Shown: positions 1 to 64,000 of the stretch, one piece after another
Layout of the letters: each line of letters begins with the position of its first letter
Position numbering within the stretch: position 1 is the stretch's first letter
NCBI GenBank assembly: GCA_039566865.1
Contig: CM076943.1
Span: forward strand, 17,477,501-17,541,500
Origin: Aurelia coerulea
Lineage: Eukaryota > Cnidaria > Scyphozoa > Semaeostomeae > Ulmaridae
Reading direction: 5' to 3'
Length of the DNA: 64,000 nt
Translations under genes and position numbers: made by a program
Notes under the pieces: generated by a model
The model's input: only the letters and a program-made list of their open reading frames with translations
What the model was told of the DNA's origin: nothing
Databases searched by the model: none

Positions 1-480
1 GCTCACCACCAAGTAAAAAAAAGTTCAAAACACACATAACGATAGGTTCAGGTGGCTCGCTACTGATATATATTTTACACTGCTTCCCATATGGTTTCCT
101 GTCACTCATGGTTTGATGGCTTGTTTGCTCGCCTCCCATAATGGGCGACGCTTAGAAAATGTGCCATGTTCCCCCCTCTGTGAAATACTTCAACAACTTT
201 GTATGTAGATTTGATTAATCCGATTTAAGAATTCATACTTTTTTCTCAATTAATTAGTGATATTACCAGTTCATTCTGTTTTTTCCTCAAAGCATCCTTG
301 AGGAAAATCATGATCCACCACATGGAAAATATTATCCACCACATGGGCATAATGGGCGACAGCACCCCAGTATGCATAATCCAGTTTCGGATGAAGAGCT
401 TGGTTTTCTAAAAGCTTATCTAAGCAATGCGGATCATGCTCGTGTGAAAATCCAGTCCACCTTGCTGATTTTATGTTGTG
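1..480. other. No recognisable gene
   Basis: I see no supportable coding region or named repeat in the first part. From about 290 the sequence may be the eroded upstream part of the LINE that becomes recognisable near 490. The long minus-strand frame at 271-735 runs antisense to reverse-transcriptase remnants and is not a gene. Confidence 0.4.
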
Positions 481-484
481 ACTG

Positions 485-1853
485 CTGTGAATGGGCAGAG
501 TTCTAACTTGGGGAGATATTTCAGCAGGGGTGCCCCAGGGATCTATTCTATGACTCTTGTTTTTTCTTGTGTATATAAATGATCTAGCTGTAGGCCTAAC
601 GTGCAATGCTAAGTTATTTGCTGACGATGCATCATAATTCACAGTCGTTGAAAATTCCAATACAGGTGATAGTGATATTAACCATGACCTAGGGTTAATA
701 AGACAGTGGGCTAAAAATTTGAGAATGTAATTCAATCCTGATCCTCAAAACAAGCTGTTGAATTAATATTCTCAAGGAAAAAACTTGAAATTGATCATCC
801 AGTGATTCTCTTTAACAACATACCTGTGAATAAATTTAATGAACATAAACATTTAAGAATTATCCTGGGCTCAAAGCATTCTTTTTCAGCTCATATCAAA
901 TCAGCTATCGCTAAGACAAGAAAGGGCACTGGGTTGCTTAAATACCTCTCCAAATATCTGCTTAGGCATACCCTAAGCGAATTATATAAGCTCTATGTGC
1001 GACCCCATCTAGACTATGGTGATGTTATTTACTATACTCCTGATAAAGTATATGTCAATGCAGTCAAAACATCATTTTGCCTAATTTAATGGAAAACTTA
1101 GAGTCTGTTCAGTATTCTGCTGCTTTAGCTGTATCAGGAGCATGGAGAGGAACATCCCGAGAGAAGCTGTACGCATAGTTTGGTTGAGAGTCACTGAGTT
1201 CCCGAAGATGGAGTAGACGCCTCACTTTGTCTTACAAGTTTATAAACAACCTAAGCCCTGCATATACAATGGATCTTATCCCTCCACTTCATCAGTCGCA
1301 GTACCAGCTTAGCAGTCACGATGTCACTGGACGAATTATGGCAAGAACAGAAAAATTCAGGTCTAGCTTCTATCCTAATTGCTTGTCCAAATGGAACAAG
1401 CTTGAACCTGAATTGAGACTTGCACCATCTGTTTCTGTTTTTAAAAAGAGCTTTCATCAATAATCCGCCCACCTGCAAAATCTGTCTTTGGAATTCACGA
1501 TCCAATCGGATCATCATATCTTGCTCAACTTAGGGTTGGTCTCAGCAAGTTAAACCTCCACACATCCAAGCATGATTTTCGGGATACCGTGAACCCAATG
1601 TGCCCAACGAGCGATGGCATTGAGGATACTGAGCACGTTTTTGTTGCTTTGCCCTTCGTTTGATGTTCAACGTAGAGATCTTTTTGCTGGAGTTGTTGAA
1701 TTATTACGGCCATTTATCCAAATCAACAATCTTTCAAACGATGCTCTTTCGCAGCTATTATTATATGGCGATAAAGGCCTTTCTCATGACTTGAATTCGA
1801 AAATACTTGAGTTGACTTTACGCTTCATCCACAAAACTGGTCGATTTAACTAA
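485..1853 (+). pseudogene. Decayed LINE, RT core to 3' end
   Basis: Remnant of a non-LTR retrotransposon ORF2. Across frames one can read GVPQGSIL, then YINDLAVG, then LFADDA, the RT signature block (positions about 510-630). Downstream the + frames give the post-RT region: HIKSAIAKTRKGTGLLKYLSK and LYVRPHLDYGDVIYY (802-1089), then FINNLSPAYTMDLIPP, with a Cys/His-poor tail ending in IHKTGRFN and a TAA at 1851-1853. Stops and frameshifts separate these blocks, so the element is dead. The layout fits the CR1/jockey group. A second copy of the same family begins at 4315, sharing the VQYSAA block. Confidence 0.75.
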
Positions 1854-2195
1854 TATTATTTCAAATTCTATTCACATACCATGCAACCACCAAGTCTCTT
1901 AAAGTAACATTTCTATTTGTTTTGAAATCCTCTGTCTCGCATTAGATGTCAGGTATGAGGTACGATAATAAAAACGCACACAAAAATGAGTTAATTTTGC
2001 GATATTTTCTGTTTTTGAGTCATTACAGCCCCAACGTGACATCTAATGTTAGACATTCTCAAGAAAAGTATTTATCGTTTATGTCTGTAGCATTCATGTA
2101 AAGTTGTATGTGGTGTAACTCCTATTTCTATTTAACTTCATGAGGTAGTTAACTTCTTGGGGTTGGAAATTGCTCCTCGTGGTATAGTTCCATTA

Positions 2196-2741
2196 CCGGG
2201 TGTTCCAAAAAAATGTACTCCTGTTTCAAAAATCGCCAAAAATTGATTATCAAACCTTTGATAAAATTTTCTTTTTGAGTTGTTTTGTCAAAGACCAAAA
2301 ATATTCATAGATGATAAAATGTTTGCTTTTGATGCAACAAGGTAGAACAATTACACGTTGAAAAACCTTATCTTGATCTATAGTTGTTAAGCAAAATAGT
2401 AAATCTTGCCTATGAGTCAAAAATTTTCAGATTTTTTATCATCATTGAGACCGGCCATGATTTTGCGCATTTCTTTCTGTCATTTATGCCCAAACTAGAT
2501 GGTTTACATGCACAAAGAAATTGATCTGGCAATCATCAGTGCTTTTTTGCAGTATGGTACAAAACCAGGTAGCCCTAAAAAGAGCTAAATTTGCTACTTT
2601 TTAAGCCAATTATAAGATCAGCTATGCATTGAAAAATAATTTGGTCCTTGATATACTTGACAAAAAAAGAAAATTGAAGATCGGCCGTGAAATCAATTTT
2701 TGGTGATTTTTCAAACGGGAGTACTTTTTTGGGACACCCGG
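2196..2741. mobile_element. Tc1/mariner-like MITE, TIR CCGGGTGTCCCAAAA
   Basis: A 546-bp element without coding capacity. The left end reads CCGGGTGTTCCAAAAA and the right end is its near-perfect inverse (TTTTGGGACACCCGG). It is flanked on both sides by TA, the target of Tc1/mariner transposases. The terminal homology runs inward for about 50 bp. An inverted copy of the whole element lies at 16088-16636. Confidence 0.85.
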
Positions 2742-2874
2742 TAGTATTGTTAAGTAGTTTTTAGGTAGAGTAATCTGTAGCATGTATTGTATGTTAAAGA
2801 AAACATTTTAACAACTAACCCCCCCCCCCACCTCCCCCATTACGAAAGCGGTAAAGGAACTATTTTTGATGCAG

Positions 2875-3130
2875 ATTAACGCAACTTTTAAAGTATCTTA
2901 CAATGTATTCAATCATTAATCATATCACAATGTTTTCAATCACTTTAGACTCTGGCAACCAGGGGGATGTGAAGAGCTCGTTTACCTTGGCTAATGGACT
3001 CACTCTTCTCAGTGCAATTTTAGCCGTGACTTTAGGCTTCTTCGTCACAAAGGCAATTGTGAAAAGACGAGCAGGACAGAAACAACATGGATTTGAAAAG
3101 AAGCAAGAATATTTGAATCAAGTATTTTAA
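2875..3130 (+). CDS. Possible terminal exon with membrane segment
   Basis: The open frame starts after an acceptor-like ...GATGCAG at 2874 and ends at TAA 3128-3130. It encodes about 80 residues, with a Gly/Ser-containing lead, a hydrophobic stretch (LTLLSAILAVTLGFFVTKAIV) and a basic tail (KRRAGQKQHGFEKK). Such a profile suits the end of a single-pass membrane protein with a short cytoplasmic tail. An AATAAA lies 16 bp after the stop. An internal ATG at 2903 could equally start a tiny protein. No upstream partner exon was found; the preceding 2 kb is a MITE and a dead LINE. I do not recognise a family. Confidence 0.4.
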
Positions 3131-3145
3131 CTGATCCAATAATGT

Positions 3146-3151
3146 AATAAA
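3146..3151 (+). promoter_or_regulatory. AATAAA polyadenylation signal
   Basis: Canonical hexamer just after the stop codon at 3130, supporting a + strand transcript end here. Confidence 0.4.
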
Positions 3152-3974
3152 CACCACACAAGCACATCACATGCACCTACAATGACCCTAGTAGTTAAGA
3201 CATTTGATAGAATTGTGTCCTATTGAATTTGTATTTTTTCCAGTATAGATCCCCGGGTGTCTCATCAAAATTATCCCAGGTTAGCAACAGGATCCATCAA
3301 TTTAGGGAGTAAAATAACAAATTATGTAGCTTTAAGAAGCTGAACATGATTTTTTTTGAAGTGTCTGTTTTTCAAAACTTCTAAAGTCATACAGGGTTGA
3401 TTTAAAGAATAAACCGACAGAATTCTATGTTTTCCATAATATTACAAACTTCCCTCTGTACAAGGTGGGTTTATTTTCTGCTCGATGATACTCAAGACTT
3501 TTCAGCATGGAACTTATCAGATGGTTGTTACTTTAGATATTAATTTCCACTTCATTCATTTGGATTAATAATGTTCACTTTCGAAACGGCAAAAAGGCAA
3601 TGGATCAACATCCATGCACTGTTATCCCAATGGCGCCTACCTTTCCTTGTATCAATTGTATTTATTCACAGTCCTGTTTTCGTGACATAGTACACAGTTA
3701 CACGGAGCAATTTCTTTCCTGTTGGTTTCCGTATACGATGATTTTCAAATTCTAGCGTCCGTTTGTATTGACCAATCAAAAGTTTCGCTGTGTAGCTCCC
3801 TGTGGTCATCTCTTGTGACAGTTGTTTTCTTATCACATCAACAGCGGAATTTGAAACCACAGAATTATTTTTACGCCATGTTGACAGGGCAGAAATCGCT
3901 CTGTGTACTTTTGCAGGAAACTCCAATGCAGATAAACACAATATTTAGGGACCGTCTAAATCGATCGGTTACAG

Positions 3975-4238
3975 GAATTGAGTCCATATAAATAGCTGAG
4001 CGTTAACGCTATGCTGACAAACTGCTGACGGCCCTTTGTTATCACACAATTGTGCTAAAGTCATTAGTAGTGGAGCCCAAAGACTTCTTAATCCTTGCAT
4101 TATCCTTAATCCTTGCATTATTAAGAAGTCTTTGGTCTCCACTACTAATGACTTTAGCACAATTGTGCGATAACAAAGGGCCGTCAGCAGTTTGTCAGCA
4201 TAGCGTTAACGCTCAGCTATTTATATGGACTCAATCCC
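3975..4238. mobile_element. Near-perfect foldback element, 264 bp
   Basis: Two arms of about 125 bp are inverse copies of each other (GAGTCCATATAAATAGCTGA on the left, its complement at the right end), meeting around 4106. A direct repeat CTTAATCCTTGCATTA lies at the centre. It has no coding capacity. The high arm identity implies a recent origin or arm-to-arm conversion. The short ORFs here are mirror images of each other. Confidence 0.85.
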
Positions 4239-4314
4239 TTTAACTTTTGGCACAGTGAAATCTCCTAAATAACGTCAATTGGGGAAAACAGCTATAGTTA
4301 TCCAAATATGTCTT

Positions 4315-4935
4315 TGGACCTGACAAGGAAACTTGAACATGTGCAGTACTCTGCGGCATTTGTGTTACAACTGGTGCTTGGAGAGGCAACAACAGGCGAA
4401 GACTTTACGAGGAATTGGTTTGGAAAAACGTTTAATGCAGAAGGTAGTATAGACGTTAATTTCATTTTTACACCCTAAAAATGACGTCATCTCCCATGTA
4501 TCTTTTTGAGGAAATTCCTCCTGAGAGCGACATCTCATACAATATTAGACATGCGCGGTCTTATGATCCAAGCATTCCAAGAACTGTTCGCTTCTGAAAT
4601 TCCTTCTTCCACAACGTCCTTTATGAATAGAATATGCTCGATAATGACATCAAAATGCAACTTCCTTTTGATGAATTTAAAAGAAAAGTTTTTGGCAAAA
4701 ATCAGACCATCCAGGAATCCGATATTTCATGTGCATGGCATTATTAGCATTCGACGATTGATAAAACTTCGTGTCATATTTTTTGATTTAAATAAGCACA
4801 AATTTCGGCACAATTTTGACTGTTTAAGCCCTATTTATGATTGTGGCAAGGTGATTGCAGATAATGAACATTTTCTCCTGTATTGCCCTATGTATGACAA
4901 TTGTATGACACATTACGGCAAGATCTTTTTGTTCA
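4315..4935 (+). pseudogene. Decayed LINE 3' fragment
   Basis: Starts with KLEHVQYSAA in frame, followed by frameshifts through a RGNNRRRLYEELVW-like block. From 4506 it gives a C-terminal LINE tail: LIKLRVIFFDLNKHKFRHNF, then SPIYDCGKVIADNEHFLLYC. This is the Cys/His-containing end typical of CR1-like ORF2 proteins, with one expected Cys of the knuckle changed to Tyr. The same VQYSAA block occurs in the LINE at 485-1853, so both belong to one family. It ends abruptly in the minisatellite at about 4946. Confidence 0.7.
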
Positions 4936-4945
4936 TCTCAAAAGG

Positions 4946-5172
4946 GCTATCTTTAAAACGGGGAACGGGGAACGGGGAAAAAACGGGGAAAAACGGGGAA
5001 AAAACGGGGAAAAAACGGGGAACGGCGAACGGGGAACTTTAAAAGGGGGAACTTTAAACGAGGAACGGGGAACTTTAAAATGGGGAGCTTTAAAACGGGG
5101 AGCTTTAAAACGGGAACCGGGAACCGGGAACCGGGAACCGGGAACCGGGAACCGGGAACCGGGAACCGGGAA
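4946..5172. repeat. G-rich minisatellite, left block
   Basis: Tandem variants of AACGGGGAACTTTAAA and shorter AACGGGG / AACCGGG units. The run of ACCGGGA heptamers at 5108-5170 is almost perfect. The same units recur at 7459-7650 and 7915-7978, on the other side of the LINE. Confidence 0.95.
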
Positions 5173-7440
5173 CGTTTAGCCAAGTTCTAAACAAAAAATC
5201 CAAGACTACTCATGTTTCATGTCTAAGTGTTGAGGGTGAAACAATACTTGACAATAAGGCTATCGCTGAATCCATGAATAATTTTTTCTGTGGCATTGGT
5301 AAAAAACTCAGTGACAAAATACCGGATACGGTAAATCCACTTTTGGGAAATGAATATTCTGTCAATAAAGAAAATACTAAGTTCCACTTTAAGCCCGTGT
5401 ATACACGTCAGGTCGAAAAGGTCTTTGGAAAATTCAAATCATCTATGGGATCTGGGCCTGATGGCATTGCCAACTTTTTCTTGAAAGCTGGACTTCCAAT
5501 CTTGGCCGATTCTCTTTGCGACATGTTTAATCTCTCTTTAGCTACTGGTGTTTTCCCGGATAGTTGGGAAATTGCAAGAGTTGCCCCTATATTTAAAAGT
5601 GGCCAACAGAATGATCGCTCAAATTACAGACCCATATCAGCTCTCCCTTTTTTATCAAGAGTGTTTGAAAAGTTGGTTTACAATCAGCTTTATGAGTATG
5701 TGGACGGAAATAAGCATCTTTTTTCGCATCAATCCGGTTTTAGGAGTTTGCACTCTGTAGTTACATCCCTTTTAAACAATTCCAATGATTGGTACGTCAA
5801 TATAGATAATGGAAAATACACTGCTATGGTCTTCATCGACCTTAAGAAAGCATTTGACACGGTCAATCATCAAATTCTTCTCGCGAAACTGAAGAAATAT
5901 GGCATTGATGGCCTCGAATATTTATGGTTCCAATCTTACTTAGAAAACAGATGTCAGTTCTGTAAAGTTAATGGTGCATGTTCTGATTTGCACGATATTG
6001 ATTGTGGTGTTCCTCAGGGATCGTGTTTAGGACCACTCCTTTTTCTAATCTACATTAATGATCTTCCTTTGGCACTCAATAAATGTAATCTGACAATGTA
6101 TGCTGACGATACTAGCATCTCATATGCCTCTAAAAACATCGAAGAGCTTAATACTACACTAAATAGGGATCTCGATTGTCTAAACAAATGGTTGCAGGGT
6201 AACAAACTGTCGTTAAATGTTGTAAAGACGCAAGCGATGGTTATAGGTTCCCAGCCAAACCTTTTTTTTTTTTTTCAGTAATTTATTTTGAGTGGGCAGG
6301 AAGTATTCTAGCTACTTAAAGCTAATTTAAGCCCACTGTGCATGCTGCATCCAGGCACGGGACCCCTAGTTTAACGTCCCTTCCGAAGGACGGCGAGGTG
6401 AGTTGCGAAGCCAAGCCTCCGAGGTCACCCATCCGGAGTTTGACCTCACTGAACCGAGCTTAACTTCAGTCTCCTGACGGAAACGGATTAAGCCGCTCGG
6501 CCACTCACCCCACAAACGGCCACTCACCCCACAAACCTGAAGAAGATTGCTGAAAAGAAAGTAGATTCTCCAACTTTTTCTATTGGAGGCTCTGACATAA
6601 ATCTAGTTAACAATGTGAAATATTTAGGTGTTCAACTTGACTGTAATCTTGACTGGAATCAGCACATGAAAGTCTCATGTGGCAAAGTATCTCGTGCTTT
6701 AGGTTTTCTCAAGTATGCTAAGAAATTCGTACCGAAACCTACTCTGATACAAATGTACAGAGGCATTGTCGAGCCACACTTTCGCTACTGTTGCTCTGTA
6801 TGGGGAAGCTGTTGCGAAGCTAGATTGCAATCTCTGCAAAAATTGCAAAATCGAGCTGCAAGGATTGTCTCAAATAGCAGTTATGATACATCTGCGACCC
6901 TTTTGATTAATAACCTTAAATGGCTTACTGTCAGTGATATGATTAAAAGCGAAACAGCTACGGTTACGTATAAAGCAATAACTGGCCTTGCACCTAGCTA
7001 TCTTTCTTATTTGTTCACACAAAATTCTGACCGAAATATTGATATTAGCTTGCGAAATGCAGCCACTGATCTCTATATCCCAAGGATGACAACCTGCAAA
7101 GGACAAAAAGCGATATCTTTTCGTGGCGCTAGAACTTGGAATCAGCTTCCGTTGGATATAAAACAAGCGAATTCGCTTAATTCGTTTAAATGCCAACTAA
7201 AAAACCATCTGCAGCCTTCTGCTTGAACATTTGATTGTGATTTTTCGTTCCATTCACCAGTTTTGATTTTACTCTTTTTAATTTTTTATCATAAGTATTC
7301 TAGTTAGATTTTTTAAATTTTATCACTTGTAATTAGGTTATTATAGTAAAGTATTGTTAATTTTGTAAGCTTTTTAACACGGCCCCCTGTAAAGCAGTCG
7401 TTGATTGATGGGGCCACCGTGTATAAATAATTAAAAATGA
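5172..7440 (+). mobile_element. 5'-truncated CR1/L2-like LINE, RT and 3' end
   Basis: Non-LTR retrotransposon ORF2 lacking its endonuclease part. It is open from FSQVLNKKSK (5175) through the full RT: SGPDGIANFF, NYRPISALPFLSRVFEKLV, QSGFR, FIDLKKAFDTVNH, GVPQGSCLGPLLFLIYINDL, and the catalytic YADDT. The frame is interrupted at 6262 by a SINE and resumes at 6538 (KKIAEKKVDSPTF), ending at TGA 7224-7226. Without the SINE the frame is continuous. The 3' UTR carries a hairpin (GGCCCCCTGT...GATGGGGCC, 7382-7414), the kind used for template recognition by L2-type RTs, then an A-rich tail. The minisatellite on both sides suggests insertion into an existing array with 5' truncation. Confidence 0.9.
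6262..6531 (-). mobile_element. SINE with tRNA-like and 5S-like promoter parts
   Basis: Inserted in the LINE reverse transcriptase on the minus strand, with a T-run (poly-A tail) at 6262-6275. The target duplication CAAACC is at 6256-6261 and 6532-6537. Read on the minus strand, the head has a perfect pol III A-box (TGGCCGAGCGG), as in tRNA-Leu/Ser. It continues into a 5S rRNA-like internal promoter (AAGTTAAGCTCGGTT, then GGATGGGTGACC). A body with CGTCCTTCGGAAGGGACG follows. The outermost 19 bp (CGGCCACTCACCCCACAAA) are duplicated in tandem at the head. Removing the SINE restores the LINE reading frame exactly. Confidence 0.85.
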
Positions 7441-7458
7441 AATTAAATGAAAATGAAA

Positions 7459-7650
7459 TGAAACGGGGAACTTTAAAATGGGGAACTTTAAAACGGGGAA
7501 CTGTAAAACGGGGAACGTGGAACGGGGAATGGGGAACTTTGAAATGGGGACCTTTAAAACGGGGAACTTTAAAACGGGGAACTTTAAAACGGGAAACGGG
7601 GAACTTTAAAATGGGGAACTTTAAAACGGGGAAATTTAAAACGGGGAACA
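7459..7650. repeat. G-rich minisatellite, middle block
   Basis: About a dozen units of AACGGGGAACTTTAAA with single-base variants, directly after the A-rich tail of the LINE. Open frames across it are products of the repeat and are not genes. Confidence 0.95.
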
Positions 7651-7910
7651 TTGGGAATTACCATAGTCATGTACCTTTTCTTCGTGGCACAGGCATACAC
7701 GTATGTTTATAAGAAACTAAGAGTTTCGGCCAGTACTGGAAGTTTCTTAAAATTATCAGATTTTTAATACTCGGGAATTTCATACGAGTTTCTTAGGGGT
7801 TCCATAACAATCTTCATGTTCACCACCTGTGCCCATGAATGCTCACACGTTTCAAAACAGAGCCATTGAAGTCTTTCCAATGTTTAGACTTCACTCAGGT
7901 ACCTTTCAAG

Positions 7911-7980
7911 TGGCTATCTTTAAAACGGGGAACTTTAAAACGGGGAACTTTAAACCAGGGAACTTTAAAATGGGGAACTT
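7911..7980. repeat. G-rich minisatellite, right block
   Basis: Four units of the same minisatellite. Its left junction (GGCTATCTTTAAAACGGGGA) is the same as that of the block at 4946, pointing to a segmental duplication of the array edge. Confidence 0.9.
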
Positions 7981-8134
7981 GGGCTTCTTTGCCTGAACGC
8001 ACCATCCTCAGATTTGAAACGAGCACGATATCCTTATTGTGGTATTTATATTTGAATTTACACGTATTTTTTACAAGAAACTGCCTATTTTCTATAAGAA
8101 TCTCAACTCTCGGATCACCAAAAATTAAGAAATT

Positions 8135-8223
8135 TGTGTTGTGTTGTGTTGTGTTGTGTTGTGTTGTGTTGTGTTGTGTTGTGTTGTGTTATGTTGTGTT
8201 GTGTTGTGTTGTGTTGTGTTGTG
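8135..8223. repeat. (TGTGT)n pentanucleotide microsatellite
   Basis: About 17 tandem copies of the pentamer GTGTT, with one A interruption near 8190 and one C near 8223. Confidence 0.97.
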
Positions 8224-8224
8224 C

Positions 8225-10160
8225 TGTTAGTTTTATTTTGCTTCAACCGGGTGATTAAAAAAAGAATCAAACCTTCTGAGTAATGTCAAACAGGAAACAA
8301 GTGAAACTAAAACAAAAAGATGTCAAGGATTTCCTTTTCCCAGTAGTGGAGCTAATAATTAGCACATCAAACATCTTCATTTGATAATCTTGAGTTCGAT
8401 CCGATAACAATGGCACACTATAAAATGTTTGAAGTTTTCAAGTAATATAGAACAGAAATTGTTTAACCACTTTAGAAGAAACCTCAGGCCGATTTTTATG
8501 AAAAATGGTGCCCTCATATAAGAAACTTCTCAGCCTGATTTAGGAAGGTTCTTACAGGAGGATCCCAAATAAATTCATATCTAACAATCTTTGTTAAAAC
8601 CAGGTGCCAAATATTTTTAAAGACTTCATCAATAGTATCTCAATCTACGTATCTAGCATGTATACTAAGGTTGAGTAAATTTCGAGCGAATGCTAGGTAT
8701 CAACAAAATACTGTTCAATAGTGTTTGCTCTGGGTTTCCTTTAAAGTTTCAAGATTAATGACCTTTTAATTGGAACTAAACAGGCTGTTTTGAAAAACTG
8801 GTTTATATTTTGCGGGTTCTTACTGTACTGTTTCTTATCTGCAGTTTTGTGTAAAAAATGAACGGGAATCCAGCAACCAGTTCCCCTAGAAATGGTTATT
8901 CCCAATCGTCCTTTAGTCCAATAGTCCTTTAGTCCAATAGTCTATCAGCCCAAAGTGCGTGTTTTCAAGGATTTCATGACAATGTCCCATTGATGCCATT
9001 TTCTTTTCTTACGTAACAGAAGGTATGTAGTTATGACTGGTATCTAACGAGATTTGACCAGAAACAGCAAGGAATACAAGACCTGTACAGACATGTACCT
9101 GTTGTTGTCTAGCAGTGCAAATAGACGTGTTGACAAGAAGAAGACTTCCTTGTATCAATTCCAACAGGTATCATGCGTTATAATATTCATATATGTATAT
9201 TATATTTACATATTTTGTCTTGCTCTCCGTCTGTCTAGGCTAGATATTATGTGATAAGTTTGAATCAAACTGCAAAGATCTTTGACCTTGTACACGCCCT
9301 TCAACGAAGAGAATTCTGACAGCCGAAACAAAATGGCGCCGAACGAAGTTTGACTAATTGAAACATGTTTATCGAATAACAAATGCGAAAGTTAGCTGTG
9401 AGGGGAAAACGGCAGCGAAAGTAAGGTAGTACGTGTAGTAGTTGTTGTACCATATTGTAAATGATATCGCAAGAATGAAGGTGGATTGCTGGGACATTTG
9501 TCTGGGAACGAACTGGTCATATTATAACCCGGGTATTATAAAACAAAAGTAATGATTGGTGATAGGTAATAATTTATACTTATGTATGAACATCAGCTAA
9601 GGGTACCCAATATGATTTTCAGGAATCTTGTATTACCAATTTTTTGGAGGTTCGAACCGGGACTCGTTATCTTGTTTCAAGCGGGAATCAGGAACTTGGT
9701 GATAGCATTTACAGAATCGGGAAGCGGGGTTGACTCGGATTGAAAAAAGTTATGCTAGAATCGCCTCGTTGTTGCAGCCTCGTTGGTGCCCCATTTTGGC
9801 AGTGGCGTTGCCAAGGATTGGGAAAATGCTCTCCCCTACTTCTTGTCAAAAGATGGCCCTTCTTGAACTTGTTACGAAACGAAGAGAGAGTAGTTGGGTA
9901 TCGGAATGGTAGGGTAAAAATATTTCCGAAAAATACTGGATATTGACAAAGAGGGTCGTTATAAGCGAAAGTAAAGGTTGGCGTTTTAAAAAAATGTTCT
10001 GGGTTGTGAGGATTGTTCCAAGACAAGGAAAAATTAATTTGCATGAAGACTGTCCTGAAGGTTGTGCTTCATGAAAATGTTAGAAAATGGCATTCTAAGC
10101 CAAGGACAATAATGTTTACTTCACCCAAAAGGTTCCTGGGGACACCAGAGGCAAATTAAG
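8225..10160. other. Intergenic, no gene recognised
   Basis: Contains a two-copy 16-17-bp tandem repeat (TTTAGTCCAATAGTCC, 8911-8945) and several TAAGAAAC/GTTTCTTA motifs. A short open stretch at 9054-9170 ends in a donor-like CAACAG|GTATC, but I could not link it to any exon. Confidence 0.4.
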
Positions 10161-10169
10161 GGGACAAAT

Positions 10170-11275
10170 CAGTGGCGGCTGGTGAGGAAAATACTTGGTG
10201 GGGCGAACTTGGGAAGAAGCAAGGGTCTGGGGGCGTAGCCCCCAGAAATTTTTTAGTGACCACGCCCTTCAAACGCTCGGAAAATGCTGGCAACGCCCTT
10301 TTCGATACATTTTCTAGAAACTTTCTGTAGAAACTTGGCATACCTAGTTTTCATTCTGCAATTCAGTGTTTGCTTACTTACGGCAGAATACCTCGAAAGA
10401 TATTTCCTTGCCTTCCTTTGTTTTGATCTCAAATTTTGTAAAAAGTGCTATTTCTCTCTGAAGAATGCAACAAACATTTTAAATCGCAACAAAATAGACA
10501 TCAGTACATCAGTCGCAAGCACCGTAGTTTGTCTAAGTTTTTTCTGGTTGAGACTCGCCAACAAGCAAAGAGGCAAGGATAGGAAACAGTAGGCCCTCCA
10601 AAAACTCGCTGCAACCTGTAAGCCAGTCTTAGTCTTACCTTGAATACGAGCTCCTTGTCAATCTACGCGATGATTACTTCCACTGAAATTCTGGGCAATC
10701 TGCTGGCCCAAACGTTTTACTTCTAATTTCTCTTCGTGACTTTGTCTACTCTTTGTCTATCACATTTCGATCGTTCTTTGACAACAACAGCCTACGAAAC
10801 TACGAAATTTTTGAAGCACCGATGGATGTTGCTGTTGTTGAGTGGGGAGGGCAAATTGATTTCTGCCCATATTTTGCGAAAATTGACCAATCAGCTAACT
10901 TCATGGAATGACGAAAACCACGAAAACACTGTAGTGCGCATGACAATAAGGATCTGAGAGGGGCAGAAAAAACTTTGCCCAGAAACACGGAAACAAAGAG
11001 AAAGTAGGTCAAAGAAATCGCAGCGTCTCTGATAGCCTCAAAGAGAAGCCGATTCTATCAATATCGATAGACATTAGACGTCACTTATCAATAGAAACAA
11101 CGACGCCACGCCCACACCTTTGATAGGGCTCACACAACAAGTACCAATACAGTGCCGATGTTTTATTCGAATCAAACACAAAATTATTTGTTGATTTTGT
11201 GATAATTTTTTACTTTTCTTTGAGATTTGCTGGTGGGGCACTGCCCCAAGTGCCCTATAGCACCAGCCGCCACTG
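10170..11275. mobile_element. hAT-like non-autonomous element, 8-bp TSD
   Basis: A 1,106-bp element with ends CAGTGGCGGCTGGTG and CACCAGCCGCCACTG. It is flanked on both sides by the identical octamer GGACAAAT (10162-10169 and 11276-11283). An 8-bp duplication with CAGTGGCGG termini is typical of hAT transposons. No transposase is visible. Subterminal GGGGCGTAGCCCC hairpins are present near the left end. Confidence 0.9.
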
Positions 11276-11349
11276 GGACAAATGGAGCAATTTCTTCCCT
11301 TCTCGATGAAAACTGGTGACAAGAAAGCCCCTCATGGTGACCCTAAGTC

Positions 11350-11695
11350 CCTCTTTTTTTAGCTGTTTGATTTGAAAGGGATACATATATATAAACGCAT
11401 TATTTGGTAGAAAAACCAAAGGAATTCTGATATGGGGGCCAACAACTTTTCCTGCCCGCTTCGCGCTTACCCTCTTTTTTAGCTGTTTGATTTGAAGGGG
11501 ATACATATATATAAACACATTATTTGGTAGAAAAACCAAAGGAATTCTGATATGGGGGCCAACAACTTTTCCTGCCCGCTTCGCGCTTACCCTCTTTTTT
11601 AGCTGTTTGATTTGAAGGGGATACATATATATAAACGCATTATTTGGTAGAAAAACCAAAGGAATTGTTATGGGGGCCAACAACTTCAAAATGAT
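11350..11695. repeat. Three 120-bp tandem repeats
   Basis: Three consecutive units begin CCCTCTTTTTTAGCTG near 11350, 11470 and 11590, each containing ATACATATATATAAAC and CAAAGGAATTCTGATATGGG. The first two are almost identical; the third lacks its last part. The minus-strand frame through it is repeat-derived. Confidence 0.95.
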
Positions 11696-12520
11696 CGATA
11701 AATTATATTTTAGCACCACTGACACTGACGTTTGATCGCCAAGGGTGCTCCACAGGCCAAGTATATGGTCTGTTCAACATTGGTCAAAGGTTCCCCCGGG
11801 GGCTTCGCCCACAGATCCCCGTTATTTGATAGCCTCCCTTATTATTCTTACTGGCCGTGCCGCTGCTAAGTTCCGCATAGGTCTGTAACAAACAATTGTT
11901 TGTAAGTATTTGGATTTATGCACATTGGAAAGAGGCAGAAGGAACTGATCACAAAATTGATGCCTTTTTTAGTCATCATTGCTGCAGTTATTTTCTTGCA
12001 TGGTATTGTTATGAGGTTTTCTCCATCCTCCATCTTTTCAGTAATGCATAAATAGTTGCGTTGGTTACTGCTAAGAAAACAGACGACAACACATTCCATA
12101 AACAAAAGACAGATTTGTTCCCACTGCTATTACCAGGTTGAATATTTGAATATTTGAATGGAATTTTTAATATCGAATTTTGATTTCTACAGAACTACAA
12201 AAGATGTGTTTCACAGAGATCTGGGTCAATGCGCTGCTTCCTGGGAGGGAGATTGCCGATATGTAGCGAGGTTTATCCCCTTCTCTTCTCTTTCATTGCA
12301 CTGCATTCTGCACACGCCGGAATGCATTTCAATTTGCCAGTTTTCCTTTGTTTTCGGTTGCTTGGCAATGAAAAGTGACAACTCATTTGAATAGCTAATT
12401 GTCTGCATAACAATGGGGTTAGTGTTCTTGTTATATATTTTGTAGTTTTGAAGAAAAAAAGGGGGGGAGGCGAAAATCGCGCCAGAACAAATCAAATATA
12501 AAACCACTCACTACAGATTA

Positions 12521-13231
12521 ATTGTCATTGCTATATTTGAATAGCTAATTGTCTAAAGATCAATAGCGGTAGGTCTTATTGTTATATTTTTTGTAGTTTT
12601 TGAAGAGAAAAAAAGGGGAAGGCGAAAAGCTCGCCAATGAGTTGCTTTTGTTGACACCTCAATTCAAAGCGATTTGCGATTGCAGAAAAAGGAAATTCTC
12701 TCAACCAGCAATTCAAAACAAACAAACAAAGCCGCAAAGTTTCTTTGAAACCCAGGTAGCTAGCTCGCTAATTGTGCATTCCAGAAACTGTTTTTAAGGG
12801 TAAACATGAGCGTAGATCGAAAGAAGAAGGATGCATCTACACATCTGCCGCGGGCATTTTATTTGTTTGGTTCAAAGGCCGTTTAGGAGGCGATTCAATT
12901 CTCTTATTTTTTGGGTGTTATCAAAACATTTACTTCTCAGCTTCTGGACCAAAGAAGTAAAAATGCCCGCGGTAGATGTGTAGATATATCCTTCTTTTTT
13001 CGATCTACTGGAATGCACAGCGAGCGAGCTAGCTACCTGGGTTTCAGAGAAAATTTTGCGGCTTTGTTTGTTTTGAATTACTGGTTGATAGAATTTCCTT
13101 TGTCTGTGATCGCTAATCGCTTTGAATTGAGGTGTCAACAAAAGCAACTCGTGCTATTGTATTACAAAACCTGCCCTTGTTTCTTCAGATAGGATTAATT
13201 GTCATTGCTACATTTGAATAGCTAATTGTTT
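12521..13231. mobile_element. Foldback element bracketed by 35-bp direct repeats
   Basis: Arms at about 12633-12870 and 12940-13150 are inverse copies (GTTGCTTTTGTTGACACCTC on the left; its complement on the right). Outside the arms a direct repeat, AATTGTCATTGCTA then TTTGAATAGCTAATTGT, occurs at 12521 and 13197, and a further partial copy at 12386. Confidence 0.75.
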
Positions 13232-13472
13232 GGGTTCATGTCTCCCATATGACACAACAAATTTATATCTTTGGTAATAGATTGTACACCTTTGAGAATA
13301 GATTGCAGGGGAACTTTCTTTTTACAAATGATGTACTTTTCCGATGTAACAAAGAGATTTGCCATTTTTGAGAAACGCTTTGTTTTCTCTTTATTTTGCT
13401 GCGATAGAATGCCTTCAGGAGTGTGCAATCTATTCTCAAAGGTATCATTTTTGCTGTGTCACATGGGAGACC
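13228..13472. mobile_element. Small foldback element
   Basis: Left end ATGTCTCCCATATGACACA and right end TGTGTCACATGGGAGAC are inverse copies. A second inverse pair inside is built on CTTTGAGAATAGATTG. The total is about 245 bp, non-coding. Confidence 0.7.
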
Positions 13473-13841
13473 TAAGTCTTGCAAGACCTTTTGTTTTATG
13501 CAAGCCTTCCAAGACTTCAAAGGTGTTTGCAACAAGAAAACTTTGAATCGACGGTAGTTGGACAGTTTGCTGCAGAGGCTGTTAAATCATATGACATTGT
13601 ATCGAAATTAACGATGATAAAATGGTGGAAAGAAATAGGATTTGTGGTGACCTTATTCGTAAATGTTTCTGCTGTTTATTACTGCAACCGAAAGTGACTT
13701 AATGCCGATTACTGGGACTCCGCTGTGGGTGAAGGTAGGCCCGTTAGCTTTCTTGATAGCAAATAGCTTTAATTCGTCAAGGATTCTCGAAAATCACACA
13801 AACAAATACTTTCATGTTATTCCTGGACATAATTCACGTAG

Positions 13842-14570
13842 CATGTGAAATTTTGAAAACTATATCTTATTTGCAGCGTTCCTGAAATATTCTTAAATAT
13901 AGGCCAATTTTCGAAGGAATGAAATTCGATGTAATGCCGATCCCTGATGAGATTTTAACCAAATGCAGAAAAACAAATGTGGAGTGAGGTCTGCAGAATC
14001 GATTCGTCTCGTGGTAAAACCAGCTCTATATATTTATTAGTCGAATATTCATTTTCGTGAACGTGCTTAAAAAAGTTGTCTCAAAAGCCTTATTTTCAGT
14101 CATGTGAATGGAATACTACGATATCATTGGCTTATAAGCGTGAGATTGGAAGATTTGCGGGTTCCCTGTGCCCTGTTGAAAGATTTGACTTGAATGCTAT
14201 TAATGGCTGCAGACGAGTCAAATCTTTCAATAGGGCGCAGGGAAACCCGAAAATCTTCCAATTTCACGCTTATAAAGCCAATGATATCGCCGTATTCTGC
14301 TCACATGACTGAAAATAAGGCTTTCGAGATAACTTTTCGAGTATCTTCACGAAAATAAAATTAGATATTCGACTAATAAAGATACAGAGCTGGTTTTACC
14401 ACGAATCGATTCGAGAGGCCCAACTCCACATTCGTTTTTCTGCATTTGGTTAAAATCTCATCAGGGATCGGCGTTACATCGAATTTCATTCCTTCAAAAA
14501 AACGGGCCTATCTTCAAGAATTCTCCAGGAACGCTACAAATAAGATATAGCTTCCAAAATTTCACATGTT
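13842..14570. mobile_element. Long foldback element, arms about 350 bp
   Basis: A nearly gapless palindrome centred near 14205. The left arm runs from ATGTGAAATTTTG through GGCTTATAAGCGTGA to CTGTTGAAAGATTTGACT. The right arm is its complement at roughly 90% by eye. The spacer is only a few tens of bases. Confidence 0.9.
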
Positions 14571-15870
14571 TTATCTTGCTTGCCTTTGTGTTTGTTACTT
14601 GTGCCAAGTTTCAAGTCCCTAGCGCTTATGGTTCTGAGATTAAAGATGGGGTTTCACCAAAGTTTCAGAAGCCTGGTCTGGATAAGGTGGTTAAGAAGTT
14701 GCTTAGGCCAAAAGGCTAAAGCTTTGGTTTGCAGGAAGAGGGAAATTTGAGCTTTTAAGATAAACATGTCTAAAACTAGTCCTTCTGCCATTTGTGTAAA
14801 AACTAGTCTTTCTGCCATTGGGGACCATATTTGTAAGTCTGGCCATTATGCGTCCATTGAGAACTTCCAAATCCTTAGTAGGATTGACAATTTGTTTGAC
14901 CTTCTTATCCACGAGTCTTTTAATTCTACGCAATCGTCCTGTGCTTAATGCATAAGTGTCCTCTATTCCCCTGGCACTGTTCTAATCTTACTTGTTTACT
15001 GACTTTACCGTATTCTTACCACCCTCCCCCTCCCCCCACCCCGGTTGGTTTCCTTCCCTTTAAGTCCCTCCTGTAGTTACTCCTTTTCCTTCCACATTAT
15101 TTCCCTTTTATGGTGTTCTTTGTTACTGTCCTTATTTAATGGCGATACACGCCCACACGTTTACATGCAGATGATGGATCTTGGAATAGATCCGAAATGT
15201 TTGGAAATTTAACACCGTTTAAGTCAACTGCACTATTGATATTTAACATGATTTGGCATGATTTGTGTCTCTCAACTTGTAGCCAATGGACTTGTCTGCA
15301 ATGGAAAGATCCAGTAACATAAATATGGAGTTGGAATAGAAAGATCAAAACGTGAACATGATTCTTTTTAGGGTCGTTCTTGCTCTTCGATTAACATGCC
15401 TGCTCTCAAAGTATCAATATCAACAAATGAGGTAGCTATGTTCAAGTTAACTATCGACGAACATTTTTAGAGTGATTAGACATTGATTGACGCTAAATTC
15501 ACAGCACTGGAGTCAACCAACCAAATCCGTTATAATTTTTTTTCGAACACTCAGAAGAAGGTGACAGTGATGGTAATCAATTGTCAATCAGGCCTATCCA
15601 ATGAAATAATCAGGAACAATGTTGTTTTGAGAGCAAAATAGAAATTTAGTCAAGGAAAACTGCAAGAAATTGCCTTTGTGATGACAATTTTTAGTAACAA
15701 CAGACTAAGTGAGTTCTAAATCGTGATATATACACGTATACACGTAACAAGTAAAACAAAGTTGAACAACAGACTAGCTGCATTTAAAATATTTTAGATA
15801 ATTTTGTCCACTATTTGCAGCAGCAGCAAAGCAAAGCTTAATCATCATATAATGTATCATACATAAAACA
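14571..15870. other. Intergenic, no gene recognised
   Basis: A repeated phrase (AAAACTAGTCnTTCTGCCATT, 14769-14818) and a C-rich run at 15024-15042 are the only visible structures. Confidence 0.4.
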
Positions 15871-15872
15871 CA

Positions 15873-16740
15873 GTCAACTGTCTCTAAAGTAGACACCTTC
15901 AGGGCCAACTAACAGCGCCCATGTTTTCTTTGTCGATGCAGACTGTCCAGACTGGCTAAATTCATGCGAGTACGGTCCGAAAGTAGGCCCCAAATTACTG
16001 TAAAATTGATTTCTGATGAACCAAAAGTGAAATGTAATCGGAGATGACTACATTTCGTGATTATTTGTCACATTTATATAGTATATACCGGGTGTCCCAA
16101 AAAAAGTACTCCCGTTTGAAAAATCACCAACATTTGATTGCACGGCCGATCTTCAATTTTTATTTTTGGTCACGTAGATCAAGGACCAAATCATTTTCCA
16201 AAACATAGCTGATCTTGTAAGTGGTTTTAAAATGAGCAAATTTAACTCTTTTACGGCTACCTGGTTTTGAATCATCCTGTAAAAAAGTATTGATGATTGC
16301 CAAATCAATTTCTTTGTGCGTGTAAAACTTCTAGTTTGGTCATAAATGACAAAAATAAATGTGCACTATCATTGGAGACTTCAATGATGATGAAAAATCT
16401 GAAAATTTTGACTCTTAGGAAAGATTGAGTATTTTGCAAAAAAAAAACTATAGCTCAAAATAAGGGTTTTCAACGTGTTAATTTTCTACCTTGCTGTATC
16501 AAAAGCAAACATTTTATCATCTGTGAATATTTTTGGATCTTTGACAAAACTACTCAAAAAGAAAATTTTATCAAAGGTTTTATAATCAATTTTTGATGGT
16601 TTTTTAAACAGGAGTACTTTTTTTTGGGACACCCGGTAGAATGGAGCTTACGATGCATCGATGCAGTACAGCATCGATATTTTGGTACTCCAAAACCTAA
16701 TCGAGTAAACGTAGTAATTAATTTAGAGACAGTTTACTGT
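15873..16740. mobile_element. Foldback remnant with TIR CAGTCAACTGTCTCTAAA
   Basis: The left end CAGTCAACTGTCTCTAAAGTA is matched inversely by TTTAGAGACAGTTTACTG at the right. The CCGGGTGT element lies inside it. A related short element with the same type of ends lies at 16783-16966. Confidence 0.55.
16088..16636. mobile_element. Tc1/mariner-like MITE, second copy, inverted
   Basis: A 549-bp copy of the element at 2196-2741 in the opposite orientation, flanked by TA on each side. Both termini keep CCGGGTGTCCCAAAAAA. Alignment by eye runs over the whole length with scattered substitutions. Confidence 0.9.
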
Positions 16741-16782
16741 ATATTATGTATGAAATATTGTTATTCATCCATAAAATGCAGT

Positions 16783-16966
16783 GAACTGTGTCTAAAATGA
16801 ATATCTTCCAGGCCAACTCAATGTGTCCTCTTTAGCAAGGTGTGCACCTTACAGAAAGAATTTTAGGTAATATCTATCAACAGGGACGACAAATAGTTCC
16901 TTTCTTGACAGGTTGTTTACGAAATAAAGGTGTCGCTTAGAGAGAGTTGACTGCAGTGCAATACTT
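16783..16966. mobile_element. Short MITE, TIR CAGTSAACTSTCTCTAA
   Basis: CAGTGAACTGTGTCTAAAAT at the left and GCTTAGAGAGAGTTGACTG at the right form the inverted ends of a 184-bp element related to 15873-16740. Confidence 0.5.
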
Positions 16967-17138
16967 GAAAGCTAATCCGTAATATAACATGAAATAAATA
17001 CAATATAATACAATCCGGCAGGAGATCTGGCTCTTGCTGGGGGGGGGGAGGTTGCATAGGAACATGGTAGGAGTGGACAACCAAAAAGGGTATACTTCAT
17101 TTTTATGGAAGCACCTGGAAAGTTCTAGGGCACCCGTT

Positions 17139-18084
17139 CAGGCCCGTCGGAACCGGGGGGGCTGGGGGGGCTTCAGCCCCCCCAATAATTTGCTGCAGTT
17201 CGTTCACTTTTGTAAGTAAAAAAGGCTGTGAAAGCCCATCTCATGGAAATGAAGATTCAAACTTATTTATCATTTATATTCGAGGAAGTTATTAGAATTT
17301 ATCAAGCTATCATCCTTGATATTATGGAATTCAAATATAATCTATATCCTCCTGAAATTGAAGTCCCATTTTTCAGAATTTTCTCGGAAAAACCCCCATC
17401 AGAGTTCATCCTTTGCTTTATTAAATTATCAATTCTCCAAAAATGAGGCCTTTTCCAACGATCTAAAGGGCGTGGCCATGAAAAATTTTCCCGGGGGCAA
17501 GCCCCTGGACCCCAATTTATCATCACTCCGCTCAGGGACGCCGGAGCGATGGTAGGGCAAGGGGGGCGACTAGGAACATGAGGGCAATCGAGACCGGAGG
17601 CGAGCCGAAAATTGGGGGGTCCGGGGGTACTCCCCCGGGAAAATTTTTGTGGCCACGCCCTAAAATGGCTTAAAATGCTAAAATGCTATCAAAAAATGCC
17701 CTATTTTGGCTTAAAATGCTATCAAAAATGTTTCAACGAATATTAATCATGTTCTTTCACGAATTTTTTCGGCTATTTCTCCACATGTCCTCATTCCGAA
17801 TCACATAAGATCGCATATTGTTTATTTTGAAGTTGCAATTGCCAGTCATTTTTGATTATTCGTTAGTGGTGTTTCTGATATGGGAACGAAACTATGGCGG
17901 CTCTCCTATCAAGTTTCAAAGTAAATTATTGTTTTTCATTGAAAGGGTACCTTTGCCCCCTTGCCCCCCTTAGGAAAGGGCAGGAGGGGCGCTTGACCCC
18001 CCGCGCCCCCCCTCTCCGGCGTTCCTGACTCCACTCGCATGAAGTTTCAGCCCCCCCAATGTGAATTTCGTTCCGACGGGCCTG
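17139..18084. mobile_element. 946-bp DNA element, TIR CAGGCCCGTCGGAAC
   Basis: Perfect 15-bp terminal inverted repeats (CAGGCCCGTCGGAAC and GTTCCGACGGGCCTG) flanked by CCCGTT on both sides (17133-17138, 18085-18090), a 6-bp duplication. C- and G-rich runs (CTTCAGCCCCCCCAAT type) lie at both ends. No transposase is seen. A 6-bp duplication is unusual for hAT, so the superfamily is open. Confidence 0.85.
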
Positions 18085-18411
18085 CCCGTTTCAAACCAAC
18101 TGAAACTGCAGCAACTCATGATTGAAGTTTATGAATCACTCAACCATGAAAACCCTTCTTTCTTATGGGATTTATTCACAAGAAAAGAAATTAATTACAA
18201 CCTGGAAATTAAAGATATTCTCTCACTTCCCAATACATCGACTGCGTGTTTCGGTACAAATTCGACAATTTTTAGAGATATCATACGTTAGAATGGTACA
18301 CCTGATGTGATTAAGAGCAGCAATAAAGCCTCTATTTTTAGCAAAAACATAAAAAATTGGGCTGGGGAGGGTTGCAATTGTAAAATTTGGAAATAGTTTT
18401 ATTGTAGATTA

Positions 18412-18884
18412 GTTTAACCCTATCCAGATAAGACTACCTAGTGAATTTTTCCATACAACTGGTCGAGTATCTCCAGAATAGTCTAGTTTTTTGTGACTTT
18501 TAGTTTCTATCTACGAGACATCTTTTTATGTCGATTTCAAAAATTTTGACACTGATTCAGGGGGTCAACGCTTGACTTTAAATTGAAAGCTCCGCAAAAT
18601 ATATACCTTTTAACTCATAACTTTGGAACCACTGGCGCTATGACAACGAAACAAACATTGCTGAACTGGTCTTGAAACGGGCTTTCATTTGATATATAGT
18701 TAATCGATTTTTGATATCGTAATCAATAATTGTTTAATGCGCATGCGTACTGATAAAAACTATTTTGGGCTTCATTTTTGAAAAAATGAGCAACATCATA
18801 TGATGCAGCAGGTCTTTTTATGTATATCCAGCATAGTCTCCCCAAAGTCTAAAAAGGCCTAGTGTGGATAGGGTAGTTTAAGTC
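18412..18884. mobile_element. Foldback remnant with TTTAACCCTATCC ends
   Basis: The left end TTTAACCCTATCCAGATAAG and the right end GTGGATAGGGTAGTTTAA are roughly inverse. The ends resemble the CCCTATTA element at 35434, but the right end carries extra bases before TTAA. Confidence 0.5.
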
Positions 18885-20880
18885 AGTTGGTATTTATTAG
18901 TTTGTGCCTTTTTGCACAAACTTCGAATATGACTGTATCCAACTGTAAATAAAGTGATTATTATTATCTATGCAACAGGTGGCTTGCCACCACCCCTTCC
19001 CCTATTACCCGGCACGGCAAGAAAAGACTTCGTTTCGACACAATTTTTTCACAGGAAACTATAGGGAAAGGTGCCGATTCCAAAGGTGTCGCCAGTCAGA
19101 AATGTAGTAAAAATCTGAGATTTCCGATTTTGGAAACTGCAGGGAAAGGGACATTTCCTTTTCTCCTAATTTCCAGAGCGAGAAATTTGACAATTCCGGC
19201 GTTGTTAATCGTGAAGTGTAAATACGAAACTGTAGAGAAACGCAGAGTGTCTGAAGGGAAATCAATACGAAATTCGAAATAAGATGTTTGCGATATAGAT
19301 GCACTGGTAGTGTAGTCGTTGGAAACTTCGGTGAAACGCCAGGTTCTTTTTGGAAATATTTTGCAGGAAATAATAGAATTTCCATGGAAATTTGAAGTCT
19401 TTTGATGCCAAATTGATAAATTCATTCACACAAATCCCGGCGCAAATTCCTTATTTTCCTCAATTCTTTACTTATCCGAATGTATATTGCAATATACAGC
19501 TATCGCATGACTATTCGAAGACCCGTAGTGTACGCCACCTAAAAGGACTTAGTAAATCAGTCACAATGATAGATCGGAGAAAATTGCACACTGTAAAAGA
19601 CAACGATGTTTGCAAAAGATCTGTTAATTTTCACGAGAAACGGATAACTCAGTGATCAGGACAGAATAAAATGCTTACATACATTTCTTTGAAAGAGTTC
19701 ATACACTAATCTTTTTTCATAAGAAGCCGCTTATAAGAAACGGTAGGCTCAGCTTTTCGAAAGTTAAGAAACAACCCTACCTGAATTGAAAAAGCTAAGA
19801 AACTTTTGTAATTTACAATTCTAATTTTAATTTCGGACTCAAAACTGTTTTGACAGTGTACATTTATAGCAACTGTTTGGGCATTATTTCGGGTGCGAAT
19901 TATGTCCTTTACTTATTTTGAGATCTTACTAAGCAATTTGGGAGCCCTTTAGATAAAACAAGATGAACTCTACACTTCCGGCATAAAAAGTATAAGAAAC
20001 ACATAAGAAACTTTTGCTAGCAAAATGGCCCAAAAATGTAAGAAACTGCCTACCATCACCGGACCTTAGTTTCTTATGAAAAAAATGAGTGTATATGTGA
20101 AATTTACCATAACGAAATAATACCAAATGTGAGATACTACGAATAGATAGATAGAAAGCAACTACACCTACAGCTAGAAACAATTTATTTACTACGGTAA
20201 GGCATAACCTAAGATATTTACAGAGTTTAAAGAAGTTCTCACAGGAGGGGTAAATATAGTGAATTTCTTCTCAAATCAATTGTACGAATATGCTCCTGCA
20301 TACATCAATAGTTCGGTCTATGGTCTATGTAAAGTCAAACCCTACAATATGATTTCATATAAGATTTATTTTATTTGAACGACAATGAATATCAGTGTCT
20401 TCGTGTCTTGTCTTCGTTACATTAACGGGGTGGCAGTTGAAGGTAGTTATTCATCAGTTCCAATTATGATACACGTCTTATTCATTTAGGAAACTAGTTT
20501 AGACGAAACAGGATGGAAGTGGATTCAAAACTGTGTTTCAGAAGCGTTAAGATACTTTTAAAAGTTAGATTATCATTCAAAAATTTCGTGAAACCATAAT
20601 TCTTGGCAATATTCACTATAATTTTGTTTCAAACCCAAATAACTTTTTCTTTGCTAAACATTATTTCACATAATATCAAGGAACAAGTATGTATGATAGT
20701 TGTAGAAAATACATCATAATTCAGGCATCCAAAAACAAGAAAGGGATCAAGAAACTTTTAGTGCTAAAAAACGAAAACTTTCTTGTGAGGTCAAGAAACC
20801 TTATTAAGAGTATGCAGTGGTCATTTTTTCAAATAAGAAACTTCATTGCCAGTCGTCTCCTTGGAAACCATCATTCAGCT
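18885..20880. other. Intergenic, dispersed repeat and TAAGAAAC motifs
   Basis: No gene is recognised. 19690-20190 is a diverged repeat whose second copy is at 53130-53420 (shared TTTTGAGATCTTACTAAG and AATTTGGGAGCCCT). The 19.7-kb copy contains seven TAAGAAAC or complementary motifs that are mostly absent from the 53-kb copy. Confidence 0.6.
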
Positions 20881-20887
20881 TGTTATC

Positions 20888-21048
20888 AATTGACGATTAC
20901 GCTAAAAATAGCGGCGAGGAACTTTTTACCAAGATGCATTGCGTTTGAAATGCGAATCTTTAACGATTCTATAGGAGTTTGATTAAAGATCGCAGTGCAT
21001 CTTGGCAAAAAGTACCTCTCCGCCATCTTTAGCGTAATCATCTATTGT
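20888..21048. mobile_element. Small foldback element
   Basis: GATTACGCTAAAAATAGCGG with ACCAAGATGCATTGCG at the left is answered by the inverse CGCAGTGCATCTTGGC with TTAGCGTAATC at the right. Confidence 0.7.
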
Positions 21049-21829
21049 ATGCGCAATACCAGACTTAAATCTCCAGGCGGACTTAAATGCTATTTCAAAT
21101 TTGAGAGCCCAAACATTTGCTCATTGATCTTTACAATTCGCAGAGATGCTTTCAGAGATGAATTGTTCTTTGCCTTAATCGATGAGCAGACAGGGCTTCA
21201 ACCACTTATGTTAGTTGTGGTAAATTCGTGTTCTGCACACATTTTGAAAATATGTATTACTTTCGTTTATGGTCTGCAAAACCAGATTGTCGAGAAAAAT
21301 ATATAAAGCAGACGCTTAAGAAGTTAGGGGGCCATACGGAGATTGTATTCAGTTTTTGAGCAGGAGAGGGGTTTAATCTAAAGGGTCTTTGGGTAAACGT
21401 TCGGGGCTAATTTGACACTGAAATCCTCAGTTGACTTAACTGATGAAGAATGTGTTTATGTAACAACTGGTTAGTGGGGCAAACGATAGTATCTATATGT
21501 AATATCACTTTCTCTGTTGTAAGAAAACACCCGCCTATCCGCCAAGAATCATGCGAGAAAATGTTTCATTTTCTATAAATCTTACTCGGACAGATTCATC
21601 TCAAGAATATTTGAAAGGCAACTAAATGGTGTTGAAATAACTTGCAATTGCTTTTGAATAAGAGCAGTAGAAGTTTGAAGGTAATAGCAAGTTAAAGCTA
21701 AGCTGTCAGATTACTCCCTGTGACCCCCTATTCAAAAATTCTTAATTAAATTGCTCGATATCTCAATACTCAAAAACCTGTAATTAGAAAGCATACGTTC
21801 AAAATATTTAACTCGGCGTAAAAAGATGG

Positions 21830-22275
21830 GTGTAAAATTTTATGACCAATTTCTTCTGGTTGAATGGCTTGAAAGCAACTTTAGATACCTATTTATAATT
21901 CTACCATTGGACTTTTCAGAAATCTTTAGTATTTGGAACTTACTATATATTTTCTATTTTTACTCATTTGAGGATTTGACGTTATCAAATTTCTAAATCA
22001 TAAACTAGAAGAGCTACGGACTTTTGCTTGATACCATAGAGTAGACATCTATACCCATGGTCTTCTTAGAAATTATTTCATATTGGGTCAAACGGTTTAG
22101 GAATCCATTTTTAACTTTTCTTGAGTTCTTGAAAAATAAGAAAAACACTGTAGTTCTGTAAATTTTTAAGATGCTAGAAAAGTCCAACGGTAAAATCATA
22201 GAGAAATAGCTAGAGTCTCTTTGAAGACTGTGAAGTTATTCAGTTCAAAGAAATAGGTCATTGAATTTTATACCA
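21830..22275. repeat. Foldback repeat, copy 1
   Basis: An inverted pair built on TTGGACTTTTCAGAAATCTT and AGAAAAGTCCAACGGTAAAA. The same element recurs in the opposite orientation at 30910-31408. Confidence 0.65.
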
Positions 22276-22359
22276 GGCTTTTTGAATATTTGGAACATAT
22301 CATGCTTGATTAGAATAGGAGACTGTTTAGATCTGTTTAAGGAGGTAAAGATCTGTTTG

Positions 22360-22365
22360 TTTATT
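22360..22365 (-). promoter_or_regulatory. AATAAA polyadenylation signal, minus strand
   Basis: TTTATT on the + strand, 109 bp downstream of the stop codon of the coiled-coil exon at 22474. Confidence 0.45.
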
Positions 22366-22473
22366 CCAACTGGCCATGATATGAATTTGTTCAGTTGTAT
22401 GATGCGAGGGTTTCCTTCCACGGGCGATTCAACGGCAGTTCTTCCCCACCTCCCTGCTTGCCTGGAATTAGTC

Positions 22474-22605
22474 TCATTTCTGCCTTCCATGAATTTCATC
22501 AAGTTGATTTCTCAGCTCTGCTAAGGCTCTGCTCAATTCCAAGGCAGATTTTTGACAAACTGCCAATTCTTTTTCTGCGATGAATCTTTTTCGTACTTCG
22601 TACAG
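22474..22605 (-). CDS. Terminal exon of a coiled-coil protein
   Basis: A minus-strand exon with a strong acceptor (TTATTTTTCAATAG) at 22606-22619, phase 0, ending at TGA 22474-22476. It encodes 43 residues of clear heptad character: LYEVRKRFIAEKELAVC, then KSALELSRALAELRNQL, then DEIHGRQK. An AATAAA follows at about 109 bp. The Leu/Glu/Arg pattern and the splice and poly-A context make chance unlikely. Upstream exons would lie at higher coordinates and none was identified with confidence; 24586-24741 is a candidate neighbour but has its own stop. I do not recognise the family; it may be the end of an Ig- or receptor-type protein or of a mobile-element protein. Confidence 0.5.
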   Translation of the reverse strand: MYEVRKRFIAEKELAVCQKSALELSRALAELRNQLDEIHGRQK

Positions 22606-23469
22606 CTATTGAAAAATAATTGTAACAGATAAATCATTGCATGCCAACAAATGAAAAAATTCAATATGTTCGCAAGAAATCATCAAAAACTAGGGAACCG
22701 TTAAACTAAAATCATCAGTCTCGAATCCTGCAGAATCCTACTGAGAAGATATGACACAATTTAATGTTGAAGGTGGTGAAAATCCCATTCGCACGTCATC
22801 TCCTTGAAACCAATTCATATCGCAGAACATTCCATGATCATAATCTTGGGTGCCTAATAATATTCCTCCTTTTCTTTAGAACTAAACAAGTGAAAACATC
22901 ATTAATTAACAATGCTAATATATGAACAACATTTTTTATTTTCATTAATAAAGTCCTGACAGTAGTCAGTAGATACCTGCCAGAGAGAGCACTTTTATGT
23001 CCAGTGCTGGTTGCAAGCTTCTGAAATCTTAATTCCTTTTCCTACCGCACGATTTTAGGAAACTTTTATATTTATGATGCGGTAAATGTGCTAGAATAAA
23101 TTCATTTTTTTTTGCAAAAAACAGCTTTTAAAATGCCAAGTGAGATTGCAGAACAAACATATAGTGCTTACTCAAAGCAATGTCAAACTATTTGATCTTG
23201 TTTATCCTCAATGAATTCATATGAAGTGTGAAATTCAGTTTTGGGAATAATTAGGAAATTCTACGAGAAAATATGCTATGCTATTGGAATTGGATTTAAC
23301 GCTAGGAAACTCTTCTACCAAAATAAATGGCCAAGGAAAATTGAAACTGCAAATAATCATATTTTGTTTTTATGACCTCACCCTTACGATAGTTAGAAAA
23401 TTATAGAAACCTCCAGTACTGGCCCAAATTCTTAGTTTCTTAATATGAGAATACGTAAATCGATTTTAT

Positions 23470-24130
23470 CCCAATTTGACACAGAGTTGGAGAAAGAGAA
23501 ACAATGTATCAATTGGCAGGGCACCAAATACCATAGAAACATTTGTGAATGGGGCCCTAGACTTCTACTTGATTAAACGCCGTTGTGAAATAAAAAGAAT
23601 GCAATCTTGGTGCATTGAAAAATACTGTAAATTGGAAAATGTTTACAAAAATGCTTGGTTATCTTCTGGAGAACATGAACATATTTAGTTGATGCAATGA
23701 CAATACATCCATTTATGGGCCCAATTTTCAAAAATTTCATTGGGAAGCCATTTCGTGGTCACAGTTCTTTCTTCTACTCGATTTTGAATATTTAATGGGA
23801 GGTGCATTTTCTGAGAAATTTTCCAGCTCTTGACTCCAAATTTGGCTTCCTTTGCTCGCACTGAATTTCAGCCATATCCAGCAGTATGTTTATACATTGC
23901 AAACTCGTTTTCGATGATGGAAATTGGCAAGGATTTTGTTGATCAATTTGCAGCCAGAAGTGTATTCATTTGCAATTATCTCCTCAGGTCAAAATAATTG
24001 TACTCATTGCAATCGAGGTTTTTGTCCCAAAAATGTTATTCCCATTTGTGTGGATGCTGCTAGGAGCTGCAAATTCCATTGTCTCTTTCTTGATACAATT
24101 AGAGAGTCTGAAAGTCTGAGACCTACTTGA
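23470..24130 (+). pseudogene. Possible decayed coding remnants
   Basis: Short exon-like readings on the + strand. After an acceptor-like TTTGACACAG (23482) comes LEKEKQCINWQGTKYH, then in another frame RRCEIKRMQSWCIEKY up to 23688. At 23915-23988 there is MMEIGKDFVDQFAARSVFIC followed by a donor-like CTCAG|GTCAAA. The blocks do not join into one frame. This may be chance in AT-rich DNA or a broken gene. Confidence 0.2.
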
Positions 24131-24344
24131 GCCCATTGGACAAGTTTATGATAAGAAACAATACTATCAACCGACCTTTTTTAAACGGTAGAAAATTCCA
24201 ACACAGCTCTTAAAACCTCCTTTCAGTGATTAGTGAGTGTTTACTTGATTTTGAAAATTTTGAAGAATAAAGGAAGTGCTGTTTTTGAAGCAATCAGAAT
24301 TCACTTTTCAGATTGGTGGAAAAAAGGTTGCAAGCTCTACGTTA

Positions 24345-24572
24345 AAGGCAATCTGTCTCATTCATAATTGGCTGAAGATTGTATAGGGGGAAGATTTGTA
24401 TGGCAGAGTTAACATAGAAGAATTGGAAAAGAGATAACTTCGAATGGACCTGAATTTTTATCATGCAAAAATTCAAAGAGTCTGGGCTCTAGCTCCTTTC
24501 CGTTGTCTATGCTTTGTTCTTCTAAACCAATCACATGCGTGACAGAGCTCCTTTAAGGCCTATCCTTTGTAA
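24345..24572. repeat. Dispersed repeat, copy 1 of 2
   Basis: Shares TAATTGGCTGAAGATTGTAT, then AGAGTCTG, then CTCTAGCTCCTTTCC, then CTAAACCAATCA with 50080-50290. Gene-free in both places. Confidence 0.75.
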
Positions 24573-24585
24573 CTGCATCAAAGTA

Positions 24586-24741
24586 TCAAATACGAGACAA
24601 TAGAACGTACAGCTCCTCCATAGCAGAGACACTATAGTAGGGCACAATTTGATTGGTACCCTGTGGAGCATCTAAAATATCGACAGCTAGAATATATATC
24701 ACATTAAGAAGTACATCACTGAGAGCATATAGAGACCTATA
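24586..24741 (-). CDS. Possible terminal exon, hydrophobic
   Basis: A minus-strand frame after a pyrimidine-rich tract and acceptor (ACATATAG at 24742). It encodes RSLYALSDVLLNVIYILAVD, then APQGTNQIVPYYSVSAMEEL, ending YVLLSRI-stop at 24586-24588. It has a plausible membrane helix and coding-like composition. No family is recognised and no poly-A signal is close. It could be a fragment of the same locus as the coiled-coil exon. Confidence 0.3.
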   Translation of the reverse strand, partial: YRSLYALSDVLLNVIYILAVDILDAPQGTNQIVPYYSVSAMEELYVLLSRI

Positions 24742-25381
24742 TGTCATTGAAATTTTGTATGGGAAGGGGACAAAAACGTCCAAATAAGATTTTTGAGAGC
24801 AAATCCATGTGTGGTACCTCCATATCAAAGTACAGGAGATGAGATCACTGACAAGGAACCTCCATGGAAGTTATGCGAAAATTGGAGAGCTAAAAAAGAG
24901 GAGCAAAAACGGAAACCGGTGACTCTTCGTATCAAAGGGAAGACGTACCTTTTTACTTGCACATCTCGTCTATTGATACGTTTCTGTAGTGGGGGAAATT
25001 TGTCTTGGTTTTGTTGCAGGATGTTGATTGAACAATAGAACTGCAAAACAAACATGACATGCTTTAGCCTTCTTTGCAGCTAGCTGTTAGTCAAAAGTTA
25101 TAAAAAAGCATTTCTTCAAGAAATATTTCCAGAGAACATTTCATGAAAAAATGTTTTCCCATTCAATTTGAACCTTTCGAGGTCCCCTTTCGCGCCCCCT
25201 CTCCGGCCTTGAACTCTGTCAGCACTATAAAATTAGGTGGGAAGATATTGAGTATTGGAACTTGAAAAAGAGGAAAGGTAGGCATATCGTTGACAGGGAT
25301 TGAGCTCCAGCTCTAGTAAACAAAAGGGGCTCTCATTTGAGCAAAAGACAATAGTGTGAAATTTTAGAATGGCGCTTTTCA

Positions 25382-27302
25382 AAACACCACCACACAGTGA
25401 TCCAGAATACGAAAATTAGGGAATAAACTGCAAAAAATGAATTCTCGAAAATGCAAAAAATACACGATAGTCTTTATAGAGGACATCCTGAGGATTAACA
25501 AAAAACAAACCGTTTTAAAATCGGACCACTGAGTGCGGAGAAATGTATTGTTGAAGTTGGCCTAAATTCCATATGGTTGTTTACACTGACATTTCCGGTA
25601 CAAGTGTCAAAATAACGTAAATTTCAAAATGTCAAAAGGTCGTCTTGCCTTCGTCCGATTTTAGAATTTTTTCTTTTAAATGAAAGGTAAATCTTTCGTC
25701 TTTAATGCCATCTAGTTGCTGGATTCATATGGTAAACGGTTATCCAAGAATTACGCAAAGTTATGTCCCTTGTACTCTATCCAAGAATCTTTTTTCAAAA
25801 CTGGGAACTTCGACTTAAAAGTTGAAAACAAAAAAAGCAAGCGTTTGCAAGCCTTAGCGACTAATTTTTCATTAAACTCCAACGTCTTCTGAATGCTTCC
25901 CTGAAATCTTTCGTTCTGAGTCGTTCAAATTAATTGTCAAAAATTCTTTCAAAATCGTTGGTAAAAGATTATGATGATTATGATGAATATTATAGTCAGG
26001 CAACTTATCAATTCCTTTATGCTAAAAACAAAGAGCAAAATGCCAATAATTTTCCTTGGAGTTTTCTCAAAGCATAAATAGAAAGAGTTATTCATGGGAT
26101 TGGATGCGAACATATTTTTTTGTCAGAAAGGCAGTTCGAGGATATTTTCAAGAGCATCAAAAACAAAAGCTTTGTTCCTAAATATGAGACGAACTCTGCA
26201 GTTCTGCTAAAAAGGGTCACACGCCACAAGTATCTCAATTCTTTCTTGTTAATCTTATTTGTGATAAAATGTATTTTTGTGACATTCTTTACATGCATAT
26301 GTACTTATTGGTTCATTCTATTTGGCTGCCACCGTTGTGTCTGCCCCCACCTTTATGTCACAATTCCCAGTACATTTTGCCAAGGTTTTGTAGCAGTCAG
26401 AGCTAATATAACAAGCAGTTTTGCGATAATGGTAGTAATATCATTGATGATTTATTTTCCACAGAATAAGGAACAGTATGAGACATCCTGTGTTTTGGTT
26501 CATTTATTGTTTTGCAAATATAAACTTGTCGCTTGATACTCACGATAAAAAGATACCCTTTCAAATTAAAATCCCATCAGTAATTTTTCCCAGTAAGTCT
26601 GATAACTTAAAGGGAAACTCTACTTATACTTTGAGAAAACGCCATGAAAATTATTGGAAATTTGCTCTTTGGTTTGGCAAATAGGAATCAATAAGATGCT
26701 TGACTAAATGTTCATTTATAATCATCATAACTTTTGCCAACAATATTGAAAGAATTGTTGACAATTAATTTGAACGACTCAGAACGAAAGATTTCAGGTA
26801 GACACCCAGAAGACGTTGGAGTTTAATAAAAGATTTGTCACTAAGGCTTGCAAACGCTTGCTTTTTTGTTTTCAACTTTTAAGTCGAAGTTCCCAGTTTT
26901 GAAAAAGATTCTTGGATAGAGTACAAGGGACATAACTTTGCATAATTCTTGGATAACCGTTTACCATATGAATCCAGCAACTAGATGGCATTAAAGACGA
27001 AAGAATTACCTTTCATTTAAAAGAAAAAATTCTAAAATTGGACAAAGGCAAGATGACCTTTTGACATTTTGAAATTTACGTTATTTTGACACTTGTACCG
27101 GAAATGTCAGTGTAAACAACCATATGGAATTTAGGCCAACTTCAAAAATACATTTCTCCGCACTCAGCGGTCCGATTTTAAAACGGTTTGTTTCATGTTA
27201 ATCCTCAGGATGTCCTCCATAAAGAATGTCGGGTATTTTTTCAATTTTCAAAAATTCATTTTTTGCAATTAATTACATGCTCTGGATCACTGTGCACCAT
27301 TT
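25382..27302. mobile_element. 1.9-kb foldback element with an internal open frame
   Basis: The left arm 25382-25990 and right arm 26709-27302 are inverse copies of about 600 bp (shared phrases CACAGTGATCCAGA / TCTGGATCACTGTG, CATATGGTTGTTTACACTGA and its complement). The 700-bp centre is not palindromic and holds the open frame at 26108-26536. No transposase motif is visible. Confidence 0.85.
26128..26536 (+). CDS. Membrane-protein-like ORF inside foldback
   Basis: Open from after TTTTTTTTGTCAG (an acceptor-like tract ending at 26127) to the TGA ending at 26539. It has a polar start (QFEDIFKSIKNKSFVPKYET), then two or three hydrophobic stretches (FLLILFVIKCIFVTFFTCIC and SFAIMVVISLMIYF) separated by a Cys-containing loop. 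There is no good ATG start. It is either a captured exon carried by the foldback element or a chance frame in T-rich DNA. No family is recognised. Confidence 0.25.
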
Positions 27303-27344
27303 GCTCGCCCAAAACAACAATGATTTTGCTTGTGTAGGATTACC

Positions 27345-28055
27345 TCATGTAATTTCTGAAGCCAGTTGTGCTGTCTTGACTTGATGAGCGTATGCGAGAG
27401 AAAGAGAAAAAATTGGTTGAAACAATTTGGGTGGTCATATTTTTCGAAAAGTTGAACGAACGGAGGGGAGATTTGCTAGAACCACTATCTTGGAAATCTT
27501 CGGCCTCTTGTACGGACCGTGCATTAATCACGCAGGTCCGCATCACATACAGCTTGCCATATGCAGGCCTGAAGCGCCAAAACAGCAGACTAACAAACTT
27601 GACTTAAAGAATTCTAAAGAGAAACGATGAAGGACATAAAAATATACTAACCATTCTGCCAATTTCACGTAATAGATTCCAGGATCTTGCAATTGCTTTC
27701 TCGTGTCATTTCTGAAGCCAGTTGTGTGGGCTTGACGTGATGAGCGTATGGGATAGAGAGAGAGAAAAAACATTGGTTAAAGGAAATTGCAACATCAATT
27801 TTTTAAAAGTCGAACGAATGAAGGGCAGATTTGCTAGAACCACTATCTTGGAAATCTTCGGCCTCTTGTACGGACCGTGCATTAATCACGCAGGTCCGCA
27901 TCACATACAGCTTGCCATATGCAGGCCTGAAGCGCCAAAACAGCAGACTAACAAATTTGACTTAAAGAATTCTAAAGAGAAACGATGAAGGACATGAAAA
28001 TATACTAACCATTCTGCCGATTTCATGTGAAAAGATTCCAGGACATTGCAATGAT
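27345..28055. repeat. Tandem duplication, 363-bp period
   Basis: Two copies, 27345-27690 and 27708-28055. A core of about 190 bp (from AGATTTGCTAGAACC to ACTAACCATTCTGCC) differs at only two or three positions. The flanking 120 bp on the left of each unit differ by many substitutions and indels. Both strands are partly open in the core. Confidence 0.9.
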
Positions 28056-28196
28056 TGTAGCAGCTACTTTTAAGTTGTGTTTTTCCGTTCATCTTTGCAG
28101 GTATTTCGCTCGCTTTGGTTCTTTTGGCGCCCAGCGAATGATAAACTGTTTTCTGGCTATTTTCAATACACTTTGTCCTTTACGAAACGTAGCGCG

Positions 28197-28206
28197 TATA
28201 TAAAAG
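28197..28206 (+). promoter_or_regulatory. TATA box
   Basis: TATATAAAAG lies 60 bp upstream of the Kozak-context ATG at 28257. It would place transcription start near 28225-28230. Confidence 0.5.
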
Positions 28207-28256
28207 AGAGGTGTGATCTTTTGTCAAACACGCTTTCCAATTTCCGACTTGGGACC

Positions 28257-28439
28257 ATGGCTGACTTTGACTATAAAACATATGGGAAACAAGGGAGCTG
28301 TTTTGAAAGAATGGAACAATTGACTAGTAGAGCATTGCGTTGTCATCATTTGACACTTGGGACTAACAAAGCAATATCTTCATTTTACGACAAAAAAGCA
28401 ACACATACTTCAAAAACGTTGCGAAACAATCAATACTGA
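28257..28439 (+). CDS. Small intronless ORF, 60 aa
   Basis: ATG in a good context (GACCATGG) follows a TATA box. The frame MADFDYKTYGKQGSCFERME continues through EQLTSRALRCHHLTLG to NNQY-stop. The TGA at 28437-28439 overlaps an AATAAA (28439-28444). Promoter, start, stop and poly-A signal fit inside 250 bp, which would give a very compact mRNA with almost no 3' leader. The protein is basic, has two Cys and two adjacent His, and no signal peptide or membrane segment. I do not recognise it. Alternatively it is a first exon using a weak GTAGAG donor at 28331 and joining the exon at 29843. Confidence 0.4.
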   Translation: MADFDYKTYGKQGSCFERMEQLTSRALRCHHLTLGTNKAISSFYDKKATHTSKTLRNNQY

Positions 28440-28444
28440 ATAAA
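28439..28444 (+). promoter_or_regulatory. AATAAA overlapping a stop codon
   Basis: The hexamer begins with the last base of the TGA of the 60-residue ORF. Confidence 0.4.
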
Positions 28445-28928
28445 AAAACACTGGAATTTACTATGAATTGGATGGCCCGTTGTTGGTTGTTGCTTGTGAA
28501 GGGTTTTGAAGGCCTTTGAACTGCAAGTTTCTTAATTTTCCCATAATTTTCTCGGATTGGGCTTATTAAAGTTTCTTATTACTTCGCAAGCATGGTGTTA
28601 CAGTTTCTTAAATTGTTTGCCATCCTAGTAGTAGTTTCTTAAAAGCAAAAATTCTTATATATCAAGACAAAATTATTTCTATTTTTTTTTATTAAACAAA
28701 TTTATCCCAGAACTAGAGTTACGTGTTAATAAGTTCTCGGTGAAGCATGTTGTTCATTAAAAATGAGAACAGAGGAGAAATCTAACTCAGTTCTGAAACG
28801 ATTAATTTCCGAGGACACAAGATTAGAAATCTCTGATTTCTGTTTGTGAGAAATCCTTGGTTTCATATAGTGAAACTACGGGTGTAAATTTCCCCATTGG
28901 AAATCTAAGGGAAAAAACATACCGCCAA

Positions 28929-28934
28929 TTTATT
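28929..28934 (-). promoter_or_regulatory. AATAAA polyadenylation signal, channel gene
   Basis: TTTATT on the + strand, about 86 bp beyond the stop codon of the receptor-channel gene at 29020. Confidence 0.55.
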
Positions 28935-29019
28935 TTGGGGAAACTGGACACGCAAAAGAAACCCGCAAATTATCTTCTGGACACTGTTGGGAAATGTGGA
29001 AATTTCATCTTCTAGGAAA

Positions 29020-29624
29020 TTATGTGAAACTAACACATTTCTTGCCGTGCGGTCTCCTGCCTCGTGTCCTATCGATGACATCTACATACACCACATTCTC
29101 CCCACTTGGGGCTGAAATTGCTTCTGGGAATGGATCCCTGTTTTCCTCCAGTTCCTGCTTCTTTCGTTCATCTTTTAATTTATCTTCGTGGTGTATCGCC
29201 CAGACATCAGCCATGCCCGGAAGATCTGCGATCATTTCATTTTCGTCTTCCTCCATGACGTATGAGATACCTTCATCGCTCCTGCCAGCGACATTTGATT
29301 CTGGCACTGCGGCCCTCCTCTGCATCTCTCGCTTCTCTTCCCCCAATCTCCTTTGTTCCTTTATCCATTTGAGATGGTTGCTGGGAACATCTGTAGGGTT
29401 TTCTTTGAAAGAAATTCTTTCTTCTAAATGCTTTTTTGCAAATTTCGCAATGATTTCATCTAGTTTGCCCTCCATTGCTCGCAGGTCAGATTGGAACTCC
29501 TCCATTAGCTCATTCATGTTTGCTGTCTCTGTCGGGTACTGAATAGTTCCGCCGTGGTATGTGTCTTGATAAAGAGATAAGATTTGTGACAACCTCATGC
29601 GTGCATGACCAGCGTGGCTGGCTC
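29020..29624 (-). CDS. Channel gene: last exon, cytoplasmic tail
   Basis: Enters after ACTACTAG in phase 1, matching the CATG|GT donor at 34011. It encodes about 200 residues, no membrane segment, highly charged: ASHAGHARMRLSQILSLYQ, a helical MEEFQSDLRAMEGKLDEIIA stretch, WIKEQRRLGEEKREMQRR, an acidic VMEEDENEMIADLP, a second charged helix (DKLKDERKKQELEE), and a basic end RTRGRRPHGKKCVSF. The two charged helices could form a coiled coil for channel assembly or partner binding. A different upstream acceptor is possible, but stop codons rule out most frames. An AATAAA lies 86 bp past the stop. Confidence 0.75.
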
Positions 29625-32600
29625 CTAGTAGTTTCTTCAAATTTGTGGGATCAACAAGTTTATCATATCACGTATGCCCACCTATACTTGGTTAGAAATT
29701 TGATACTAGGATACCATTCTTCCCCTTAGCTATTGGTGTGCATGGCTTACACTGTCGTTGTGGGGTCAGTCATGGAAAGAATAAATATATGTGATGTACA
29801 GTGATGTACAGTGACAAACAAGGCATCAGAATGCAGCTGCAGAGCATAGCTTCTCAATTCCTAACAAGGTCGTTGACAAAGTTTATGAACTACCGATTGC
29901 CCCAAAAAAGTTCCAACGTTTAATTGAACTCAGAGAAAAAGGAAGAAATGAGTTAAATGATGATGGAGATATGTACGAGCTCTAATATTTCATGTTCCTG
30001 TTGAAGTCAAATCCAATGACGTTAGCCGTCCTGCTTGATATTTGTGGAAGGGGACTCACTCGATGAGAAGCACAAACGCACTAACGTTGGGTTCACAATT
30101 TGTTCATTACGTGTAGTACTACATTGAAAATAAAAAAGGCCAGCTTCCAGTCAGTAGTGCAATTTTCAGAGCATTAGAAATCCTTTCATTTACAAGAGAA
30201 AACAGCACTAGATAATAAAATTGAATAGAATAATTGAATAGAATTTTGGTTTTAACGATTTTTGATTCTGTAACAGCTCGCCTGCTCTACATAAGGTTTG
30301 AGGAATCGAGTCAAAAAGGTATTGGGCAAAAATGGTTTGCTACTGTTGTTGTTGCATTTACTAACTGGGAATTTTACCTTTCCGCGGTTTCATGGAGTAG
30401 AACAAACTGTCTTTTCTTGAACTAAAAAGCAGTTGTCAACTTTTTGTTCCACCTGCCATATTATGCAATATTGGATTTTTCGTCTTGGTGAGCTCGAATT
30501 GAGTGGCAAAGTACACCCTTCGTATTTCCCTGCGAGACCTGTTCTATTCGATATTTAAGACCTTGCTACAAATATACTGAATGAGCAGAGCTCTTGCTTG
30601 TCCTTGCTCCAAGTCTATTTTGTGAACTGATCAAGGTAAGGACGGAGAGTGGCAACTCATTTTTTCTGTTCATAATCCAGAGATTTCAACTTCGCCACAA
30701 TGATGCAGGCAGGCGTACGGATCTCTTTGGTTTGCCTTCAACATGAAATGTTAGAGCTCATAACGCCATCTTCAGAATACTAATTTCTACCTAAAAAATG
30801 CCAAACTTTAAATGTCTATCATAAAACTAAAATGATTGGAAATCGCCAGGCTCAGAACGTTTTTCCCTGTGTTCAATCCAACGCCGAATCTCCTCCTTTG
30901 GGAGACCCGGTACTTTTTTGAACTGAGTGACTTGAAAGAAATTTTAGCTATTTTGCTATAATTTTACTGTCGGACTTTTCTGAAATATTCAATATTACTT
31001 CTTTTCTAAATTTAACAGAGAAATGTCGAAAAAACTTCCAACCATCGCAAATATTTATTAATGTTTTACTGAAACATGAATTTCTTCGACATTGACATTT
31101 TGATTTCGCAACCTGAATATGAATGGAAAGACTGAAATATGAATAGAATGATCATCGTCGTAATCATGCATCTTTAAATGTTTGGTTTTTGCAATATGGT
31201 ATCGAGAAAAGTCTGTCACTCTTCTTGTTTACGATTTAGAAATTGAATAGTGTCAAGTTCTCAATTGAGTTGAAATATGAAATATGAAAAACGCTGTAAT
31301 TTCGAAAATTATTCAAGATTTCTGAAAAGTTCAACAGTAGAATAATGGATAAGTAGCCAAAGTTTCTTTTGAGCCATTCAATTAAAAAAATAAGGCATTG
31401 AATTTACACCTACAGTCGTGCCCAAAAGTTTAAAGGACAAGTCCGGGGTTGATATGATTGATGATAAAATACAAGATAATACCTCTATGAATTATGTATG
31501 ATACTTTTTTCCACTATTTTTCGCCTTCTCCTTGTGAAATTACGTATTCAAATAAGCTATTTGAGCGAAGTGACGTCATATCACGCAAACGAAAACGAGG
31601 CTCTGTGATTGTTTTTCGCCTCTTAGTTTCTGCCAGCCTCTTTATCGTGTACTTGTGCATTGAAAATGGCACGAGAACACGATAAAGAGGCTTGCGACGA
31701 TAAAGAGGCGAAAAACCAATCACACAACCTCGTTTTCCTTTACGTGATATGACGTCATTTCGCTCAAAGTGCTTTTGTGAATACGTAATTTCACAAGCAG
31801 AAGGCAAAGAATAGTGAAAAAGTATCATACATCATTCATAGCAGTATTATCTTGTATTTTATCATCAATGATAACAACCCCGGACTTGTCCTTTAAGACC
31901 GAATTTTTGTCAACAACGTTTCTTGGCCTAACGATATGGAACCCTACCACTCTACCTAGTTTACTTTGTTAGAGTTCATTTAGATCAACTTTCCATGTAG
32001 ATTTCAAATATTTGATTTTTTTTCTAATTTCGGCGCCATTTTGCTATGACGTCACAATGAAATATATAGAAATTCTCGGAAATTGCATTGGTTCTGCCGA
32101 CAAGGGGTGTGACCCAAAAATTGTGTTAATCAGCTGAATTTTACATCAATCTATGCACAGTTAATTTCTATTTTATGTTTGCAAAATATCGAAACTCCAC
32201 GAAGACTATTGCTTCAGGGAAAAAGGTAGTGGAGGGCCTTATGTCCATAATAATGCTTCATTTCCCTGAAGCCATAATATTGCTTCAGGGAAAAAGGTAG
32301 TGGAAGGCCTTATGTCCATAATAATGCTTCATTTCCCTGAAGCCATACAATTGCTGCAGTTAAAAAGGTAGTGGAGGGCCTTATGTCCATAATAATGCTT
32401 CATTTCCCTGAAGCCATACAATTGCTGCAGTTAAAAAGGTAGTGGAGGGCCTTATGTCCACAGCTATGGCCATAAGTTTAAGACCACCCTTGGAAAAGCG
32501 TGAAAAACAATCTGTGCTTATGAGGTAAGAGCCTGTGATGTTCGATAATTCAAATAATGACACGATTCTTCAACATTAATTCGAATAACTTTGTGATTGT

Positions 32601-35600
32601 AACTTCAAACTAACAATCCAAGGGCTGGTCTTAAACTTATGGTCAAAGCTGTGGACGGAATGCCCTCTACTACCTTTTTCCCTGAAGCAATATTCTTCGT
32701 GGAGTTTCGATATTTTGCAAACAAATCGTAGAAATTATTTGTGCATAAAATGAAGTAAAATCCAGCTGAGTAACACAATTTTTGGGTCACACCCCTTGTC
32801 TGCAGAACCAATGCAATTTCCGAGAATTTCTATATATTTCATTTTGACGTCATAGCAAATGGCACCGAAATTTAAAAAACAACATCAACATTTGAAATCT
32901 ACATGGAAAGTTGATCTAAATGAACTCCAAGAGAGTAAAATAGGCAGAGTGTGGTAGGGTTCTATACAGTGGTTCTATATCGTTAGGCCAAGAAACGTTG
33001 TTGACAAAAATGTGGTCTTAAACTTTTTCCCACGACTGTATCTGTCTACCCCGATTTAAACATTTGGAACCTATGCTAGCTGAAGAGCTTAGCAATCTTA
33101 CGAGTAGCTATAATTACCCTCCGAAAATTGAATTTCAAAAATACGCTAATTCATTCATTTCCCATTTGTTGTTCAATCTATTTTTTGGTGGACGTGAGAA
33201 AAGCCGAGTTCCAACTTTCTTCACGAGCTCAACATCGGAATCATTTGCAGCTATAGATTTCCCTGCACGACTTCAAGTCCGTCTCTCTGTAAAAGTTTTC
33301 CAAGATATTGACTGGGAAAGGATAGTGATCATTTTTCTCTTTTGGCCAAGGTAGAAATAGCAATTAGTTAGAATGCAGTCACGTGACCATGCAGCATCCC
33401 AATAAGATAGCCACGCCCTCTGGACCAAATGGTTAAAGGACAAGTCCGGGGTTGGTATGATTGATGATAAAATACAAGATAATACTGCTTTGAATGATGT
33501 ATGATACCTTTTTCCACTATTTTTCGCCTTCTCCTTGTGAAACTACGTATTCAAATAAGCAATTTGAGCGAAGTGACGTCATATCGCGCAAACGATGACA
33601 AGGCTGTGTGATTGTTTTTTCGCTCCTTTAGCGTAGCAAGCCTGTTTATCGTGTTCTCGTTCCATATTCAATGCATGGGTAGACAATAAAGAGGCTTGCA
33701 ACGATAAGAGGTGAAAAACAATCACGCAGCCTTGTCATCGTTTGCGCGATATGACGTCACTTCGCTCAAATTGCTTATTTGAATACGTAGTTTCACAAGG
33801 AGAAGGCGAAAAATAGTGGAAAAAATTATCATACATCATTCAAAGCAGTATTATCTTGTATTTCATCATCAACGATACCAACCCCGGACTTGTCCTTTAA
33901 ACAAAGCATTTGTCAATAGTTCTCAATGGTGGAAAAATCCCTGTTCTACAAGGCTGCAAAGAGACCCATATATTGAAAGTGTTAAAAAAAGAGTACTCTT
34001 CGAGACTTACCATGATATGTTTTGTACTTGCGCTTTATTTGGCTGCAGACAACTCCCATTAAAATAAGGAGAATAACAATTACGACTGTCATTTGGAAAA
34101 TGATTGATTGTGTATTTATAAATGAGATTGGTTGGTCTGCCTCTTTCTTTATCTGCAAGGCAAAGTAGATGGTTTCAATTGTCAATAGTATACCAAAAAT
34201 TAATCCACCGTTGTAGAAAATATTGCAAAAACTCGATGGGGGTTGCATAATTTGTAGCAAAATTTTCTATGAGGGCTTGATCGAGAATTCTCTTTTGTTG
34301 TCTAAAAGTTAGCTACTGTAGCAAGATAAGGCTCAAATCCTTACTGGTTGCCAGAGCATGCGGAATCACCCAATTTCATGCTTGTCAGCCAATGAGATCA
34401 CCGCTTTCTAGCCCCTCGAGACAAAATCGGTCGTTTGAGGTGAATTTTCTAGTACCCTCACAAAAACTGAAATGGGTGTTAAAGTACTTCAGTTATTTGC
34501 ACTTTTTTAATAACTCAGTTGTGGGGATTTCCGTCCAGAATTGTTTACATGTTTAAACACATAGCTTGTTTGGTGCAGGAGCTGCGCTCAATTTCCGGTC
34601 GAAGAATATTGACCTTCGTTGAAATATCTATAGAAATCGCTACAAATGAGATATACAGATAACAATTTCAGCGATTATGCATACTGACCTGGGCCGGGTT
34701 GTTCAAACCACGATTAGCATTAATCTTGGATTAAAGGCATGCTTATGTTGTCATTTGTATAGTCCTAATCCGGTATTAGCCTAATACCAGTTTTGAACAA
34801 CCGGGCCCTGAGCAATAACCCAAGCTCCTTCACTGCTATCACATCTCAAAATTGGAGGCAATTTCTAACGATTTCTGGTAGAGACATCATTTGGGCCTTA
34901 GCTTTACTTCGCTTAGAACTCATTCCATTGCACTTGAAAAGTTATGGTAAAATTCTCAAGCTAAATAATGCACTTACCCATGACTCAGACACCAGTTTGA
35001 ATTCGTTTGCCTTTTTTACTTCAGCAAATTTTTAAACCTCGGTCCATATTTTTCTCTGCAAAATCTCTCCGCTTCAAACATTAAACAGTGAGCTTTGACA
35101 TTGTATCATAAGAGTCTCGCATCAAAGAACATTCCTATACCGGGTGTCCCAAAATGATGTATCATTGTTTGATTGCTGACATGTCCATAGCCAATGAACC
35201 GATTTTCAAACACTTTATTTCATTTTATTGCCTAAAGCTAAATTGTATTTTAAGATGTTGGTTGTGGTATTACCAGTTTTTGAAAATCGGTTCATCGGTC
35301 ATGGACATATAAGCTATCAAACGATGATACATCATTTTGGGACACACGGTAGAACGATCATACGCGGTTAAGCTGTTTAGCGAGGCACCTGTGAATTAGT
35401 TTCACGCATTTCGTTCTTTTCGTTCTGTTTTAACCCTATTACTACCGGGCTTTTTCGACCATCGTAGTCCCGGGGGGGGGGGGGCACAAAGTGCCCCCCC
35501 TCCGTAACTTCGCCATTATTGCAGATATGAGGATGAAACTTAGTACAATGGTGTATAGGAACAAAATCTACACAATAGGCTACTTTTTTAATTCTTTATT

Positions 35601-38600
35601 ACTTTCATGACGTCACAATGACGTCATAATTGAGGAAAATTGCACTTTTTGCTTACTATTAACAATATTGGCAATATTTAAGTTCTTAGTTGATAATTTC
35701 TTTCATACTACTACAAGAATGTATCCCAAAGCATCACTGAATAAAAATTGGCATTGAAATGTCAATTTAAGCTTGTTATTTATATCATATATTCATCATT
35801 TATTTGCATCAGTTTGTCATTGTTTCATTTAAACCCCTAATTACTGATGAAATTTCTCTAAAATGCCTTAAAATAGTTAATAACAATCAATAGAACCAAT
35901 TTTGACCATTTAAAGTTATCTAATACATTTGTTATTATATATATGACGTCATAAACTTTGATGACGTCATGAACATAAAATTTGCTGACGTCATCAAAAA
36001 TGGATAAAATTATACATCATCTGAAAGCTCTCATCGAGAGCTATCGAATGGTGGTATTTTCGATGTTCTACGACCATCCGTGTTAAAACTGGACTCGCTT
36101 CTTTAATTGTCTGGCTGACCACGTGTTGAAAAGAGGTTGGTCACGTGATCAGTATCTACCATTTTGAAAAAAAATTACAAATTTTAATTAGTCCATGAAA
36201 TTTTAGGAAAAGTCGCAAAGTTTCAGCTCTTTATCTTTTGAACTGACGACACTACATCAAATAAACTTTGCCGCGGGCACTTTGTGCCCCCCCCCCGGTA
36301 GTAATAGGGTTAAATAGATGCAAAACATAAAAAAAAAATTTTTGAGTTGCTAAAAAAGGTACCCGGTTTTGCTCTTTAAAGCGCATGAAATTGTTGATCT
36401 ATAGGAATGTTCTGTGAAGCAAGACTTTTATGATATAATGTCAAAGTTCTCTGTTTGTTGCTTGAAGCGGAGAGACTGTACGGAGAAAATTATGGACCGA
36501 GGAAAGTTTTTGCGATTCACCCACAACTGATCGTTTCTTTTAAAAATTTGCTGAAGTAGAAAAGGCTAACGAAGTCAAACTGGTGTCTGAGTCATGGGTA
36601 AGTGCATTATTTAGCTCAAGAATTTTACCATAACTTTTTAAGTGTAATGGAATGAGTTTCAATTGAGGAAAAGCTTAGGCCCAAATGATGTCTCTACCAG
36701 AAATCGTTAGAAATTGCCTCCAATTTTGAGATATGATAGCAGTGAAGGAGTTTTGGTTATTGCTCAGGTCAGAATCACTGAAATTCTTATCTGTATATCT
36801 CATTTGTAGCGATTTCTATAAATATTTCAACGAAGGTCGATATTCTTCGAGCGGAAAATGAACGCAGCTCCTGCCCCAAACAAGCTATGTGCCTAAACAT
36901 GTAAACAATTCTGGACGGACTTCCCCACAACTGATTTATCAAAAAATAGTGCAAATAACTGAAGTATTGTAGCATCCATTTCAGTTTTTGCGAGGGTACT
37001 AGAAAATTCACCTCAAACAACAGAGTTTGTCTCCAGGAGCTAGAAAGTGGTGATCTCATTGGCTGACAAGCATAACATTGGATTATTTCCGCATGCTCTG
37101 GCAACCAGCAAGGATTTGAGCCTTATCTTTACTGGCAGATCTTAGATCAAATGACGTGGGAAATTTGAACATTTTATAAGGTTTATTCGATTTCTTTGTG
37201 AGATAAGATGAGCTGAAGACAAGCGGCGATGTAATTTTTACTAACATGCATCGCGCTCCAGTTACATATATTAAGCGCGTCTACAGGGATTTGGTTAAAG
37301 ACCGTAATAAATCGTATATAAAAGAGTTTTGATAATATAAATAGAAACAATGTCTAGTTCTTACCTTAAAACCAGCAGTTACATCTGCCAAGGTTTGTAG
37401 TATTTGGCGTTCCTCGACCTTTATATAGTCCTCGAACGTACTTGCAGCGTTAGTCATGTCATTTGACAAAATAAAACCGAAAGAGAAGGGATATTGTATC
37501 AGTTCAACAGCATATATATCTGGATGATTGAATACGTCAGGTTGAGATGCTGCCGATGCCACATCAACCAATGCTGACCGCACTTTGCGTCTTTTCAGTG
37601 CGTCGGCAACATCCTCGATGGTTCGATATAATGCTTCTGCAACGACAAGACAAAATATTGCTCAAGCTGATAAACAGACAAGATAGCTTGTTTAAAAAAA
37701 TAACGAATTGGATTTGTCCTTGATTTATTTTCGTGGAATTTTTTTTATTTTGGAATTTTCTCAGGCTAATTGGCCAAAGGTTTGGTTTAGAGGTGGACGC
37801 AAATTTGGACTCTGAAATTAACATTCAACTATCGAAGCACCCATATCAACGAACGAGATGTCTGTGTTCAAGGTATCTATTGAGGAATGTTTTGTGAATG
37901 ATTCACCAAGGATTTATCTATTGAGGATGTTTTGTAAATGATTCACCAAGGATTAAAGCTAAATTTTCATGTCGCTTGAACCAAATGTATTTTGGGATAC
38001 CCCTACTTGGAAAAAAAAGGATTACGAGTAAGGGAGCGGTCATTGTTAATCTTGAGTAACAGGGCTAATGATAATTCTACACAATTAGACAACATTTCAT
38101 ACCCCGTCTTGAATATACAGGGTGTCCCAAAGAAATTTTGCCCCGTTTGCTTGAAGATTGCGACAAAACGGCAAAATATTCTCGCCAAACTTTGTTATGA
38201 TGTTGCTTTTCAGCTGTTCTAATAAATTTTGCTACCATTCCCGTAAAGATCCTTTCAAAAATCATGGAGCTATGACCTTCAGCAGACCAAATTTGACTGA
38301 TGACTAAAACCAGTGGTCAATCATTTTGTCTTACTATTTTGCAGCGATAAATAGCTTCATGTAATGTAAGAAATATTCTCTGTAAGGTAACAAATAATTG
38401 AAAATTTTTTAATGATTATCAGAATTTTGAAAAAGCTACGGCATTAGGCTGCTGTTTTATTTCATTAATGGAAATAACACCATGGAGCAAAATCATGCAA
38501 CATTTTAGCGAGAATCTTTTGCCGTTTTTTTTGTCATCTAAGACAAACGGGGCACAATTTTTTGGAATACCATGTAGAAAAATAGGTTTTATACCCCTTT

Positions 38601-41600
38601 ACCATTCAACAAAATGATTTGCTACCCCATCCAGAACTCTTTGAGGAAATATAAAAGATATATGCACACATACCAATTAGTCCCAGGCTATTTTCGTACC
38701 AATCCAGTGATTCATCATTTCCAGATGTCTGTTAAATTTACTTTTGAATGTTGACGGATGACTTCATAGAAATAATTTTGAAGCAAAATAGTTTTGCACC
38801 CATAGCAATTCTCATTGATAATTTCGCACCCCCACAAAGTAATGGAAACAATGTTCATACTTCTATCACAAATCTCCCCCCTCCCTGGTACCCAGGATTA
38901 AAAATGACCAATCCCTAACTGTATATTTTCTGACTTTGACATGAGGATTACTTAATGGATATGCGTGCATACAAGATCTCGAAGAATGGCCAATTTATCA
39001 CATCTTATGCATTATTGATAGAGTAAAATTTGAGGAATACTTACTGGTATTTACTTTCGCATTTCGACGAATTGCAATTTTGTGACCAGCTGAGTCGTGA
39101 ATGGCTGCAATCTGAAACGTAGATGCTCAATCTGATAAACAATTGTGCTAAAGATGACAGGGAATATTTACCATGATCTTTGGCGTTTGAAAGAATTGTG
39201 AATGATTTGATTTGTCAATTTACCATGTAACGCAATGGATCGTGGGAAAAATTCCATGGTGCCATCCGCAGCGTGATCATCTATCTAGCTTCTAATTTCC
39301 TAACAGACTCCAAATGACATAGATCAGCGGTACTACAAGAATTCAAACCTAAATACTAGCCTGCTACAGTATGTTCATTCAACTGATGGACAATTCTCAG
39401 TTCACGGGCTGATTAACAATCATTTACCTTGTGAAAAGGCGATACCTTTGTCATTAAGCTTATATAAAGAAGCTTTCAGGAACGTTCCGTGATAAATGGT
39501 GCTATTTTGTGATATATAAAGCTGGTTGAAAGAGGGCGTCTCTGACACAGTGGGATCTTAATGCCAAAATCGAAATTCTCATTTCTTGGCTCAGAAATGT
39601 CCGATTTGTATGAAATCAACTTTATTTACCAAATGAATATAACAGCTTTTAACGGATTGCCAGCCAGAAGAAATACGGATTCTAATTTTACGCTTAATTG
39701 GACATGCTCAGGGGCAGCACGATTTTGGCATTTTTTGCATCAAAATGTGGAAATTTCATTTTTACACTTGAAAAACAAAAAAGTGACTCAAAGTGACTCT
39801 ACCAGACTCACTTTTTGTGGAAGTACCATGTCTCAGCTGAAAATCTACCAAGGGGATCGTGCAGAATTGTACAGAAAAAAAAGTTATACGCAATTAAAAA
39901 AGTCAAGTGTACCTCTTGATTTTGAAGAAAAAGTTGGGCTTTTTTTGTTGCTTTCTAAGCAACATGAAATTGAATGGAATTGTTGAAAGTAACTGCTAGT
40001 GACTTCAATTCATCTTTTGGGGAAATTCAAATCGTAAAATTGAAATAAAGCTTTTTCACTGCTCCTCCGCAGAGACAGATAATAAAGCAGTGTAGGCTGC
40101 GTCTTTTTTATCATTTCTTCACACAGCGTTAGGTCATCAACTTTATAACGTCCAAGATAACTTCATTATGAAGTGCACTAACTTTTAAGCTAGTTACATC
40201 TAGAAAACTTGATAAAAGACTATGATTTAGTTATTATTTACGAATCGTATTTTGTTTCTTCAATAAAACTTCATTCGTACATAGACTGAATCAGTGATTC
40301 CTCCTCATTGGAAACATGGGCAACAGGAGAAGAGTATCCTTTTTTGTTGACATATCTTGTCTCACATTGTAATTACCGGAGCTGATTTTGTTAGCATTCT
40401 GATAAAAATCTCATGAATGCTGGCTTGAACAGAAGTCTGTCTCGGTCTTTCAAATGCAGGACGGAGGAACAATTGCTATTTGGTCTGAGAGTGGAGTTGA
40501 AGCATGGAACAAACAGGTATGCAGTTTCCGTAAGGGGGGGAGGGGGCAGGATGTAGAGCGAGACAGACTTCTGTACAAGTCAACATTCATGACATTTTTG
40601 TAAGAATGCTAAAAAAATCAGCTCCGGTAATTACAAAGGTGAGACAAGATATGTCAACAAAAAAGGACACTCTTCTCCAGTTTCCCATGTTTCCAATGAG
40701 GAGGAATCACTGATTCAGTCTATGTACGAATGAAGTTTTATTGAAGAAACAAAATACGATTCGTAAATATTAACTAAATCATAGTCTTTTATCAAGTTTT
40801 CTGGATGTAACTAGCTTAGAAGTTAGTGCACTTCATAATGAAGTTAACTTGGACGTTATAAAGTTGTTGACCTAACGCTGTGTGAAGAAATGATAAAAAA
40901 GAAGCAGCCTACATTGCTTTGTTATCTGTCTCTGCGGAGGAGCAGTGAAAAAGCTTTATTTCAATTTTACGATTTGAATTTCCTCAAAAGATGAATTGAA
41001 GTCACTAGCAGTTACTTTCAACAATTCCATTCAATTTCATGTTGCTTAGAAAGCAACAAAAACAGCCCAACTTTTTCTTCAAAATCAAGAGGTACACTTG
41101 ACTTTTTTAATTGCGTATAACTTTTTTTTCTGTACGATTCTGCACGATCCCCTTGGTAGATTTTCAGCTGAGAAGTGTTACTTCCACAAAAAGGGATTCT
41201 GGTAGAGTCACTTTTTTGTTTTTCAAGTGTAAAAATGAAATTTCCACATTTTGATGCCAAAAATGCCAAAATCGTGCTGCCCCTGTGCATGTCCAATTAA
41301 GCGTGAAATTAGAATCCGTATTTCTTCTGGCTGGCAATCCGTTAAAAGCTGTTATATTCATTTACTAAATAAAGTTGATTTCATACAAATCGGACATTTC
41401 TGAGCCAAGAAATGAGAATTTGGATTTGGCATTAATTAGCCAATTAGAGGAAGATTTGATAAAATTGCCATGAAATTGACACTTGTAGATTTCACCAAAC
41501 TTTGACCCCGATTTTCTCTGGGCTCGCAATTCCGATTTCAATGAAATGTTTTTTATTTTGATGGCCAACATATCTAGTTTTGAGTGGTATGATCAGTGGT

Positions 41601-44600
41601 CAGAAATAAGCAACTTCATTTTTGGGTATTTCTTCCACTTGCTTGGCCTGTAAAAAATGGGTTAGAGTTAATAACTACATGTTATTTGCCGTGTAATGCC
41701 GTAAGGACAATAATTCAATAGATATACCTCTTGACCATATAACTGGTTGTCTTTTGCTACAGTGACAGTCAAGGAAGTTGCGAGCTTGGCAGAAAGAAGC
41801 GATAAAGTGATCAAACCAACAATCATCCACACCATCGCAAAAAGGCGTGCAGGCTTCGATTTTGGCGTCAGATCTCCATAACTATGAAAATAAGAAATAT
41901 CTTATGGTCCACGAAAGGAGTTATTTTTTTGGTCCAAATTGGCTACAAATGAGTTTCAAAATGGAAAAAATGCTAAATATAGATAAAGGGCAAGTTGTAT
42001 GTTTTATTCTTAATTGGCTCATTTGTCTAAAAGTGAAGTGGAGGTCATTTTAGGGCTTTTGTTAGTAGGCACGAGTAACCACAGATTTGCGATGACACAA
42101 TGAAAGATAACAGACTGTTCTTCTTTTGGAATAATGGGTTTACGCGTAGGCTAATCTAGACCAGGCTTTTTGAAGCATCCTCAGGCCTGGGGGGGGGGCT
42201 AAATTAGCTCCCCCCTCAGAACTCCGAATTAACAAGGGCTAGCAAGATGATTCTTGGTCATATTATGTAAATTAATGTGAAACTTCTGAATATCTAATTC
42301 ATGTTACTCTAATTGTTGTATTTTCTATGACGTCATCAATGTTCTTTGTTTTGCGCCAAAAACAGCACTGGTACAGATTTACTGTAGGAAATCTCTTAAG
42401 AGGAATATTATGCTTCTTATAACTTTAATCGACAAATTATTTATTACCTAAATTCATTAGAAATATAAGTGATGAATGACGTCATACAAAATAAAAACAA
42501 AAAATAGGTTATTTCCATATTGTCTTATTGAATTATGGTTGCACTAAAATGTTCATCCATTTATCTCACTTTTGTCTTGAATAAAACAAACAAGATATTA
42601 AAACTACTTTTTGAGAAATTGTTATATGTCCAAAACTACATGAGATATCTTGTAAAAATCTTGGTGAAAGATGCGAAAAGGATAGTTAAGAAAAGTCACG
42701 AAAAATATTTAGCCTAGAAATCATCATCAAAAAATTACACACTTGAACGTCACAGAACTATTCATGACCAATCCAAATAACTTTCACAACCATATAGCAG
42801 ATGATTAATGACCGCTCCCTAATACCGTTTGAGAACCAGCCGAAAGTAGCTTTTTGGATTCAAATGGACTTTCAGTTTTAATCAGATGCCAGTCTAATTT
42901 CTTTTTCGTCAGTAATTTACAGTAGTCTAGTGGAATACCAGGTCACCCAGAAAAAGTGACTCAACGCAATCTGTTATAGTAAAAACAGAAAGTGGCCGAT
43001 TAAAATATTTCAAATGTTGTTCTGTCACTAAAAGACTAGTCTACATTATGAGTATTTTTCGCAATTTTTTAGGCACGGTAAAGTTCCCAAATTAAGGATT
43101 TTGAGGAAAAGGGCAGGCTTGAGATCCTCAAAAACTCGTCAAAAACAGGGGATCGATTCAAAGCCATTTCAGGTCTTCAAAACAACGAGGAACGTGCTTC
43201 ATTTTGCCTGAGAATATCTTTAAATACCTAGGGACTATAAACTTGCTCTGAAGACTTCCTACTGGGTTGCCTATTCCTTAGGTTAAAATGAAGCACGCTC
43301 CTCGTTGTTTTGAAGATTTGAAAATGGTTGTAAATCGATCCCCTGTTTTTACGACTATTTGAGGATTTCAGACATGCCCTTTTCCTCAAAATCCTTAATT
43401 TTGGAAATTTACCGTGCGAAAAAAAATTCCAAAAAATACTCATAGCATCGGCTATAGTCTTTTAGCGACAGAACAACGTTTGAAATATTTCAATCGGCAA
43501 CTTACTCAATTTTCTGTAACAGATCGCGTTGGGTCACTTTTTTCTGGGTCACTTTTTTCTTGGTCACCTGGTATCATCTTTCAAACATTTATTGCAAAAG
43601 AATCTATGCACACTTCGCAAAATATAGCCTGTTTGTTACAAGTAAACATAGAGAGACTGCTGGGTTAACAAGAACATTCTGCTTGATAATGAGATACAGC
43701 TATTATGAAATATTATGATTAATACAATGTCTTACCCAACGGTTGTCATGGTGACATATGCCCAGTAAATACCGCTACATACGCCTCTTGGAAAACTTTT
43801 CGGAAATTCGTCTGCATTTTCTCTGTAGTCCTGCAAATAATTTTGTATTTCAGTTGGCTACCCACTAACGTGTTTCAGAGTAAGATAAGTTAATAATTAC
43901 GTTTTTGCTTTCGCTATCGTTACGTTATTCTGCTCATCACAAAACATTGGGCACACAATATCATGGAAGTAATCTGTGAAGGTTAGTTAGTGGTCATACA
44001 GAACCGTCGAGAAGGGGGGAGGGGGGGAGTTAGCCCAGTTAGTTATCAGGGGGGCTCTGAACCTTAACGGGCCCAGAAAAGTAAGGGAGGTTTTTTCTTT
44101 ATTCTCAGTTTTTCTACTAGGACCATGGGTTTTCGATCGTTCGATATCTCCTCCGCAGTACTATGAAAAATTTCCCCCGCAGATACATATTATCCAGCGC
44201 TCCTCCATAGAAGCACAGCAACAGTGTCTAACTACCCATGCTAGGACTGCACGGCCATTGGTATTCAAAACTTAGCTTTACAAACGAGATAAAGAAACTT
44301 TCCATTTAAAACTTATTTTTTAACAGTGTAGAAGAGGGTATGTCCCAAAAGAAAAATGGCATGGTCCAAGAAATTTACCGGCGCCTTTGCCGAGGGCCGT
44401 GCCACACCCTCGACGGACATGTGGTCATATTTTTTGAAAATATTTTGATTATTTTTACGTAAGGGCCTGACAGCAAATAATCTCATTTTTAGAAATGCAA
44501 AGAACTCTTTCCAAAGAATCATCGTTGAAATTTGACCCAACAAGACTGCACTGTGCTAATATGTGCAACTGTTTGCGAAAAATGTCCTGAAAATCATTGA

Positions 44601-47600
44601 AACGTTACGTCAGATTGTAGCTGTTTCTTCATTTGTGCAGAATGCATTTCTACAGAATAAGTTTATCACTTCGTGCAAAACATAAAAATTCCAAAGAGGG
44701 TCAGAGATACAATTTCAGAGTCATCAAAAGGATACATAGACTTGAAAACTTACCAAAGCCCAAATGCCGAAGCCTCCAATGACCATGAGCAAAATGATGA
44801 TAATAAAAAGCGGCCAGGTCTCTCGTATCTTCAGAGCAATATCCAGAGCTTGCTCATCCCATGTGTCCCTGATTCTGAAATGCACCACCCCGGGGTGTTG
44901 TACAACAGGCACGAACACATGGCCTTGGTGAGTTGCTCCGGATGTTCCTCCGAAGATCGGGAAACTAACATCCACATAGCCAACATCTCTGATCATCTCT
45001 TGCAGTGATTTTTTTTCTGCGGAATTATTATTCCCATCATTACGAAAATCGATCGTCGACTGCCTTCTCTCCTTACAGTTGCTGTATAGTGGTGACATGA
45101 GGTTGCGCAGGATCTCGGGAAATAGTCCGTTGGCATGCCCCGACTTGTTTCTATATACGTACGGGGCATTTGAATGGAAATTGGTATGAATGACAGAAGG
45201 ATAGGCGCATGTTTCTACAAGAAAGAAAATAAATTTGTAGATCTTGATTTACTTCTATGCTCTAAATGAGTAGTGAATTCTCTGAAATGCATAAGATATC
45301 ACCTCAGTATCCCATAATTGGCAGCTTTTTAGCAAATAGTTTTTTTGGGAGTTTTGGATACCAACAGGCAAAGGGCTTATTTGTATGAAGAACAAAACCT
45401 CCCCTGCCAGACCCGGGGCTGACAAGTGAAATTCCACGATCCAATAGAATCCTTATCTTTATTTTTTTCACGTTTATATGACGAAAACAACACTGGTGCA
45501 GTGAGATCCCACCTCAACAGAGGTGGAATCTCACATTATGGGCGAGATGAAGCTTTTCCATATAAACGAAAAACCACTGGTATGGTAAGGTGAGTTGAAT
45601 GATTCCTTATTCTCATTGGTTAATTTGTTCTGATGTCACCGAATTTTACCTCTCAGCCCTGGTACTGACAGGTGAGTTGTTTTTCCTCACAAAGCAGGCC
45701 CTAAATTGCAGACAGGGAACAGGGAGCGATTAGAGCATGAGGAAACCTTAAGAGGGAGAGGGGTACATTACTTGTGAATGGACGGGCGTCTGCCGCCCGG
45801 TTCTTAGAAAGGTACCCTCTTCTATTATCAAACTTGCCTTCGTACCTACCCACTGTTATGATCAATGTTAACGGGATACTTCCCATTTGCAAAACATTTT
45901 TTGTGAATTTTAGCCAAACCCAGCAATGTTTAAGAAAAGTTGCCGAAAAAGGACCCTTGTTCTTGGAATGCTATGGCCAAGAGCCCATCCATATGGGCGG
46001 CACACATCCGTATCCTCAACATGGCCCTCCCCCACCCGGAATGCAAAACAGCATGATTTGGTTCCAGAGGTGTGATGCAATCTCGTCGGAAAACACTAAA
46101 ATCCTATGCTGAGAAGAATAATCGATAGAAAATGGAAAGCAGCGACGACAATCGCTGCTGGACGTCCGCCAAGCCAGGCTAACTTAGGTCCACAGTATCT
46201 TCGTAAAAAGGTTCTTATTTGCCACTGAAATTAATGGAAATAATGTCTCAGGCCTATCTAAACCTTTTTTGAAGCAAATGAAACGAATTTGAAGAGGAAC
46301 CAACACATCCAGCGAATCACACATAAGCTGGTTTTAACATTAGCTGGCAATAATCAGGGAGCGCGCAATGGACAAGATAGTTGTTGCCACATGGGGTTCC
46401 GGAGTGTCAGGAAAGACAGTTGTTTTGGTTTCTGTGGCTTCTTGTGGTTCAGATTATAAAAACAACAGCTGTGTGATTGGATATAGATTACATAATCGTT
46501 GCGATCGGCTTGCTATTGTAAAATGAAACTGCGAGTTCAACCCGAAGCCAATGAGATAACAACTCTTACACATAAAAATGTTTTTATTGTAACAATAGCA
46601 GGCCGATCAAAACGATGACGTAATCTGTATCAAATTACACAGCCGTTTTTCCATAAACAGGATCACAGGAAACCAAAGAAACCAAAACTATAGCTTTTAC
46701 TGACACTCCTAGACCCTCTGTTGGAATACTATCTTGTCTGTTGCTCCTCCCAAGCTGCACGTTCCCTGATTAGGAGCAGCCATCATTCATCTTGCTACGC
46801 AACTATGCTCGATTTATGAATGTGAATCGATGAATGCAGCACATGTTTCGAAGAAATATTTAAGAAATCGGAAATTTTACTTTTGGGTCTAAGTATGAGG
46901 ACTGCTGTGCTTAAAGATAGTAGCAAACGGCTGCAATAAAAATCACTGCAGTTGAAGGTAATAACGAGACATTCAGTCAATCAACAGCTACGAAATGACT
47001 CTTGTTTGAACTTGCTCCTGTTGAATGTAACCCTGGTCTCCCCTACAGTGTATTTTGTTGTTGAAACGAAAGGAGGGAAAGATGTAAATAGTGATAGTTG
47101 CTTGAGGTCGACTTACCTCCAATGTTTGGGGAAGATGAAACGCCATCTCCAAGTTCATTAAACGCCAGCACGGAAACTGAATATCTTGAATTTGGTTGTA
47201 GCTCTGTTATTGTTATTTTGTTTGTGCATGGATGCGTGGATTTTTCTTGTGTCTTTTCTGTGTACATCAATTTCCCCCCGATCTTTTCTAACGCTATTCT
47301 TATCTTGTACCCCAGCAGGTCCCCGTGCGAGTGCTGAGGTGACACCTGTTTCCAACATACGTCAAGTTCGTTCTGTCTGTTGTCAATGATTTCTACTTTT
47401 TCTGGTGCTTCCGATGGAGCTAGGGATTGAAATGCGATTGATTAGGGTAAGGTGGGGTGATTTAGGTCTACTTTGTAGGTTGGGTTTATTTGCTTTTTTC
47501 CCTATTATAATGATCGTAAAGTCACAAACTCGATTCATGGCTTAGTGGGTAGTAAAACGTATACTTTTAGGAGTTTTTTAAGTGGTGTCGAAGAATTATA

Positions 47601-50600
47601 GGATATAATTCAATTTCTAGCAAAGAGATCCAAATTACGCCTGTATACCCAAATAACCCCACTAACAAGAGTTTTGAAATCGAAACTCGTCTACAGCAGC
47701 CGTACAAATAGGGCAGAACTTCTTGGACACCCTCGATATCGTAGACTAGTTTAACCGATTTCTCCCTAATGTTGACGAAGTAAAATCAGGCAGCATGCAG
47801 GAGGTCGGAAATTGCCAACTTATTTCTGTAAAATGTCCTTACTTTCTTATTAACCAATCCCAGCTATTCTCCAGTCATTCATTTCACTGCAGTCGCAACC
47901 TTTCTTGGACAAATTTACCAAATCATCGATTGGTAAATTACGAGTTGCGAATTGCAAGTTACGATTTGAGTTGGTGCTTTCTGTGAGTTGCAAATTAAAA
48001 GTGAAAAGCGCGAGTTGATACTTTTGAAATACGAATTGCGAGTTGGGGGTAAAAATAAACTTGACAGTGCGATTGAGCGACGAAGCCAGTTAGCATGCCG
48101 TATTCATTTCGTGCCGTATTGAAGTAAGAACTCCGGGGGGGGGGGGGGTACTTGACTAGGGAAGTGACGGGGTGTGCGGAAAACCTCTCCACACCCTGCA
48201 CCCTGTCACATAAAAAATAGGCCAAAAGTATACCCTGTCGCATAAAAATTTTGCCTCTCAAATACAGTGTAGAACGCAATTTTTGCTTGTGATACCCTGT
48301 CGCATAATTTTTTTCCCAATTATAATACCCTGTCGCATAATTTTCACTAGAAAATGACACCCTGTCGCATAATTTTTACCGCAAAAGGACACCCTGTTGA
48401 GCGGCACATCCCGTCAGGTCAAGTATGGGAGTGCCCCCCCCCCCGGGTAAGAACTATGCCGGCATAGTATAAACGGGAGGCCAATACGGCACAGTTTCGT
48501 CACACATTCATTTCGTACCAGCATATAGAGTAAACGGGTACTAAGTGCGACTGGCAGCTGCAACTCGCAGCTCGAACCTTGCCATTTGACTCTAATCTGT
48601 TTAGTGCTACAAATCGAAACATGCCTGTTGCAAAACGAAAGAATCGAGTCCCTATTCAAAGCTGCATTTTTATCTCATTGCTAGTTGTGACAGCTTTGTG
48701 AAAGCAGTGACAGAAGTGACTAAAAAATCAAGAAGTTGAAAATAAAGTCAAGGGGCAGTTCATACGGGAATGCAGTAATTCCGTTCCATATCGCTCCTTT
48801 CCGAAAAGTTCCATATCGTTCCATATCGCTCATGGGTAGCGTTCACACGGGAATGTTCCAAAAAGTGGAACGATAAAAATGATACGAAAAATGGAACGAT
48901 ACACATTCGTTCCATTCCGCTCCCTTGTGAAAAGTTAATGAGGCGTGGAATTGGTCCTAAAATCCGAACTATAAGATTGCTGCTCTTTGCGCAAGTGCGG
49001 GTGTTGCTGTTGCTGGAAAGAATGAAAAGAAATGAAAAAAAACCAACTGTGGAACGAAACGATTGCGTCCCCGTGTAAACAGAACAGAAGCTGATATGGA
49101 ATCATTCCGTTCCCGTGCGAATAATCTCTTGTTGCATCCCACAAATTGGAACAAAGATGGAACGGAAAATTTCAGTAGTGCAATTGTCAGTACTTACTGC
49201 TGGGCAATGTTGTTGCCTTGGTTTTTTGGCACGGTCCATTTACAGGCCGGGTCACTTGGCAGATCGAAATTGTGTAAGATGCTACTGGATGCAGGCCAGT
49301 GATTACGATGGAAGTTGAAGGATAGGAAACAGTAACGTTTCCCCTTTGTCCCTGGGAGCTGTTGTACATGATAAATGTACCAACAGGCTCCCCATTCCAA
49401 TTTCCCGACGATGAGTGTTTCCACGAAACGGTTACTGTACGCTCTGAAGTTCCAGTAGCGAATACTTCGTTTGGTGGCTGACTTGGAACTAAAATAAGAA
49501 CATAGTGGTTTTCAGAATTTCCAGAAATTTCAATTAAGTTTCACAGCAATTTTTGATCCAAGTAAAAATGTGAAGCTCTGATTCTTTATCTTTAACTGTT
49601 ACTCCTTGATTAAATTTGCATAATTTGCAGGAAATCATTGCTAGACACAGGCAAATTGTCACAATCGAACAGTGCAAGCATGGGCCTATTGATGTTTGCT
49701 CTGAAGTTGAGTTGCAGTCCCGGGAGGGGGTACTTGACCAGGTTTTGGTCGGGGACGTGCCATCGAAACTTCAAAAACATACCCGTTCGTTATACCAATT
49801 TTGCGAGAAAGTATACCCGACTTTATACCAATTTTGCGAAAAAGTATACCCGACCTTATACCATTTTTCCAAAAGTATATCAAAATCGTTCCTTATACCA
49901 AAATCGTAAAAATCGATACCGTTTCTTATACCAAAATCGCTAAAATCGATACCCTTCCCGATGGCACGTCCCCGTACCCAAAATATGTGAAGTACCCCCC
50001 CCCCCCCGGGGTCGCAGTATCCGTCCTCGTAAAGAACGTGCAACTCACATTACAAGAAAACTATAACTGTTAGAACAAATATATTTGATAATTGGCTGAA
50101 GATTGTATATGGTTGGCATGGCAGGATTAGCAGAAGAGAGCAGGGAAGAGATCGTTTCGTATTGAGTTGAATTCATATCATGCGATCATGCGAAGGATTC
50201 ACAGAGTCTGAGCTCTAGCTCCTTTCCATTGTCTAAGCTTTTTTCTCTAAACCAATCAGCTGCGTGAGAAAGGTCCTTTAAATGTGGGCAAGGCATATAC
50301 TGGATTAAATCTATGGTATACCTGATTCTTTTGTAGAGGCAAAGTTCATTTTGCTGGCAACACCGTTGCCATGCTCGTTGTAGGCAACTACTCTAATTGA
50401 GTATCGGGTATTAGGCTTCAATGCGGTTATTTTGGCTTTTGTTTTTAACGTTGACAAACTTTTGTAATCTACGTTGCATTCCATCTCACGATAGAATATA
50501 ATGTATCCTGAAACGTTCGTTGGTACTGAATCCCACTCAGCCTGAATGGATGATTCTTCCAGTGGTGTTATTGTAAGATTGGACGGAGCAACCGCTGGAA

Positions 50601-53600
50601 CTGAAAAGAAAACCAGTGTACTAAATATACTTTCTTTAATGATGAATATAACTAGATAATGCTTAATAATCATTTCAGAATCTGTGCGTTTAATTAAGAT
50701 GAGCAAAATTTGCTATATTTCCAGTGCAATTGCTTCACACTATATAAAATACAGATATTTTAAAACACAGAGACATGTCTTATAGAAATGGCAGAAAGTT
50801 TAAACTGCATTGTGATGTCGTAAAAATGACACATAACCAACAATTCAGAATCTGCATAGAAAAGTTGATAGAACAGCAATATTGCATCTCGTTTCGCCTA
50901 TAGTTGTTACCAACTAAACGCTGCTCTTAAACTACTTGAGAGTCAAAATCTCAGATTTCTTATTATCCTTGTAAGTTATAGTGACTTGAAGTTTCGAGTT
51001 ATTTCTTTGTTTTACTGTTCAATCTTTAACGGTGGACATATCTCTTTGCAGTGTAACATCTTTACATACATACCTTTACATATTACATCTTGCTAGCAAA
51101 TATTGATGATTTTACAAACAGTAGTAGTTTTTTGGAACGCCCGGTATATATGTATACAGAGAAACGACAACATTTACCAGGAAGCACTAATTGATAAGAA
51201 GTGAGTCAAATATGATTGAAGTTTAGAATGCGTTAGCAAACTACAAATTACTCTATGAAATGGTAAGGAACTAGTTGAGAACATTATGTCTTTGTAGAAA
51301 ATCGTAGGATATGTTGAAGCACCTTTTACGATCCCTTGAAGGAGTGAGATAATGAGTCACTGTTGAAGTGTTCTTCTTGAAAGCTCCTACAGCATTTGAT
51401 TATATACAAGCAGTCATTCTTTGGGATTCTTTATTCCTCTCCACGCACTGGTACCACTTTGAAATGTTTCATCTTAATGCGATGAATGTGCGATACTGGT
51501 TTTTCTCTTGCTAGTGGTGATCCTGGCCCCAACTATGGATTGGTTTGTCCAGTGACTATGGTTGGTCTCATTGTATAAAGGCTATCTCAATAATGGAATG
51601 GGGGAAGAGGTAAGGGAGAGACGCCACAATTAGAAGGAATAATATTGTTAGTTGTGAATGTGGCAATAATTTTGAGATTCGAAATGAATGACCAAAAGTT
51701 CTTGAAGATGGCTTACCAAGGGATGTTTCGTATTGAGTTTGCAGTGAATAAATGATTTTCATTTTTCCAAGATAATTGTCATTTTCCAGCGAATCTTGTA
51801 AGAGCAGCATTTGAGAGGAATCGAGGCCGGTGAACGAAATGTTGAGCGTCACGATGGTGCTGTTTTCCCTTGGAAAAAAGAGACAAACAGATGTAAAATT
51901 CATGGTACAAAAAGGTCCAAAGAATACAAGATATAAATGAAAAAAATATATTAGATAACATTAAATGACCAAAAGTGGTTCTTCTTTTAATCGTTATGAA
52001 AAATTTTAAGGCATTTTAGAGTATTTGCATCAGTATTTAGGGGTTAAACTGATGTAAATAAATGATGAATATATGACAAAAATAATGAGCTTAAATGGAT
52101 TTCATATTGCCGATTTTCAAGGGTCGAAAAAGCCCGGTATTAATAGGGTTAACATAATTAAGCTGCCAATGAAGCAAATAAGGTGCTAATTCTGATTAAA
52201 GTTGTTGTTGTGACAGGGCAAACATGGTTGTGATCTATCCATCTTATGGTGTCAAATCTGTCTAACATGAAATAAGCCGATATCAAATTTTGCTATAGAA
52301 TTTTGGTAAACTTCTGTTTCGTATGCGCGTTATGTGCGCTTTCTTTATTTCAGTGCCAATTAGCAGAGATAAACGTTAATCAATTGGTTTGATGACAGCT
52401 TGACTCGCTTACTTCCTTCGGGATTGACTGATGGCAAAGCCCCTTCTTAGATTGCAAAGTACTTTGTCATCAAAAACGTATGTACTTTCATTGCCTAGCC
52501 CCTCTATGCCATACTATTATGGTGTTGTGTTGGTCGTTGGACAAATTTTGTGGACAAATTCTATGCAACGTAATGGCCATTTTGATATTTGAAATTTAGA
52601 AAATGCAGCAGCGACATGATCGAAATAAATACCCAAGTGGGCTCTATGAAAGGTTTATCCACCAGATTCAAAAGGTCGTCTATGATCGCTCAGTTAAGAA
52701 AAAAACATATTAGTAGATCACAAAGCAATGACACCTTCCAAGAGAAGAGAACATCAGAGAAAAGAAAATTGACATTTTGCATGAATGAAATTTTTCTATG
52801 CTATTAAAAAGTAAAGAAGAATTCCTAAAGGGATGTCCAAATTTAAGTCTCTAGAATGAACAGAAACTCACCAAAGTGTATGTTTCTTGATACTTTCGAT
52901 TTTCGTATAGAGATATCTCTGGTACGAGTGGCTGTGGCGAAATGTTCGTTGCATCTGGAATTAGATTAAAGTAGTTTTGAATGTCATAGATGTTGTGTTG
53001 AGAATAAATTGCATGCCTCTGGGAGGAGACTTGCACAAGTTATGGTATACATTCATTTTTACTAGAAACAGCTTGTAAGACACGGTGGTAGTTTCAATTT
53101 TGCGAAAAAGCAACTACCCTACCCGAATTAAACAAGCGAAGAGGCTGTTGTTTTTTGCACTCAAATTGTTTTGACACTATGTAGTAATAGCAAATGTTTT
53201 GAAATTTGAATGTGAATTATAAATTACTTGTTTTGAGATCTTACTAAGTAATTTGGGAGCCCTCCCAATAAAACTAAATTAGCTTTATACTTCCGGCATC
53301 AAAAATATAAAAAATATTTACATATTTTTGGTAGCACAGTGTCCTAGAATTTTAGAAGCTGCCAACCAGCTCCAAACCTTAGTTTATTTCCAAACAAAAA
53401 TGAGTTTAATCATCAACTTCTTACAATAGGTGCCACTTTTTCTTTCGTAAATCTCAGTTTTGTGAAGATGTGAAGATGGAATGATATCGTACAATGTGAG
53501 GCATTACGGAAAGTTGATGATTGCAGGCCATTTCATACTTACGTTTATCTTTACACGCTTCTGGAAGTTGTTGAAAGCTAGGGAGCCATTTACAGCCATT

Positions 53601-56600
53601 TTACTGTCCCAAGCTTGCTCAATTTCCAAATTTTTTACGATTATATTCTCCGCTGAAATCAGATAGGGCAAGTTGTTAATTCAAAATTCAGTTGCAAATA
53701 TTGACTTCTACGCTCCAAAGAAATTTGAAATAACTTGGAAATAAGTTAGAGTCTATGTATATTCTGTAAATAATGCAATACGTATCTGTGTGATCAAACT
53801 ATATCGTAAACCAATGTTTTTCTTGTCCAGCTTTGCAACATGAGTTTGATGCTTTCAATTTGAAATATTGGTCAAGGCTAGGTTAGGATGACATAGATGT
53901 TTCTCAGCATGTGTTGTTAATCAAATCCATTGCATATTTTTAGACAGTACATTGCGTTGGTGTTATGTAATTGGCCTTCAGCAAACAAATGATAACTCTG
54001 AAATCATTTTGCAGATGTTGAAAACAGTTGAATGGAATCATACATTCATCAGTTCATGACACTAAGTAACCAAGCGATTTTTGATGACACTTAGGCCTAG
54101 TTTAAACATCATAGTTTTGGCATGTCGAATCGAACTGTATTAAACACGGCAGAATCTGCCATGTTTGAAAATCTGAGTTAATCATCGTTTTTTGCCGCGT
54201 TAGATGGTGGTTAATCAAAATGACCATTTTTCAAAATCATCTCTTTAATGCGCAAGTGCAGTGTCTGATCACACCTAGAAACCGCAGACCATGGCCTAGA
54301 ACTGATTAATTAAACGCGGCAGAAATACGATGTTTAAATCAAGTCTAACTTACTAAGCAGTCCTAAGGATATTCTAAGAAGACGTGGAGATAAAAAGACA
54401 TAAGGACATACGAAGATATTATCAGTAAACTTTGAAATCAAATCAAACTCGTCAAGGGCATCACCACAGTACAGGCCTTGAGCTCTGTCCAAGGGCTCTA
54501 GGACTAGATTGAAGTAGTTAAAAGAGATTTCTAATCATATGTATAGATATTATACCCGTTACCAAGATGTTCCTTGGTTGTTTCTTTATCGTTTCTTTAT
54601 TTTCTTAGCTTTGCTATTCAAGCGACATAAATCCCTTGTTTGCTCAAGTTGACATAAACCGTCTTCTTTCGCACGCTTTCGCCGGTCATGTTATGTTTCG
54701 AAAACAAGCCAAAGGGAGGTTGAGCTCACGTCAACTTAAACAAGAGATGGATCTGTCATGCGCTGTTTCCTCGTATAACAAGGCTTGTAACCCAGCCATC
54801 ATGAATCAACAATGAATCATAATAATGAGCCTTGTATCATCACATGCCACGCGTATAGCTTCTTGATTGGATGAGAGAAAGCGCATGACCAATCCATTTC
54901 TTTTTTACGTGGACCTGAGATCAACCTCACTTTCGTTTAGTTTTCGAAATAAGTAAAACATGGCGATGAAAGCATGCGAAGCAGACGGTTATGATTTGTT
55001 TTAACTTGAGAAAGCAAGGGATTTATGTCGTTTGAAAACAAAGCCAAGAGAATAATCAAAAAAGAAACAGCTAAGAACAATCTTTGTAAGATGTATGATA
55101 TTCTTGATATCCAAGGAGCTGTGACCTTTCAAACGGGGATTGTTTTTTCTGACTTACCCGGTACTTTAATCTCGTCCTAGGGCCCTTGCTCGGTCTTTAA
55201 CGTGATGTTACACAACAATTCCCTGGAAGTTCTTAACTAAGAATATTATGTTAAGAACCATATTAGCAGGCAAATCCTGGCTAATAAATACATTAAAAAG
55301 ACCTGCCTTGGTGCCACAATGCCCTGGCTTAAATATAAAATATTTCAGGTTAAACTCTCACCGGGACATTTCCTTATGTTGCATGTTACATTCTCCATTG
55401 CTTTGCCAATGCAATCATTTCCGCCAAACAGGGGAGCCGGGTTTGTGCAAAAGCGCCAGCGTCGATGCATGCCTGTGTTGCACGGTTTATCACAGGCCGT
55501 CCAGTTCGTCCATTCTGTCCAGTTACCATGAACTAAAACAAAATTGAAAGTTTATAATACAACATTAGTAAACAAAACTTCACTGAAGTAATCTTTGTAA
55601 ACCCATTTCTTTAAAATGTTGGTGTATAGATAATAGCTAATAACTAGAGGCATCTCAAAGGATAACTCTTTTCAACATTAAAACCTAAAAATTAAAGTTG
55701 AAAATTCCTTTGCAATTTTCCCGTGATATCTGATCATATGGCTAGGCCCATTCGCAAAGCCTCTGGTTTCAGGTGCACTCTAAACTTTGAATATGCGAAC
55801 TCGTATCTCAGGTGTTTGCTGATTGACGATTCTAAAACGCTGCGTTTAAGTTCAAGATCAACAAATTTAACATTGTTTTCAGAAATTCCTGATATCTTAT
55901 CGCTTTGTAGGGTTATCCAAGGGCGGGCATGTCACACTGGGAACGATGGTCCTACCTTTGTCCGAAAACCGGTAGTTCATGAAAAATTTTTGCACCACCT
56001 TTGTCCCAAAAACTGGTCGTTTTTGAAGGCAAATTTCTGCTGTTATTTTTCTTCAATTTGAAGGACAATTTTTAACATTATGTATCACTGCCGACGTTTG
56101 TCCCCAGAACCGGTAGTTTCGACCTACTACTGTTTCCCAAAGCAAGTAGTAATTGTAGATATGAAAGTACAAGTGTCCCAAAACTGGTTGCCGGACAATG
56201 GTAGGACCGCTTCAATGAAAAATTTGAAATTCTGGCCTTTTTTTCGGAACTTTTCCGGACAAAGGTAGAACCGCTTTAGTGAGAAATTGTAATTTCTGGT
56301 CTTTTTCCCATAAATTTGGCGGACAAAGGTAGAACCACTTATGTGAAAAATTTGAAATACTAGTCTTTTCTGCCTAAATTTGGCGGACAAAGGGAGAACC
56401 AGCCTACAAGTAAACTTCAGAATTTTGAATAGATAGTAGGTTGGGAAACTTGATTTTTGTAACAAACTGATGGAATAGGAAAAATGATATTCAAATTTCA
56501 CCTTTGTCCCAAAAACTGGTAGTTTTGGGCACGAAAGTCGTATTATTTGAGAAAAGCACCGGTTATTTTTTCCAATTCCTCTGGACAAACATGGGGTCAA

Positions 56601-59600
56601 ATATTTTACAATACTTGCCCGCCCCTGGTTATCCAATCAAAAGGGGGCATTTTTTGTGACACCCGGTAGGGTACCGAATCCATCAGCATTTAACTGTTTT
56701 TGATTGGGATATTTTTGAAGAAAATACCCCCTTTTGCAGAGATTCTGTGTCATAAGCCTTCCTCCTTGCAGGAGTATGAGAGAAAATCTACTAGGGGGAG
56801 GGAAATTTGCCCCCCCCCCCCATGACCAAAATAGGGCTAACGGGGATCAGCAATTGATACGACAACGCAATTAGAAATACAATTGATTAGATGCTATCTA
56901 ATTTCACCTCCCTTTCAAAGCACCATCTCTTGGGCCAATAGAGATGTGCCCCAAAAACAATTTAACCGTGCCTTTCGCTTAAGATGCGCAATGTTTGTAC
57001 TGTAAAGATATACCTGGGCACTGTTGCACATTGCAAATTTCCGTTTTTATCGTATCCCCACAACAATCATAGCCACCATGCTGTGGAGCTGGGTTATTGC
57101 ATTTTCTCGTTTTGGTCTGTTGTCCTCCTCCACATGCCGCATTGCAAGTTGACCAGCTGGACCAGGCTGAGAAACCACCATGAACTAAAATGAAAGAAAA
57201 CCTCCCTAGCAAATCAAAGATGACCAATAAGTTTTATTGTTTCTGTCATCTGAATTGGCCAGAAAAAAATGTTTCTCTCTCGTCGCAAGCAAATTTCTAC
57301 TGCACAAAAAGTTGCAATGACTGACATATGTCAAAGAGTTTTTTAATCATTCAGTGCCAACAAATAGTTACATATTTGCGGTAAGAATAATTGAGCTATG
57401 GTGAAAAGCAATGCAAGGGAATGCAAAACAACTTTAAATTGACATATTGTTTGTAAATATCAAAATCTTACTTGCACATGGCTGGACGTTGCAGGTAGTT
57501 GTTTCATCAGTTCTGCCATTGCAAAAATCGGAATCGCAGAACCGCATTCTTGTGCGTGTTCCACCATTACACGATACACTGCATTTTGACCATCGTGACC
57601 ATATACTGTATTTGTCTTGTGTTGCTAAGGAAAGGGTCGAATACTGGATTAATATACAGACTGTCACGAAAATATTGTGCCCCGTTTGCCTGAAGATTGC
57701 TACAAAATAGAAAAGATTCTTGCTAAACTTTTATATGATATTGTTGTTCAGATGTTCCAATAACGTTTGCTGCCGTCCCCGTAAAAATCCGTTGAAAAAT
57801 GATGGAGCTATGACGTTCAGAAGACCAAATTTACCTGATGACTGAAACCAGCGGTCAGCCATTTTGTCTTACTATTTTGCAGTGATAAATAGTCTAGCTT
57901 CGAAGAGTGAAAGAGTTTGCTTAATACCATATTGCAGACACCCATAAACTATGGGTTCCTTGAAAATTATATCAGGTTTCGTCAGAAGGTTTAAAAATTA
58001 CGTTGGTTTTAACTTTCTTTTATCAAAATTTCTCTTGAAATCTTAAAAAAGAAGGAAAGTAATGTAATTATGAAAATTTTGAGCCTGAAGGAATCTGAAG
58101 AAAACTTTTTTAAAGATTTGGAACCTATGCTGAAATAACGTAAACTTTTTGCATGCTATCCTTTTCCTCATAGGCCATAAACCTCATTCTTTTTTATCAA
58201 CCCCCCAATTTGGTGTTGTTTTCGAACTGATGAAGACTTTTTTAATTGCTTTTATCTGTATTTTTAACTGTTCCCAATCCTTTTTAACTCTTTCTCATAG
58301 GAGCTATAAGAAATGATCAATAGGCATTTTGCGCATTGTATCATTTTGGCTACGTACGTCATAAGGGGGCTCCTGTAAAGCGCTATTGTGCTCCCTCTAT
58401 ATTGAGGCCATTCTCTAATAAACCCCTCCCCTCTGAGCCAATATTCGTCTAAATTTTACCGGTTGTTATTGATGACTGCCTTATGGTATTTTTTGACGGA
58501 ACAATGGTTGTTGCAAAGTTTGAAACATTACGAGTAGATTCATATGTTGAAATTATGATATAGGAAGATGCTGGCGATAATAACATCGAATGTGTTGGTT
58601 TTTTTCTGTGGCTGGAAAGAAGACGCCAAAATCTTTCAGCAAGACAACACCGACAAGAATAATGATTAAACCATCTTCTAAGAAGTGCATCTTAATATAC
58701 CTTTTTACTTGCTAGAAGAGAGGTCAGGATCGAGCTTCCAAATCTGGTAAGTTTTGAGAAGGTTAGCGAGAGCTCGACCTCCTTTCTTGGTAGAAAAACT
58801 GTTATCGTCTAACTGTCGCTTGAAGTTCCCTTCGGATCTCAAGAACACTTTTTTCAGCGAGTTAATGAACGATAACTTTGCACAAATTGACTTACGAGTG
58901 GCTCAATTTACACACTGGCAAGTTCTTATTTGCCTCTCGGCCTTGTTTCTTGTTATTTTCGTTCATCGTTAGCTGATTTTGTTCTATAACAGTTTCAAAA
59001 CAAAGTGCGAGCAGACGAGAGTTTCATTTTGCAACTTTACCAACAGAAGTTAGCTGTTTTTAACCGTTCATATTCAAATGCAAGAAAAATAGGCTAAAGA
59101 TGAATGAAATCTACGAGAAACAAAGCCAAAAGACCAATGAAATCTGCCTGTGTCTAAATTGAACCATTCCTAACTCACTTTGCGCAAAGTAATTGACAAC
59201 AGAATTTCTAAAGAGTTTTGAGATCCACAGCAACTTCATCCCACAGCTAGCAGTGTATCCACAGAGAACGGGGGGTTGTGCTTTCGTTTTCCTTCCCAAA
59301 CTTTACCAGATTTGGACAGTCGATCCAAACCACTTCTAAAGTAAATGATTTATCCTGACTTTCTTTGAGAATTTTATTTCAACTAATTCTTCAATATTAA
59401 AGTTCCCCGCTCACTGACTCTCGACGAAAACAATGAGTTTTACAATAAGACTTTTCTTCCATAGATGAGACTTTCCAAATCTCCAATGTCATTTTGAGAA
59501 CGCAAGACTGACACAGCTGCTGGCCAGAATTTTGTGTAAGTAACGTAATTAAATGAATATATTGATTCCTGTCATTTATCGTCCCATTTCTAGAGTAAGG

Positions 59601-62276
59601 CTGTCAATTGATCTCCAATATATAACAAATATGAGGCGTACACTTCCTCCAACTTTGGAAGATGAATACATTTAAAATCGATAAATCTCAGAGCATTGTA
59701 AAATAGGATGAACATATCCAAAATAGTAAAAGTTTAGATCTTACCATTCATGGTTGTTGATATGTTTCTTGCAGTAATTGCTTGGGTAGTTATGGTACTT
59801 GCATCATACTGGGCTGTTGAAGGTATAGGTACGGTCTTTTGTTTAGATGATGTTGATAATGACATCAAAGGTGTTAGTGTTGGTTCTGGGACTACCATTG
59901 CAAAAGAAAAAAGCAGAATGCTTCAGCAAGACGATACTGACAGGAAACTTAAATGAACTAATTTGCCACTTTCCTAGTATTGTATCCTAATCATGACTTG
60001 CTTTGACTTCAACTGATTGTTCCATTCTTAAACTGCCAAGTGCATTAAAAGGATGATATTTACAATAAGAAAGAATATTTTGAGATGAAACTTCCCAATT
60101 CATCAATGTCACTTTGAGGACATAAACTGAGACAGCTGCTGGCCAGAAATTTGTTTCAGTACCGCAGTGAAATGAAAATATTCATTCCTGTTATTTATCG
60201 TTCCATTTCTATAGTTAAGGCTGTCAATTGATCTCCGTGATTTAAAGAATTCGAGGCGTAAGCTTCCTCCAACTTTGAAAGATGAAGAAATTTAAAATCG
60301 ATAAATCTCAGTGCATTGTAAAATATGATGAACATATCTAAGATAGTAGAAGTCTAGATCTTACCATTGGTCGTTGCTAAGTGACTTGCAGTAATTTCTG
60401 GGGTAGATATGGTACTTGCATCATACTTGGCTGTTGTAGGCGTAGATACGGATGTTTGTTGAGATGCTGCTGATAATGATTTCAAATTTGTTGGTGTTGA
60501 TTCTGGGACTACCACTGCAAAAGAAAAAACAAAAGTGCTTCAGCAAGACGACACTGACAGGAAATTTAAACGAATTAATTTGCCATTTTCTTAGTATTGT
60601 ATTCTAAACATGACTCGCTTTGACTTCAACTGATCGTTCTATTCTTAAACTGCCAAGTGTATTCATCAGGAAGATTATTCTGAGATGAAACTCCCCGAAT
60701 CTTCAATGTCACTTTGAGAACATAAAACTGAGACAGCTGCTGGTCAGAATTTTGCGTCAGTAACGTAGTGAAATGAAAATATTCATTCCTGTAATCCATC
60801 ATTCCATTTCTTTAGCTAAGGCTGTCAATTGATCTCAAAAATGTAGAAAATATGAGGTGTAGACCTCCTCCAACTTTTGATGATGAAGGTATTTAAAATC
60901 GATAAATCTAATTGCATTGTAAAATATGATGAACATATCTGAAAGAGTAGAAGTCTAGATCTTACCATTGGTTGTTGGTGAGCGGCTTGCAGTAATTTCT
61001 GGGGTAGATATGGTACTTGCATCATACTTGGCTGTTGTAGGCGTAGATATGGATGTTTGTTGAGATGCTGCTGATAATGATTTCAAATTTGTTGGTGTTG
61101 GTTCTAGAACTACCATTGCAAAAGAAAGAACAAAAATGCTTCAGCAAGACGATACTGACAGGAAACTTAAATGAAGTAATTTGCCACTTTCTTAGCATTG
61201 TATTCTAATCATGACTTGCTTTGACTTCAACTGATCGTTCTATTCTTAAAATGCCAAGTGTATTCACAAGGAAGACTATTTTGAGATGAAACTCCCCAAA
61301 TCTTCAATGCCATTTTGAGGACATAAAACTGAGACAGCTGCTGGCCAGAATTTTGCGTCAGTAACGTAGTGAAATGAAAATATTCATTCCTGTAATCCAT
61401 CGTTCCATTTCTTTAGCTAAGGCTGTCAATTGATCTCCGAATTGTAGAAAAGATGAGGTGTAGACCTCCTCCAACTTTGGATGATGACGGCATTTAAAGT
61501 CGATAAATCTAAATGCATTGTAAAAAAGGATGAATATATATAAAAGAATAGAATTCTAGATCTTACCATTGGTCGTTGCTAAGTTGCTTGCAGTAATTTC
61601 TGGGGTAGATATGGTACTTGCGTTATACTTGGCTGTTGTAGGCGTAGATATGGATGTTTGTTGAGATGCTGCTGATAATGCTTTGAAATTTGTTGGTGTT
61701 GGTTCTGGGACTACAATTGCAAAAGAAAAAACAAAAATGCTTCAGCAAGACGACACTGACAGGAAACTTAAATGAACTAATTTGCCACTTTCTAATCATG
61801 ACTTGCTTTGACTTCAACTGATCGTTCTATGCATTCATAAGGAAGATTATTTTGAGATGAAACTCCCCAAATCTTCAATGTCACTTTGAGGACATAAAAC
61901 TGAGACAGCTGCTGGCCAGAATTTGCGTCAGTAACGTAGTGAAATGAAAATATTCATTCCTGTAATCCATCGTTCCATTTCTATAGTTAAGGCTGTCAAT
62001 TGATCTCCAAATTGTAGAAAATATGAGGTGTAGACCTCCTCCAACTTTGGATGATGAAGGTATTAAAATCGATAAATCTAATTGCATTGTAAAAAGGATC
62101 AATATCTAGAATAGTAGAAGTCTAGATCTTACCATTGGTCGTTGCTAAGTTGCTTGCAGTAATTTCTGGGGTAGATATGGTACTTGCATCATACTTGGCT
62201 GTTGTAGGCGTAGATATGGATGTTTGTTGAGATGCTGCCGATAATGATTTCAAATGTGTTGGTGTTGGTTCTGGGA
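29020..62276 (-). CDS. Mucin-TSP1-SEA-FN3 receptor with K+-type iGluR-like channel (21 exons, 5' partial)
   Basis: Whole-gene entry for the exons listed separately. Joining all 21 exons by GT-AG borders gives 4,346 bp with matching phases at every junction and one frame to the TGA/TAA end. About 1,447 residues lie in the window and the N-terminus is outside it. Order: mucin-like repeats (residues 1-241), TSP1 x3 (242-406), SEA-like (407-521), FN3 x3 (522-812), ligand-binding lobe S1 (about 815-940), M1, pore loop TVGYGD, M3, lobe S2 (1050-1160), two hydrophobic helices, tail of 200 residues. Extracellular domain exons are all phase 1-1, as in shuffled modules. A K+-type filter in an iGluR-like fold is known from the rotifer AvGluR1 and bacterial GluR0. 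The added TSP1/SEA/FN3/mucin ectodomain is what I have not seen described. Role inferred: ligand-modulated K+ channel tied to adhesion or matrix. Confidence 0.85.
29843..29985 (+). CDS. Orphan terminal exon, charged
   Basis: After CTGCAGCTGCAG (acceptor at 29842), phase 1, the + frame reads HSFSIPNKVVDKVYELPIAP, then KKFQRLIELREKGRNELNDD, then GDMYEL-stop (TAA 29983-29985). An AATAAA is at 30129-30134. Composition and context are exon-like, and it lies antisense inside the channel gene's last intron. The first exon could be 28257-28331. Could also be a relic of a mobile-element protein. Confidence 0.35.
30910..31408. repeat. Foldback repeat, copy 2
   Basis: Inverted copy of the repeat at 21830-22275 (shared TGAACTTTTCAGAAATCTTG and GAGCCATTCAAT). 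It ends exactly where the Tc1-like element at 31413 begins. Confidence 0.65.
31434..31892. mobile_element. TTAA-flanked foldback element, copy 1
   Basis: A 459-bp element AGGACAAGTCCGGGG...CCCCGGACTTGTCCT flanked by TTAA on both sides. The other arm of the host Tc1-like element (AAAAGTTTAAGACCAC, read inversely near 33020) shows the empty site with a single TTAA. A TA target would also fit because the border is ambiguous by two bases. Arms of about 150 bp contain TGACGTCA. Confidence 0.85.
32209..32460. repeat. Four 70-bp tandem repeats
   Basis: Unit TTGCTTCAGGGAAAAAGGTA followed by GTGGAGGGCCTTATGTCCAT and TAATGCTTCATTTCCCTGAA. Each unit is itself partly palindromic (CTTCAGGGAAA / TTTCCCTGAAG). 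Confidence 0.9.
32461..32651. mobile_element. Small element, TIR CAGCTATGGCCATAAGTTTA
   Basis: A 191-bp element with inverted ends CAGCTATGGCCATAAGTTTA and TAAACTTATGGTCAAAGCTG, sitting between the two arms of the host element. The termini have Tc1-like style. Confidence 0.75.
33437..33896. mobile_element. TTAA-flanked foldback element, copy 2
   Basis: A 460-bp second copy of the element at 31434-31892, with the same ends and TTAA on both sides (33433-33436, 33897-33900). The length differs by one base. Confidence 0.9.
34011..34266 (-). CDS. Channel gene: exon with two membrane helices
   Basis: Acceptor CCTCATAG, phase 0; donor CATG|GTAAG, phase 1. 85 residues. It starts KILLQIMQPPSSFC, then a first hydrophobic segment (NGGLIFGILLTIETIYFAL), a polar loop QIKKEADQPISFINTQS, a second segment (MTVVIVILLILMGVVC) and the stop-transfer SQIKRKYKTYH. 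In iGluRs only one helix (M4) follows S2; here two are predicted. Either the first packs as a re-entrant or extracellular-facing helix, or the topology differs from iGluRs. Confidence 0.85.
34692..34807. mobile_element. 116-bp MITE, TIR GGCCGGGTTGTTCAAA
   Basis: Flanked by CTG on both sides; the opposite arm of the giant foldback (GACCTGAGCAAT read inversely) shows the unoccupied site. A 3-bp CWG duplication suits PIF/Harbinger elements. Confidence 0.85.
35140..35349. mobile_element. 210-bp MITE with CCGGGTGTCCCAAAATG ends
   Basis: Inverted ends CCGGGTGTCCCAAAATGATG and CATCATTTTGGGACACACGG, about 60 bp of arm, flanked by TA. It shares only the outermost 15 bp with the elements at 2196 and 16088. 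Confidence 0.85.
35434..36309. mobile_element. 876-bp TTAA-flanked element, ends CCCTATTACTACCGGG
   Basis: Terminal CCCTATTACTACCGGG and CCCGGTAGTAATAGGG, flanked by TTAA on both sides (35430-35433, 36310-36313), as for piggyBac-type insertion. It has inner C/G runs and five TGACGTCA octamers. A partial inverted copy lies at 52000-52148. Confidence 0.85.
37365..37636 (-). CDS. Channel gene: ligand-binding lobe S2, main exon
   Basis: Acceptor TCGTTGCAG|AAGC, phase 1; donor TTTAAG|GTAAG, phase 0. It encodes LYRTIEDVADALKRRKVRSA, LVDVASAASQPDVFNHPDI, VELIQYPFSFGFILSND and FEDYIKVEERQILQTLADV. The order matches iGluR S2: an ...ALKRRKVRSALVD strand-helix (where iGluRs have the ligand-contacting acidic residue after an AFLxDS strand), YPFSFGFILS (compare YGIALPKGS), then the last S2 helices. 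The Asp of ALVD could play the acidic role. Confidence 0.85.
38118..38574. mobile_element. 457-bp MITE, ends CAGGGTGTCCCAAA...TTTGCCCCGTTTG
   Basis: Inverted ends include TTTTGCCCCGTTTG / CAAACGGGGCACAAT, flanked by TA. The 5' part of the same family occurs at 57658-57905. Confidence 0.8.
39045..39111 (-). CDS. Channel gene: S2 short exon
   Basis: 67 bp, acceptor ACGTTTCAG, phase 0; donor ACCA|GTAAG, phase 1. It encodes IAAIHDSAGHKIAIRRNAKV and NT, the first S2 strands. HKIAIRRNA sits where iGluRs have the I.YGT.. segment. Both phases fit the neighbouring exons at 41728 and 37636. Confidence 0.8.
39559..41436. mobile_element. 1.9-kb foldback, arms about 885 bp
   Basis: The left arm 39559-40443 and right arm 40558-41436 are highly similar inverse copies (start TTAATGCCAAAATCG; inner border CAGAAGTCTGTCTCG / CGAGACAGACTTCTG). 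A 114-bp spacer contains a G run. Each arm keeps an open frame of about 90-140 codons (FSFLGSEMSDLYEINFIY...), which follows from arm similarity and is not independent evidence of coding. It lies in the intron before the S2 exons. Confidence 0.9.
41728..41881 (-). CDS. Channel gene: filter end, M3 gate helix
   Basis: 154 bp. It completes the filter glycine codon (GG|T) and continues YGDLTPKSKPARLFAMVW, then MIVGLITLSLLSAKLATSLT, then VAKDNQLYGQE. YGD with the upstream TVG is the K+ channel signature. LLSAKLATSLT lines up with the iGluR M3 gate SYTANLAAFLT at A, L, A, L and T, so pore and gate belong to the iGluR type rather than to a fused Kv or KCNK channel. Donor phase 0. Confidence 0.9.
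42938..43571. mobile_element. 634-bp foldback MITE, ends CCAGGTCACC
   Basis: TA-flanked. The left end CCAGGTCACCCAGAAAAAGTGACTC is matched inversely at the right, where GGTCACTTTTTTCT is repeated. Arms about 270 bp. It ends 165 bp from the pore exon. Confidence 0.85.
43736..43830 (-). CDS. Channel gene: pore-loop exon
   Basis: 95 bp, acceptor TTATTTGCAG, phase 0; donor GTTGG|GTAAG, phase 2. It encodes DYRENADEFPKSFPRGVC and SGIYWAYVTMTTVG. GIYWAYVTMTTVG followed by YGD (next exon) is the pore helix and selectivity filter of K+ channels. The intron interrupts the first filter glycine codon. Spliced frame verified across the junction. Confidence 0.92.
44754..45214 (-). CDS. Channel gene: ligand-binding lobe S1 and M1
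   Basis: 461 bp, acceptor TTTCTTGTAG, phase 1; donor GCTTTG|GTAAG, phase 0. It encodes APYVYRNKSGHANGLFPEIL and RNLMSP, the iGluR/SBP_bac_3 S1 start (compare PP[FY]..NG..E.L). A variable loop with NNNSAEKK follows, then EMIRDVGYVDVSFPIFGG and VFVPVVQHPG (the DV..AP.. strand pair), and the M1 helix WPLFIIIILLMVIGGFGIWA. The Arg that in iGluRs binds the ligand carboxylate (PLTITxxR) is missing: FPIFGGTSGATHQ follows instead. The ligand is therefore unlikely to be a plain amino acid. Confidence 0.88.
45450..45690. repeat. Hairpin-containing repeat
   Basis: A GTGAGATCCCACCTC / GAGGTGGAATCTCAC hairpin at 45505-45536, followed by CTTTTCCATATAAACGAAAA; resembles a MITE remnant. No borders found. 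Confidence 0.35.
46353..46768. mobile_element. Foldback element, ends CAGGGAGCGCGC
   Basis: Left CAGGGAGCGCGCAATGGACA with AGATAGT, right ACTATCTTGTCTG then GCACGTTCCCTG. Arms about 190 bp (CAATAGCAGGCCGATC and its complement inside). No clear target duplication. Confidence 0.7.
47117..47419 (-). CDS. Channel gene: FN3 domain 3
   Basis: 303 bp, phase 1-1, acceptor ATCCCTAG, donor TTGGAG|GTAAG. One fibronectin type III domain: PSEAPEKVEIIDNRQNELDV then CWKQVSPQHSHGDLLGYKIR, then ITELQPNSRYSVSVLAFNEL, then GDGVSS. It has the conserved Trp, the L.GY.I strand, and the L.P...Y...V.A.N..G motif. It directly precedes the ligand-binding lobe. Confidence 0.92.
48133..48447. mobile_element. 315-bp element with (C/G)n ends and 18-bp tandem core
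   Basis: Ends CCGGGGGGGG...GTACTTGAC and GTCAAGTATGGG...CCCCGGG, flanked by the identical octamer TAAGAACT (48125-48132, 48448-48455). The core has about six copies of ACCCTGTCGCATAATTTT with spacers. An 8-bp duplication suggests hAT or a relative. It lies in the intron between FN3-2 and FN3-3. Confidence 0.88.
48757..49125. mobile_element. Element with repeated GTTCCATAT/GGAACGATA motifs
   Basis: Inverted ends TTCATACGGGAATGC and ATTCCGTTCCCGTGCGAA; many internal TTCCGTTCC/GGAACGATA units. It ends about 70 bp from the donor of the FN3-2 exon. Confidence 0.55.
49198..49488 (-). CDS. Channel gene: FN3 domain 2
   Basis: 291 bp, phase 1-1, acceptor TTATTTTAG, donor CAGCA|GTAAG. FN3 domain: PSQPPNEVFATGTSERTVTV, SWKHSSSGNWNGEPVGTFIM and ITGLHPVASYTISICQVT. 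It shows the SW at strand B, the GL.P...Y.I....V pattern and several N-glycosylation sequons (NSS, NVT). Confidence 0.9.
49719..50010. mobile_element. 292-bp element, second of the (C/G)n type
   Basis: Ends CCCGGGAGGGGGTACTTGAC and GTGAAGTACCCCC...CCCGGG. Flanks GTTGCAGT (49711-49718) and GTCGCAGT (50011-50018) are an 8-bp duplication with one change. The core is tandem TTATACCAAAATCG / TTTATACCAATTTTGCGA units. It shares ends but not core with 48133-48447. Confidence 0.88.
50080..50290. repeat. Dispersed repeat, copy 2
   Basis: Copy of 24345-24572; see the shared phrases there. Confidence 0.75.
50322..50600 (-). CDS. Channel gene: FN3 domain 1
   Basis: 279 bp, phase 1-1, acceptor TTCTTTTCAG, donor AATCAG|GTATA. 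FN3 domain: PAVAPSNLTITPLEESSIQA, EWDSVPTNVSGYIIFYREME, ITALKPNTRYSIRVVAYNEH and GNGVASK. All the FN3 landmarks are present: P.NL, the Trp, GY.I.YR, L.P.T.Y..RV.A.N..G. Confidence 0.94.
51717..51868 (-). CDS. Channel gene: SEA-like domain, exon 3
   Basis: 152 bp, acceptor TTTTTCCAAG, completing a TGG codon (phase 2); donor CTTG|GTAAG, phase 1. It reads ENSTIVTLNISFTGLDSSQM, LLLQDSLENDNYLG. The NSTIVTLNISF strand corresponds to the GS[VI]VV cleavage strand of SEA domains, with Gly replaced by Asn, which also creates a glycosylation site. Confidence 0.75.
52000..52148. mobile_element. Partial copy of the CCCTATTA element
   Basis: Ends CCCGGTATTAATAGGG before TTAA (52149-52152). It matches parts of 35434-36309 in inverse orientation, with large deletions. 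Confidence 0.75.
52872..52954 (-). CDS. Channel gene: SEA-like domain, exon 2
   Basis: 83 bp, acceptor AATTCCAG, phase 0; donor TTTG|GTGAG, phase 2. The only frame that fits both neighbours reads MQRTFRHSHSYQRYLYTKIE then SIKKHTL. This continues the SEA helix (RVKIN|MQRTF...) into the second strand. Another frame is also open, but its phase does not match. Confidence 0.7.
53130..53420. repeat. Dispersed repeat, copy 2
   Basis: Copy of the repeat at 19690-20190, sharing TTTTGAGATCTTACTAAG and CTTCCGGCAT. Confidence 0.75.
53543..53652 (-). CDS. Channel gene: SEA-like domain, exon 1
   Basis: 110 bp, acceptor GATTTCAG, phase 1; donor AAAC|GTAAG, phase 0. It reads ENIIVKNLEIEQAWDSKMAV, NGSLAFNNFQKRVKIN. 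The pattern of a short strand, then W..., then S.AF..F...V fits the first half of a SEA domain (strand, then helix with the F..L...V spacing). Confidence 0.75.
54090..54350. mobile_element. MITE with TAGGCCTAGTTTAAACATC ends
   Basis: TAGGCCTAGTTTAAACATC and GATGTTTAAATCAAGTCTA form inverted ends. ACT on both sides may be a 3-bp duplication. Confidence 0.5.
54585..55070. mobile_element. Foldback element, arms about 220 bp
   Basis: Shared inverse phrases CGACATAAATCCCTTG / CAAGGGATTTATGTCG and TTCTTAGC.TT / AA.AGCTAAGAA mark the arms around a 50-bp centre near 54810. Confidence 0.75.
55362..55532 (-). CDS. Channel gene: TSP1 domain 3
   Basis: 171 bp, phase 1-1, acceptor TTGTTTTAG, donor TCCCG|GTGAG. 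Thrombospondin type 1 repeat: HGNWTEWTNWTACDKPCNTG, MHRRWRFCTNPAPLFGGNDC, then VTCNIRKCP. It has six Cys in the usual spacing, a W..W..W stack, and the C.NP.P..GG..C motif. The middle RxR ladder is mostly kept. Confidence 0.93.
55919..56626. mobile_element. 708-bp hAT-like element with tandem core
   Basis: Ends AAGGGCGGGCATG and CTTGCCCGCCCCT, flanked by GGTTATCC on both sides (55911-55918, 56627-56634; identity continues to AA). The core has three to four units of about 64 bp starting GGACAAAGGTAGAACC (56195-56400). Confidence 0.85.
56635..56668. mobile_element. Solo MITE end GACACCCGGTA
   Basis: GGGGGCATTTTTTGTGACACCCGG then TA, like the right end of the CCGGGTGT elements. The hAT-like element inserted just left of it. 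Confidence 0.45.
57014..57184 (-). CDS. Channel gene: TSP1 domain 2
   Basis: 171 bp, phase 1-1, acceptor TTTCATTTTAG, donor GCCCAG|GTATA. TSP1: HGGFSAWSSWSTCNAACGGG, QQTKTRKCNNPAPQHGGYDC, then IKTEICNVQQCP. Textbook WS.WS.C...CGGG..T..R.C...P...GG..C pattern; six Cys plus one extra Cys next to the GG..C position. Confidence 0.96.
57472..57624 (-). CDS. Channel gene: TSP1 domain 1
   Basis: 153 bp, phase 1-1, acceptor CCTTTCCTTAG, donor TGCAA|GTAAG. Short TSP1: YSIWSRWSKCSVSCNGGTRT, RMRFCDSDFCNGRTDETTTC, NVQPC. The WS.WS.C...C..G..TR.R.C pattern is clear. The middle loop is shorter than in the other two. Confidence 0.94.
57658..57905. mobile_element. Partial MITE, family of 38118
   Basis: TA-flanked left part only; shares GCCCCGTTTGCNTGAAGATTG and GATGGAGCTATGACGTTCAG-type phrases with 38118-38574. 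Confidence 0.75.
58739..59325. mobile_element. Diverged foldback element
   Basis: CCAAATCTGGTAAGTTTTGA at the left and the inverse of CAAACTTTACCAGATTTGG at the right. Arms of about 220 bp are at perhaps 70% identity, so it is old. Confidence 0.6.
59745..59891 (-). CDS. Channel gene: mucin-like exon A
   Basis: 147 bp, phase 1-1, most 3' and most diverged of five. It reads PEPTLTPLMSLSTSSKQKTV then IPSTAQYDASTITTQAITAR. Ser/Thr/Pro-rich, likely O-glycosylated stalk. Donor ATGAATG|GTAAG joins TSP1 domain 1. Confidence 0.8.
60365..60508 (-). CDS. Channel gene: mucin-like exon B
   Basis: 144 bp, phase 1-1. It reads PESTPTNLKSLSAASQQTSV then STPTTAKYDASTISTPEITA. About half of the residues are Ser, Thr or Pro. 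Part of a 600-bp exon-plus-intron tandem unit. Confidence 0.82.
60966..61109 (-). CDS. Channel gene: mucin-like exon C
   Basis: 144 bp, phase 1-1, nearly the same peptide as B (EPTPTNLKSLSAASQQTS...), with a CTAGAA change giving LEP at the start and SRSPTTN at the end. Confidence 0.82.
61567..61710 (-). CDS. Channel gene: mucin-like exon D
   Basis: 144 bp, phase 1-1. Differs from B by few residues (FKALSAASQ, YNASTIS); the latter makes an N-glycosylation sequon. Confidence 0.82.
62133..62276 (-). CDS. Channel gene: mucin-like exon E
   Basis: 144 bp, phase 1-1, PEPTPTHLKSLSAASQQTSI then STPTTAKYDASTISTPEITA. The most 5' exon seen. A further unit begins past the LTR element at 63807, so the array continues outside the window. 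Confidence 0.82.
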
Positions 62277-62459
62277 CTACCGTTGCAAAAGAAAAAAGAA
62301 AAAAACAAAAATGCTTCAGCAATACGACAGTGACAGGAAACTTAAATTAACTAATTTGCCACTTTCTTAGTATTGTATTCTAATCATGACTTGCTTTGAC
62401 TTCAACTGATTGTTCCATTCTTAAACTGCCAAGTGTATTCAAAGGATGATATTTACAAT

Positions 62460-63801
62460 TGTAGTATCCTGTACTATGGACACCCTATGACAATGTATTT
62501 GTTTAGTAGCATTTATGTAAATAAGCATGTTGTACGATTTAGAATCAGTTCAGTACTACACAACCATGTAGCAGGTCATTGTATTCGTACCCTCTCGCCT
62601 CCCTACATCAGGGATATTACAATGGCGACGAGGTGAAAATGACTAAAAACTTCACAAAAGAAGAAATCACAGAAGTCTCTAAAGCTTACCATCCAAGTGG
62701 TCAGAAAATCATGCACTGACATCCCAAAGAGAAACAGACAGAACTGTGTTGCCAAAGGCAGCGACCGATGAATCAGACGAAGTTAGGCCATCAAGACAAG
62801 AGCCGACACAGAACACAAAATGCCAACGAATTGTCACCATAACCATACAGAAAGAGTCAGGAAACATGGCAGCAAAGAAATGCGTAAGAAACCATGCACA
62901 TCACCCAAAACATCAACAATCAACGATGGAGCAGCAACAAAGCCTGTCTTCTCGTACAAATCTCAAACATCTTATCAACTGGAGGTGAAGGAGGAAAGCA
63001 TCACGCAGAGGCCGTTGGAAGCACCTTGCTTGCATCACCAGAGAAAAATAGGATTTAGTCAAAGTGAGCTTATCTACGTAATGCTGAGATAAGGCGTCAC
63101 TTCACTTTTACAAAGAACACGAAACAAGTAACTCACAAAATAGATATTTATTCTGCTCTCGAAAAGCGGAGCATCCAAGAGAAAAAGTTGGAAAATCTTC
63201 CTGAGACGCTGCGGAAGCCAGCCGGAATTTGAACGACTGCACGAGCCAGTCAAAAGTGGAAATACGTTAGTGACAGAACGGCATTTGGATCACATCAGAA
63301 AAAAAAATTAGACTGTTTGGTAAACAGGAGAAACGATGGACTGATCAATGTACTGTAAATCTTGAACTGTGCGTTATCCTGGCAGAGAAGTGCCACGTTG
63401 CATGCTCGATGAGGCATCAAAATCAGAATTCAATAGATGAAGAGAAGGGAGGGTCACGTTGGAATAACAATAGCCTGCTTTCAACTGAACTCCTGACCAC
63501 TGAAGCTTGAAACAAAGAGAGACTTGAAAAAACTGGATTTATCGAAATTCAAAGATACCGGAATTGACGTTCACTTTATTCAATTCATGTTTACGTTATT
63601 TACTTTTGTTTATTTTCATTTATAGAAGAAAAGGAGAGATGTAGTATCCTGTACTATGGACACCCTATGTCAATGTATTTGTTTAGTAGCATTTATGTAA
63701 ATAAGCATGTTGTACGATTTAGAATCAGTTCAGTACTACACAACCATGTAGCAGGTCATTGTATTCGTACCCTCTCGCCTCCCTACATCAGGGATATTAC
63801 A
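62460..63801 (+). mobile_element. Short LTR retrotransposon (TRIM-like)
   Basis: Two 162-bp LTRs, 62460-62621 and 63640-63801, TG...CA ended, with one mismatch between them. Target duplication ACAAT on both sides (62455-62459, 63802-63806). Primer-binding site TGGCGACGAGG begins one base past the left LTR, and the polypurine tract AGAAGAAAAGGAGAGA abuts the right LTR. The 1.0-kb interior has only short frames and no RT or integrase, so it is non-autonomous. Near-identical LTRs mean a recent insertion, antisense to the channel gene. Confidence 0.95.
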
Positions 63802-64000
63802 ACAATAAGGAAGATTATTTTGAGATAAAATTTCTCAAATCTTCAATGTCACTTTGAAGACACAAAACTTAGACAGTTGCTGGCCAGAATTTTTTGTAAG
63901 TAAAGTTGTCCTGTGGAAATATTCATACCGGTAGTATACATCTTTTTCTGACTATACTTCGATGCTATCAGTAGATATCTGCGTGGCCGTAATCGTTCAA

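What the first reader, a model, noticed from the sequence alone, without database searches (positions are those of the whole stretch)
29020..62276. Receptor channel joining mucin, TSP1, SEA and FN3 modules to a K+-signature iGluR-like pore
Seen: 21 exons on the minus strand join with all phases matching into one 1,447-residue frame. The S1 lobe, M1, TVGYGD filter, an M3 like SYTANLAAF and the S2 lobe are in the right order. Known: iGluRs with K+ filters exist (bacterial GluR0, rotifer AvGluR1). Inference: a large adhesive, mucin-like ectodomain on such a core would be a new receptor class coupling matrix or cell contact to K+ conductance. I cannot say whether databases already hold it.
Basis: partly seen in the sequence, partly recalled or inferred. 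Interest (0 to 1): 0.92.

Follow-up and report, generated by a model that had tools for sequence, protein, structure and literature searches.

The report
Adhesive receptor with potassium-channel pore
A gene, probably from a cnidarian, encodes a cell-surface protein that joins a sticky, matrix-like outer part to a receptor channel with a potassium filter; relatives sit in coral, anemone and Hydra databases under misleading names, so it looks like an overlooked channel family.

The parts
62133..62276 (-). mucin-like exon 1 (Ser/Thr/Pro-rich repeat, phase 1-1)
61567..61710 (-). mucin-like exon 2
60966..61109 (-). mucin-like exon 3
60365..60508 (-). mucin-like exon 4
59745..59891 (-). mucin-like exon 5 (147 nt, more diverged)
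58460..58611 (-). decayed sixth mucin copy, frame does not fit; left out of the model
   Evidence: 152 nt; in the phase of the other copies it runs into a stop (read by eye)
57472..57624 (-). TSP1 repeat a
   Evidence: Pfam TSP_1, 3 stretches
57014..57184 (-). TSP1 repeat b
   Evidence: Pfam TSP_1, best stretch 298-348
55362..55532 (-). TSP1 repeat c
   Evidence: Pfam TSP_1
53543..53652 (-). SEA-like domain, exon 1 of 3 (phase 1-0)
   Evidence: Pfam SEA below cut-off; aligned to relatives
52872..52954 (-). SEA-like domain, exon 2 of 3 (phase 0-2)
51717..51868 (-). SEA-like domain, exon 3 of 3 (phase 2-1); cleavage-motif position reads NST, not GSV
50322..50600 (-). FN3 domain a
   Evidence: Pfam fn3
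49198..49488 (-). FN3 domain b
   Evidence: Pfam fn3
47117..47419 (-). FN3 domain c, joined to S1 as in relatives
   Evidence: Pfam fn3
44754..45214 (-). S1 half of the ligand-binding domain plus M1
43736..43830 (-). M1-P linker, pore helix and first half of the TVGYGD filter
   Evidence: Ion_trans_2
41728..41881 (-). second half of the filter, M3 ending LATSLTV, start of S2
39045..39111 (-). S2 lobe, exon a
37365..37636 (-). S2 lobe, exon b, with the acidic residue (LVD, D1096)
34011..34152 (-). M4 transmembrane segment
   Evidence: hydrophobic stretch aligned to relatives
29020..29564 (-). cytoplasmic tail, charged, helical by look; stop codon

Best explanation
The window holds the 3' part of one gene (how much is missing at the 5' end is unknown) for a single-subunit receptor channel: a mucin/TSP1/SEA-like/FN3 ectodomain, a two-lobed amino-acid-binding-protein-like domain split around a K+-signature pore, M4 and a charged tail. 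It belongs to a cnidarian family related to the K+-selective GluR0 class. Mechanism: subunits form tetramers with the TVGYGD filter passing K+; the clamshell (S1+S2) pulls on M3 as in other iGluRs, but its ligand is probably not an ordinary alpha-amino acid held by the usual arginine. The stimulus is either another small molecule contacting the conserved S2 aspartate, or binding or force on the TSP1/mucin/SEA ectodomain relayed through the FN3 stalk. Opening would hyperpolarise or shunt the cell. Shown: exons, domains, family, fold of relatives. Inferred: host phylum, tetramer, K+ selectivity, gating, stimulus.
Against: No transcript or current data. S1 alone scored only 3.1% against bacterial S1; the lobes alone hit no Pfam ligand-binding family (0 of 8 members) and PDB only at E 0.022-0.18. 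The structures are of relatives, and the better one used 30 bacterial rows of 35. TM-scores are low (0.19-0.35 by query length), since the lobe-pore arrangement is not fixed by the models. Agonist arginine not conserved. SEA is below Pfam's cut-off in the window and not listed for Hydra P0010. The S2 aspartate is not seen in Hydra P0010, whose predicted protein ends early.
Confidence: 0.75

Rival explanations
1. A recognition or adhesion receptor that has kept the channel fold but no longer conducts, or acts only as an accessory subunit.
For: Agonist arginine not conserved; large, changing ectodomains; some iGluRs hardly conduct (delta receptors, recalled).
Against: 17 of the 31 invariant columns of the seven-row core alignment lie between residues 135 and 223, that is M1 to M3, which suggests selection on the pore more than on the ligand lobes.
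Confidence: 0.12
2. An ordinary glutamate- or glycine-gated receptor channel in which the ectodomain only anchors the subunit.
For: iGluR/GluR0 fold of relatives; S2 acidic residue kept in 8 of 8 rows; Oculina P0006 does read R at the column in question.
Against: The S1 arginine, invariant in 16 of 16 bacterial GluR0-like rows (R106), maps to a column that reads D, A, E, S, R, T, S, A in the eight rows of A5. The loop aligns loosely, so the mapping is not certain.
Confidence: 0.08
3. Two neighbouring genes, an adhesion protein and a channel, wrongly joined by exon chaining.
For: Introns up to about 4.4 kb and no cDNA in hand; the relatives' proteins are mostly gene predictions too.
Against: All 9 relatives longer than 1,000 residues carry FN3 before the core (one search list); unbroken alignments through the join; P0011, with a transcript-style name, has CUB-Ig-core.
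Confidence: 0.04
4. A Kv, K2P or KcsA type channel with unrelated flanks, convergent with iGluRs.
For: Single-sequence and profile PDB hits and Pfam Ion_trans_2 point to K+ channels first; in the pore tree 5 of 21 other K+-channel rows fall on the family's side, one of them, on a long branch, next to the window.
Against: The core profile scored all 37 bacterial GluR0-like proteins above every listed K+ channel except one plant protein with repeated pores; 16 of 21 other K+-channel rows are split off at 100/99; the relatives' lobes model as one binding-protein clamshell.
Confidence: 0.02

Closest known systems
GluR0 (Synechocystis Slr1257) and bacterial GluR0-like receptors with SBP_bac_3 lobes
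   Different: Adds M4, a cytoplasmic tail and a long mucin/TSP1/SEA-like/FN3 ectodomain; S1 agonist arginine not conserved; 21 or more exons
AvGluR1 of the rotifer Adineta vaga (K+-signature animal iGluR; passages seen in PMC12332018 and PMC12226733)
   Same: Animal protein with iGluR layout and K+ filter signature
   Different: AvGluR1 responds to glutamate and other amino acids (PMC12226733 passage); its sequence was not compared here; no adhesive ectodomain is described in the passages seen
Cnidarian predicted proteins P0007 (Nematostella, named PTPRQ), P0010 (Hydra LOC100197582), P0001 (Acropora digitifera, PTPRQ-like), P0003 (Stylophora, sidekick-1-like)
   Same: Same family: core with TVGYG filter behind FN3; P0007 and P0010 also have TSP1 before FN3
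   Different: 29-35% identical in the core; P0010 ends within S2; other members carry PAN-like, LamG, F5/8, C-lectin or CUB-Ig modules
Metazoan AKDF, NMDA, epsilon and sponge lambda iGluRs
   Same: LBD-TMD fold (relatives' models)
   Different: Non-K+ pore, SYTANLAAF-like M3, LIVBP-type N-terminal domain (recalled); no cnidarian K+-filter group is mentioned in the passages seen of PMC6307864 and PMC12226733
PTPRQ and sidekick
   Same: FN3 arrays
   Different: No phosphatase domain listed for the window protein, P0001 or P0007; PMC5336234 (one passage) reports no R3 phosphatase receptors in Nematostella or Hydra

Membership tests
ionotropic glutamate receptor superfamily | S1-M1-P-M3-S2-M4 order | tested here: met
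   membrane orientation itself not tested
ionotropic glutamate receptor superfamily | two-lobed periplasmic-binding-protein ligand domain | tested here: met
   models of relatives P0012 and P0011; window lobes homologous to theirs; Pfam on the lobes alone finds no such model
ionotropic glutamate receptor superfamily | S1 arginine that binds the agonist carboxylate | tested here: not met
   window reads A at the mapped column; column varies, R in 1 of 8 rows
ionotropic glutamate receptor superfamily | S2 acidic residue that contacts the agonist amine | tested here: met
   D in 8 of 8 rows of A5, mapped near D298 of bacterial rows; not seen in truncated P0010; role recalled
ionotropic glutamate receptor superfamily | SYTANLAAF motif at the M3 gate | tested here: not met
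   window AKLATSLTV, as in the GluR0-like M3 consensus
ionotropic glutamate receptor superfamily | LIVBP-type amino-terminal domain of animal iGluRs | tested here: inconclusive
   none among the 17 Pfam families listed, but the 5' end is missing
ionotropic glutamate receptor superfamily | opens on ligand binding | not testable with these tools
   needs electrophysiology
GluR0 / K+-signature receptor class | TVGYG filter within an iGluR layout | tested here: met
GluR0 / K+-signature receptor class | closer to bacterial GluR0-like receptors than to Kv/K2P channels | tested here: met
   profile ranking, pore comparison, tree with exceptions told under rivals; animal iGluRs and AvGluR1 not in the tree
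GluR0 / K+-signature receptor class | K+ selectivity measured | not testable with these tools
   none
voltage-gated K+ channel | S1-S4 voltage sensor | tested here: not met
   Ion_trans matches only profile 132-227 of 241
PTPRQ / receptor tyrosine phosphatase | cytoplasmic phosphatase domain | tested here: not met
   none listed in the window protein, P0001 or P0007
SEA-bearing mucin | Ser/Thr-rich tandem repeats plus SEA domain | tested here: inconclusive
   S 16.5%, T 22.7%, P 9.9%, no Cys in residues 1-242; SEA below cut-off, aligned with relatives
SEA-bearing mucin | self-cleavage motif GSV in SEA | tested here: not met
   window NST; GSV in 4 of 6 relatives' copies aligned; meaning of the motif recalled

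The most novel reading that the evidence does not exclude
An ancient, cnidarian-wide class of K+-conducting contact receptors: a GluR0-type K+ pore and clamshell carrying exchangeable recognition modules (TSP1/mucin, SEA, FN3, PAN-like, LamG, C-lectin, F5/8, CUB-Ig), which turns matrix, mucus, cell or microbe contact into an inhibitory K+ conductance, independent of amino-acid transmitters. The pore would be a surviving or bacteria-derived GluR0 lineage in animals.
Probability: 0.4. Interest if true: 0.92.

Novelty: new variant of a known kind. Interest (0 to 1): 0.8.

Why it matters
To my knowledge K+-signature members of the glutamate-receptor superfamily are described from bacteria and one rotifer. 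A family shared by Hydra, anemones and corals would fill the gap between bacterial GluR0 and animal receptors and would make it directly testable how iGluRs relate to K+ channels. The changing adhesive, lectin and immune-like ectodomains suggest a sensor of contact, mucus or microbes that silences cells, a kind of signalling for which no channel is known to me. The members are easy to overlook, being named PTPRQ-like, sidekick-1-like or hypothetical.

Tried and rejected
Kv/K2P origin of the pore was first suggested and set aside after profile, tree and fold tests. The names PTPRQ and sidekick were rejected for lack of the phosphatase domain and on one passage of PMC5336234. The sixth mucin copy was left out because of its frame. 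S1 against bacterial S1 gave nothing (3.1%); Pfam on pore-less lobes gave three unrelated weak hits, one member each. Selection on mucin exons is equivocal: exons of copies 1-4 are 92-96% identical without gaps, their flanking introns 79-93% with 0-44 gap columns, but non-synonymous codon differences outnumber synonymous ones (4-7 against 1-2). Organism not identified: the whole-genome tool did not complete. In the pore tree the window lies in the group of the family (93/99), nearest by path to P0011; that group also holds one long-branch K-channel row, and columns are few. 'Cnidarian' is therefore an inference from relatives. Other genes: 13 of the 105 ORFs of 80 aa or more were scanned outside the gene's own exons, with one reverse transcriptase and one sub-threshold hit. 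Literature: ten searches; in the titles, abstract starts and passages I saw, no paper describes this architecture. One search listed 10 of 175 papers. Most subscription papers are not in that library.

Full report
OBSERVATION. I read the minus strand from 64000 to 28500 and rebuilt the gene from splice signals and reading frames. Twenty-one exons join with matching phases into 1,390 residues and a stop; every acceptor is AG (21 of 21) and every donor GT (20 of 20). Of the three frames of the joined sequence one is open to its end, and the others hold 69 and 52 stops. The first codon is partial: the gene continues upstream. A stretch at 63933-63805 resembles the intron that follows each mucin exon, so another mucin unit may start just beyond the window. 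My length is 1,390 residues rather than 1,447; one decayed mucin copy was left out.

DOMAINS. Residues 1-242 are five repeats, 16.5% Ser, 22.7% Thr, 9.9% Pro, without cysteine. Pfam finds TSP_1 (1e-28, three stretches), fn3 (2e-32, three), Ion_trans_2 (1.5e-13), Lig_chan (6.3e-6, below the curated cut-off) and SEA (0.022, below the cut-off). The SEA-like domain spans three exons and aligns with SEA-like stretches of relatives; four of six aligned copies carry GSV at the cleavage position and the window reads NST. That GSV is the self-cleavage motif is recalled. The filter TVGYGD is split by an intron (residues 996-1001).

RELATIVES. Three protein searches (2, 9 and 96 proteins listed, the first and third scoring only the roughly 8,000 candidates that share most words) gave 12 further members of the family. 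Ten carry a cnidarian species name: Acropora digitifera, A. muricata, Stylophora, Pocillopora (two), Oculina, Orbicella, Nematostella, Actinostola and Hydra. P0005 and P0011 carry none; the TCONS name of P0011 is, as I recall, of the style of a Clytia transcriptome. Eight of the 12 hold S1 to S2 complete (P0001, P0003, P0005, P0006, P0007, P0009, P0011, P0012); P0008, P0010 and P0013 end within or before S2, and P0004 lacks most of the P-loop. No listed protein named from a non-cnidarian eukaryote carries a ligand-binding or Lig_chan model; one EukProt K-channel-like row without species, P0061, was not examined further. The window core is 24-35% identical to those of nine relatives compared, over 260-420 residues. 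The ectodomain and S1 start align collinearly with Hydra P0010 over 623 residues (24%, E 2e-52) and with Nematostella P0007 over 516 (22%, E 1e-28). P0007 has an S/T-rich stretch, then TSP1, SEA (24.9 bits, just below its cut-off), FN3 and core. P0010 has TSP1 (five stretches) and FN3 before the core; Pfam lists no SEA for it at E 0.01, and its SEA rests on my alignment. Other members carry PAN-like (below cut-off) and SEA domains (Acropora P0001, Stylophora P0003), LamG (Oculina), F5/8 and C-lectin (A. muricata), CUB and Ig (P0011), or no recognised ectodomain (P0012). Source names are PTPRQ or PTPRQ-like, sidekick-1-like, hypothetical or uncharacterized, or absent. P0001 and P0007 have no phosphatase domain listed, and PMC5336234 (one passage seen) reports no such receptors in Nematostella or Hydra.

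LIGAND SITE. The arginine invariant in the 16 bacterial rows maps to A in the window; that column reads D, A, E, S, R, T, S, A in the eight rows of A5, in a loosely aligned loop. The S2 acidic residue is D in 8 of 8 rows of A5 and in P0003 and P0004, but not in Hydra P0010, whose predicted protein ends soon after. From established iGluR knowledge (recalled), the first holds the agonist carboxylate and the second its amine. So a classic amino-acid agonist is unlikely, and an amine-bearing or no small ligand is possible.

MECHANISM. Shown: order of parts, homology, fold of relatives. Inferred: host phylum, tetramer, extracellular N-terminus, filter entered from the cytosol as in iGluRs, K+ selectivity, and gating by clamshell closure driven by an unknown ligand or by pull on the FN3 stalk. 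A K+ conductance would hyperpolarise the cell, so contact would act as a brake.

LITERATURE. PMC12332018 and PMC12226733 (passages seen) describe GluR0 and AvGluR1 as K+-signature receptors. PMC6307864 (passages) and PMC12226733 do not mention a cnidarian K+-filter group in what I saw; the string GYG does not occur in either main text. PMC2924276 (passages) found bacterial receptors in few species and no insect-type IRs in Cnidaria. Ten searches (listed under Tried and rejected) showed me no paper on this architecture.

VERDICT. The finding is real, and the structural part of its interpretation is right. The class is wider than the window: a cnidarian family on a GluR0-type K+-signature core with changing adhesive ectodomains, present in databases without a fitting name. 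Function is untested.

Noticed in passing
63802-63640 and 62622-62460: Two 163-base direct repeats, 99.4% identical, bracket about 1 kb inside the intron upstream of mucin exon 1; ATTGT on both flanks (read by eye) suggests a recent small LTR element.
   Followed up: partly
58611-58460: A sixth mucin exon copy whose frame no longer fits: a decaying module in a tandem exon array.
   Followed up: partly
59463-62454: The mucin exons lie in five tandem exon-plus-intron units of 566-617 bases, 84-92% identical where aligned: tandem duplication that changes the length of the mucin part.
   Followed up: partly
39558-41435; 25422-27274; 31430-31896; 33430-33903; 42942-43552; 13842-14568: Large inverted repeats and palindromes, several in introns of the gene, as left by MITE-like elements; one pair has 892-base arms 95% alike.
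   Followed up: no
5109-6281, + strand: Reverse transcriptase ORF, 390 codons stop to stop, RVT_1 4e-36: a retroelement.
   Followed up: no
P0012 (Pocillopora) and P0013 (Orbicella): Short members without FN3 also occur in corals; the P0012 cluster has 49 member sequences, which may mean an expanded group or only many deposits.
   Followed up: partly
P0001, P0007: Public records of the family are named PTPRQ although Pfam lists no phosphatase domain for them.
   Followed up: yes
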